A stretch of DNA of 64,000 nucleotides from Lepidurus packardi (lineage: Eukaryota > Arthropoda > Branchiopoda > Notostraca > Triopsidae), in contig JAKZAN010000046.1 in the NCBI GenBank assembly GCA_023053545.1, positions 434,001 to 498,000 of the forward strand. Reading direction: 5' to 3'. Below, piece after piece: positions 1 to 64,000 of the stretch; position 1 is the first letter of the stretch, and each line of letters starts with the position of its first letter. Under the pieces are notes generated by a model, which ran no database searches, was not told where the DNA came from, and was given only the letters and a program-made list of their open reading frames with translations. The position numbers and the translations under genes are program-made.

Positions 1-2781
1 GATCGGGTCTCTAATCGGGTCTCTGATCGGGTCTCTAATCGGGTCTCTAATCGGGTCTCTAATCGGGTCTCTGATCGGGTCTCTGATTGGGTCTCTAATC
101 GGGTCTCAATCGGGTCTCTAATCGGGTCTCTAATCGACGTCTCTAATCGAGGTCTCTGATCGGGTCTTTAATCCGGTCTCTAATCGGGTCTCTGATCGGG
201 TCTCTAATCGGGTCTCTAATCGGGTCTCTAATCGGGTCTCTGATCGAGTCTCTGATCGGGTCTCTAATCGGGTCTCTAATCCGGTCTCTAATCGGGTCTC
301 TGATCGGGTCTCTAATCGGGTCTCTAATCGGGTCTCTGATCGGGTTTCTAAACGGGTCTCTAATCGGTTCTCTGATCGGGTCTCTGATCGGGTCTCTGAT
401 CGGGTCTCTGATCGGGTCTCTGATCGGGTCTCTAATCGGGTCTCTGATCGGGTCTCCAATCGGGTCTCTAATCGGGTCTCTGATCGGGTCTCTAATCGGG
501 TCTCTAATCGGGTCTCTGATCGGGTCTCTGATTGGGTCTCTAATCGGGTCTCAATCGGGTCTCTAATCGGGTCTCTAAACGGGTCTCTAATCGACGTCTC
601 TAATCGAGGTCTCTGATCGGGTCTCAGATCGGGTCTCTAATCGGGTCTCTGATCGGGTCTCTGATCGGGTCTCTGATCGGGTCTCTAATCGGGTCTCTAA
701 TCGGGTCTCTAATCCGGTCTCTAATCGGGTCTCTGATCGGGTCTCTAATCGGGTCTCTAATCGGGTCTCTAATCGGGTCTCTGATCGAGTCTCTGATCGG
801 GTCTCTAATCGGGTCTCTAATCCGGTCTCTAATCGGGTCTCTGATCGGGTCTCTAATCGGGTCTCTAATCGGGTCTCTGATCGGGTTTCTAAACGGGTCT
901 TTAATCGGGTCTCTATTCGGGTCTCTGATCGGGTCTCTATTCGGGTCTCTAATCGGGTCTCTGATCGGGTCTCTAATCGGGTCTCTAATCGGGTCTGTGA
1001 TCGGGTCTCTGATCGGGTCTCTAATCGGGTCTCTAATCGGGTCTCTGATCGGGTCTCTAATCGGGTCTCTAATCGGGTCTCTAATCGACGTCTCTAATCG
1101 AGGTCTCTGATCGGGTCTCTAATCCGGTCTCTAATCGGGTCTCTAATCGGGTCTGTGATCGGGTCTCTAATCGGGTCTCTGAACGGGTCTCTGATCGGGT
1201 CTCTGATCGACTCTCTGATCGGGTCTCTGATCGGGTCTCTAATCGGGTCTCTAATCGGGTCTTTGGTCGGGTCTCTGATCGGGTCTCTAATCTGGTCTCT
1301 AATCGGGTCTCTAATCGGGTCTCTGATCGGGTCTCTGATCGGGTCTTTAATCGGGTCTTTAATCGGGTCTCTGATCGGGTCTCTGATCGGGTCTCTGATC
1401 GGGTCTCTATTCGGGTCTCTAATCGGGTCTCTGATCGGGTCTCTAATCGGGTCTCTAATCGGGTCTCTAATCGGGTCTCTGATCGGGTCTCTGATTGGGT
1501 CTCTAATCGGGTCTCTAATCGGGTCTCTAATCGGGTTTCTAAACGGGTCTCTAATCGGTTCTCTGATCGGGTCTCTGATCGGGTCTCTAATCGGGTCTCT
1601 AATCGGGTCTCTGATCGAGTCTCTGATCGGGTCTCTAATCGGGTCTCTGATCGGGTTTCTGATCGGGTCTCTAATCGGGTCTCTAATCGGGTCTCTGATC
1701 GAGTCTCTAATCGGGTCTCTAATCGGGTCTCTGATCGGGTCTCTAATCGGGTCTCTAATCGGGTCTCTGATCGGGTCTCTAATCGGGTCTCTAATCGGGT
1801 CTCTGATCGGGTCTCTGATTGGGTCTCTAATCGGGTCTCTAATCGGGTCTCTAATCGACGTCTCTAATCGAGGTCTCTGATCGGGTCTCTAATCGGGTCT
1901 CTAATCGGGTCTCTAATCGGGTCTGTTATCGGGTCTCTAATCGGGTCTCTGATCGGGTCTCTGATCGGGTCTCTAATCGGGTCTCTAATCGGGTCTCTAA
2001 TCGGGTCTCTGATCGGGTCTCTGATCGGGTCTATAATCGGGTCTCTGATCGGGTCTCTGATCGGGTCTCTAATCGGGTCTCTGATCGGGTCTCTGATTGG
2101 GTCTCTAATCGGGTCTCTAATCGGGTCTCTAATCGACGTCTCTAATCGAGGTCTCTGATCGGGTCTCTAATCGGGTCTCTAATCGGGTCTCTAATCGGGT
2201 CTCTAATCGGGTCTCTAATCGGGTCTCTGATCGAGTCTCTGATCGGGTCTCTAATCGGGTCTCTGATCGGGTCTCTGATCGGGTCTCTAATCGGGTCTCT
2301 AATCGGGTCTGTGATCGGGTCTCTAATCGGGTCTCTAATCGGGTCTCTGATCGGGTCTCTGATCGGGTCTCTAATCGGGTCTCTAATCGGGTCTCTAATC
2401 GGGTCTCTGATCGTGTCTCTGATCGGGTCTATAATCGGGTCTCTGATCGGGTCTCTGATCGGGTCTCTGATCGGGTCTCTGATCGGGTCTCTGATCGGGT
2501 CTCTAATCGAGGTCTCTGATCGGGTCTCTAATCCGGTCTCTAATCGGGTCTCTGATCGGGTCTATAATCGGGTTATCAGACGTGCACTTTGACCGGGACT
2601 CTAATCGGGGTCTCTTATCGGGTCTCTAACCGTGTCTCTGATCGGGTCTCTGATCGGGTCTCTGATCGGGTCTCTGATCGGGTCTCTAATCGGGTCTCTG
2701 ATCGGGTCTCTAATCGGGTCTCTGATCGGGTCTCTTATCGCGTCTCTGATCGGGTCTCTGATCGGGTCTCTAATCGGGTTA

Positions 2782-2859
2782 ACAGACGTGCACTAATGCG
2801 ACGCGAACGCGACGTTGGCCGTCTTAAAAAACCAAAAAACAAACAAACAGACGTGCACT
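2782..2859 (+). mobile_element. 5'-truncated non-LTR retrotransposon tail, copy 1, with 13-bp target duplications
   Basis: The 52-bp core (2795-2846) matches the last bases of the full retrotransposon (from 50665), ending in an A/C-rich tail of the form AAACAAAC. It is flanked by direct repeats ACAGACGTGCACT at 2782-2794 and 2847-2859. Related empty sites, GGGTTAACAGACGTGCACTT, occur elsewhere in satellite A (for example 38490), so the repeats behave as a target-site duplication. The only consistent core difference from the full element is one extra C in the A-rich tail. The core has no coding capacity. Confidence 0.85.
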
Positions 2860-3762
2860 TTGATCGGGTCTCTGATCGGGTCTCTAATCGGGTCTCTGAT
2901 CGGGTCTCTGATCGGGTCTCTAATCGGGTCTCTAATCGGGTCTCTGATCGGGTCTCTAATCGGGTCTCTAATCGGGTCTCTAATCGGGTCTCTGATCGAG
3001 TCTGTGATCGGGTCTCTAATCGGGTCTATGATCGGGTCTCTGATCGGGTCTCTGATCGGGTTTCTGATCGACTCTCTGATCGGGTCTCTGATCGGGTCTT
3101 TAATCGGGTCTCTGATCGACTCTCTGATCGGGTCTCTGATCGGGTCTCTAATCGGGTCTCTAATCGGGTCTCTGATCGGGTCTCTGATCGGGTCTCTAAT
3201 CGGGTCTCTAATCGGGTCTCTAATCGGGTCTCTGATCGGGTCTCTGATCGGGTCTTTAATCGGGTCTTTAATCGGGTCTCTGATCGGGTCTCTGATCGGG
3301 TCTCTGATCGGGTCTCTGATCGACTCTCTGATCGGGTCTCTGATCGGGTCTCTAATCGGGTCTCTAATCGGGTCTCTGATCGGGTCTCTGATCGGGTCTC
3401 TAATCGGGTCTCTAATCGGGTCTCTAATCGGGTCTCTGATCGGGTCTCTGATCGGGTCTCTATTCGGGTCTCTGATCGGTTCTCTAATCGAGGTCTCTGA
3501 TCGGGTCTCTAATCCGGTCTCTAATCGGGTCTCTGATCGGCTCTATAATCGGGTTATCAGACGTGCACTTTGACCGGGACTCTAATCGGGGTCTCTTATC
3601 GGGTCTCTAACCGTGTCTCTGATCGGGTCTCTGATCGGGTCTCTGATCGGGTCTCTGATCGGGTCTCTAATCGGGTCTCTGATCGGGTCTCTAATCGGGT
3701 CTCTGATCGGGTCTCTTATCGCGTCTCTGATCGGGTCTCTGATCGGGTCTCTAATCGGGTTA

Positions 3763-3840
3763 ACAGACGTGCACTAATGCGACGCGAACGCGACGTTGGC
3801 CGTCTTAAAAAACCAAAAAACAAACAAACAGACGTGCACT
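3763..3840 (+). mobile_element. 5'-truncated retrotransposon tail, copy 2
   Basis: Core 3776-3827, with 13-bp repeats at 3763-3775 and 3828-3840. It lies 981 bp from copy 1 in the same higher-order context, so it is best read as a copy made by array amplification, not as a new insertion. Confidence 0.85.
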
Positions 3841-5785
3841 TTGATCGGGTCTCTGATCGGGTCTCTAATCGGGTCTCTAATCGGGTCTCTGATCGAGTCT
3901 CTGATCGGGTCTCTAATCGGGTCTCTGATCGGGTCTCTGATCGGGTCTCTAATCGGGTCTCTAATCGGGTCTCTGATCGGGTCTCTAATCGGGTCTCTAA
4001 TCGGGTCTCTGATCGGGTCTCTAATCGGGTCTCTAATCGGGTCTCTGATCGGGTCTCTAATCGGGTCTCTAATCGGGTCTCTGATCGGGTCTCTAATCGG
4101 GTCTCTGATCGGGTCTCTTATCGCGTCTCTGATCGGGTCTCTGATTGGGTCTCTAATCGGGTTAACAGACGTGAACTTTGATCGGGTCTCTGATCGGGTC
4201 TCTAATCGAGTCTCTGATCGGGTATCTGATCGGGTCTCTAATCGGGTCTCTAATCGGGTCTCTGATCGGGTCTCTGATTGGGTCTCTAATCGGGTCTCTA
4301 ATCGGGTCTCTAATCGGGTTTCTAAACGGGTCTCTAATCGGTTCTCTGATCGGGTCTCTGATCGGGTCTCTAATCGGGTCTCTAATCGGGTCCCTGATCG
4401 AGTCTCTGATCGGGTCTCTAATCGGGTCTCTGATCGGGTTTCTGATCGGGTCTCTAATCGGGTCTCTAATCGGGTCTCTGATCGAGTCTCTAATCGGGTC
4501 TCTAATCGGGTCTCTGATCGGGTCTCTAATCGGGTCTCTAATCGGGTCTCTGATCGGGTCTCTAATCGGGTCTCTAATCGGGTCTCTGATCGGGTCTCTG
4601 ATTGGGTCTCTAATCGGGTCTCTAATCGGGTCTCTAATCGACGTCTCTAATCGAGGTCTCTGATCGGGTCTCTAATCGGGTCTCTAATCGGGTCTCTGAT
4701 CGGGTCTCTAATCGGGTCTCTAATCGGGTCTCTGATCGGGTCTCTGATTGGGTCTCTAATCGGGTCTCTAATCGGGTCTCTAATCGACGTCTCTAATCGG
4801 GGTCTCTGATCGGGTCTCTAATCGGGTCTCTAATCGGGTCTCTAATCGGGTCTGTGATCGGGTCTCTAATCGGGTCTCTGATCGGGTCTCTGATCGGGTC
4901 TCTAATCGGGTCTCTAATCGGGTCTCTAATCGGGTCTCTGATCGGGTCTCTGATCGGGTCTATAATCGGGTCTCTGATCGGGTCTCTGATCGGGTCTCTA
5001 ATCGGGTCTCTGATCGGGTCTCTGATTGGGTCTCTAATCGGGTCTCTAATCGGGTCTCTAATCGACGTCTCTAATCGAGGTCTCTGATCGGGTCTCTAAT
5101 CCGGTCTCTAATCGGGTCTCTAATCGGGTCTGTGATCGGGTCTCTAATCGGGTCTCTGATCGGGTCTCTGATCGGGTCTCTGATCGGGTCTCTGATCGAC
5201 TCTCTGATCGGGTCTCTAATCGGGTCTCTAATCGGGTCTCTAATCGGGTCTCTGATCGGGTCTCTGATCGGGTCTCTAATCGGGTCTCTAATCGGGTCTC
5301 TAATCGGGTCTCTGATCGGGTCTCTGATCGGGTCTTTAATCGGGTCTTTAATCGGGTCTCTGATCGGGTCTCTGATCGGGTCTCTATTCGGGTCTCTAAT
5401 CGGGTCTCTGATCGGGTCTCTGATCGGGTCTCTGATCGGGTCTCTGATCGGGTCTCTAATCGGGTCTCTAATCGGGTCTCTAATCGGGTCTCTGATCGGG
5501 TCTCTAATCGGGTCTCTAATCGGGTCTCTAATCGGGTCTCTGATCGAGTCTCTGATCGGGTCTCTGATCGGGTCTCTGATCGGGTCTCTAATCGGGTCTC
5601 TGATCGGGTCTCTGATCGGGTCTCTAATCGGGTCTCTAATCGGGTCTCTAATCGGGTCTCTAATCGGGTCTCTAATCGGGTCTCTGATCGAGTCTCTGAT
5701 CGGGTCTCTAATCGGGTCTCTGATCGGGTCTCTGATCGGGTCTCTAATCGGGTCTCTAATCGGGTCTGTGATCGGGTCTCTAATC

Positions 5786-8700
5786 GGGACTGAATTAATT
5801 TCATCCGGACTGAATTAATTCATTACGCACTTAATTAATCCATTACGGACTGAATTAATTCCTTACGGACTGTAATAATTCCTTACGGACTGAATTAATA
5901 CCTTACGGACTGAATTAAATCCTTACGGACTGAATTAATTCCTTACGGACTTAATTAATTCCTTACGGACTTAATTAATTCCTTACGGACTGAATTAATT
6001 CATTACGGACTGAATTAATTCATTACGGACTGAATTAATACCTCACGGACTGAATTAAATCCTTACGGACTGAATTATTTCCTTACGGACTTAATTAATT
6101 CCTTACGGACTGAATTAATTCATTACGGACTGAATTAATTCCTTACGGACTGAATTAATTTATTACGGACTGAATTATTTCCTTACGGACTGAATTAATT
6201 CTTTAGGATTGATTGAATTCCTTTCTTACTGAAAAAATTCCTAACGGACTGAATTAATTCCTTAATTAATTCCTTACGGACTGAATTAATTTCATACGGA
6301 CTGAATTAATCCATTACGGACTGAATTAATTCCTTACGGACTTAATTAATTCCTTACGGACTGTATAAATTCCTTACGGACTGAATTAATTCCTTACGGA
6401 CTGAATTAGGTCCTTACGGACTGAATTAATTCTTTAGGATTGATTGAATTCCTTTCTTACTGAATTAATTCCTTACGGACTGAATGAATTCCTTACGGAC
6501 TGAATTAATTTCATACGGACTGAATTAATACCTTACGGACTGTATTAATTCCTTACGGACTGAATTAATACCTTACGGACTGAATTAAATCCTTACGGAC
6601 TGAATTAATTCCTTACGGACTAAATTAATACCTTACGGACTGAATTAATACCTTACGGACTGAATTAAATCCTTACGGACTGAATTAATACCTTACGGAC
6701 TGAATTAAATCCTTACGGACTGAATTAATTCCTTACGGACTTAATTAATTCCTTACGGACTTAATTAATTCCTTACGGACTGAATTAATTCATTACGGAC
6801 TGAATTAATTCATTACGGACTGAATTAATACCTCACGGACTGAATTAAATCCTTACGTACTGAATTAATTCCTAACGGACTTAATTAATTCCTTACGGAC
6901 TGAATTAATTCATTACGGACTGAATTAATTCCTTACGGACTGAATTAATTCCTTACGGACCTAATTAATTCCTTACGGACGGAATTAATTCTTTACGGAC
7001 TTAATTAATTCCTTACGGACTTAATTAATTCCTTACGTACTTAATTAATTCCTTACGGTCTGAATTAATTCCGTACGGATTTAATTAATTCCTTACGGAC
7101 TGAATTAATTCCTTACGGACTAAATTAATTCCTTACGGACTGAATTAATTCCTTACGGACTGAATTAATTCCTTACGGACTGAATTAATTCTTTAGGATT
7201 GATTGAATTCCTTTCTTACTGAATTAATTCATTACGGACTGAAATAATTCCTTACGGACTGAATTAATTCCTTACGGACTAAATTAATTCTTTAATTAAT
7301 TCCGTACGGACTGAATTAATTCATTTCGGACTTAATTAATCGATTACGGACTGAATTAATTCCTTACGTAATGAACTTATTCCTTACGGACTGAATTAAT
7401 TCCTTACGGACTGAATTAATTCATTACGGACTGAAATAATTCCTTACGGACTAAATTAATTCCTTACGGACTGAATTAATTCCTTACGGACTGAATTATT
7501 TCCTTACGGACTGAATTAATTCCTTACGGACTGAATTATTTCCTTACGGACTGAATTAATTCTTTAGGATTGATTGAATTCCTTTCTTACTGAAAAAATT
7601 CCTAACGGACTGAATTAATTCCTTAATTAATTCCTTACGGACTGAATTAATTTCATACGGACTGAATTAATTCATTACGGACTTAATTAATCCATTACGG
7701 ACTGAATTAATTCCTTACGGACTTAATTAATTCCTTACGGACTGTATAAATTCCTTACGGACTGAATTAATTCCTTACGGACTGAATTAGGTCCTTACGG
7801 ACTGAATTAATTCTTTAGGATTGATTGAATTCCTTTCTTACTGAATTAATTCCTTACGGACTGAATGAATTCCTTACGGACTGAATTAATTTCATACGGA
7901 CTGAATTAATACCTTACGGACTGTATTAATTCCTTACGGACTGAATTAATACCTTACGGACTGAATTAAATCTTTACGGACTGAATTAATTCCTTACGGA
8001 CTGAATTAATACCTTACGGACTGAATTAATACCTTACGGACTGAATTAAATCCTTACGGACTGAATTAATACCTTACGGACTGAATTAAATCCTTACGGA
8101 CTGAATTAATTCCTTACGGACTTAATTAATTCCTTACGGACTGAATTAATTCCTAACGGACTTAATTAATTCCTTACGGACTGAATTAATTCATTACGGA
8201 CTGAATTAATTCCTTACGGACGGAATTAATTCTTTACGGACTTAATTAATTCCTTACGGACTTAATTAATTCCTTACGTACTTAATTAATTTCTTACGGT
8301 CTGAATTAATTCCGTACGGATTTAATTAATTCCTTACGGACTGAATTAATTCCTTACGGACTGAATTAATTCATTATGGACTTAATCAATTCCGTAAGGA
8401 ATGAATGAATTAATTACGGACTGAAATAATTCCTTACGGACTAAATTAATTCCTTACGGACTGAATTAATTCCTTACGGACTGAATTAATTCCTTACGGA
8501 CTGAATTAATTCCTTACGGACTGAATTTTTTCCTTACGGACTGAATTAATTCTTTAGGATTGATTGAATTCCTTTCTTACTGAATTAATTCATTACGGAC
8601 TGAAATAATTCCTTACGGACTGAATTAATTCCTTACGGACTAAATTAATTCTTTAATTAATTCCGTACGGACTGAATTAATTCATTTCGGACTTAATTAA

Positions 8701-10160
8701 TCGATTACGGACTGAATTAATTCCTTACGTAATGAACTTATTCCTTACGGACTGAATTAATTCCTTACGGACTTAATTAATTCCTTACGGACTTAATTAA
8801 TTCCTTACGGACTGAATTAATTCATTACGGACTGAATTAATTCATTACGGACTGAATTAATACCTCACGGACTGAATTAATACCTCACGGACTGAATTAA
8901 ATCCTTACGGACTGAATTAATTCCTTACGGACCTAATTAATTCCTTACGGACGGAATTAATTCTTTACGGACTAAATTAATTTCTTACGGACTGAATTAA
9001 TTCCTTACGGACCTAATTATTTCCTTACGGACGGAATTATTTCTTTACGGACTTAATTAATTCCTTACGGACTTAATTAATTCCTTACGTACTTAATTAA
9101 TTCTTTACGGTCTGAATTAATTCCGTACGGATTTAATTAATTCCTTACGGACTGAATTAATTCCTTACGGACTGAATTAATTCATTATGGACTTAATCAA
9201 TTCCGTAAGGAATGAATGAATTAATTACGGACTGAAATAATTCTTTACGGACTAAATTAATTCCTTACGGACTGAATTAATTCCTTACGGACTGAATTAA
9301 TTCCTTACGGACTGAATTAATTCCTTACGGACTGAATTAATTCCTTACGGACTGAATTTTTTCCTTACGGACTGATATAATTCTTTAGGATTGATTGAAT
9401 TCCTTTCTTACTGAATTAATTCATTACGGACTGAAATAATTCCTTACGGACTGAATTAATTCCTTACGGACTAAATTAGTTCTTTAATTAATTCCGTACG
9501 GACTGAATTAATTCATTTCGGACTTAATTAATCGATTACGGACTGAATTAATTCCTTACGTAATGAACTTATTCCTTACGGACTGAATTAATTCCTTACG
9601 GACTGAATTAATACCTTACGGATTTAATTAATTCCTTACGGTCTGAATTAATTCCGTACGGATTTAATTAATTCCTTACGGACTGAATTAATTCCTTACG
9701 GACTGAATTAATTCATTATGGACTTAATTAATTCCGTAAGGAATGAATGAATTAATTACGGACTGAAATAATTCTTTACGGACTGAATTAATTCCTTACG
9801 AACTGAATTAATTCCTTACGGACTGAATTAGTTCCTTACGGACTGAATTAATTCTTTAGGATTTATTGAATTCCTTTCTTACTGAATTAACTACATACGG
9901 ACTGAATGAATTCCTTACGGACTGAATTAATTCCTTACCCACTGAATTAATACCTTACGGATTTAATTAATTCCTTACGGTCTGAATTAATTCCTTACGG
10001 CCTGATTTAATTCCTTACAGACTGAATTAATTCCTTAAGTACTGATTTAATTCCTTACAGACTGGATTAATTCCTCATGGACTGAATTAATTCCTTACGA
10101 ACTTAATTAATTCCTTACGGACTGAATTAATTGTACTGATTGTACTGAATGTATTTCTTA
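5786..10160. repeat. Satellite B, ACTGAATTAA subtype with interrupters
   Basis: This is the older-looking or more heterogeneous half of B1. The 20-bp register shifts several times, with 18-19-bp units, AATTAATTCC half-units and the recurring CTTTAGGATTGATTGAATTC interrupter. The segment ends at a unique-looking TGTACTGATTGTACTGAATG motif near 10133. The same motif marks the matching position at 54668 in block B2. Confidence 0.85.
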
Positions 10161-13100
10161 CGGACTGAATTAATTCCTTACGGACTGAACTAGTTCCTTA
10201 CGGACTTAAATAATTCATTACGGACTTAATTAATTCCTTACGGACTGAATTAATTCATTACGGACTGAATTAATTCATTACGGACTGAATTAATACCTCA
10301 CGGACTGAATTAAATCCTTACGGACTGAATTAATTCCTTACGGACTTAATTAATTCCTTACGGACTGAATTAATTCATTACGGACTGAATTAATTCCTTA
10401 CGGACTGAATTAATTCCTTACGTACTTAATTAATTCCTTACGGTCTGAATTAATTCCGTACGGATTTAATTAATTCCTTACGGACTTAATTAATTCCTTA
10501 CGGACTTAATTAAATCCATACGGACTTAATTAATTCCTTACGGACTTAAATAATTCTTTACGGAATTAATTAATTCATTACGGAATTTATTAATTCATTA
10601 CGGATTCAATTAATTCATTACGGACTTAATTAGTTCCTTACGGACCTAATTCATTTATTACGGACTTAATTAATTCATTACGAACTTAAATAATTCATTA
10701 CGGACTTAATTAAATCCTTACGGATTTAATTAATTCATTACGGACTTAATTAATTCCTTACGGAATTAATTCATTCATTACGGAATTAAATAATTCATTA
10801 CGGATTTAATTAATTCATTACGGACTTTATTAATTCTTTACGGAATTAATTAATTCCTTACGGACTTAATTAATTCTTTACGGAATTAATTAATTCATTA
10901 CGGAATTTATTAATTCATTACGGATTCAATTAATTCATTACGGACTTTCTTAATTCATTACGGACTTAATTAATTCCTTACGGACCTAATTCATTTATTA
11001 CGGACTTTATAAATTCCTTAGGGACTTAATTAATTTCTTACGGACTTAGTTAAATCATAACGGACTAAATTAATTCCTTACGGATTTAATTAATTCCTTA
11101 CGGACTTAATTAATTCCTTACGGACTTAATTAATTCCTTACGGAATTAATTAATTCCTTACGGCCTTAACTAAATCCCTACGGATTTAATTAATTCCTTA
11201 CGGACTTAATTAATTCTTTACGGAATTAATTAATTCATTACGGAATTTATTAATTCATTACGGATTCAATTAATTCATTACGGACTTTCTTAATTCATTA
11301 CGGACTTAATTAGTTCCTTACGGACCTAATTTATTTATTACGGACTTAATTAATTCATTACGAACTTAAATAATTCATTACGGACTTAATTAAATCCTTA
11401 CGGACTTAATTAATTCATTACGGACTTAATTAATTCCTTACGGAATTAATTCATTCATTACGGAATTAAATAATTCACTACGGATTTAATTAATTCATTA
11501 CGGACTTTATTAATTCTTTACGGACTTAATTAATTCCTTACGGACTTAATTAATTCTTTACGGAATTAATTAATTCATTACGGAATTTATTAATTCATTA
11601 CGGAATTAAATAATTCATTACGGATTTAATTAATTCATTACGGACTTTCTTAATTCATTACGGACTTAATTAATTCCTTACGGACCTAATTCATTCATTA
11701 CGGACTTTATAAATTCCTTAGGGACTTAATTAATTTCTTACGGACTTAGTTAAATCATAACGGACTAAAATAATTCCTTACGGACTTAATTAATTCCTTA
11801 CGGACTTAATTAATTCCTTACGGAATTAATTAATTCCTTACGGCCTTAACTAAATCCCTACGGACTTAATTAATTCCTTACGGCCTTAACTAAATCCCTA
11901 CGGACTTAATTAATTCCTTACGGACTTAATTAATTCTTTACGGAATTAATTAATTCATTACGGAATTTATTAATTCATTACGGATTCAATTAATTCATTA
12001 CGGACTTTCTTAATTCATTACGGACTTAATTAATTCCTTACAGACTTAATTAATTCAGTAAGGACTTAATTAATTCCTTACGGACTTAATTAATTCCTTA
12101 CGGACTTAATTATTTCATTACGGACTTAATTCATTCCTTACGGACTTAATTAATTCCTTACGGCCTTAATTAAATCCATACGGACTTAATTAATTCCTTA
12201 CGGACTTAAATAATTCTTTACGGAATTAATTAATTCATTACGGAATTTATTAATTCATTACGGATTCAATTAATTCATTACGGACTTTCTTAATTCATTA
12301 CGGACTTAATTAGTTCCTTACGGACCTAATTCATTTATTACGGACTTAATTAATTCATTACGAACTTAAATAATTCTTTACGGACTTAATTAATTCCTTA
12401 CGGACTTAATTAATTCTTTACGGAATTAATTAATTCATTACGGAATTTATTAATTCATTACGGATTCAATTAATTCATTACGGACTTAATAAATTCCTTA
12501 CGGACCTAATTCATTCATTACGGACTTTATAAATTCCTTAGGGACTTAATTAATTTCTTACGGACTTAGTTAAATCATAACGGACTAAATTAATTCCTTA
12601 CGGACTTAATTAATTCCTTACGGACTTAATTAATTCCTTACGGAATTAATTATTTCATTACGGACTTCATTAATTCCTTACGTACTTAATTAACTCACTA
12701 CGGACTTAATTAATTCCCTACGGAATTTATTAATTCATTACGGACTTAATTATTTCTTTAGGGACTTCATTAATTCATTACGGACTTTATAAATTCCTTA
12801 GGGACTTAATTAATTCCTTACGGACTTAGTTAATTCACTACGGACTTTATTAATTCATTACGGACTTAATTAATTCATTACGGACTTAATTAATTCCTTA
12901 CGGACTTAATTAATTCCTTACGGACTTAATTAATTCATTACGGAATTTATTAATTCATTACGGACTTAATTAAATCCTTACAGACTTAATTAATTCAGTA
13001 AGGACTTAATTAATTCCTTACGGACTTAAATATTTCCTTAGGGACTTCATTAATTCATTACGGACTTTATAAATTCCTTAGGGACTTTATAAATTCCTTA

Positions 13101-16100
13101 GGGACTTTATAAATTCCTTAGGGACTTTATAAATTCCTTAGGGACTTTATAAATTCCTTAGGGACTTAATTAATTCCTTACGGACTTAGTTAATTCACTA
13201 CGGACTTTATTAATTCATTACGGACTTAATTATTTCTTTAGGGACTTCATTAATTCATTACGGACTTTATAAATTCCTTAGGGACTTAATTAATTCCTTA
13301 CGGACTTAGTTAATTCACTACGGACTTTATTAATTCATTACGGACTTAATTAATTCATTACGGACTTAATTAATTCCTTACGGACTTAATTAATTCCTTA
13401 CGGACTTAATTAATTCATTACGGAATTTATTAATTCATTACGGACTTAATTAAATCCTTACAGACTTAATTAATTCAGTAAGGACTTAATTAATTCCTTA
13501 CGGACTTAAATATTTCCTTAGGGACTTCATTAATTCATTACGGACTTTATAAATTCCTTAGGGACTTTATAAATTCCTTAGGGACTTTATAAATTCCTTA
13601 GGGACTTTATAAATTCCTTAGGGACTTTATAAATTCCTTAGGGACTTAATTAATTCCTTACGGACTTAGTTAATTCACTACGGACTTTATTAATTCATTA
13701 CGGACTTAATTAATTCATTACGGACTTAATTAATTCATTACGAACTTAATTAATTCATTACGGACTTAATTAATTCTTTACGGAATTAAATAATTCATTA
13801 CGGAATTTATTAATTCATTACGGAATTAATTAAATCCTGACGGACTTAATTAATTCATTACGGAATTAAATAATTCATTACGGATTTAATTAATTAATTA
13901 CGGACTTTATTAATTCATTACGGAATTAATTAATTCCTTACGGACTTAATTAATTCACTACGGACTTTATTAATTCATTACGGACTTAATTACTTCCTTA
14001 GGGACTTCAATAATTCATTTCGGACTTCATTAATTCATTACGGAATTTATAAATTCCTTAGGAACTTAATTAATTCCTTACGGACTTAGTAAATTCATTA
14101 CGGACTTAATTAATTCCTTACGGACTAAATTAATTCCTTACGGCCTTAATTAAATCTTTACGGAATTAATTAATTCATTACGGAATTTATTAATTCCTTA
14201 CGGATTCAATTAATTCATTACGGACTTTCTTAATTCATTACGGACTTAATTAATTCCTTACGGACCTAATTCATTCATTACGGACTTTATAAATTCCTTA
14301 GGGACTTAATTAATTCCTTACGGATTTAGTTAATTCATAACGGACTTAATTAATTCCTTACGGACTTAATTAATTCCTTACGGCCTTAATTAAATCCCTA
14401 CGGACTTAATTAATTCATTACGGAATTTATTAATTCATTACGGACTTAATTAAATCCTTACAGACTTAATTAATTCCTTACGGACTTAATTAATTCATTA
14501 CGGAATTTATTAATTCATTACGGACTTAATTAAATCCTTACAGACTTAATTAATTCAGTAAGGACTTAATTAATTCCTTACGGACTTAAATATTTCCTTA
14601 GGGACTTCATTAATTCATTACGGACTTTATAAATTCCTTAGGGACTTTATAAATTCCTTAGGGACTTTATAAATTCCTTAGGGACTTTATAAATTCCTTA
14701 GGGACTTTATAAATTCCTTAGGGACTTAATTAATTCCTTACGGACTTAGTTAATTCACTACGGACTTTATTAATTCATTACGGACTTAATTAATTCATTA
14801 CGGACTTAATTAATTCATTACGAACTTAATTAATTCATTACGGACTTAATTAATTCTTTACGGAATTAAATAATTCATTACGGAATTTATTAATTCATTA
14901 CGGAATTAATTAAATCCTGACGGACTTAATTAATTCATTACGGAATTAAATAATTCATTGCGGATTTAATTAATTAATTACGGACTTTATTAATTCATTA
15001 CGGAATTAATTAATTCCTTACGGACTTAATTAATTCACTACGGACTTTATTAATTCATTACGGACTTAATTACTTCCTTAGGGACTTCAATAATTCATTT
15101 CGGACTTCATTAATTCATTACGGAATTTATAAATTCCTTAGGAACTTAATTAATTCCTTACGGACTTAGTAAATTCATTACGGACTTAATTAATTCCTTA
15201 CGGACTAAATTAATTCCTTACGGCCTTAATTAAATCTTTACGGAATTAATTAATTCATTACGGAATTTATTAATTCCTTACGGATTCAATTAATTCATTA
15301 CGGACTTTCTTAATTCATTACGGACTTAATTAATTCCTTACGGACCTAATTCATTCATTACGGACTTTATAAATTCCTTAGGGACTTAATTAATTCCTTA
15401 CGGATTTAGTTAATTCATAACGGACTTAATTAATTCCTTACGGACTTAATTAATTCCTTACGGCCTTAATTAAATCCCTACGGACTTAATTAATTCATTA
15501 CGGAATTTATTAATTCATTACGGACTTAATTAAATCCTTACAGACTTAATTAATTCCTTACGGACTTAATTAATTCATTACGGAATTTATTAATTCATTA
15601 CGGACTTAATTAAATCCTTACAGACTTAATTAATTCAGTAAGGACTTAATTAATTCCTTACGGACTTAAATATTTCCTTAGGGACTTCATTAATTCATTA
15701 CGGACTTTATAAATTCCTTAGGGACTTTATAAATTCCTTAGGGACTTTATAAATTCCTTAGGGACTTTATAAATTCCTTAGGGACTTTATAAATTCCTTA
15801 GGGACTTAATTAATTCCTTACGGACTTAGTTAATTCACTACGGACTTTATTAATTCATTACGGACTTAATTAATTCATTACGGACTTAATTAATTCATTA
15901 CGAACTTAATTAATTCATTACGGACTTAATTAATTCTTTACGGAATTAAATAATTCATTACGGAATTTATTAATTCATTACGGAATTAATTAAATCCTGA
16001 CGGACTTAATTAATTCATTACGGAATTAAATAATTCATTGCGGATTTAATTAATTAATTACGGACTTTATTAATTCATTACGGAATTAATTAATTCCTTA

Positions 16101-16887
16101 CGGACTTAATTAATTCACTACGGACTTTATTAATTCATTACGGACTTAATTACTTCCTTAGGGACTTCAATAATTCATTTCGGACTTCATTAATTCATTA
16201 CGGAATTTATAAATTCCTTAGGAACTTAATTAATTCCTTACGGACTTAGTAAATTCATTACGGACTTAATTAATTCCTTACGGACTAAATTAATTCCTTA
16301 CGGCCTTAATTAAATCTTTACGGAATTAATTAATTCATTACGGAATTTATTAATTCCTTACGGATTCAATTAATTCATTACGGACTTTCTTAATTCATTA
16401 CGGACTTAATTAATTCCTTACGGACCTAATTCATTCATTACGGACTTTATAAATTCCTTAGGGACTTAATTAATTCCTTACGGATTTAGTTAATTCATAA
16501 CGGACTTAATTAATTCCTTACGGACTTAATTAATTCCTTACGGCCTTAATTAAATCCCTACGGACTTAATTAATTCATTACGGAATTTATTAATTCATTA
16601 CGGACTTAATTAAATCCTTACAGACTTAATTAATTCAGTAAGGACTTAATTGATTCCTTACGGACTTAATTAATTCCTTACGGACTTAATTATTTCATTA
16701 CGGACTTCATTAATTCCTTACGGACTTAATTAATACACTACGGACTTAATTAATTCCCTACGGAATTTATTAATTCATTACGGACTTAATTATTTCCTTA
16801 GGGACTTCATTAATTCATTTCGGACTTCATTAATTCATTACGGACTTCAATATTTCCTTAGGGACTTCATTAATTCATTACGGACTT
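10161..16887. repeat. Satellite B, ACTTAATTAA subtype in unbroken 20-bp register
   Basis: About 336 consecutive 20-bp units keep a single phase with no net insertion or deletion; the CGG triplet stays at the same position modulo 20. Substitution variants include ACTTTATAAATTCCTTAGGG, GGAATTTATTAATTC, GGATTCAATTAATTC and GGCCTTAACTAAATCC. Many monomers contain the palindrome TTAATTAA. Confidence 0.85.
13381..16620. repeat. 1080-bp higher-order repeat, three tandem copies
   Basis: Copies lie at about 13381-14460, 14461-15540 and 15541-16620. Each has 54 monomers of 20 bp and includes a run of five ACTTTATAAATTCCTTAGGG monomers (starting near 13561, 14641 and 15721). Copies 2 and 3 share CATTGCGG near 14957 and 16037 where copy 1 has CATTACGG, so they are each other's closest relatives. 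A partial earlier copy lies 480 bp upstream, with its five-monomer run near 13081. Confidence 0.85.
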
Positions 16888-18340
16888 TATATCTAATCGG
16901 GTCTCTGATCGGGTCTCTAATCGGGTCTCTAATCGGGTCTCTGATCGGGTCTCTAATCGGGTCTCATCGGGTCTCTGATCGGGTCTCTAATCGGGTCTCT
17001 AATCGGGTTTCTAATCGGGTCTCTGATCGAGTCTCTGATCGGGTCTCTAATCGGGTCTCTAATCCGGTCTCTAATCGGGTCTCTGATCGGGTCTCTAATC
17101 GGGTCTCTAATCGGGTCTCTGATCGGGTTTCTAAACGGGTCTCTAATCGGTTCTCTGATCGAGTCTCTGATCGGGTCTCTGATCGGGTCTCTGATCGGGT
17201 CTCTAATCGGGTCTCTGATCGGGTCTCTAATCGGGTCTCATCGGGTCTCTAATCGGGTCTCTAAACGGGTCTCTAATCGGGTCTCTGATCGGGTCTCTGA
17301 TCGGGTCTCAGATCGGGTCTCTAATCGGGTCTCTGATCGGGTCTCTGATCGGGTCTCTAATCGGGTCTCTATTCGGGTCTCTGATCGGGTCTCTAATCGG
17401 GTCTCTGATCGGGTCTCTGATCGGGTCTCTAATCGGGTCTCTAATCGGGTCTCTGATCGGGTCTCTGATCGGGTCTCTAATCGGGTCTCTAATCGGGTCT
17501 CTAATCGGGTCTCTGATCGGGTCTCTGATTGGGTCTCTAATCGGGTCTCATCGGGTCTCTAATCGGGTCTCTAAACGGGTCTCTAATCGGGTCTCTGATC
17601 GGGTCTCTGATCGGGTCTCAGATCGGGTCTCTAATCGGGTCTCTGATCGGGTCTCTGATCGGGTCTCTAATCGGGTCTCTAATCGGGTCTCTGATCGGGT
17701 CTCTAATCGGGTCTCTGATTGGGTCTCTAATCGGGTCTCTAATCGGGTCTCTAATCGACGTCTCTAATCGAGGTCTCTGATCGGGTCTCTAATCCGGTCT
17801 CTAATCGGGTCTGTGATCGGGTCTCTAATCGGGTCTCTAATCGGGTCTCTGATCGGGTCTCTAATCGGGTCTCTAATCGGGTCTCTAATCGGGTCTCTGA
17901 TCGGGTCTCTAATCGGGTCTCTAATCGGGTCTCTGATCGGGTCTCTAATCGGGTCTCTAATCGGGTCTCTAATCGGGTCTCTGATCGAGTCTCTGATCGG
18001 GTCTCTAATCGGGTCTCTATTCGGGTCTCTGATCGGGTCTCTAATCGGGTCTCTGATCGGGTCTCTGATCGGGTCTCTAATCGGGTCTCTAATCGGGTCT
18101 CTGATCGGGTCTCTGATCGGGTCTCTAATCGGGTCTCTAATCGGGTCTCTAATCGGGTCTCTGATCGGGTCTCTGATCGGGTCTTTAATCGGGTCTTTAA
18201 TCGGGTCTCTGATCGGGTCTCTGATCGGGTCTCTATTCGGGTCTCTAATCGGGTCTCTGATCGGGTCTCTAATCGGGTCTCTGATCGGGTCTCTTATCGC
18301 GTCTCTGATCGGGTCTCTGATTGGGTCTCTAATCGGGTTA

Positions 18341-18353
18341 ACAGACGTGCACT
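18341..18353 (+). other. Empty landmark site (ACAGACGTGCACT without tail)
   Basis: The segment GGGTTAACAGACGTGCACTTCGATCGGG replaces the usual TCTCT spacer between two satellite A monomers; here ACAGACGTGCACT occurs once with no insert. Equivalent single copies start at about 20946, 22896, 24667, 27783, 29821 and 38495, and a variant (GTGAAC) starts near 4163. Most empty sites carry CTTCG after the landmark and GATTGGG upstream, whereas filled sites carry CTTTG and GATCGGG. They therefore form a sister lineage of the same higher-order unit. Confidence 0.8.
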
Positions 18354-18985
18354 TCGATCGGGTCTCTGATCGGGTCTCTAATCGAGTCTCTGATCGGGTC
18401 TCTAATCGGGTCTCTAATCGGGTCTCTAATCGGGTCTCTGATCGGGTCTCTGATTGGGTCTCTAATCGGGTCTCTAATCGGGTCTCTAATCGGGTTTCTA
18501 AACGGGTCTCTAATCGGTTCTCTGATCGGGTCTCTGATCGGGTCTCTGATCGGGTCTCTGATCGGGTCTCTAATCGGGTCTCTGATCGGGTCTCTAATCG
18601 GGTCTCTAATCGGGTCTCTGATCGGGTCTCTAATCGGGTCTCTAATCGGGTCTCTGATCGGGTCTCTGATTGGGTCTCTAATCGGGTCTCAATCGGGTCT
18701 CTAATCGGGTCTCTAAACGGGTCTCTAATCGGGTCTCTGATCGGGTTTCTAAACGGGTCTCTAATCGGTTCTCTGATCGGGTCTCTGATCGGGTCTCTGA
18801 TCGGGTCTCTAATCGGGTCTCTAATCGGGTCTCTGATCGGGTCTCTAATCGGGTCTCTGATTGGGTCTCTAATCGGGTCTCTAATCGGGTCTCTAATCGA
18901 CGTCTCTAATCGAGGTCTCTGATCGGGTCTCTAATCCGGTCTCTAATCGGTTCTGTGATCGGGTCTCTAATCGGGTCTCTAATTA

Positions 18986-19063
18986 ACAGACGTGCACTGA
19001 TGCGACGCGAACGCGACGTTGGCCGTCTTAAAAAACCAAAAAACAAACAAACAGACGTGCACT
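18986..19063 (+). mobile_element. 5'-truncated retrotransposon tail, copy 3
   Basis: Core 18999-19050; repeats at 18986-18998 and 19051-19063. The core starts GATGCG where the others start AATGCG, a substitution at the 5' junction. The left context is AATTAACAG, not GGGTTAACAG, so this copy sits in a diverged or recombined unit. Confidence 0.82.
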
Positions 19064-20633
19064 TTGATCGGGTCTCTAATCGGGTCTCTGATCGGGTCTC
19101 TAATCGGGTCTCTGATCGGGTCTCTAATCGGGTCTCTAATCGGGTCTCTGATCGGGTCTCTGATTGGGTCTCTAATCGGGTCTCAATCGGGTCTCTAATC
19201 GGGTCTCTAAACGGGTCTCTAATCGGGTCTCTGATCGGGTCTCTGATCGGGTCTCAGATCGGGTCTCTAATCGGGTCTCTGATCGGGTCTCTGATCGGGT
19301 CTCTAATCGGGTCTCTAATCGGGTCTCTGATCGGGTCTCTGATCGGGTCTCTAATCGGGTCTCTAATCGGGTCTCTAATCGGGTCTCTGATCGGGTCTCT
19401 GATCGGGTCTTTAATCGGGTCTTTAATCGGGTCTCTGATCGGGTCTCTGATCGGGTCTCTAATCCGGTCTCTAATCGGGTCTCTGATCGGGTCTCTAATC
19501 GGGTCTCTAATCGGGTCTCTGATCGGGTCTCTGATTGGGTCTCTAATCGGGTCTCATCGGGTCTCTAATCGGGTCTCTAAACGGGTCTCTAATCGGGTCT
19601 CTGATCGGGTCTCTGATCGGGTCTCAGATCGGGTCTCTAATCGGGTCTCTGATCGGGTCTCTGATCGGGTCTCTAATCGGGTCTCTAATCGGGTCTCTGA
19701 TCGGGTCTCTAATCGGGTCTCTGATCGGGTCTCTAATCGGGTCTCTAATCGGGTCTCTGATCGGGTCTCTGATCGGGTCTCTAATCGGGTCTCTAATCGG
19801 GTCTCTAATCGGGTCTCTGATCGGGTCTCTGATCGGGTCTTTAATCGGGTCTTTAATCGGGTCTCTGATCGGGTCTCTGATCGGGTCTCTAATCCGGTCT
19901 CTAATCGGGTCTCTGATCGGGTCTCTAATCGGGTCTCTAATCGGGTCTCTGATCGGGTCTCTGATTGGGTCTCTAATCGGGTCTCATCGGGTCTCTAATC
20001 GGGTCTCTAAACGGGTCCCTAATCGGGTCTCTGATCGGGTCTCTGATCGGGTCTCAGATCGGGTCTCTAATCGGGTCTCTGATCGGGTCTCTGATCGGGT
20101 CTCTAATCGGGTCTCTAATCGGGTCTCTGATTGGGTCTCTAATCGGGTCTCTAATCGGGTCTCTAATCGACGTCTCTAATCGAGGTCTCTGATCGGGTCT
20201 CTGATCGGGTCTCTGATCGGGTCTCTGATCGGGTCTCTAATCGGGTCTCTGATCGGGTCTCTAATCGGGTCTCTAATCGGGTCTCTGATCGGGTCTCTAA
20301 TCGTGTCTCTAATCGGGTCTCTGATCGGGTCTCTGATTGGGTCTCTAATCGGGTCTCTAATCGGGTCTCTGATCGGGTCTCTGATTGGGTCTCTAATCGG
20401 GTCTCAATCGGGTCTCTAATCGGGTCTCTAAACGGGTCTCTAATCGGGTCTCTGATCGGGTCTCTGATCGGGTCTCTAATCGGGTGTCTAATCGGGTCTC
20501 TAATCGGGTCTCTGATCGGGTCTCTAATCGGGTCTCTGATTGGGTCTCTAATCGGGTCTCTAATCGGGTCTCTAATCGACGTCTCTAATCGAGGTCTCTG
20601 ATCGGGTCTCTAATCCGGTCTCTAATCGGGTCT

Positions 20634-22383
20634 GTGATCGGGTCTCTAATCGGGTCTCCGATCGGGTCTCTGATCGGGTCTGTAATCGGGTCTCTAATCG
20701 GGTCTCTGATCGGGTCTCTGATCGGGTCTCTGATCGGGTCTCTAATCGGGTCTCTAATCGGGTCTCTGATCGGGTCTCTGATCGGGTCTTTAATCGGGTC
20801 TTTAATCGGGTCTCTGATCGGGTCTCTGATCGGGTCTCTATTCGGGTCTCTAATCGGGTCTCTGATCGGGTCTCTAATCGGGTCTCTGATCGGGTCTCTT
20901 ATCGCGTCTCTGATCGGGTCTCTGATTGGGTCTCTAATCGGGTTAACAGACGTGCACTTCGATCGGGTCTCTGATCGGGTCTCTAATCGAGTCTCTGATC
21001 GGGTCTCTGATCGGGTCTCTAATCGGGTCTCTAATCGGGTCTCTGATCGGGTCTCTGATTGGGTCTCTGATCGGGTCTCTGATCGGGTCTCTAATCGGGT
21101 CTCTGATCGGGTCTCTAATCGGGTCTCTAATCGGGTCTCTGATCGGGTCTCTAATCGGGTCTCTAATCGGGTCTCTGATCGGGTCTCTGATTGGGTCTCT
21201 AATCGGGTCTCAATCGGGTCTTTAATCGGGTCTCTAAACGGGTCTCTAATCGGGTCTGATCGGGTCTCTGATCGGGTCTCAGATCGGGTCTCTAATCGGG
21301 TCTCTGATCGGGTCTCTGATCGGGTCTCTGATCGGGTCTCTAATCGGGTCTCTAATCGGGTCTCTGATCGGGTCTCTAATCGGGTCTCTGATTGGGTCTC
21401 TAATCGGGTCTCTAATCGGGTCTCTAATCGGGTCTCTAATCGACGTCTCTAATCGAGGTCTCTGATCGGGTCTCTAATCCGGTCTCTAATCGGGTCTGTG
21501 ATCGGGTCTCTAATCGGGTCTCTGATCGGGTCTCTGATCGGTTCTCTAATCGGGTCTCTAATCGGGTCTCTGATCGGGTCTCTGATCGGGTCTCTAATCG
21601 GGTTTCTAATCGGGTCTCTGATCGGGTCTCTGATCGGGTCTCTGATCGGGTCTCTAATCGGGTCTCTGATCGGGTCTCTAATCGGGTCTCTAATCGGGTC
21701 TCTGATCGGGTCTCTAATCGGGTCTCTGATTGGGTCTCTAATCGGGTCTCTAATCGGGTCTCTAATCGGGTCTCTAATCGACGTCTCTAATCGAGGTCTC
21801 TGATCGGGTCTCTAATCCGGTCTCTAATCGGGTCTGTGATCGGGTCTCTAATCGGGTCTCTGATCGGGTCTCTGATCGGTTCTCTAATCGGGTCTCTAAT
21901 CGGGTCTCTGATCGGGTCTCTGATCGGGTCTCTAATCGGGTTTCTAATCGGGTCTCTGATCGGGTCTCTGATCGGGTCTCTGATCGGGTCTCTAATCGGG
22001 TCTCTAATCGGGTCTCTAATCGGGTCTCTGATCGGGTCTCTGATCGGGTCTTTAATCGGGTCTTTAATCGGGTCTCTGATCGGGTCTTTGATCGGGTCTC
22101 TAATCCGGTCTCTAATCGGGTCTCTGATCGGGTCTCTAATCGGGTCTCTAATCGGGTCTCTAATCGACGTCTCTAATCTAGGTCTCTGATCGGGTCTATG
22201 ATCGGGTCTCAGATCGGGTCTGTGATCGGGTCTCTAATCGGGTCTCTGATCGGGTCTCTGATCGGGTCTCTAATCGGGTCTCTAATCGGGTCTCTGATCG
22301 GGTCTCTAATCGGGTCTCTGATTGGGTCTCTAATCGGGTCTCTAATCGGGTCTCTAATCGACGTCTCTAATCGAGGTCTCTGA
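20634..22383. repeat. Satellite A segmental duplication, left copy (paired with ~27471-28870)
   Basis: The variant order from GTGATCGGGTCTCTAATC with CTCCGATC at 20655 onward is matched at 27471. The two copies lie about 6.8 kb apart at the start and 6487 bp apart at the end. The left copy contains an extra 338-bp internal tandem duplication (21498 versus 21836), which accounts for most of the change in offset. The boundaries are approximate. Confidence 0.7.
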
Positions 22384-25300
22384 TCGGGTCTCTAATCCGG
22401 TCTCTAATCGGGTCTCTGATCGGGTCTCTAATCGGGTCTCTAATCGGGTCTCTAATCGGGTCTCTGATCGAGTCTCTGATCGGGTCTCTAATCGGGTCTC
22501 TAATCCGGTCTCTAATCGGGTCTCTGATCGGGTCTCTAATCGGGTCTCTAATCGGGTCTCTGATCGGGTTTCTAAACGGGTCTCTAATCGGTTCTCTGAT
22601 CGGGTCTCTGATCGGGTCTCTGATCGGGTCTCTGATCGGGTCTCTGATCGGGTCTCTGATCGGGTCTCTAATCGGGTCTCTGATCGGGTCTCCAATCGGG
22701 TCTCTAATCGGGTCTCTGATCGGGTCTCTGATCGGGTCTCAGATCGGGTCTCTAATCGGGTCTCTGATCGGTTCTCTGATCGGGTCTCTATTCGGGTCTC
22801 TAATCGGGTCTCTGATCGGGTCTCTAATCGGGTCTCTGATCGGGTCTCTTATCGCGTCTCTGATCGGGTCTCTGATTGGGTCTCTAATCGGGTTAACAGA
22901 CGTGCACTTCGATCGGGTCTCTGATCGGGTCTCTAATCGAGTCTCTGATCGGGTCTCTGATCGGGTCTCTAATCGGGTCTCTAATCGGGTCTCTGATCGG
23001 GTCTCTGATTGGGTCTCTAATCGGGTCTCTAATCGGGTCTCTAATCGGGTTTCTAAACGGGTCTCTAATCGGTTCTCTGATCGGGTCTCTGATCGGGTCT
23101 CTGATCGGGTCTCTGATCGGGTCTCTAATCGGGTCTCTGATCGGGTCTCTAATCGGGTCTCTAATCGGGTCTCTAATCGGGTCTCTGATCGGGTCTCTGA
23201 TTGGGTCTCTAATCGGGTCTCAATCGGGTCTCTAATCGGGTCTCTAATCGACGTCTCTAATCGAGGTCTCTGATCGGGTCTTTAATCCGGTCTCTAATCG
23301 GGTCTCTGATCGGGTCTCTAATCGGGTCTCTAATCGGGTCTCTAATCGGGTCTCTGATCGAGTCTCTGATCGGGTCTCTAATCGGGTCTCTAATCCGGTC
23401 TCTAATCGGGTCTCTGATCGGGTCTCTAATCGGGTCTCTAATCGGGTCTCTGATCGGGTTTCTAAACGGGTCTCTAATCGGTTCTCTGATCGGGTCTCTG
23501 ATCGGGTCTCTGATCGGGTCTCTGATCGGGTCTCTGATCGGGTCTCTAATCGGGTCTCTGATCGGGTCTCCAATCGGGTCTCTAATCGGGTCTCTGATCG
23601 GGTCTCTAATCGGGTCTCTAATCGGGTCTCTGATCGGGTCTCTGATCGGGTCTCTGATCGGGTCTCTAATCGGGTCTCTAATCGGGTCTCTAATCGGGTC
23701 TCTAATCGACGTCTCTAATCGAGGTCTCTGATCGGGTCTCTGATTGGGTCTCTAATCGGGTCTCAATCGGGTCTCTAATCGGGTCTCTAATCGGGTCTCT
23801 GATCGGGTCTCTGATCGGGTCTTTAATCGGGTCTTTAATCGGGTCTCTGATCGGGTCTTTGATCGGGTCTCTAATCCGGTCTCTAATCGGGTCTCTGATC
23901 GGGTCTCTAATCGGGTCTCTAATCGGGTCTCTAATCGACGTCTCTAATCTAGGTCTCTGATCGGGTCTATGATCGGGTCTCAGATCGGGTCTGTGATCGG
24001 GTCTCTAATCGGGTCTCTGATCGGGTCTCTGATCGGGTCTCTAATCGGGTCTCTAATCGGGTCTCTGATCGGGTCTCTAATCGGGTCTCTGATTGGGTCT
24101 CTAATCGGGTCTCTAATCGGGTCTCTAATCGACGTCTCTAATCGAGGTCTCTGATCGGGTCTCTAATCCGGTCTCTAATCGGGTCTCTGATCGGGTCTCT
24201 AATCGGGTCTCTAATCGGGTCTCTAATCGGGTCTCTGATCGAGTCTCTGATCGGGTCTCTAATCGGGTCTCTAATCCGGTCTCTAATCGGGTCTCTGATC
24301 GGGTCTCTAATCGGGTCTCTAATCGGGTCTCTGATCGGGTTTCTAAACGGGTCTCTAATCGGTTCTCTGATCGGGTCTCTGATCGGGTCTCTGATCGGGT
24401 CTCTGATCGGGTCTCTGATCGGGTCTCTGATCGGGTCTCTAATCGGGTCTCTGATCGGGTCTCCAATCGGGTCTCTAATCGGGTCTCTGATCGGGTCTCT
24501 GATCGGGTCTCAGATCGGGTCTCTAATCGGGTCTCTGATCGGGTCTCTGATCGGGTCTCTATTCGGGTCTCTAATCGGGTCTCTGATCGGGTCTCTAATC
24601 GGGTCTCTGATCGGGTCTCTTATCGCGTCTCTGATCGGGTCTCTGATTGGGTCTCTAATCGGGTTAACAGACGTGCACTTCGATCGGGTCTCTGATCGGG
24701 TCTCTAATCGAGTCTCTGATCGGGTCTCTGATCGGGTCTCTAATCGGGTCTCTAATCGGGTCTCTGATCGGGTCTCTGATTGGGTCTCTAATCGGGTCTC
24801 TAATCGGGTCTCTAATCGGGTTTCTAAACGGGTCTCTAATCGGTTCTCTGATCGGGTCTCTGATCGGGTCTCTAATCGGGTCTCAATCGGGTCTCTAATC
24901 GGGTCTCTAATCGACGTCTCTAATCGAGGTCTCTGATCGGGTCTTTAATCCGGTCTCTAATCGGGTCTCTAATCGGGTCTCTAATCGGGTCTCTGATCGG
25001 GTTTCTAAACGGGTCTCTAATCGGTTCTCTGATCGGGTCTCTGATCGAGTCTCTGATCGGGTCTCTAATCGGGTCTCTAATCCGGTCTCTAATCGGGTCT
25101 CTGATCGGGTCTCTAATCGGGTCTCTAATCGGGTCTCTGATCGGGTTTCTAAACGGGTCTCTAATCGGTTCTCTGATCGGGTCTCTGATCGGGTCTCTGA
25201 TCGGGTCTCTGATCGGGTCTCTGATCGGGTCTCTAATCGGGTCTCTGATCGGGTCTCCAATCGGGTCTCTAATCGGGTCTCTGATCGGGTCTTTAATCCG

Positions 25301-25600
25301 GTCTCTAATCGGGTCTCTGATCGGGTCTCTAATCGGGTCTCTAATCGGGTCTCTAATCGGGTCTCTGATCGAGTCTCTGATCGGGTCTCTAATCGGGTCT
25401 CTAATCCGGTCTCTAATCGGGTCTCTGATCGGGTCTCTAATCGGGTCTCTAATCGGGTCTCTGATCGGGTTTCTAAACGGGTCTCTAATCGGTTCTCTGA
25501 TCGGGTCTCTGATCGGGTCTCTGATCGGGTATCTGATCGGGTCTCTGATCGGGTCTCTAATCGGGTCTCTGATCGGGTCTCCAATCGGGTCTCTAATCGG
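22169..25600. repeat. 1771-bp tandem duplication in satellite A
   Basis: Variant strings starting at 22198, 22354 and 22902 recur at 23969, 24125 and 24673, a constant offset of 1771 bp. The same material recurs about 6.9 kb further on (22902 versus 29827; 23244 versus 30169). Boundaries were inferred from matching monomer variants and are approximate. Confidence 0.65.
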
Positions 25601-27470
25601 GTCTCTGATCGGGTCTCTAATCGGGTCTCTAATCGGGTCTCTGATCGGGTCTCTGATTGGGTCTCTAATCGGGTCTCAATCGGGTCTCTAATCGGGTCTC
25701 TAAACGGGTCTCTAATCGACGTCTCTAATCGAGGTCTCTGATCGGGTCTCAGATCGGGTCTCTAATCGGGTCTCTGATCGGGTCTCTGATCGGGTCTCTA
25801 ATCGGGTCTCTAATCGGGTCTCTGATCGGGTCTCTGATCGGGTCTCTAATCGGGTCTCTAATCGGGTCTCTAATCCGGTCTCTAATCGGGTCTCTGATCG
25901 GGTCTCTAATCGGGTCTCTAATCGGGTCTCTAATCGGGTCTCTGATCGAGTCTCTGATCGGGTCTCTAATCGGGTCTCTAATCCGGTCTCTAATCGGGTC
26001 TCTGATCGGGTCTCTAATCGGGTCTCTAATCGGGTCTCTGATCGGGTTTCTAAACGGGTCTTTAATCGGGTCTCTATTCGGGTCTCTGATCGGGTCTCTA
26101 TTCGGGTCTCTAATCGGGTCTCTAATCGGGTCTCTAATCGGGTTTCTAAACGGGTCTCTAATCGGTTCTCTGATCGGGTCTCTGATCGGGTCTCTAATCG
26201 GGTCTCTAATCGGGTCTCTGATCGAGTCTCTGATCGGGTCTCTAATCGGGTCTCTGATCGGGTCTCTAATCGGGTCTCTGATTGGGTCTCTAATCGGGTC
26301 TCTAATCGGGTCTCTAATCGACGTCTCTAATCGAGGTCTCTGATCGGGTCTCTAATCCGGTCTCTAATCGGGTCTGTGATCGGGTCTCTGATCGGGTCTT
26401 TAATCGGGTCTTTAATCGGGTCTCTGATCGGGTCTCTGATCGGGTCTCTGATCGGGTCTCTATTCGGGTCTCTAATCGGGTCTCTGATCGGGTCTCTAAT
26501 CGGGTCTCTAATCGGGTCTCTAATCGGGTCTCTGATCGGGTCTCTGATTGGGTCTCTAATCGGGTCTCTAATCGGGTCTCTAATCGGGTTTCTAAACGGG
26601 TCTCTAATCGGTTCTCTGATCGGGTCTCTGATCGGGTCTCTAATCGGGTCTCTAATCGGGTCTCTGATCGAGTCTCTGATCGGGTCTCTAATCGGGTCTC
26701 TGATCGGGTTTCTGATCGGGTCTCTAATCGGGTCTCTAATCGGGTCTCTGATCGAGTCTCTAATCGGGTCTCTAATCGGGTCTCTGATCGGGTCTCTAAT
26801 CGGGTCTCTAATCGGGTCTCTGATCGGGTCTCTAATCGGGTCTCTAATCGGGTCTCTGATCGGGTCTCTGATTGGGTCTCTAATCGGGTCTCTAATCGGG
26901 TCTCTAATCGACGTCTCTAATCGAGGTCTCTGATCGGGTCTCTAATCGGGTCTCTAATCGGGTCTCTAATCGGGTCTCTAATCGGGTCTCTAATCGGGTT
27001 TCTAAACGGGTCTCTAATCGGTTCTCTGATCGGGTCTCTAATCGGGTCTCTAATCGGGTCTCTGATCGGGTCTCTGATTGGGTCTCTAATCGGGTCTCAA
27101 TCGGGTCTCTAATCGGGTCTCTAAACGGGTCTCTAATCGGGTCTCTAATCGGGTTTCTAAACGGGTCTCTAATCGGTTCTCTGATCGGGTCTCTGATCGG
27201 GTCTCTGATCGGGTCTCTGATCGGGTCTCTGATCGGGTCTCTGATCGGGTCTCTGATCGGGTCTCTGATCGGGTCTCTAATCGGGTCTCTAATCGGGTCT
27301 CTGATCGGGTCTCTGATCGGGTCTCTAATCGGGTCTCTAATCGGGTCTCTGATCGGGTCTCTAATCGGGTCTCTGATTGGGTCTCTAATCGGGTCTCTAA
27401 TCGGGTCTCTAATCGACGTCTCTAATCGAGGTCTCTGATCGGGTCTCTAATCCGGTCTCTAATCGGGTCT

Positions 27471-28870
27471 GTGATCGGGTCTCTAATCGGGTCTCCGATC
27501 GGGTCTCTGATCGGGTCTCTAATCGGGTCTCTAATCGGGTCTCTGATCGGGTCTCTGATCGGGTCTCTGATCGGGTCTCTAATCGGGTCTCTAATCGGGT
27601 CTCTGATCGGGTCTCTGATCGGGTCTTTAATCGGGTCTTTAATCGGGTCTCTGATCGGGTCTCTGATCGGGTCTCTATTCGGGTCTCTAATCGGGTCTCT
27701 GATCGGGTCTCTAATCGGGTCTCTGATCGGGTCTCTTATCGCGTCTCTGATCGGGTCTCTGATTGGGTCTCTAATCGGGTTAACAGACGTGCACTTCGAT
27801 CGGGTCTCTGATCGGGTCTCTAATCGAGTCTCTGATCGGGTCTCTGATCGGGTCTCTAATCGGGTCTCTAATCGGGTCTCTGATCGGGTCTCTGATTGGG
27901 TCTCTGATCGGGTCTCTGATCGGGTCTCTAATCGGGTCTCTGATCGGGTCTCTAATCGGGTCTCTAATCGGGTCTCTGATCGGGTCTCTAATCGGGTCTC
28001 TAATCGGGTCTCTGATCGGGTCTCTGATTGGGTCTCTAATCGGGTCTCAATCGGGTCTTTAATCGGGTCTCTAAACGGGTCTCTAATCGGGTCTGATCGG
28101 GTCTCTGATCGGGTCTCAGATCGGGTCTCTAATCGGGTCTCTGATCGGGTCTCTGATCGGGTCTCTAATCGGGTCTCTAATCGGGTCTCTGATCGGGTCT
28201 CTAATCGGGTCTCTGATTGGGTCTCTAATCGGGTCTCTAATCGGGTCTCTAATCGGGTCTCTAATCGACGTCTCTAATCGAGGTCTCTGATCGGGTCTCT
28301 AATCCGGTCTCTAATCGGGTCTGTGATCGGGTCTCTAATCGGGTCTCTGATCGGGTCTCTGATCGGTTCTCTAATCGGGTCTCTAATCGGGTCTCTGATC
28401 GGGTCTCTGATCGGGTCTCTAATCGGGTTTCTAATCGGGTCTCTGATCGGGTCTCTGATCGGGTCTCTGATCGGGTCTCTAATCGGGTCTCTAATCGGGT
28501 CTCTAATCGGGTCTCTGATCGGGTCTCTGATCGGGTCTTTAATCGGGTCTTTAATCGGGTCTCTGATCGGGTCTTTGATCGGGTCTCTAATCCGGTCTCT
28601 AATCGGGTCTCTGATCGGGTCTCTAATCGGGTCTCTAATCGGGTCTCTAATCGACGTCTCTAATCTAGGTCTCTGATCGGGTCTATGATCGGGTCTCAGA
28701 TCGGGTCTGTGATCGGGTCTCTAGTCGGGTCTCTGATCGGGTCTCTGATCGGGTCTCTAATCGGGTCTCTAATCGGGTCTCTGATCGGGTCTCTAATCGG
28801 GTCTCTGATTGGGTCTCTAATCGGGTCTCTAATCGGGTCTCTAATCGACGTCTCTAATCGAGGTCTCTGA
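27471..28870. repeat. Satellite A segmental duplication, right copy
   Basis: Partner of the 20.6-22.4 kb block. It lacks that block's internal 338-bp duplication and has a private change, CTAGTCGGG, near 28722 where the partner has CTAATCGGG. Confidence 0.65.
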
Positions 28871-31800
28871 TCGGGTCTCTAATCCGGTCTCTAATCGGGT
28901 CTCTGATCGGGTCTCTGATCGGGTCTTTAATCGGGTCTTTAATCGGGTCTCTGATCGGGTCTTTGATCGGGTCTCTAATCCGGTCTCTAATCGGGTCTCT
29001 GATCGGGTCTCTAATCGGGTCTCTAATTGGGTCTCTAATCGACGTCTCTAATCGAGGTCTCTGATCGGGTCTCTAATCGGGTCTCTAATCGACGTCTCTA
29101 ATCGAGGTCTCTAATCGGGTCTCTAATCCGGTCTCTAATCGGGTCTCTGATCGGGTCTCTAATCGGGTCTCTAATCGGGTCTCTGATCGGGTTTCTAAAC
29201 GGGTCTCTAATCGGTTCTCTGATCGGGTCTCTGATCGGGTCTCTGATCGGGTCTCTGATCGGGTCTCTGATCGGGTCTCTAATCGGGTCTCTGATCGGGT
29301 CTCTGATCGGGTCTCTAATCGGGTCTCTGATTGGGTCTCTAATCGGGTCTCTAATCGGGTCTCTAATCGACGTCTCTAATCGAGGTCTCTGATCGGGTCT
29401 CTAATCCGGTCTCTAATCGGGTCTCTGATCGGGTCTCTAATCGGGTCTCTAATCGGGTCTCTAATCGGGTCTCTGATCGAGTCTCTGATCGGGTCTCTAA
29501 TCGGGTCTCTAATCCGGTCTCTAATCGGGTCTCTGATCGGGTCTCTAATCGGGTCTCTAATCGGGTCTCTGATCGGGTTTCTAAACGGGTCTCTAATCGG
29601 TTCTCTGATCGGGTCTCTGATCGGGTCTCTGATCGGGTCTCTGATCGGGTCTCTGATCGGGTCTCTGATCGGGTCTCTAATCGGGTCTCTGATCGGGTCT
29701 CTGATCGGGTCTCTATTCGGGTCTCTAATCGGGTCTCTGATCGGGTCTCTAATCGGGTCTCTGATCGGGTCTCTTATCGCGTCTCTGATCGGGTCTCTGA
29801 TTGGGTCTCTAATCGGGTTAACAGACGTGCACTTCGATCGGGTCTCTGATCGGGTCTCTAATCGAGTCTCTGATCGGGTCTCTGATCGGGTCTCTAATCG
29901 GGTCTCTAATCGGGTCTCTGATCGGGTCTCTGATTGGGTCTCTAATCGGGTCTCTAATCGGGTCTCTAATCGGGTTTCTAAACGGGTCTCTAATCGGTTC
30001 TCTGATCGGGTCTCTGATCGGGTCTCTGATCGGGTCTCTGATCGGGTCTCTAATCGGGTCTCTGATCGGGTCTCTAATCGGGTCTCTAATCGGGTCTCTA
30101 ATCGGGTCTCTGATCGGGTCTCTGATTGGGTCTCTAATCGGGTCTCAATCGGGTCTCTAATCGGGTCTCTAATCGACGTCTCTAATCGAGGTCTCTGATC
30201 GGGTCTTTAATCCGGTCTCTAATCGGGTCTCTGATCGGGTCTCTAATCGGGTCTCTAATCGGGTCTCTAATCGGGTCTCTGATCGAGTCTCTGATCGGGT
30301 CTCTAATCGGGTCTCTAATCCGGTCTCTAATCGGGTCTCTGATCGGGTCTCTAATCGGGTCTCTAATCGGGTCTCTGATCGGGTTTCTAAACGGGTCTCT
30401 AATCGGTTCTCTGATCGGGTCTCTGATCGGGTCTCTGATCGGGTCTCTGATCGGGTCTCTGATCGGGTCTCTAATCGGGTCTCTGATCGGGTCTCCAATC
30501 GGGTCTCTAATCGGGTCTCTGATCGGGTCTCTAATCGGGTCTCTAATCGGGTCTCTGATCGGGTCTCTGATCGGGTCTCTGATCGGGTCTCTAATCGGGT
30601 CTCTAATCGGGTCTCTAATCGGGTCTCTAATCGACGTCTCTAATCGAGGTCTCTGATCGGGTCTCTGATTGGGTCTCTAATCGGGTCTCAATCGGGTCTC
30701 TAATCGGGTCTCTAATCGACGTCTCTAATCGAGGTCTCTGATCGGGTCTTTAATCCGGTCTCTAATCGGGTCTCTGATCGGGTCTCTAATCGGGTCTCTA
30801 ATCGGGTCTCTAATCGGGTCTCTGATCGAGTCTCTGATCGGGTCTCTAATCGGGTCTCTAATCCGGTCTCTAATCGGGTCTCTGATCGGGTCTCTAATCG
30901 GGTCTCTAATCGGGTCTCTGATCGGGTTTCTAAACGGGTCTCTAATCGGTTCTCTGATCGGGTCTCTGATCGGGTCTCTGATCGGGTCTCTGATCGGGTC
31001 TCTGATCGGGTCTCTAATCGGGTCTCTGATCGGGTCTCCAATCGGGTCTCTAATCGGGTCTCTGATCGGGTCTCTAATCGGGTCTCTAATCGGGTCTCTG
31101 ATCGGGTCTCTGATTGGGTCTCTAATCGGGTCTCAATCGGGTCTCTAATCGGGTCTCTAAACGGGTCTCTAATCGACGTCTCTAATCGAGGTCTCTGATC
31201 GGGTCTCAGATCGGGTCTCTAATCGGGTCTCTGATCGGGTCTCTGATCGGGTCTCTAATCGGGTCTCTAATCGGGTCTCTGATCGGGTCTCTGATCGGGT
31301 CTCTAATCGGGTCTCTAATCGGGTCTCTAATCCGGTCTCTAATCGGGTCTCTGATCGGGTCTCTAATCGGGTCTCTAATCGGGTCTCTAATCGGGTCTCT
31401 GATCGAGTCTGATCGGGTCTCTAATCGGGTCTCTAATCCGGTCTCTAATCGGGTCTCTGATCGGGTCTCTAATCGGGTCTCTAATCGGGTCTCTGATCGG
31501 GTTTCTAAACGGGTCTTTAATCGGGTCTCTATTCGGGTCTCTGATCGGGTCTCTATTCGGGTCTCTAATCGGGTCTCTGATCGGGTCTCTAATCGGGTCT
31601 CTAATCGGGTCTGTGATCGGGTCTCTGATCGGGTCTCTAATCGGGTCTCTAATCGGGTCTCTGATCGGGTCTCTAATCGGGTCTCTAATCGGGTCTCTAA
31701 TCGACGTCTCTAATCGAGGTCTCTGATCGGGTCTCTAATCCGGTCTCTAATCGGGTCTCTAATCGGGTCTGTGATCGGGTCTCTAATCGGGTCTCTGAAC

Positions 31801-33610
31801 GGGTCTCTGATCGGGTCTCTGATCGACTCTCTGATCCGGTCTCTGATCGGGTCTCTAATCGGGTCTCTAATCGGGTCTTTGGTCGGGTCTCTGATCGGTT
31901 CTCTAATCTGGTCTCTAATCGGGTCTCTAATCGGGTCTCTGATCGGGTCTCTGATCGGGTCTTTAATCGGGTCTTTAATCGGGTCTCTGATCGGGTCTCT
32001 GATCGGGTCTCTGATCGGGTCTCTATTCGGGTCTCTAATCGGGTCTCTGATCGGGTCTCTAATCGGGTCTCTAATCGGGTCTCTAATCGGGTCTCTGATC
32101 GGGTCTCTGATTGGGTCTCTAATCGGGTCTCTAATCGGGTCTGTAATCGGGTTTCTAAACGGGTCTCTAATCGGTTCTCTGATCGGGTCTCTGATCGGGT
32201 CTCTAATCGGGTCTCTAATCTGGTCTCTGATCGAGTCTCTGATCGGGTCTCTAATCGGGTCTCTGATCGGGTTTCTGATCGGGTCTCTAATCGGGTCTCT
32301 AATCGGGTCTCTGATCGAGTCTCTAATCGGGTCTCTAATCGGGTCTCTGATCGGGTCTCTAATCGGGTCTCTAATCGGGTCTCTGATCGGGTCTCTAATC
32401 GGGTCTCTAATCGGGTCTCTGATCGGGTCTCTGATTGGGTCTCTAATCGGGTCTCTAATCGGGTCTCTAATCGACGTCTCTAATCGAGGTCTCTGATCGG
32501 GTCTCTAATCGGGTCTCTAATCGGGTCTCTAATAGGGTCTGTTATCGGGTCTCTAATCGGGTCTCTGATCGGGTCTCTGATCGGGTCTCTAATCGGGTCT
32601 CTAATCGGGTCTCTAATCGGGTCTCTGATCGGGTCTCTGATCGGGTCTATAATCGGGTCTCTGATCGGGTCTTTGATCGGGTCTCTAATCGGGTCTCTGA
32701 TCGGGTCTCTGATTGGGTCTCTAATCGGGTCTCTAATCGGGTCTCTAATCGACGTCTCTAATCGAGGTCTCTGATCGGGTCTCTAATCCGGTCTCTAATC
32801 GGGTCTCTAATCGGGTCTGTGATCGTGTCTCTAATCGGGTCTCTGATCGGGTCTCTGATCGGGTCTCTGATCGGGTCTCTGATCGACTCTCTGATCGGGT
32901 CTCTAATCGGGTCTCTAATCGGGTCTCTAATCGGGTCTCTGATCGGGTCTCTGATCGGGTCTCTAATCGGGTCTCTAATCGGGTCTCTAATCGGGTCTCT
33001 GATCGGGTCTCTAATCGGGTCTCTAATCGGGTCTCTAATCGGGTCTCTGATCGGGTCTCTAATCGGGTCTCTAATCGGGTCTCTAATCGGGTCTCTGATC
33101 GAGTCTCTGATCGGGTCTCTGATCGGGTCTCTGATCGGGTCTCTAATCGGGTATCTGATCGGGTCTCTGATCGGGTCTCTAATCGGGTCTCTAATCGGGT
33201 CTCTAATCGGGTCTCTAATCGGGTCTCTAATCGGGTCTCTAATCGGGTCTCTGATCGAGTCTCTGATCGGGTCTCTAATCGGGTCTCTGATCGGGTCTCT
33301 GATCGGGTCTCTAATCGGGTCTCTAATCGGGTCTGTGATCGGGTTTCTAATCGGGTCTCTAATCGGGTCTCTGATCGGGTCTCTGATCGGGTCTCTAATC
33401 GGGTCTCTAATCGGGTCTCTAATCGGGTCTCTGATCGTGTCTCTGATCGGGTCTCTAACCGTGTCTCTGATCGGGTCTCTGATCGGGTCTCTGATCGGGT
33501 CTCTGATCGGGTCTCTAATCGGGTCTCTGATCGGGTCTCTAATCGGGTCTCTGATCGGGTCTCTTATCGCGTCTCTGATCGGGTCTCTGATCGGGTCTCT
33601 AATCGGGTTA

Positions 33611-33688
33611 ACAGACGTGCACTAATGCGACGCGAACGCGACGTTGGCCGTCTTAAAAAACCAAAAAACAAACAAACAGACGTGCACT
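33611..33688 (+). mobile_element. 5'-truncated retrotransposon tail, copy 4
   Basis: Core 33624-33675; flanking 13-bp repeats at 33611-33623 and 33676-33688. It lies inside the 3501-bp duplication, and its duplicate is the copy at 37112. Confidence 0.85.
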
Positions 33689-34591
33689 TTGATCGGGTCT
33701 CTGATCGGGTCTCTAATCGGGTCTCTGATCGGGTCTCTGATCGGGTCTCTAATCGGGTCTCTAATCGGGTCTCTGATCGGGTCTCTAATCGGGTCTCTAA
33801 TCGGGTCTCTAATCGGGTCTCTGATCGAGTCTGTGATCGGGTCTCTAATCGGGTCTATGATCGGGTCTCTGATCGGGTCTCTGATCGGGTTTCTGATCGA
33901 CTCTCTGATCGGGTCTCTGATCGGGTCTTTAATCGGGTCTCTGATCGACTCTCTGATCGGGTCTCTGATCGGGTCTCTAATCGGGTCTCTAATCGGGTCT
34001 CTGATCGGGTCTCTGATCGGGTCTCTAATCGGGTCTCTAATCGGGTCTCTAATCGGGTCTCTGATCGGGTCTCTGATCGGGTCTTTAATCGGGTCTTTAA
34101 TCGGGTCTCTGATCGGGTCTCTGATCGGGTCTCTGATCGGGTCTCTGATCGACTCTCTGATCGGGTCTCTGATCGGGTCTCTAATCGGGTCTCTAATCGG
34201 GTCTCTGATCGGGTCTCTGATCGGGTCTCTAATCGGGTCTCTAATCGGGTCTCTAATCGGGTCTCTGATCGGGTCTCTGATCGGGTCTCTATTCGGGTCT
34301 CTGATCGGTTCTCTAATCGAGGTCTCTGATCGGGTCTCTAATCCGGTCTCTAATCGGGTCTCTGATCGGCTCTATAATCGGGTTATCAGACGTGCACTTT
34401 GACCGGGACTCTAATCGGGGTCTCTTATCGGGTCTCTAACCGTGTCTCTGATCGGGTCTCTGATCGGGTCTCTGATCGGGTCTCTGATCGGGTCTCTAAT
34501 CGGGTCTCTGATCGGGTCTCTAATCGGGTCTCTGATCGGGTCTCTTATCGCGTCTCTGATCGGGTCTCTGATCGGGTCTCTAATCGGGTTA

Positions 34592-34669
34592 ACAGACGTG
34601 CACTAATGCGACGCGAACGCGACGTTGGCCGTCTTAAAAAACCAAAAAACAAACAAACAGACGTGCACT
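34592..34669 (+). mobile_element. 5'-truncated retrotransposon tail, copy 5
   Basis: Core 34605-34656; flanking repeats at 34592-34604 and 34657-34669. It lies 981 bp after copy 4, the same spacing as copies 1 and 2 in block A1. Its 3501-bp duplicate is the copy at 38093. Confidence 0.85.
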
Positions 34670-37111
34670 TTGATCGGGTCTCTGATCGGGTCTCTAATCG
34701 GGTCTCTAATCGGGTCTCTGATCGAGTCTCTGATCGGGTCTCTAATCGGGTCTCTGATCGGGTCTCTGATCGGGTCTCTAATCGGGTCTCTAATCGGGTC
34801 TCTGATCGGGTCTCTAATCGGGTCTCTAATCGGGTCTCTGATCGGGTCTCTAATCGGGTCTCTAATCGGGTCTCTGATCGGGTCTCTAATCGGGTCTCTA
34901 ATCGGGTCTCTGATCGGGTCTCTAATCGGGTCTCTAATCCGGTCTCTAATCGGGTCTCTGATCGGGTCTCTAATCGGGTCTCTAATCGGGTCTCTGATCG
35001 GGTTTCTAAACGGGTCTTTAATCGGGTCTCTATTCGGGTCTCTGATCGGGTCTCTATTCGGGTCTCTAATCGGGTCTCTGATCGGGTCTCTAATCGGGTC
35101 TCTAATCGGGTCTGTGATCGGGTCTCTGATCGGGTCTCTAATCGGGTCTCTAATCGGGTCTCTGATCGGGTCTCTAATCGGGTCTCTAATCGGGTCTCTA
35201 ATCGACGTCTCTAATCGAGGTCTCTGATCGGGTCTCTAATCCGGTCTCTAATCGGGTCTCTAATCGGGTCTGTGATCGGGTCTCTAATCGGGTCTCTGAA
35301 CGGGTCTCTGATCGGGTCTCTGATCGACTCTCTGATCCGGTCTCTGATCGGGTCTCTAATCGGGTCTCTAATCGGGTCTTTGGTCGGGTCTCTGATCGGT
35401 TCTCTAATCTGGTCTCTAATCGGGTCTCTAATCGGGTCTCTGATCGGGTCTCTGATCGGGTCTTTAATCGGGTCTTTAATCGGGTCTCTGATCGGGTCTC
35501 TGATCGGGTCTCTGATCGGGTCTCTATTCGGGTCTCTAATCGGGTCTCTGATCGGGTCTCTAATCGGGTCTCTAATCGGGTCTCTAATCGGGTCTCTGAT
35601 CGGGTCTCTGATTGGGTCTCTAATCGGGTCTCTAATCGGGTCTGTAATCGGGTTTCTAAACGGGTCTCTAATCGGTTCTCTGATCGGGTCTCTGATCGGG
35701 TCTCTAATCGGGTCTCTAATCTGGTCTCTGATCGAGTCTCTGATCGGGTCTCTAATCGGGTCTCTGATCGGGTTTCTGATCGGGTCTCTAATCGGGTCTC
35801 TAATCGGGTCTCTGATCGAGTCTCTAATCGGGTCTCTAATCGGGTCTCTGATCGGGTCTCTAATCGGGTCTCTAATCGGGTCTCTGATCGGGTCTCTAAT
35901 CGGGTCTCTAATCGGGTCTCTGATCGGGTCTCTGATTGGGTCTCTAATCGGGTCTCTAATCGGGTCTCTAATCGACGTCTCTAATCGAGGTCTCTGATCG
36001 GGTCTCTAATCGGGTCTCTAATCGGGTCTCTAATAGGGTCTGTTATCGGGTCTCTAATCGGGTCTCTGATCGGGTCTCTGATCGGGTCTCTAATCGGGTC
36101 TCTAATCGGGTCTCTAATCGGGTCTCTGATCGGGTCTCTGATCGGGTCTATAATCGGGTCTCTGATCGGGTCTTTGATCGGGTCTCTAATCGGGTCTCTG
36201 ATCGGGTCTCTGATTGGGTCTCTAATCGGGTCTCTAATCGGGTCTCTAATCGACGTCTCTAATCGAGGTCTCTGATCGGGTCTCTAATCCGGTCTCTAAT
36301 CGGGTCTCTAATCGGGTCTGTGATCGTGTCTCTAATCGGGTCTCTGATCGGGTCTCTGATCGGGTCTCTGATCGGGTCTCTGATCGACTCTCTGATCGGG
36401 TCTCTAATCGGGTCTCTAATCGGGTCTCTAATCGGGTCTCTGATCGGGTCTCTGATCGGGTCTCTAATCGGGTCTCTAATCGGGTCTCTAATCGGGTCTC
36501 TGATCGGGTCTCTAATCGGGTCTCTAATCGGGTCTCTAATCGGGTCTCTGATCGGGTCTCTAATCGGGTCTCTAATCGGGTCTCTAATCGGGTCTCTGAT
36601 CGAGTCTCTGATCGGGTCTCTGATCGGGTCTCTGATCGGGTCTCTAATCGGGTATCTGATCGGGTCTCTGATCGGGTCTCTAATCGGGTCTCTAATCGGG
36701 TCTCTAATCGGGTCTCTAATCGGGTCTCTAATCGGGTCTCTAATCGGGTCTCTGATCGAGTCTCTGATCGGGTCTCTAATCGGGTCTCTGATCGGGTCTC
36801 TGATCGGGTCTCTAATCGGGTCTCTAATCGGGTCTGTGATCGGGTTTCTAATCGGGTCTCTAATCGGGTCTCTGATCGGGTCTCTGATCGGGTCTCTAAT
36901 CGGGTCTCTAATCGGGTCTCTAATCGGGTCTCTGATCGTGTCTCTGATCGGGTCTCTAACCGTGTCTCTGATCGGGTCTCTGATCGGGTCTCTGATCGGG
37001 TCTCTGATCGGGTCTCTAATCGGGTCTCTGATCGGGTCTCTAATCGGGTCTCTGATCGGGTCTCTTATCGCGTCTCTGATCGGGTCTCTGATCGGGTCTC
37101 TAATCGGGTTA

Positions 37112-37189
37112 ACAGACGTGCACTAATGCGACGCGAACGCGACGTTGGCCGTCTTAAAAAACCAAAAAACAAACAAACAGACGTGCACT
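37112..37189 (+). mobile_element. 5'-truncated retrotransposon tail, copy 6
   Basis: Core 37125-37176; flanking repeats at 37112-37124 and 37177-37189. It is the 3501-bp partner of copy 4. Confidence 0.85.
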
Positions 37190-38092
37190 TTGATCGGGTC
37201 TCTGATCGGGTCTCTAATCGGGTCTCTGATCGGGTCTCTGATCGGGTCTCTAATCGGGTCTCTAATCGGGTCTCTGATCGGGTCTCTAATCGGGTCTCTA
37301 ATCGGGTCTCTAATCGGGTCTCTGATCGAGTCTGTGATCGGGTCTCTAATCGGGTCTATGATCGGGTCTCTGATCGGGTCTCTGATCGGGTTTCTGATCG
37401 ACTCTCTGATCGGGTCTCTGATCGGGTCTTTAATCGGGTCTCTGATCGACTCTCTGATCGGGTCTCTGATCGGGTCTCTAATCGGGTCTCTAATCGGGTC
37501 TCTGATCGGGTCTCTGATCGGGTCTCTAATCGGGTCTCTAATCGGGTCTCTAATCGGGTCTCTGATCGGGTCTCTGATCGGGTCTTTAATCGGGTCTTTA
37601 ATCGGGTCTCTGATCGGGTCTCTGATCGGGTCTCTGATCGGGTCTCTGATCGACTCTCTGATCGGGTCTCTGATCGGGTCTCTAATCGGGTCTCTAATCG
37701 GGTCTCTGATCGGGTCTCTGATCGGGTCTCTAATCGGGTCTCTAATCGGGTCTCTAATCGGGTCTCTGATCGGGTCTCTGATCGGGTCTCTATTCGGGTC
37801 TCTGATCGGTTCTCTAATCGAGGTCTCTGATCGGGTCTCTAATCCGGTCTCTAATCGGGTCTCTGATCGGCTCTATAATCGGGTTATCAGACGTGCACTT
37901 TGACCGGGACTCTAATCGGGGTCTCTTATCGGGTCTCTAACCGTGTCTCTGATCGGGTCTCTGATCGGGTCTCTGATCGGGTCTCTGATCGGGTCTCTAA
38001 TCGGGTCTCTGATCGGGTCTCTAATCGGGTCTCTGATCGGGTCTCTTATCGCGTCTCTGATCGGGTCTCTGATCGGGTCTCTAATCGGGTTA

Positions 38093-38170
38093 ACAGACGT
38101 GCACTAATGCGACGCGAACGCGACGTTGGCCGTCTTAAAAAACCAAAAAACAAACAAACAGACGTGCACT
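38093..38170 (+). mobile_element. 5'-truncated retrotransposon tail, copy 7
   Basis: Core 38106-38157; flanking repeats at 38093-38105 and 38158-38170. An empty site of the same lineage follows about 400 bp downstream at 38495. Confidence 0.85.
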
Positions 38171-40422
38171 TTGATCGGGTCTCTGATCGGGTCTCTAATC
38201 GGGTCTCTAATCGGGTCTCTGATCGAGTCTCTGATCGGGTCTCTAATCGGGTCTCTGATCGGGTCTCTGATCGGGTCTCTAATCGGGTCTCTAATCGGGT
38301 CTCTGATCGGGTCTCTAATCGGGTCTCTAATCGGGTCTCTGATCGGGTCTCTAATCGGGTCTCTAATCGGGTCTCTGATCGGGTCTCTAATCGGGTCTCT
38401 AATCGGGTCTCTGATCGGGTCTCTAATCGGGTCTCTGATCGGGTCTCTTATCGCGTCTCTGATCGGGTCTCTGATTGGGTCTCTAATCGGGTTAACAGAC
38501 GTGCACTTTGATCGGGTCTCTGATCGGGTCTCTAATCGAGTCTCTGATCGGGTATCTGATCGGGTCTCTAATCGGGTCTCTAATCGGGTCTCTGATCGGG
38601 TCTCTGATTGGGTCTCTAATCGGGTCTCTAATCGGGTCTCTAATCGGGTTTCTAAACGGGTCTCTAATCGGTTCTCTGATCGGGTCTCTGATCGGGTCTC
38701 TAATCGGGTCTCTAATCGGGTCTCTGATCGAGTCTCTGATCGGGTCTCTAATCGGGTCTCTGATCGGGTTTCTGATCGGGTCTCTAATCGGGTCTCTAAT
38801 CGGGTCTCTGATCGAGTCTCTAATCGGGTCTCTAATCGGGTCTCTGATCGGGTCTCTAATCGGGTCTCTAATCGGGTCTCTGATCGGGTCTCTAATCGGG
38901 TCTCTAATCGGGTCTCTGATCGGGTCTCTGATTGGGTCTCTAATCGGGTCTCTAATCGGGTCTCTAATCGACGTCTCTAATCGAGGTCTCTGATCGGGTC
39001 TCTAATCGGGTCTCTAATCGGGTCTCTAATCGGGTCTGTGATCGGGTCTCTAATCGGGTCTCTGATCGGGTCTCTGATCGGGTCTCTAATCGGGTCTCTA
39101 ATCGGGTCTCTAATCGGGTCTCTGATCGGGTCTCTGATCGGGTCTATAATCGGGTCTCTGATCGGGTCTCTGATTGGGTCTCTAATCGGGTCTCTGATCG
39201 GGTCTCTGATTGGGTCTCTAATCGGGTCTCTAATCGGGTCTCTAATCGACGTCTCTAATCGAGGTCTCTGATCGGGTCTCTAATCCGGTCTCTAATCGGG
39301 TCTCTAATCGGGTCTGTGATCGGGTCTCTAATCGGGTCTCTGATCGGGTCTCTGATCGGGTCTCTGATCGGGTCTCTGATCGACTCTCTGATCGGGTCTC
39401 TAATCGGGTCTCTAATCGGGTCTCTAATCGGGTCTCTGATCGGGTCTCTGATCGGGTCTCTAATCGGGTCTCTAATCGGGTCTCTAATCGGGTCTCTGAT
39501 CGGGTCTCTGATCGGGTCTTTAATCGGGTCTTTAATCGGGTCTCTGATCGGGTCTCTGATCGGGTCTCTATTCGGGTCTCTAATCGGGTCTCTGATCGGG
39601 TCTCTAATCGGGTCTCTGATCGGGTCTCTGATCGGGTCTCTAATCGGGTCTCTAATCGGGTCTCTAATCGGGTCTCTGATCGGGTCTCTAATCGGGTCTC
39701 TAATCGGGTCTCTAATCGGGTCTCTGATCGAGTCTCTGATCGGGTCTCTGATCGGGTCTCTGATCGGTTCTCTAATCGGGTCTCTGATCGGGTCTCTGAT
39801 CGGGTCTCTAATCGGGTCTCTAATCGGGTCTCTAATCGGGTCTCTAATCGGGTCTCTAATCGGGTCTCTGATCGAGTCTCTGATCGGGTCTCTAATCGGG
39901 TCTCTGATCGGGTCTCTGATCGGGTCTCTAATCGGGTCTCTAATCGGGTCTGTGATCGGGTCTCTAATCGGGTCTCTAATCGGGTCTCTGATCGGGTCTC
40001 TGATCGGGTCTCTAATCGGGTCTCTAATCGGGTCTCTAATCGGGTCTCTGATCGGGTCTCTGATCGGGTCTATAATCGGGTCTCTGATCGGATCTCTGAT
40101 CGGGTCTCTGATCGGGTCTCTGATCGGGTCTCTGATCGGGTCTCTAATCGAGGTCTCTGATCGGGTCTCTAATCCGGTCTCTAATCGGGTCTCTGATCGG
40201 GTCTATAATCGGGTTATCAGACGTGCACTTTGACCGGGACTCTAATCGGGGTCTCTTATCGGGTCTCTAACCGTGTCTCTGATCGGGTCTCTGATCGGGT
40301 CTCTGATCGGGTCTCTGATCGGGTCTCTAATCGGGTCTCTGATCGGGTCTCTAATCGGGTCTCTGATCGGGTCTCTTATCGCGTCTCTGATCGGGTCTCT
40401 GATCGGGTCTCTAATCGGGTTA

Positions 40423-40500
40423 ACAGACGTGCACTAATGCGACGCGAACGCGACGTTGGCCGTCTTAAAAAACCAAAAAACAAACAAACAGACGTGCACT
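40423..40500 (+). mobile_element. 5'-truncated retrotransposon tail, copy 8
   Basis: Core 40436-40487; flanking repeats at 40423-40435 and 40488-40500. Confidence 0.85.
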
Positions 40501-41355
40501 TTGATCGGGTCTCTGATCGGGTCTCTAATCGGGTCTCTGATCGGGTCTCTGATCGGGTCTCTAATCGGGTCTCTAATCGGGTCTCTGATCGGGTCTCTAA
40601 TCGGGTCTCTAATCGGGTCTCTAATCGGGTCTCTGATCGAGTCTGTGATCGGGTCTCTAATCGGGTCTATGATCGGGTCTCTGATCGGGTCTCTGATCGG
40701 GTCTCTGATCGACTCTCTGATCGGGTCTCTGATCGGGTCTTTAATCGGGTCTCTGATCGACTCTCTGATCGGGTCTCTGTTCGGGTCTCTAATCGGGTCT
40801 CTAATCGGGTCTCTGATCGGGTCTCTGATCGGGTCTCTGATCGGGTCTTTAATCGGGTCTTTAATCGGGTCTCTGATCGGGTCTCTGATCGGGTCTCTGA
40901 TCGGGTCTCTGATCGACTCTCTGATCGGGTCTCTGATCGGGTCTCTAATCGGGTCTCTAATCGGGTCTCTGATCGGGTCTCTGATCGGGTCTCTAATCGG
41001 GTCTCTAATCGGGTCTCTAATCGGGTCTCTGATCGGGTCTCTGATCGGGTCTCTATTCGGGTCTCTGATCGGTTCTCTAATCGAGGTCTCTGATCGGGTC
41101 TCTAATCCGGTCTCTAATCGGGTCTCTGATCGGCTCTATAATCGGGTTATCAGACGTGCACTTTGACCGGGACTCTAATCGGGGTCTCTTATCGGGTCTC
41201 TAACCGTGTCTCTGATCGGGTCTCTGATCGGGTCTCTAATCGGGTCTCTGATCGGGTCTCTAATCGGGTCTCTGATCGGGTCTCTAATCGGGTCTCTGAT
41301 CGGGTCTCTTATCGCGTCTCTGATCGGGTCTCTGATCGGGTCTCTAATCGGGTTA

Positions 41356-41433
41356 ACAGACGTGCACTAATGCGACGCGAACGCGACGTTGGCCGTCTTA
41401 AAAAACCAAAAAACAAACAAACAGACGTGCACT
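41356..41433 (+). mobile_element. 5'-truncated retrotransposon tail, copy 9
   Basis: Core 41369-41420; flanking repeats at 41356-41368 and 41421-41433. It is 933 bp from copy 8. Confidence 0.85.
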
Positions 41434-42336
41434 TTGATCGGGTCTCTGATCGGGTCTCTAATCGGGTCTCTGATCGGGTCTCTGATCGGGTCTCTAATCG
41501 GGTCTCTAATCGGGTCTCTGATCGGGTCTCTAATCGGGTCTCTAATCGGGTCTCTAATCGGGTCTCTGATCGAGTCTGTGATCGGGTCTCTAATCGGGTC
41601 TATGATCGGGTCTCTGATCGGGTCTCTGATCGGGTCTCTGATCGACTCTCTGATCGGGTCTCTGATCGGGTCTCTGATCGGGTCTCTGATCGACTCTCTG
41701 ATCGGGTCTCTGATCGGGTCTTTAATCGGGTCTCTGATCGACTCTCTGATCGGGTCTCTGATCGGGTCTCTAATCGGGTCTCTAATCGGGTCTCTGATCG
41801 GGTCTCTGATCGGGTCTCTAATCGGGTCTCTAATCGGGTCTCTAATCGGGTCTCTGATCGGGTCTCTGATCGGGTCTTTAATCGGGTCTTTAATCGGGTC
41901 TCTGATCGGGTCTCTGATCGGGTCTCTGATCGGGTCTCTGATCGACTCTCTGATCGGGTCTCTGATCGGGTCTCTAATCGGGTCTCTAATCGGGTCTCTG
42001 ATCGGGTCTCTGATCGGGTCTCTAATCGGGTCTCTAATCGGGTCTCTAATCGGGTCTCTGATCGGGTCTCTGATCGGGTCTCTATTCGGGTCTCTGATCG
42101 GTTCTCTAATCGAGGTCTCTGATCGGGTCTCTAATCCGGTCTCTAATCGGGTCTCTGATCGGCTCTATAATCGGGTTATCAGACGTGCACTTTGACCGGG
42201 ACTCTAATCGGGGTCTCTTATCGGGTCTCTAACCGTGTCTCTGATCGGGTCTCTGATCGGGTCTCTGATCGGGTCTCTGATCGGGTCTCTAATCGGGTCT
42301 CTAATCGACGTCTCTAATCGAGGTCTCTGATCGGGT

Positions 42337-43055
42337 AGGAGACGATTCACCACAGCCAAAACCTGTTTTTACTAATCCTGTCAACTCACCACAACTGCCC
42401 TCTAGTGACAATTCACCACACGACAATTCACCACAGTATGATAATTTAATACTGACATAGTGGAAACCCGCCTTAAGGTAGGCAAGGTTACTGGAACCAA
42501 GGTTCTATCATCGGGCAGGGCTAGCATAGGGAATACTTTGCCTCTTTCCTGAAAGCGCGCGGATTTTGAGACACGGGAAGCGACTACGTTCTGTTGCTAT
42601 ATTCTTAATATATGAAATGTTTATATAATTAATTTTTAGGAGTTCGACATCGCCCTGTATATTTAGTTCTTTTTTTTCGTAGAACGATCGAGACAACAGC
42701 TGTTGGAATGGTAGACCATGGAGTGTTTGTTTCTTCTTCAGTTACTTGATGCCACAGAATAGCTCCTTATTCTTCAAATACTTATGGCGAACTTCAGTGG
42801 TGCATGTTTTGTTCTTGCTATAAAAAAAGCTTTTGTTTTTCCACTAAAATGTATATAGAGGAGGGTAGGAGATGGAGGAGAGTAGGAGTAGGAACAAGAG
42901 TAGCGTTACGCAAAAAGGGAATTCCAAGGGGATTCCTTTCAAACAAGGTAGCCTCAGGTAAGCTTTCTCAGGTTTTCCACTAAGTGAAGGGAACTTATAT
43001 CTATGAAATTTTACCTGTACTCCCGTATTTATATTCACAACTCCAGAAGTGCTAG
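42337..43055. other. Non-satellite DNA left of the transposase remnant; no gene recognised
   Basis: Single-copy-looking sequence begins abruptly after the last satellite A monomer. Its first 100 bases hold four imperfect copies of ATTCACCACA (42345, 42384 as ACTCACCACA, 42411, 42426). These might be sub-terminal repeats of a DNA transposon, but I see no matching inverted copy at the far side. The rest is AT-rich with short open frames only on either strand, none resembling a known protein. It could hold upstream introns or exons of the MULE-like gene to the right. Confidence 0.5.
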
Positions 43056-43704
43056 ATATTACGTGACTCTGCGCGGCTGCTCGTTCCACTGGAGCCAAGC
43101 GGTATATCGAAAGATCCAGGAAGTAGGACTCCAACGACAGTACAGGAACGAAGAAACGATCCGCAGCTTTTGCCGGTAATGTTGTTATGTCGAAATCTTC
43201 ACTATTTACATACTTATACTCCTATCATTTAGGATGATACTAGCCCTCCAGTTCTTGCCGGCAGAGCACATCCCTCCCGCCCTGGATAGTCTAACGAGAC
43301 AAAATGAGAATTCGCTTGTTGGTCAAGTTTGTCAGTATGTAAAGCGTACCTGGGTCGATTCCACGATCTGGCCACCGCAGTCCTGGTCGGCGTTCGGCCG
43401 TGCCATCAGGACAAACAACGACCTCGAATCTTGGCACGCTAGGCTTAATCGGAAAGCACAAAAGAAGGGTCTAAACCTTTACATGCTCCTCGAGCTACTG
43501 AAAAGGGAGGCAGAGATCGTCAAAATTAGCGTGCAGCTAATTACAGAAGACCGCCTATCAAGGGTTCAGAAGAAGCACCAGCAGGAGGTAGATGCGAAGT
43601 TGGAGCAGCTGTTTGTAAAGTACAGTGACGGACAGTTGGGTGCTGCCGAATTGTTGAAGCACTGTTCTTACGTATACAACCCTATCGGAAATGAAGATAA
43701 ATAA
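43056..43704 (+). pseudogene. MULE-type transposase gene, C-terminal fragment (two exons)
   Basis: Two exons join across a 57-bp GT-AG intron (43176-43232) to give a continuous C-terminal domain. Exon 1 reads GCSFHWSQAVYRKIQ (the C-x-F-H motif of this domain), then RNEETIRSFCR. Exon 2 continues MILALQFLPAEHIPP, WSAFGRAIRTNNDLESWHAR and a lysine-rich end, with a stop at 43702-43704. The TNNDLESWH segment probably carries the third catalytic acidic residue of MULE transposases. The N-terminal DNA-binding part and the first two catalytic aspartates are not visible upstream; an in-frame stop lies at 42985-42987. I therefore call it a truncated or captured fragment. The left limit is uncertain: the AG at 43054-43055 is a possible acceptor with a poor pyrimidine tract. 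A domesticated MULE-domain gene is the main alternative. Confidence 0.72.
43176..43232 (+). other. Short GT-AG intron within the MULE-like gene
   Basis: Donor CCG|GTAATG and acceptor TCATTTAG|GATG. Removing it joins CG to G as an arginine codon and restores FCR-MILALQFLP, a contiguous stretch in this transposase family. The intron interrupts the frame, so the exons match only after splicing. The 57-bp size is short but usual in many invertebrates. Confidence 0.7.
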
Positions 43705-43961
43705 TTTTACATTTATTTTAGATTTATTTGTTTTACATTTATTTTAGATTTATTTTTTTTTAGATTTATTTTAGATTTATTTTGGTACAATGTGGTAAAC
43801 TACTGTTTGCATGCCAACTATTGTATTATTTTCTGACTGTTTTGATTCTATACCGTGATTGTGCCTAATTTTTATCTCTCGTTTTGACGAATCTGCGAAT
43901 TTTGACTATACGCTAGAGTACTAGTGAATATACGTATGTTTGTGTACAATGTTTATAAATA
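43705..43961. other. AT-rich 3' flank of MULE fragment
   Basis: This begins with an imperfect tandem run of TTTTACATTTATTTTAGATT-like units (43706-43785), followed by AT-rich sequence with no open frame of note. It runs up to the start of the LTR. It may be the 3' untranslated region of the transposase gene; no clear AATAAA signal was seen. Confidence 0.45.
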
Positions 43962-44316
43962 TGTTATGTACCCCGGTACATGTGCACTAGTAAGCGCTAG
44001 GCTTGGGATAAACGGGCACCAGTTTTCCCTTGTTTTGTTTTGTATTACCTTGTTTGTACGATGTCAACCCCCGAGGTAGAAAAGTGAGTTGAGTTCGGGA
44101 GTGGTGAATCCAAGGGAGACAGAAGAGAAAGAGTGGTCTTAGAGAACAGAGGTTTTGTCAAGTGAGCAAAAGAGATAGGCGTGCCCGTGAAATCAACCCC
44201 CCATTGTTAATTATCATTTACACTGTCATCGTTGTAACATCGACAGTTGAGGTGTTGAATACAGTACGTATTTTTCCCCTCGTTCTTCGTGTCAAACGTG
44301 CATTACTCCCATAACA
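43962..44316 (+). mobile_element. Probable LTR of a retrotransposon (355 bp)
   Basis: The segment begins TGTTATGTACC and ends CCCATAACA. The termini therefore form the short inverted repeat TGTTATG/CATAACA and start and end TG...CA, as LTRs do. Right after it comes TTCAGCGGTGGGATCCCGAG, in which TGGGATCCCGAGC (from 44325) could serve as a tRNA primer-binding site; I cannot say which tRNA. A gag-like leader follows. No second copy of this LTR lies in the window, so the element is incomplete. Target-site duplication could not be tested because the right side is replaced by satellite A. Confidence 0.55.
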
Positions 44317-44507
44317 TTCAGCGGTGGGATCCCGAGCAGCCGGGGATACCTTGCCACGTAGCCAGCCCAGCGAGTACGTCTACGTCAGCGTGACACAAGA
44401 AGCGAGTTCAATCTGGATCGGGAAGAAGGGGACGGCGGGTTGGGAATGGCTAACGCTAATGCGAGGGCACTGGTGCATCCGCCAACCTTCAATGGAACCG
44501 GAGATTC
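44317..44507 (+). pseudogene. LTR-element leader and truncated gag-like start
   Basis: This follows the LTR directly. An ATG at 44440 opens a frame reading MGMANANARALVHPPTFNGT, which resembles the start of a Ty3/gypsy-type Gag (a PPTFNGT-like motif near the N-terminus). After 22 codons the frame runs into satellite A at 44508 and continues as NRVS/DRVS repeats to a stop at 44787. The gag is thus severed by the satellite junction. The protein assignment rests on a short motif and is tentative; the truncation itself is clear. Confidence 0.4.
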
Positions 44508-44605
44508 TAATCGGGTCTCTAATCGGGTCTCTGATCGGGTCTCTGATTGGGTCTCTAATCGGGTCTCTAATCGGGTCTCTAATCGACGTCTCAAATCGAG
44601 GTCTC
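44508..44605. repeat. 98-bp islet of satellite A between two mobile elements
   Basis: About eight monomers (AATCGGGTCTCT and variants, including GATTGGG and the AATCGACGTCTC...AATCGAGGTCTC punctuation pair) lie between the gag-like stub and the 5' region of the non-LTR element. The monomer order matches the end of a standard A higher-order block. It is probably the left flank of the non-LTR insertion site, which would mean the retrotransposon landed in satellite A. Confidence 0.9.
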
Positions 44606-45274
44606 CACAATCCAGTCCGTACAGCGTAGCTAGACAGACGTGTATACAGGCAGCGAGTGAGAATAAAGAGAAATTTAGCAAAGTTAATAGTTATTGTGTT
44701 TTTGTTGCATGGGGTTGTGTTCAAATTGTTATATTGTTGGTTCTTGTGGTGATAATCATTGTTTTTGTTGATTTATTTGTGGTGTGAGGCAGAGGGTGAT
44801 CAGCCCAGGCTGATGACAGCTGTTGAGTTTGTGACAGAAGATTGATATAATTTGAAGGTTGTTTTCGGTTGTGGGAATATTTGTTCGGGTGTGATAAGGT
44901 GTTATAAAGGTGGTTTTGTGTGGTTTATATCAAATAGGGAAAGAAATAAGTGAAATTAGTGAAAGACAACAGACGTGGCAGGGTGTGGTGCTGTGGCGCT
45001 AACATTTGGACGACGTAGTAGAGGGGCGTGGCTTAGGCGCGCTAGCACCTGGACAGCAGTGTAGAGGGGCGTGGCACAACGCCACAAAACGCTACGGGAT
45101 ACATAGGGCACTGTTTTGTCTGTATTGCTTTACCGGGTTGATTATTGGGTGGTGTTAAAGAGTGAATTATTTCTATTTTGCAAATATATAGCGATAGTTT
45201 GGTGGAGTGACGAAGACAACGACTCAAAGGGAGTTGGTTGTACGGATCACGGAAAAAGTCCAGATTCGATAGGT
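44606..45274 (+). promoter_or_regulatory. 5' untranslated region of the retrotransposon, with a 43-bp tandem duplication
   Basis: No convincing protein is encoded here. Near its 3' end a 43-bp unit occurs twice in tandem (from about 44996 and 45039), each with GTAGAGGGGCGTGGC (45018-45032 and 45061-45075). Tandem repeats in the 5' region are common in non-LTR elements, where the internal promoter lies; a promoter role here is inferred. An upstream in-frame ATG at 45116 would extend ORF1 by 53 residues of unrelated hydrophobic composition, which I reject as the start. Confidence 0.6.
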
Positions 45275-46756
45275 ATGGAGGACGAGAGTGTTCAGTCAAG
45301 CGATGATGAAATTATTATGGTTAAGAAAAAGGGTAAGGAGAAGGGCAGAGCAAAGGGAAAGTTAAAGGGAGGGGCAGAAAAGGTGGCAAACGATATGGAG
45401 GAAGAAGTTGGTACGGAGATGGAAGTAGCAGTAGGGGAACAACAGGAAGATGAAGATCAAGGCTGGAAGACGGCAAGGCCAAAAAAAAAGTTAAAGGGAA
45501 GGGGAGAAAAAGAGGTAAATGATACAGAGAAAGAGACAAGAACAGAGAAGATAGTATTAGTCGGGGAGAAAAGAGCGGGGTCTTTTTCTAGCCAAGACGA
45601 GGAAAAAAGGGAAAATGGAAAAGTAGAAGAGGGAAAGGATAAGCGGCCGGTGGTGGGGAAGCTGGCAGAGGAGGGGAAAAATTTCAAGGAAGTCAGCCCT
45701 TTCGCTTTAGGAAAAGCGATTAAAAATCTGGGGATAACGGGAGTGGAGATTAGAGTAACCAATGGGGGGGAACTACTTTTTTTTACATCACAGCCGGAAT
45801 TAGTATCGCAGTTATTGGCACTCAAAGTGATTGGACAATGGAAAGTAAATATGCGTATGGCAAGGCCTTTAATATTGCAGCACGGCATAATCAAAATATG
45901 GGGAACGTCCAAGGAAGAAATTTTGGAGCAAAAGATTAAGGGATTATACTCAGTAAGAGCGCTATACAGTGTGAGGGAGAAGGAGAAGATTGCAACGGGC
46001 TCCTACCATGTCACATTCGAAGGCAGTGTTTTACCTAGTCATCTGGAAGTCGGATACTTTAAAGTACCCGTGACACCATTTAAGCCGAAACCGATCAGAT
46101 GTTACAGATGTCAAAGGTTCGGTCACGTAAGCTCAGTTTGCACGGCCAAGCAGCGCTGCGGATTCTGCGGGGACGACCACCGCATTGAAAGCTGCATGAG
46201 GAAGGCACAGGGAGTGATACCCTCATGCGCTAACTGCCGCGGCAGGCACTCGGCGGCAGATACAAGATGCGCCTTTTTTATAAGAGCAATGGAGGGCGGA
46301 CAAAAGGGGGTACCAGGAAACCAAGAAAGTGTCAGCAACTCAGCAGAAAACCAAAAGAGCATTGAGAGTCACAAGAGACAAGCCGAGACAATTGCGGATG
46401 AATCACCGCAAGCAAACGTGCAGTCACAAAGGCGGACATACAAGGAAATAGTCGCAGGGGGGAAAAAGAGCACGGCGGAGAACGAAGGCAATCAAGGACG
46501 ACAGGAAGAAGAGACAAGAAGACAGGAAGACAAAAGGGCAGGAAGGCCAAAGGAGAGAGAAAGCCCGCATGAAGACAGGGCTAGAAGCGAGGATAAGGGG
46601 AAAGCCCTGATACAGAAAATTATTAGAAAAATTATACCAATAATAGTGAGTGAACATAGCTGGGAAGAAAAATGCAGGGAGATGGTAGCTTTGGTAAAAG
46701 AACTTATTAGTGGGGGAGACCTAATCACAGTAATGCTAGAATGGGGTGCCCTTTGA
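45275..46756 (+). CDS. Retrotransposon ORF1, Gag-like RNA-binding protein (zinc knuckles)
   Basis: A 493-residue nucleic-acid-binding protein expected to coat the element RNA. The start at 45275 (MEDESVQSSDDE) was chosen because the 53 residues read from the upstream ATG at 45116 look like chance translation of the 5' region. The N-terminal third is lysine/glutamate-rich, with KKKGKEKG-like basic clusters and an internal 31-residue duplication (about residues 25-55 and 68-98). A structured middle follows (about 140-270), then three zinc knuckles: C276-C279-H284-C289 (CX2CX4HX4C), C295-C298-H302-C307 and C318-C321-H325-C332. The C-terminal tail is charged. The stop overlaps the ORF2 start by 16 bp in a different frame, suggesting translation of ORF2 by termination-reinitiation. 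Knuckles of this triple type are standard for ORF1 of I/R1/Jockey-like elements. Confidence 0.88.
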   Translation: MEDESVQSSDDEIIMVKKKGKEKGRAKGKLKGGAEKVANDMEEEVGTEMEVAVGEQQEDEDQGWKTARPKKKLKGRGEKEVNDTEKETRTEKIVLVGEKRAGSFSSQDEEKRENGKVEEGKDKRPVVGKLAEEGKNFKEVSPFALGKAIKNLGITGVEIRVTNGGELLFFTSQPELVSQLLALKVIGQWKVNMRMARPLILQHGIIKIWGTSKEEILEQKIKGLYSVRALYSVREKEKIATGSYHVTFEGSVLPSHLEVGYFKVPVTPFKPKPIRCYRCQRFGHVSSVCTAKQRCGFCGDDHRIESCMRKAQGVIPSCANCRGRHSAADTRCAFFIRAMEGGQKGVPGNQESVSNSAENQKSIESHKRQAETIADESPQANVQSQRRTYKEIVAGGKKSTAENEGNQGRQEEETRRQEDKRAGRPKERESPHEDRARSEDKGKALIQKIIRKIIPIIVSEHSWEEKCREMVALVKELISGGDLITVMLEWGAL

Positions 46757-49700
46757 ACATCTTGATGTGGAATGCCCGGAGCCTCAATCTGCATCTCAGC
46801 GGATTATGTGCATATATAAGCGAGATGCAGCAGACACCAGACGTAATATATATATGTGAAACATGGATGAAAGAAGGGATGAAGGCAACAATTTTTGGAT
46901 ATGATTGCCACAGAAAAGACAGGACAGACCAAAGAGGAGGGGGCATTATGTTTTTCGTCAAACGGGGAATAGAAATTGAATGGGCGCCAATGAATTCTTT
47001 CACAGATGGTGTCTTGGAGATAGGGTGCGTAAAAGTAAAATGGGAAAACCAAATTATATATCTAGTCGGAATGTATTTGCAGGTACAAGCAGAGAAAAAA
47101 ATAACCAAAGATGAATACAAATTTTATATGTCCCAGATTGGGTCTGACGAAAAATGTCTTATGTTTGGTGATTTTAACTCCCACCATAATTTGTGGAACG
47201 GGGGAAATTTTAATGACTCCAGAGGGAACACTCTGTGTTCGTTTTTAGAAGAGTGGGAAAAATTACTGCTAGCCTCCCCACAGGGCGTCGGCACGCATGT
47301 ATCCGAGAGGGGTGCGATTACGACCATAGACCTGGTGTTTGCGTCAGCAAACATATATGACAAGGTAAGAGTCCGAACAGGGCCAATGCTACAGAGTGAC
47401 CACCTACCTATTGTGATAGAAGTAGAAGGAAAAAAGGGGATGATGATAAGAGAAAGAACTCCGCGATGGGATTTTAAAAAAGCAAACTGGGGGGAATGGA
47501 GGCGAGAAATGGCGGAAGAAGACATAGAAGAGGGCGTTAGCTGTGGAAGGGTAGAAGAGAGATATAAACGGTTTATTGACACGCTCATACAAATTACAAA
47601 AAAGCATGTCCCATTGAGAGAGGGAACAATTAGGGCGAAAGATACAGAAGGGGGCAAACGGAAAGGAAAGATAAGGAAACCATGGTGGGACGAGAATTGT
47701 AGCGAAGCAGTGAGTATTATGAGAACAAAATACAGAATACTGAAAAGAAGTCCCACCGCCGGAAATCTTACAGATTACAAAAAAGCAAAAGCGAATTGCA
47801 AGAGAATAACGCAGGACACAAAAAGATCCCACTGGAAACACAAGGTGGAGGGTTTAGGTAGTCAAACAACAACTAAACAAATGTGGGAACTCATTAGAAA
47901 AATGGAAGGGACAACTACGAAAAATATAGAAGGGGAGGCTCTTTCTTCAGGGGGTCAGCTCATACAGCAAAACAAAGAAAAAGCGGAAATATTGGTGAAG
48001 CATTTCGCTAAGATTCAAAGCGAGAGTACAGAAACACACGCAACCGAAACGGAAGTCCTACAAATGCAATATGAAATAGACAGTATGATCTATGATAAAA
48101 ACTGCACGGACGAATTTAGTAGACCCTTCTCAGAATGGGAAATAGAGGTTATTTTAAAAAAGACACCAAAGACGAGCCAAGGCAAAGATCTGGTCCACTA
48201 CAACATGTTAGGAGAATTACCAAGAAACTGGAGGCGTGCTTTGAAAAATCTTTTTAATTATATATTGGAGAAGGGCACAGGACCTAAAGAATGGGGCAAT
48301 GCAGTAGTTGTACCGATATTAAAACCAGGTAAAGATCCTAAGGAAATTAAATCATATAGGCCCATATCGTTAATATCATGCGTCGCCAAAGTGTTTGAAA
48401 GAGCACTAGTTAAAAGATTAAACTGGGTGTCCGAAAAAAGAAGATGGTACTCACCGATACAGACAGGGTTTAGAAGAGGACGTAGCACGATTGACCAGCT
48501 AGTCAGGCTGAACAACGAAGCGCACCGAGTATATAGAAGAGGAGAGGTCTTAATCGCGTTATTTATAGATTTTACCGCAGCATTTGATTCAATTTGGATA
48601 GACAAACTTTTATATAAAATTGGTCAAAAAGGTGTAAAGGGTAAAATTTTAGGGTTCTTGAAATATTTCTTAAATAACAGAACGATGGAAGTGAGAATCG
48701 GGAGCAGCAATTCCAATCAAAAAGAACTAAAAAGAGGAATCCCTCAGGGGTCGGTGATCAGCCCCTGGCTCTTTAACATGATGTTGTCAGACTTTCCAAT
48801 AAAGGTTGGGGAAACAGGGGCTTCGCTCTATGCTGATGACGCAGGAATCTGGACCAGCGGGTTAGACTGTGACTCGGCGATGGGGAGAATGATAAATGTT
48901 GTAAGGGAAGTGGAAAAATGGTGTAAGGAGAACGGGCTGGAAATATCCACAGATAAAACGAAATATTTGGTAATTACAAGAAAACGTAAAGCGGAGAGCA
49001 AAAATAAAATAAAAATCAATGGAAGCGAAATAGAAAGAGTGGAGAGCGCCAGATTCTTAGGGATTGTGTTCGACAGAAGACTTAGCTTCAATGAACAAGT
49101 AAAACAAATAAGAGAAAAGGGAATGAAGACTGGAGGTATTTTACATAAATTAGCGGGGAAGACTTGGGGGGGAGATATCAATATTTTACTCACGGTATAC
49201 AAAAATCTTATTAGGTCGAAATTAGAATACGCAAGCTTCATATACAAGAACATTAACTCTAGGAAACTAGAGGTACTAGAAACGGTACAGAACAAATCAT
49301 TAAGGATTATACTTGGAACAACGAAGACAACACCGATTGGGGTGCTGCATTGTGCCTCAGAAGTTTTATCACTACAGAAAAGAAGAATTTTACTTGAACA
49401 AACATATTTTAACAGAATGACAGAATGTCACAGGAATGACCCCGTAGTAAAAGAGATAGTGGACAAGAATTCCCTGTCTTGGGAAAGTGTGTCCGAAACG
49501 AAAAACAAAAACAAAATACCTTATGTCATGCAAGGAGATTATTTTAAAAATTTGTTACCGCCCTGGGAATTCAAAGGTCATCAGATAAAAACCACGATCC
49601 CGGGAAACAGCAAAGAAAAGTGCAATCAGCAAACAGTGCAAGAAGTTTTAATGTTTTTAGAGAAGGAGTATGAAAATTTTAAACGGGTTTTTACGGACGG

Positions 49701-50550
49701 ATCAAAAGATACTGAGGGAAACTCGGGATGCGGAGTTTACATGGAGGAAATGGGGGAGACAAGATCATACGCATTAAACAAAGCAACGACAGTAATGGCT
49801 TCCGAATTGCACGCGATAATACAAGCGATAAGGTGGATTGAGGAAAAAGAGCCGGATAACTATGTCATTTTGACGGATTCAAAATCCGCAGCACAACTGC
49901 TAGATAGCTGGGGGAGCCGCTCCTACTTTGGTCTTACACAAAGGATCCAAAACAAAATGAACCACTTAAGGACAGACGGGTACACAATAAAGATTCAGTG
50001 GATACCAGCACATAGAGGGATCAGGGGAAATGAAACGGCGGATGGAGCGGCAAAGGAAGGAAGGTTGACAGGGGAAGAGATTAATCACAAAACATCATGC
50101 CAGGAGCTGGAATCAATAACGAAAAGGAAAGTCGAAAAGGACTACATAGAAGAAATAAAGACAAGAACAGCACAAAAAATGGTTCAGAACACGTACCAGT
50201 TCGGGACCAACAAATGGATAAACAGCAGGAAAAGAAGAGAAGCCATTGTTTTACTACGAATAAGGTGTGGACATGGGAGATTCCGGTCATGGCTACACCG
50301 CTTCAACATGACCGAAGATGACACATGTCGTTACTGTGAGGAGGAGGAAGAAAGCCCGGAACATTTAGTAATGAGATGTGAGAAGTTTTCAGAACAAAGG
50401 GAGGAACTCAAGAAAAAACTAGAAGATAGTAAAATAGCCTGGAGATTCGAAACTATAACGGCACTGGAAGGCGGAAAGAAAGATCAGTACATAGCACAAA
50501 ATTGTCTTTTAAAATATTTGAAAACAACCGATATCATAACAAACACATAA
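46741..50550 (+). CDS. Retrotransposon ORF2: endonuclease, reverse transcriptase, RNase H
   Basis: A 1269-residue polyprotein that nicks target DNA and copies the element RNA there (target-primed reverse transcription). AP-type endonuclease, residues 1-225: WNARS (N11), CETW (E40), GDFN (D144, N146), TIDLVF (D197) and SDHLPI (D220, H221). Reverse transcriptase, about 480-790: SYRPISLIS, TGFRRGRSTID, FIDFTAAFD (D610), GIPQGSVISPWLFN and YADD (D699, D700). RNase H, about 980-1110: FTDGSKD (D986), SELHAI (E1022), LTDSKSA (D1046) and AHRGIRGNETAD (D1101), so the acidic tetrad is complete. C-terminal CCHC: C1196, C1199, H1208, C1213. No stop or frameshift is seen and all listed catalytic residues are present. 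The ATG lies inside the end of ORF1. Jockey-like annotation is likely in databases, but RNase H points to I/LOA/R1-type groups. Confidence 0.95.
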   Translation: MGCPLNILMWNARSLNLHLSGLCAYISEMQQTPDVIYICETWMKEGMKATIFGYDCHRKDRTDQRGGGIMFFVKRGIEIEWAPMNSFTDGVLEIGCVKVKWENQIIYLVGMYLQVQAEKKITKDEYKFYMSQIGSDEKCLMFGDFNSHHNLWNGGNFNDSRGNTLCSFLEEWEKLLLASPQGVGTHVSERGAITTIDLVFASANIYDKVRVRTGPMLQSDHLPIVIEVEGKKGMMIRERTPRWDFKKANWGEWRREMAEEDIEEGVSCGRVEERYKRFIDTLIQITKKHVPLREGTIRAKDTEGGKRKGKIRKPWWDENCSEAVSIMRTKYRILKRSPTAGNLTDYKKAKANCKRITQDTKRSHWKHKVEGLGSQTTTKQMWELIRKMEGTTTKNIEGEALSSGGQLIQQNKEKAEILVKHFAKIQSESTETHATETEVLQMQYEIDSMIYDKNCTDEFSRPFSEWEIEVILKKTPKTSQGKDLVHYNMLGELPRNWRRALKNLFNYILEKGTGPKEWGNAVVVPILKPGKDPKEIKSYRPISLISCVAKVFERALVKRLNWVSEKRRWYSPIQTGFRRGRSTIDQLVRLNNEAHRVYRRGEVLIALFIDFTAAFDSIWIDKLLYKIGQKGVKGKILGFLKYFLNNRTMEVRIGSSNSNQKELKRGIPQGSVISPWLFNMMLSDFPIKVGETGASLYADDAGIWTSGLDCDSAMGRMINVVREVEKWCKENGLEISTDKTKYLVITRKRKAESKNKIKINGSEIERVESARFLGIVFDRRLSFNEQVKQIREKGMKTGGILHKLAGKTWGGDINILLTVYKNLIRSKLEYASFIYKNINSRKLEVLETVQNKSLRIILGTTKTTPIGVLHCASEVLSLQKRRILLEQTYFNRMTECHRNDPVVKEIVDKNSLSWESVSETKNKNKIPYVMQGDYFKNLLPPWEFKGHQIKTTIPGNSKEKCNQQTVQEVLMFLEKEYENFKRVFTDGSKDTEGNSGCGVYMEEMGETRSYALNKATTVMASELHAIIQAIRWIEEKEPDNYVILTDSKSAAQLLDSWGSRSYFGLTQRIQNKMNHLRTDGYTIKIQWIPAHRGIRGNETADGAAKEGRLTGEEINHKTSCQELESITKRKVEKDYIEEIKTRTAQKMVQNTYQFGTNKWINSRKRREAIVLLRIRCGHGRFRSWLHRFNMTEDDTCRYCEEEEESPEHLVMRCEKFSEQREELKKKLEDSKIAWRFETITALEGGKKDQYIAQNCLLKYLKTTDIITNT

Positions 50551-50718
50551 GTACACAGAGGAAATATCAGTGAATATGTGGAAAAATAAAAAAGAAGAGA
50601 AGAAGAAGAAAAAAAAAAAAAAAAAGAGAAAAGAAAAAAAAAAAAACAGAAAGCCGAAGACGGCAATGCGACGCGAACGCGACGTTGGCCGTCTTAAAAA
50701 ACAAAAAACAAACAAACA
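50551..50718 (+). promoter_or_regulatory. Retrotransposon 3' region: purine tract, terminal stem-loop and A/C-rich tail
   Basis: After the ORF2 stop comes a purine-rich tract (about 50585-50656). Next is a stem of 8 perfect base pairs, AAGACGGC (50657-50664) with GCCGTCTT (50688-50695), around a 23-base GC-rich loop, then an A-rich tail with regular C (AAAAAACAAAAAACAAAC). A conserved 3' hairpin next to a tail is where non-LTR reverse transcriptases often recognise their RNA; that role is inferred. The 52-bp tails scattered in satellite A begin exactly at the first loop base (50665). Confidence 0.75.
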
Positions 50719-52342
50719 ATCGGGTTATCAGACGTGCACTTTGACCGGGACTCTAATCGGGGTCTCTTATCGGGTCTCTAACCGTGTCTCTAACCGTGTC
50801 TCTGATCGGGTCTCTGATCGGGTCTCTGATCGGGTCTCTGATCGGGTCTCTAATCGGGTCTCTGATCGGGTCTCTAATCGGGTCTCTGATCGGGTCTCTT
50901 ATCGCGTCTCTGATCGGGTCTCTGATCGGGTCTCTAATCGGGTTAACAGACGTGCACTAATGCGACGCGAACGCGACGTTGGCCGTCTTAAAAAACCAAA
51001 AAACAAACAAACAGACGTGCACTTTGATCGGGTCTCTGATCGGGTTTCTAATCGGGTCTCTGATCGGGTCTCTGATCGGGTCTCTAATCGGGTCTCTAAT
51101 CGGGTCTCTGATCGGGTCTCTAATCGGGTCTCTAATCGGGTCTCTAATCGGGTCTCTGATCGAGTCTCTGATCGGGTCTCTAATCGGGTCCCTGATCGGG
51201 TCTCTGATCGGGTCTCTAATCGGGTCTCTAATCGGGTCTCTGATCGGGTCTCTAATCCGGTCTCTAATCGGGTCTCTAATCGGGTCTGTGATCGGGTCTC
51301 TAATCGGGTCTATGATCGGGTCTCTGATCGGGTCTCTGATCGACTCTCTGATCGGGTCTCTGATCGGGTCTCTAATCGGGTCTCTGATCGACTCTCTGAT
51401 CGGGTCTCTGATCGGGTCTCTAATCGGGTCTCTGATTGGGTCTCTAATCGGGTCTCTGATCGGGTCTCTAATCGGGTCTCTAATCGGGTCTCTAATCGGG
51501 TCTCTGATCGGGTCTCTAATCGGGTCTTTAATCGGGTCTCTGATCGGGTCTCTGATTGGGTCTCTAATCGGGTCTCTAATCGGGTCTCTAATCGACGTCT
51601 CTAATCGAGGTCTCTGATCGGGTCTCTAATCCGGTCTCTAATCGGGTCTCTAATCGGGTCTGTGATCGGGTCTCTAATCGGGTCTCTGATCGGGTCTCTG
51701 ATCGGGTCTCTGATCGGGTCTCTGATCGACTCTCTGATCGGGTCTCTGATCGGGTCTCTAATCGGGTCTCTAATCGGGTCTCTAATCGGGTCTCTGATCG
51801 GGTCTCTGATCGGGTCTCTGATCGACTCTCTGATCGGGTCTCTGATCGGGTCTCTAATCGGGTCTCTAATCGGGTCTCTGATCGGGTCTCTGATCGGGTC
51901 TCTGATCGGGTCTCTAATCGGGTCTCTAATCGGGTCTCTAATCGGGTCTCTGATCGGGTCTCTGATCGGGTCTTTAATCGGTTCTCTAATCGGGTCTCTG
52001 ATCGGGTCTCTAATCGGGTCTCTAATCGGGTCTCTAATCGACGTCTCTAATCGAGGTCTCTGATCGGGTATCTAATCCGGTCTCTAATCGGGTCTCTAAT
52101 CGGGTCTGTGATCGGGTCTCTAATCGGGTCTATGACCGGGTCTCTGATCGGGTCTCTGATCGGGTCTCTGATCGACTCTCTGATCGGGTATCTGATCGGG
52201 TCTCTAATCGGGTCTCTGATCGACTCTCTGATCGGGTCTCTGATCGGGTCTCTAATCGGGTCTCTAATCGGGTCTCTGATCGGGTCTCTGATCGGGTCTC
52301 TAATCGGGTCTCTAATCGGGTCTCTGATCGGGTCTCTGATCG
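50719..52342. repeat. Satellite A array, block A3
   Basis: Starts immediately after the retrotransposon tail with TCGGGTTATCAGACGTGCAC, which is the start of the roughly 0.95-kb higher-order unit, and holds one tail insertion (50946-51023). It ends at GATCGGGGACTGAATGAATT, where satellite B begins, again with CGG/GGAC shared at the junction. Variants TCGACTC and GTCTATGATC tie it to 41.6 and 63.8 kb. Confidence 0.95.
50946..51023 (+). mobile_element. 5'-truncated retrotransposon tail, copy 10
   Basis: Core 50959-51010; flanking repeats at 50946-50958 and 51011-51023. It lies only about 230 bp downstream of the full-length element's own tail, so full and truncated 3' ends can be compared side by side. 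They differ by one C in the A-rich tail. Confidence 0.87.
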
Positions 52343-55300
52343 GGGACTGAATGAATTCCTTACGGACTGAATGAATTCCTTACGGACTGAATTAATTTCA
52401 TACGGACTGAATTAATTCCTTACTGACTGAATTAATTCCTTACGGACTGAATTAATTCCTTACGGGCTGAATTAATTCCTTACTGACTGAATTAATTCCT
52501 TACGGACTGAATTAATTCCTTACGGACTGAATTAATTCCTTACGGACTGAAATATTTCCTTACGGACTGAATTAATTCTTTAGGATTGATTGAATTCCTT
52601 TCTTACTGAATTAATTCCTTACGGACTTAATTAAATCCTTACAGACTAAATTAATTCCTTATGGACTTAATTAATTCCGTAAGGAATGAATTAATTAATT
52701 ACGGACTGAATTAATTCCTTACGGACTGAATTAATTATATAATTAATTCCTTACGGACTGAGTTAATTTCATACGGACTGAATTAATTCATTACGGACTT
52801 AATTAATCGATTACGGACTGAATTAATTCCTTACGTACTGAACTTATTCCTTACGGACTGAATTATATCCTTACGGACTGAATTAATTCCTTACGGACTG
52901 AATTAATTCCTTACGGACTGAATTAATTCCTTACGGACTGAAATATTTCCTTACGGACTGAATTAATTCTTTAGGATTGATTGAATTCCTTTCTTACTGA
53001 ATTAATTCCTTACGGACTTAATTAAATCCTTACAGACTAAATTAATTCCTTATGGACTTAATTAATTCCGTAAGGAATGAATTAATTAATTACGGACTGA
53101 ATTAATTCCTTACGGACTGAATTAATTCTATAATTAAATCCTTACAGACAAAATTAATTCCTTATGGACTTAATTAATTCCGTAAGGAATGAATTAATTC
53201 ATTACGCACTTAATTAATCCATTACGGACTGAATTAATACCTTACGGACTGAATTAAATCCTTACGGACTGAATTAATACCTTACGGACTGAATTAAATC
53301 CTTACGGACTGAATTAATTCCTTACGGACTTAATTAATTCCTTACGGACTTAATTAATTCCTTACGGACTGAATTAATTCATTACGGACTGAATTAATTC
53401 ATTACGGACTGAATTAATACCTCACGGACTGAATTAAATCCTTACGGACTGAATTAATTCCTAACGGACTTAATTAATTCCTTACGGACTGAATTAATTC
53501 ATTACGGACTGAATTAATTCCTTACGGACTGAATTAATTCCTTACGGACCTAATTAATTCCTTACGGACGGAATTAATTCTTTACGGACTTAATTAATTC
53601 CTTACGGACTTAATTAATTCCTTACGTACTTAATTAATTCCTTACGGTCTGAATTAATTCCGTACGGATTTAATTAATTCCTTACGGACTGAATTAATTC
53701 CTTACGGACTGAATTAATTCATTATGGACTTGATCAATTCCGTAAGGAATGAATGAATTAATTGCGGACTGAAATAATTCCTTACGGACTAAATTAATTC
53801 CTTACGGACTGAATTAATTCCTTACGGACTGAATTAATTCCTTACGGACTGAATTAATTCCTTACGGACTGAATTTTTTCCTTACGGACTGAATTAATTC
53901 TTTAGGATTGATTGAATTCCTTTCTTACTGAATTAATTCATTACGGACTGAAATAATTCCTTACGGACTGAATTAATTCCTTACGGACTAAATTAATTCT
54001 TTAATTAATTCCGTACGGACTGAATTAATTCATTTCGGACTTAATTAATCGATTACGGACTGAATTAATTCCTTACGTAATGAACTTATTCCTTACGGAC
54101 TGAATTAATTCCTTACGGACTGAATTAATACCTTACGGATTTAATTAATTCCTTACGGTCTGAATTAATTCCGTCCGGATTTAATTAATTCCTTACGGAC
54201 TGAATTAATTCCTTACGGACTGAATTAATTCATTATGGACTTAATTAGTTCCGTAAGGAATGAATGAATTAATTACGGACTGAAATAATTCTTTACGGAC
54301 TGAATTAATTCCTTACGAACTGAATTAATTCCTTACGGACTGAATTAGTTCCTTACGGACTGAATTAATTTTTTAGGATTTATTGAATTCCTTTCTTACT
54401 GAATTAACTACATACGGACTGAATGAATTCCTTACGGACTGAATTAATTCCTTACCCACTGAATTAATACCTTACGGATTTAATTAATTCCTTACGGTCT
54501 GAATTAATTCCTTACGGCCTGATTTAATTCCTTACAGACTGAATTAATTCCTTACGGCCTGATTTAATTCCTTACAGACTGGATTAATTCCTCATGGACT
54601 GAATTAATTCCTTACGAACTTAATTAATTCCTTACGGACTTAATTAATTCCTTACGGACTGAATTAATTGTACTGATTGTACTGAATGTATTTCTTACGG
54701 ACTGAATTAATTCCTTACGGACTGAACTAATTCCTTACGGACTTAAATAATTCATTACGGACTTAATTAATTCCTTACGGACTGAATTAATTCACTACGG
54801 ACTGAATTAATTCATTACGGACTGAATTAATACCTCACGGACTGAATTAAATCCTTACGGACTGAATTAATTCCTTACGGACTTAATTAATTCCTTACGG
54901 ACTGAATTAATTCATTACGGACTGAATTAATTCCTTACGGACTGAATTAATTCCTTACGTACTTAATTAATTCCTTACGGTCTGAATTAATTCCGTACGG
55001 ATTCAATTAATTCCTTACGAACTTAATTAATTCCTTACGGACTTAATTAAATCCATACGGACTTAATTAATTCCTTACGGACTTAAATAATTCTTTACGG
55101 AATTAATTAATTCATTACGGAATTTATTAATTCATTACGGATTCAATTAATTCATTACGGACTTTCTTAATTCATTACGGACTTAATTAGTTCCTTACGG
55201 ACCTAATTCATTTATTACGGACTTAATTAATTCATTACGAACGTAAATAATTCATTACGGACTTAATTAAATCCTTACGGACTTAATTAAATCATTACGA

Positions 55301-58300
55301 ACTTAATTAATTCCTTACGGAATTAATTCATTCATTACGGAATTAAATAATTCATTACGGATTTAATTAATTCATTACGGACTTTATTAATTCTTTACGG
55401 ACTTAATTAATTCCTTACGGACTTAATTAATTCTTTACGGAATTAATTAATTCATTACGGAATTTATTAATTCATTACGGATTCAATTAATTCATTACGG
55501 ACTTTCTTAATTCATTACGGACTTAATTAATTCCTTACGGACCTAATTCATTCATTACGGACTTTATAAATTCCTTAGGGACTTAATTAATTTCTTACGG
55601 ACTTAGTTAAATCATAACGGACTAAATTAATTCCTTACGGACTTAATTAATTCCTTACGGACTTAATTAATTCCTTACGGAATTAATTAATTCCTTACGG
55701 CCTTAACTAAATCCCTACGGACTTAATTAATTCCTTACGGACTTAATTAATTCTTTACGGAATTAATTAATTCATTACGGAATTTATTAATTCATTACGG
55801 AATCAATTAATTCATTACGGACTTTCTTAATTCATTACGGACTTAATTAATTCCTTACGGACCTAATTCATTTATTACGGACTTAATTACTTCATTACGA
55901 ACTTAAATAATTCATTACGGACTTAATTAAATCCTTACGGACTTAATTAATTCATTACGGACTTAATTAATTACTTACGGAATTAATTCATTCATTACGG
56001 AATTAAATAATTCATTACGGATTTAATTAATTCATTACGGACTTTATTAATTCTTTACGGACTTAACTAATTCCTTACGGACTTAATTAATTCTTTACGG
56101 AATTAATTAATTCATTACGGAATTTATTAATTCATTACGGATTCAATTAATTCATTACGGACTTTCTTAATTCATTACGGACTTAATAAATTCCTTACGG
56201 ACCTAATTCATTCATTACGGACTTTATAAATTCCTTAGGGACTTAATAAATTCCTTACGGACTTAGTTAAATCATAACGGACTAAATTAATTCCTTACGG
56301 ACTTAATTAATTCCTTACGGACTTAATTAATTCCTTACGGAATTAATTAATTCCTTACGGCCTTAACTAAATCCCTACGGACTTAATTAATTCCTTACGG
56401 ACTTAATTAATTCCTTACGTACTTAATTAACTCACTACGGACTTAATTAATTCCCTACGGAATTTATTAATTCATTACGGACTTAATTATTTCCTTAGGG
56501 ACTTCATTAATTCATTACGGACTTTATAAATTCCTTAGGGACTTAATTAATTCCTTACGGACTTAGTTAATTCATTACGGACTTAAATATTTCCTTAGGG
56601 ACTTCATTAATTCATTACGGACTTTATAAATTCCTTAGGGACTTAATTAATTCCTTACGGACTTAGTTAATTAACTACGGACTTTATTAATTCATTACGG
56701 ACTTAATTAATTCAGTACGGACTTAACTAATTCCTTACGGATTTAATTAATTCCTTACGGACTTAATTAATTCATTACGGAATTTATTAATTCATTACGG
56801 AATTAATTAAATCCTTACAGACTTAATTTATTCAGTAAAGACTTAATTAATTCCCTACGGACTTTATTAATTCATTACGGACTTAATTATTTCCTTAGGG
56901 ATTTCATTAATTCATTTCGGACTTCATTAATTCATAACGGACTTAATTAATTCATTACGGACTTAATTAAATCCTTACGGACTTAATTAATTCCTTACGT
57001 ACTTAATTAATTCCTTACGGTCTGAATTAATTCCGTACGGATTTAATTAATTCCTTACGGACTTAATTAATTCCTTACGGACTTAATTAATTCCTTACGG
57101 AATTAATTAATTCCTTACGGCCTTAACTAAATCCCTACGGACTTAATTAATTCCTAACGGACTTAATTAATTCTTTACGGAATTAATTAATTCATTACGG
57201 AATTTATTAATTCATTACAGATTCAATTAATTCATTACGGACTTTCTTAATTCCTTACGGACTTAATTAATTCCTTACGGACTTAATTATTTCATTACGG
57301 ATTTAATTCATTCCTTACGGACTTAATTAATTCCTTACGGCCTTAATTAAATCCATACGGACTTAATTAATTCCTTACGGACTTAAATAATTCTTTACGG
57401 AATTAATTAATTCATTACGGAATTTATTAATTCATTACGGATTCAATTAATTCATTACGGACTTTCTTAATTCATTACGGACTTAATTAGTTCCTTACGG
57501 ACCTAATTCATTTATTACGGACTTAATTAATTCATTACGAACTTAAATAATTCTTTACGGACTTAATTAATTCCTTACGGACTTAATTAATACTTTACGG
57601 AATTAATTAATTCATTACGGAATTTATTAATTCATTACGGATTCAATTAATTTATTACGGACTTTATTAATTCATTACGGACTTAATAAATTCCTTACGG
57701 ACCTAATTCATTCATTGCGGACTTTATAAATTCCTTAGGGACTTAATTAATTTCTTACGGACTTAGTTAAATCATAACGGACTAAATTAATTCCTTACGG
57801 ACTTAATTAATTCCTTACGGACTTAATAAATTCCTTACGGAATTAATTAATTCCTTACGGCCTTAACTAAATCCCTACGGACTTAATTAATTCCTTACGG
57901 ACTTAATTAATTCCTTACGGACCTAATTCATTAATTACGGACTTAATTAATTCATTACGAACTTAAATAATTCATTACGGACTTAATTAAATCCTTACGG
58001 ACTTAATTAATTCAATACGGACTTCATTAATTCCTTACGGAATTAATTCATTCATTACGGAATTAAATAATTCATTACGGATTTAATTAATTCATTACGG
58101 ACTTTATTAATTCTTTACGGACTTAATTAATTCCTTACGGACTTAATTAATTCTTTACGGAATTAAATAATTCATTACGGAATTTATTAATTCATTACGG
58201 AATTAATTAAATCCTTACGGACTTAATTAATTCATTACGGAATTAAATAATTCATTACGGATTTAATTATTTCACTACGGACTTTATTAATTCATTACGG

Positions 58301-61300
58301 ACTTAATTATTTCCTTAGGGACTTCATTAATTCATTACGGACTTTATAAATTCCTTAGGGACTTTAGAAATTCCTTAGGTACTTAATTAATTCCTTACGG
58401 ACTTAGTTAATTCATTACGGACTTAAATATTTCCTTAGGGACTTCATTAATTCATTACGGACTTTATAAATTCCTTAGGGACTTAATTAATTCCTTACGG
58501 ACTTAGTTAATTCACTACGGACTTTATTAATTCATTACGGACTTAATTAATTCAGTACGGACTTAACTAATTCCTTACGGATTTAATTAATTCCTTACGG
58601 ACTTAATTAATTCATTACGGAATTTATTAATTCATTACGGACTTAATTAAATCCTTACAGACTTAATTTATTCAGTAAAGACTTAATTAATTCCCTACGG
58701 ACTTTATTAATTCATTACGGACTTAATTATTTCCTTAGGGATTTCATTAATTCATTTCGGACTTCATTAATTCATAACGGACTTAATTAATTCATTACGG
58801 ACTTAATTAAATCCTTACGGACTTAATTAATTCCTTACGTACTTAATTAATTCCTTACGGTCTGAATTAATTCCGTACGGATTTAATTAATTCCTTACGG
58901 ACTTAATTAATTCCTTACGGCCTTAACTAAATCCCTACAGACTTAATTAATTCCTAACGGACTTAATTAATTCTTTACGGAATTAATTAATTCATTACGG
59001 AATTTATTAATTCATTACGGATTCAATTAATTCATTACGGACTTTCTTAATTCCTTACGGACTTAATTAAGTCCTTACGGACTTAATTATTTCATTACGG
59101 ACTTAATTCATTCCTTACGGACTTAATTAATTCCTTACGGCCTTAATTAAATCCATACGGACTTAATTAATTCCTTACGGACTTAAATAATTCTTTACGG
59201 AATTAATTAATTAATTACGGAATTTATTAATTCATTACGGATTCAATTAATTCATTACGGACTTTCTTAATTCATTACGGACTTAATTAGTTCCTTACGG
59301 ACCTAATTCATTTATTACGGACTTAATTAATTCATTACGAACTTAAATAATTCTTTACGGACTTAATTAATTCCTTACGGACTTAATTAATACTTTACGG
59401 AATTAATTAATTCATTACGGAATTTATTAATTCATTACGGATTCAATTAATTCATTACGGACTTTATTAATTCATTACGGACTTAATAAATTCCTTACGG
59501 ACCTAATTCATTCATTGCGGACTTTATAAATTCCTTAGGGACTTAATTAATTTCTTACGGACTTAGTTAAATCATAACGGACTAAATTAATTCCTTACGG
59601 ACTTAATTAATTCCTTACGGACTTAATTAATTCCTTACGGAATTAATTAATTCCTTACGGCCTTAACTAAATCCCTACGGACTTAATTAATTCCTTACGG
59701 ACTTAATTAATTCCTTACGGACCTAATTCATTAATTACGGACTTAATTAATTCATTACGAACTTAAATAATTCATTACGGACTTAATTAAATCCTTACGG
59801 ACTTAATTAATTCATTACGGACTTCATTAATTCCTTACGGAATTAATTCATTCATTACGGAATTAAATAATTCATTACGGATTTAATTAATTCATTACGG
59901 ACTTTATTAATTCTTTACGGACTTAATTAATTCCTTACGGACTTAATTAATTCTTTACGGAATTAAATAATTCATTACGGAATTTATTAATTCATTACGG
60001 AATTAATTAAATCCTTACGGACTTAATTAATTCATTACGGAATTAAATAATTCATTACGGATTTAATTATTTCACTACGGACTTTATTAATTCATTACGG
60101 ACTTAATTATTTCCTTAGGGACTTCAATAATTCATTTCGGACTTAGTTAATTCATTACGGACTTTATTAATTCATTACGGACTTAATTAATTCAGTACGG
60201 ACTTTATTAATTCATTACGGAATTAATTAATTCCTTACGGACTTAATTAATTCCTTACGGCCTTAATTAAATCTTTACGGAATTAATTAATTCATTACGG
60301 AATTTATTAATTCATTACGGATTCAATTAATTCATTACGGAATTTCTTAATTCATTACGGACTTAATTAATTCCTTACGGACCTAATTCATTCATTACGG
60401 ACTTAATTATTTCATTACGGACTTAATTCATTCCTTACGGACTTAATTAATTCCTTACGGCCTTAATTAAATCCATACGGACTTAATTAATTCCTTACGG
60501 ACTTAAATAATTCTTTACGGAATTAATTAATTCATTACGGAATTTATTAATTCATTACGGACTTTCTTAATTCATTACGGACTTAATTAGTTCCTTACGG
60601 ACCTAATTCATTTATTACGGACTTAATTAATTCATTACGAACTTAAATAATTCTTTACGGACTTAATTAATTCCTTACGGACTTAATTAATACTTTACGG
60701 AATTAAATAATTCATTACGGATTTAATTATTTCACTACGGACTTTATTAATTCATTACGGACTTAATTATTTCCTTAGGGACTTCATTAATTCATTACGG
60801 ACTTTATAAATTCCTTAGGGACTTTAGAAATTCCTTAGGTACTTAATTAATTCCTTACGGACTTAGTTAATTCATTACGGACTTAAATATTTCCTTAGGG
60901 ACTTCATTAATTCATTACGGACTTTATAAATTCCTTAGGGACTTAATTAATTCCTTACGGACTTAGTTAATTCACTACGGACTTTATTAATTCATTACGG
61001 ACTTAATTAATTCAGTACGGACTTAACTAATTCCTTACGGATTTAATTAATTCCTTACGGACTTAATTAATTCATTACGGAATTTATTAATTCATTACGG
61101 ACTTAATTAAATCCTTACAGACTTAATTTATTCAGTAAAGACTTAATTAATTCCCTACGGACTTTATTAATTCATTACGGACTTAATTATTTCCTTAGGG
61201 ATTTCATTAATTCATTTCGGACTTCATTAATTCATAACGGACTTAATTAATTCATTACGGACTTAATTAAATCCTTACGGACTTAATTAATTCCTTACGT

Positions 61301-63187
61301 ACTTAATTAATTCCTTACGGTCTGAATTAATTCCGTACGGATTTAATTAATTCCTTACGGACTTAATTAATTCCTTACGGACTTAATTAATTCCTTACGG
61401 AATTAATTAATTCCTTACGGCCTTAACTAAATCCCTACGGACTTAATTAATTCCTAACGGACTTAATTAATTCTTTACGGAATTAATTAATTCATTACGG
61501 AATTTATTAATTCATTACGGATTCAATTAATTCATTACGGACTTTCTTAATTCCTTACGGACTTAATTAAGTCCTTACGGACTTAATTATTTCATTACGG
61601 ACTTAATTCATTCCTTACGGACTTAATTAATTCCTTACGGCCTTAATTAAATCCATACGGACTTAATTAATTCCTTACGGACTTAAATAATTCTTTACGG
61701 AATTAATTAATTCATTACGGAATTTATTAATTCATTACGGATTCAATTAATTCATTACGGACTTTCTTAATTCATTACGGACTTAATTAGTTCCTTACGG
61801 ACCTAATTCATTTATTACGGACTTAATTAATTCATTACGAACTTAAATAATTCTTTACGGACTTAATTAATTCCTTACGGACTTAATTAATACTTTACGG
61901 AATTAATTAATTCATTACGGAATTTATTAATTCATTACGGATTCAATTAATTCATTACGGACTTTATTAATTCATTACGGACTTAATAAATTCCTTACGG
62001 ACCTAATTCATTCATTGCGGACTTTATAAATTCCTTAGGGACTTAATTAATTTCTTACGGACTTAGTTAAATCATAACGGACTAAATTAATTCCTTACGG
62101 ACTTAATTAATTCCTTACGGACTTAATTAATTCCTTACGGAATTAATTAATTCCTTACGGCCTTAACTAAATCCCTACGGACTTAATTAATTCCTTACGG
62201 ACTTAATTAATTCCTTACGGACCTAATCCATTAATTACGGACTTAATTAATTCATTACGAACTTAAATAATTCATTACGGACTTAATTAAATCCTTACGG
62301 ACTTAATTAATTCATTACGGACTTCATTAATTCCTTACGGAATTAATTCATTCATTACGGAATTAAATAATTCATTACGGATTTAATTAATTCATTACGG
62401 ACTTTATTAATTCTTTACGGACTTAATTAATTCCTTACGGACTTAATTAATTCTTTACGGAATTAAATAATTCATTACGGAATTTATTAATTCATTACGG
62501 AATTAATTAAATCCTTACGGACTTAATTAATTCATTACGGAATTAAATAATTCATTACGGATTTAATTATTTCACTACGGACTTTATTAATTCATTACGG
62601 ACTTAATTATTTCCTTAGGGACTTCAATAATTCATTTCGGACTTAGTTAATTCATTACGGACTTTATTAATTCATTACGGACTTAATTAATTCAGTACGG
62701 ACTTTATTAATTCATTACGGAATTAATTAATTCCTTACGGACTTAATTAATTGCTTACGGCCTTAATTAAATCTTTACGGAATTAATTAATTCATTACGG
62801 AATTTATTAATTCATTACGGATTCAATTAATTCATTACGGAATTTCTTAATTCATTACGGACTTAATTAATTCCTTACGGACCTAATTCATTCATTACGG
62901 ACTTTATAAATTCCTTAGGGACTTAATTAATTCCTTACGGATTTAGTTAATTCATTACGGACTTAATTAAATCCTTACAGACTTAATTAATTCAGTAAGG
63001 ACTTAATTGATTCCTTACGGACTTAATTAATTCCTTACGGACTTAATTATTTCATTACGGACTTCATTAATTCCTTACGGACTTAATTAATACACTACGG
63101 ACTTAATTAATTCCCTACGGAATTTATTAATTCATTACGGACTTAATTATTTCCTTAGGGACTTCATTAATTCATTACGGACTTTAT
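52343..63187. repeat. Satellite B array, block B2 (20-bp monomer)
   Basis: Same orientation and same internal polarity as B1: a heterogeneous ACTGAATTAA subtype with CTTTAGGATTGATTGAATTC interrupters to about 54700, the TGTACTGATTGTACTG marker at 54668, then the ACTTAATTAA subtype in one unbroken 20-bp register to the end (about 424 units). The right junction to satellite A is identical to that of B1. The left junction differs, so B2 is a paralogous copy of B1 with a different left breakpoint. No open reading frame is supported. Confidence 0.97.
58261..63187. repeat. ~2.5-kb higher-order repeat in satellite B2
   Basis: The monomer-variant order from 58261 recurs from 60721 (offset 2460 bp, becoming 2500 bp after about 61380 through a gain of two monomers). 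Shared rare variants include ACTTTAGAAATTCCTTAGGT, TTCAGTAAAGACTTAATT and CATTGCGG. A further related copy lies 1800 bp upstream of the first (57241 versus 59041). All offsets are multiples of 20. Confidence 0.75.
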
Positions 63188-64000
63188 ATCTAATCGGGTC
63201 TCTGATCGGGTCTCTAAACGGGTCTCTAATCGGGTCTCTGATCGACTCTCTGATCGGGTCTCTGATCGGGTCTCTAATCGGGTCTCTAATCGGGTCTCTG
63301 ATCGGGTCTCTGATGGGTCTCTAATAGGGTCTCTAATCGGGTCTCTAATCGGGTCTCTAATCGGGTCTCTGATCGGGTCTCTGATCGGGTCTCTTATCGC
63401 GTCTCTGATCGGGTCTCTTATCGGGTCTCTAACCGTGTCTCTGATCGGGTCTCTGATCGGGTCTCTGATCGGGTCTCTGATGGGGTCTCTGATCGGGTCT
63501 CTAATCGGGTCTCTGATCGGGTCTCTAATCGGGTCTCTGATCGGGTCTCTTATCGCGTCTCTGATCGGGTCTCTGATCGGGTCTCTAATCGGGTTAACAG
63601 ACGTGCACTAATGCGACGCGAATGCGACGTTGGCCGTCTTAAAAAACCAAAAAACAAACAAACAGACGTCCACTTTGATCGGGTCTCTGATCGGGTCTCT
63701 ATTCGGGTCTCTGATCGGGTCTCTGATCGGGTCTCTAATCGGGTCTCTAATCGGGTCTCTAATCGGGTCTCTGATCGGGTCTCTGATCGGGTCTCTAATC
63801 GGGTCTGTGATCGGGTCTCTAATCGGGTCTATGATCGGGTCTCTGATCGGGTCTCTGATCGGGTCTCTGATCGACTCTCTGATCGGGTCTCTGATCGGGT
63901 CTCTAATCGGGTCTCTGATCGACTCTCTGATCGGGTCTCTGATCGGGTCTCTAATCGGGTCTCTAATCGGGTCTCTGATCGGGTCTCTGATCGGGTCTCT
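63188..64000. repeat. Satellite A array, block A4 (continues past window end)
   Basis: Begins after satellite B at the repeated junction GGACTTTATATCTAATCGGG and contains one tail insertion. Private changes (GATGGGTC, AATAGGGTC, GATGGGGTC) show slightly higher divergence than in A2. The array runs off the right edge of the window. Confidence 0.95.
63597..63674 (+). mobile_element. 5'-truncated retrotransposon tail, copy 11 (most diverged)
   Basis: Core 63610-63661; left repeat ACAGACGTGCACT (63597-63609), right repeat ACAGACGTCCACT (63662-63674) with one mismatch. The core has AATGCGACG where others have AACGCGACG. The mismatched duplication makes this the oldest-looking or least homogenised copy. 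Confidence 0.82.

Follow-up and report, generated by a model that had tools for sequence, protein, structure and literature searches.

Satellites and an apparently full-length LINE

Two satellites make up most of the window, i.e., the whole 64-kb stretch of DNA analysed here. Satellite A, a 12-bp repeat (ATCGGGTCTCTA)n, covers approximately positions 1-5788, 16892-42336, 44506-44605, 50742-52344 and 63189-64000, and a 20-bp repeat (GGACTTAATTAATTCCTTAC) covers approximately positions 5787-16887 and 52344-63184. The 12-bp array is broken near 42338, and stretches of it are separated by a 2.2-kb non-satellite piece and a non-LTR retrotransposon (LINE). All counts given below refer to the assembled sequence of this single window, which is highly repetitive. 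Comparison with Rfam returned no match at the gathering level, and a 30-base satellite pattern had no match in prokaryote contigs, a collection without animals or plants in which a null result says little. One satellite 12-mer also appears in a paper on owl microsatellites; the search covered four 12-mers rather than every rotation, and we take the match as chance. Drosophila subobscura has a 12-bp satellite as well (PMC6795482, available in part), which resembles satellite A in period; no link is claimed.

The LINE (44606..50718, + strand) is apparently full length, its 5' end being placed where the satellite stops. Both of its reading frames are open and they overlap by 16 nt. ORF1 (45275..46756, + strand; 493 aa) carries three CCHC-like zinc-knuckle patterns, recovered in a pattern search as three C-X2-C-X3/4-H-X4/6-C matches, and corresponds to no Pfam family at E<=0.001. 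ORF2 (46741..50550, + strand; 1269 aa) contains an APE-type endonuclease (Pfam PF14529, 3.5e-17; PF03372, 3.1e-10), a reverse transcriptase (PF00078, 1.3e-36) and an RNase H (PF00075, 8.6e-18), and matched 26 PDB sequences at E<=0.01, LINE-1 ORF2 and R2 reverse transcriptases among them. By its predicted domains, the element is classed as an APE-type non-LTR retrotransposon with RNase H, and is putatively I-superfamily-like. Searches for relatives of ORF2 gave four pattern matches in viral contigs, none of which was confirmed, and one in prokaryote contigs, also unconfirmed; these collections hold no animals or plants, and the outcome says little. At the 3' end of the LINE lies a hairpin (50657..50695, + strand; -20.6 kcal/mol, z -4.26), as stable a fold being reached by none of 200 shuffled sequences, and an A- and C-rich tail (...AACAAACA) comes after it.

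Short LINE tails, empty sites and LINE junctions

A 52-bp core occurs eleven times in the 12-bp satellite, always on the + strand, and each copy matches the last 53-54 bases of the LINE with 96-98% identity. The original prediction had located all eleven of these cores and related them to the LINE 3' end, and the core search and BLAST bear it out in every case. Allowing <=3 substitutions, the core search found 12 places on the + strand (the eleven cores and the LINE end at 50665) and none on the - strand, while BLAST E-values of 1.15e-19 to 1.4e-18 over 54-55 columns exclude a chance likeness. All eleven matches extend to the LINE terminus (base 50718) or to the bases that it shares with the target. 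Nine of the cores are mutually identical; the first base of the core at 18999 is changed (A>G), and the core at 63610 carries a single C>T. A 24-base core prefix was absent from viral contigs, again a collection without animals or plants that says little.

Two properties are common to the eleven cores. Each begins at the base matching 50665, the first base past the 5' arm of the hairpin (substituted in 18999), and each has CC where the full LINE has a single C, a difference added here as a correction to the earlier description. The stop exactly at the hairpin edge may mean that the structure, or a protein bound to it, halted the reverse transcriptase; it is a single event judged afterwards and may be due to chance. 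Because the LINE is single in the window while the tail has multiplied, and because the two tails differ by one base, the LINE copy at 44606-50718 was probably not the direct parent of the short tail; a close relative probably was.

Every core lies between two copies of a 13-mer, ACAGACGTGCACT, to form what we call a filled site. These sites, all on the + strand, are at 2782..2859 (core 2795), 3763..3840 (core 3776), 18986..19063 (core 18999), 33611..33688 (core 33624), 34592..34669 (core 34605), 37112..37189 (core 37125), 38093..38170 (core 38106), 40423..40500 (core 40436), 41356..41433 (core 41369), 50946..51023 (core 50959) and 63597..63674 (core 63610). The site at 18986 stands in another monomer context, with G as the first base of its core and AATTAACAG replacing AATCGGGTTAACAG; that at 50946 lies downstream of the landmark form next to the full LINE, at a distance of 218 bp; and that at 63597 is substituted at one base of the core and at one of the right 13-mer (63662). 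Empty sites, also on the + strand, hold the landmark without the core. Seven had been listed before, at 18341..18353, 20946..20958, 22896..22908, 24667..24679, 27783..27795, 29821..29833 and 38495..38507; all were found again, and an eighth, with one substitution in the 13-mer, is added at 4165..4177. The frame of the empty sites is GGGTTA-ACAGACGTGCACT-TTGATC, with TCGATC instead in six of the eight; the site at 38495, 402 bp downstream of a filled site, combines an exact 13-mer with TTGATC, as at filled sites.

A second form of the landmark, TCAGACGTGCACT, was missing from the original prediction. It occurs at eight sites, one beside the full LINE (50728..50740, + strand) and seven more at 2576, 3557, 34386, 37887, 40217, 41150 and 42179. 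With <=1 mismatch, the landmark CAGACGTGCACT is found 38 times, as the 22 flanks of the eleven filled sites, the eight empty sites and the eight second-form sites, in which it is preceded by T. ACAGACGTG, at 44634 and 44969, suggested that the landmark might be connected with the LINE 5' UTR, an idea that was dropped: a rough estimate for such a 9-mer in an element as long as the LINE gives a little under one site by chance, against the two found.

The left 13-mer is exact in 11/11 filled sites and the right one in 10/11, the exception being 63662. Filled sites thus carry the 13-mer twice in all eleven cases (1/22 copies substituted) and empty sites carry it once in all eight (substituted in 4165). 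Since the eight empty sites hold a single copy, the second 13-mer is a true target-site duplication relative to them, as had been proposed. The proposed length of 13 bp stands less firmly. In 10 of the 11 filled sites both sides agree base for base over 14 bp, AACAGACGTGCACT, and the duplication is given as 10-14 bp rather than strictly 13 because the tail of the element too ends in AACA. TTAACA has 19 occurrences in the part of satellite A that was scanned (33,775 bp), a number that agrees with the eight empty plus eleven filled sites.

The full LINE is an insertion separate from the short tail, into another landmark form. Its 3' end joins ATCGGGTTATCAGACGTGCACT, which belongs to the second form, approximately 10 bp away from the base at which the short copy is inserted. 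A comparison of the 45 bp upstream of 44606 with the 50 bp that start at 50716 revealed no target-site duplication for the full LINE. The two sides have nothing in common but ordinary satellite words. The longest measures 11 bp and sits 30 bp away from the left junction and ~32 bp away from the right one; another, AATCGGGT, of 8 bp, is found at the right junction but is 29 bp away from the left one. Measured against an intact second-form copy (2576), the two LINE junctions would lack 50 bp between them, and further monomers of the left flank mismatch the intact second-form copies. A deletion at the insertion of the full LINE is no more than plausible from this comparison.

Block copying and the number of insertions

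Diagnostic bases and monomer strings were used in place of a tree of flanks, because exchange mixes the flanks. The 72 bp to the left of the 13-mer are identical in ten of the eleven filled sites, i.e., in all but 18986. Over the same 72 bp the eight empty sites are identical to one another and one base away from the ten filled sites (GATT for GATC), so that no empty site has the left flank of the ten. On the right, AATCGAG occupies the third monomer position in 8/8 empty and 0/11 filled sites. The rare monomer TATCGCGTCTCT, which accounts for 19 of the 2801 tokens of satellite A, stands at a fixed distance to the left of the landmark in the ten filled and the eight empty sites; its constant position argues that these form one site lineage rather than a chance likeness between stretches of satellite.

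Longer flanks carry less information. Sixty random phase-matched pairs from satellite A gave a background identity of 89.5% on average and 93.8% at most, and 240-bp flanks of filled and empty sites fall mostly within this range. The left flank of 2782, for instance, is 87.6-89.4% identical to those of the empty sites (240 bp, gapped), and that of 33611 reaches 95.4% with 38495 (240 bp, gapped). With 240-bp flanks mostly at background, it is approximately the six nearest monomers that carry the homology of filled and empty sites. As paralogous positions of the same array that differ in two diagnostic monomers, the empty sites are close proxies for the allele that preceded insertion; the exact pre-insertion allele of the filled haplotype was not found within the 64-kb window. 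The idea that filled, empty and full-length states form a before-and-after record therefore needs amending: filled and empty sites are indeed present together, but the empty ones are paralogous and the full LINE occupies another landmark form.

Spacing between sites is regular. Three pairs of filled sites are 981 bp apart (2782/3763, 33611/34592 and 37112/38093) and one is 933 bp apart (40423/41356). Seven of the eight second-form landmarks sit 206 bp (once 218 bp) upstream of a filled site, and after the eighth, 42179, the array breaks off near 42338. The empty sites at 4165 and 38495 each lie 402 bp downstream of a filled site, in the same larger unit. The spacing of the pairs and the constant interval between these seven second-form landmarks and the filled sites show block duplication of one filled unit.

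One insertion followed by spread with larger satellite units is most likely, and is the best-supported reading, since truncation point and CC are common to all eleven copies and the 72-bp left flank is identical in ten. Together with the shared target-site duplication, these features agree with the original proposal of an extreme 5'-truncated insertion that spread with the satellite. We give a probability of about 0.85 to the full account, in which a single insertion by target-primed reverse transcription, cut to its 3' tail, took place most likely once and was then copied with the satellite, the full LINE being separate.

The odd copy at 18986 is the weak point of the single-insertion reading. 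Its monomer strings are unlike those of other filled copies on both sides, and its 240-bp flanks, at 79.5-86.5% (left) and 92.1-93.8% (right) identity to the other ten in gapped comparison, are no closer than background. Lower values from an ungapped comparison of the same 240-bp flanks (left 19-22%, right 57-60%) were rejected as an artefact of register. The left edge reads AATTAACAG in place of the AATCGGGTTAACAG found elsewhere, as a 5-bp deletion would leave it. This copy could stem from a second insertion event, to which its different context on both sides, its different first core base and AATTAACAG all point; against this, it shares 13-mers, truncation point and CC with the other ten. 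We read 18986 as probably the same insertion, moved by exchange and then altered.

A more general form of this alternative, in which a LINE recognising the landmark ACAGACGTGCACT made several independent tail-only insertions, is quite unlikely. The different context of 18986 speaks for it, as does the full LINE, which also ends approximately 10 bp from a landmark form, whereas only 2.6% of satellite A positions (886/33,775; copies in filled sites included) are <=12 bp away from where a landmark copy starts. That percentage, however, was counted afterwards and rests on two events; the full LINE has its 3' junction at another base of the landmark, and the search around it revealed no target duplication; and independent events leave the truncation and CC shared by 11/11 copies, and the single 72-bp left flank of 10/11, to coincidence. 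The two separate insertions recognised are approximately 10 bp apart relative to the landmark and, being two events judged after the fact, give only a hint of a preference of the LINE for it. It is doubtful that the LINE targets satellites, prefers the landmark monomer and has a reverse transcription that sometimes stops at its own 3' hairpin; were it so, tail-only insertions would be heritable tags amplified by the satellite, a built-in record of array turnover.

The remaining explanations concern the origin of the 52 bp itself. Break repair can yield very short inserts without any coding part, and the piece could be filler DNA captured in this way rather than a product of target-primed reverse transcription; this is very improbable for a piece that is the 3' terminus of a LINE with its A-rich tail, in the expected orientation, with a flanking duplication of 10-14 bp and a tail-target overlap, AACA, at the 3' junction. 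That the LINE instead took its 3' end from a satellite unit is scarcely credible. The core does outnumber the LINE in the window, eleven to one, but the LINE holds the whole hairpin, the 5' arm of which is absent from all eleven cores; moreover, the core does not resemble the 12-bp repeat, and the sequence duplicated on its two sides is single in empty sites, as for an incoming piece.

Under the favoured reading of a single truncated insertion, a non-LTR element of the 44606-50718 family would have nicked a landmark variant of the 12-bp satellite (GGGTTA/ACAGACGTGCACT/TTGATC). The A-/C-rich tail of its RNA (...AACAAACA) may have paired with the nicked strand over <=4 bases and so allowed reverse transcription to start there; the bases shared by tail and target fit such pairing. 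Synthesis would have halted ~52-55 nt later, where the 5' arm of the hairpin has its inner edge, and sealing of the short cDNA would have duplicated the 10-14 bp of target seen by comparison with the empty sites. The filled monomer would then have been copied by unequal exchange or a similar turnover of the satellite, in units of ~0.93-0.98 kb plus larger blocks, to give the eleven copies of the window, with empty paralogues persisting alongside, in two cases at a distance of 402 bp from a filled site. The full LINE would have arrived separately, into another landmark form.

Comparison with known systems

The 5' truncation of LINEs by target-primed reverse transcription is well established for L1 and other APE-type non-LTR elements. 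The short tails resemble 5'-truncated insertions of this type in keeping the 3' terminus, losing the 5' part, and having a short target-site duplication and an A-rich tail. They depart from ordinary ones in the extent of the truncation, which leaves ~52 of some 6110 bp, and in that most or all of the eleven copies are secondary, spread by the satellite. The case is a clear example of a well-known process, not a new one, and the accepted picture of retrotransposition is unchanged. What is unusual is its clarity, a tail-only insertion, empty sites and a close full-length relative being found within 64 kb; a very short LINE tail is recognisable when such a relative adjoins. In a monotonous 12-bp satellite the tail is a distinctive tag, by which block duplication and recombination of a short-period satellite can be traced.

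Non-LTR elements within satellite arrays are also known from Drosophila, where G2/Jockey-3 elements lie inside centromeric satellites (PMC11620609, PMC6516634). The satellites described in the available portions of PMC11620609 contain element insertions, with no counterpart to a 52-bp tail whose filled and empty sites are seen next to each other. Neither this element nor a tail of this kind is described in the available portions of reviews and of centromere and genome papers on similar cases, and absence from print is not claimed. Satellites containing or derived from LINE 3' ends include the common cetacean satellite with L1 and 18HT with HeT-A (PMC9659126; review PMC12628747). As far as the available text of these sources goes, they share with the present case a LINE 3' end that has become part of a tandem repeat; by contrast, satellite A appears to be older than the LINE piece, which marks a subset of larger units rather than being the founder of the satellite.

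The second landmark form and the break in the 12-bp array

A second form of the landmark, TCAGACGTGCACT, occurs at 2576, 3557, 34386, 37887, 40217, 41150, 42179 and 50728, and in seven of these eight cases in the window a filled site, that is, the 52-bp LINE tail between two copies of the landmark 13-mer, lies 206-218 bp downstream. The landmark contains non-satellite bases.

The array of the 12-bp satellite is interrupted at 42338-44505 by a non-satellite piece. Since a spacing of 268 bp remains at this break, versus 933-1029 bp elsewhere in the window, about 700 bp of satellite, including one filled site, seem to be absent there. Within the piece, a Pfam search with the 174-aa open frame at 43180-43701 retrieved no family at E<=0.001, and a frame close to the right end may resemble the beginning of an LTR-element gag.

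Open frames and repeats in coding sequence

Some frames of the 12-bp repeat are devoid of stops, thereby producing long spurious open frames that encode four-residue repeats and that an annotation pipeline could take for genes; one such frame, of 354 codons (50540-51604), passes through a filled site. ORF1 of the LINE holds a direct repeat of 81 bp (45358-45438 and 45487-45567; 73% identical).

Arrays of the 20-bp satellite

Two arrays of a 20-bp satellite, both bordered by the 12-bp satellite, occupy 5787-16887 and 52344-63184. They are similar in length, at about 11 kb each, and 83.9-85.0% alike among the tandem-repeat alignments listed.
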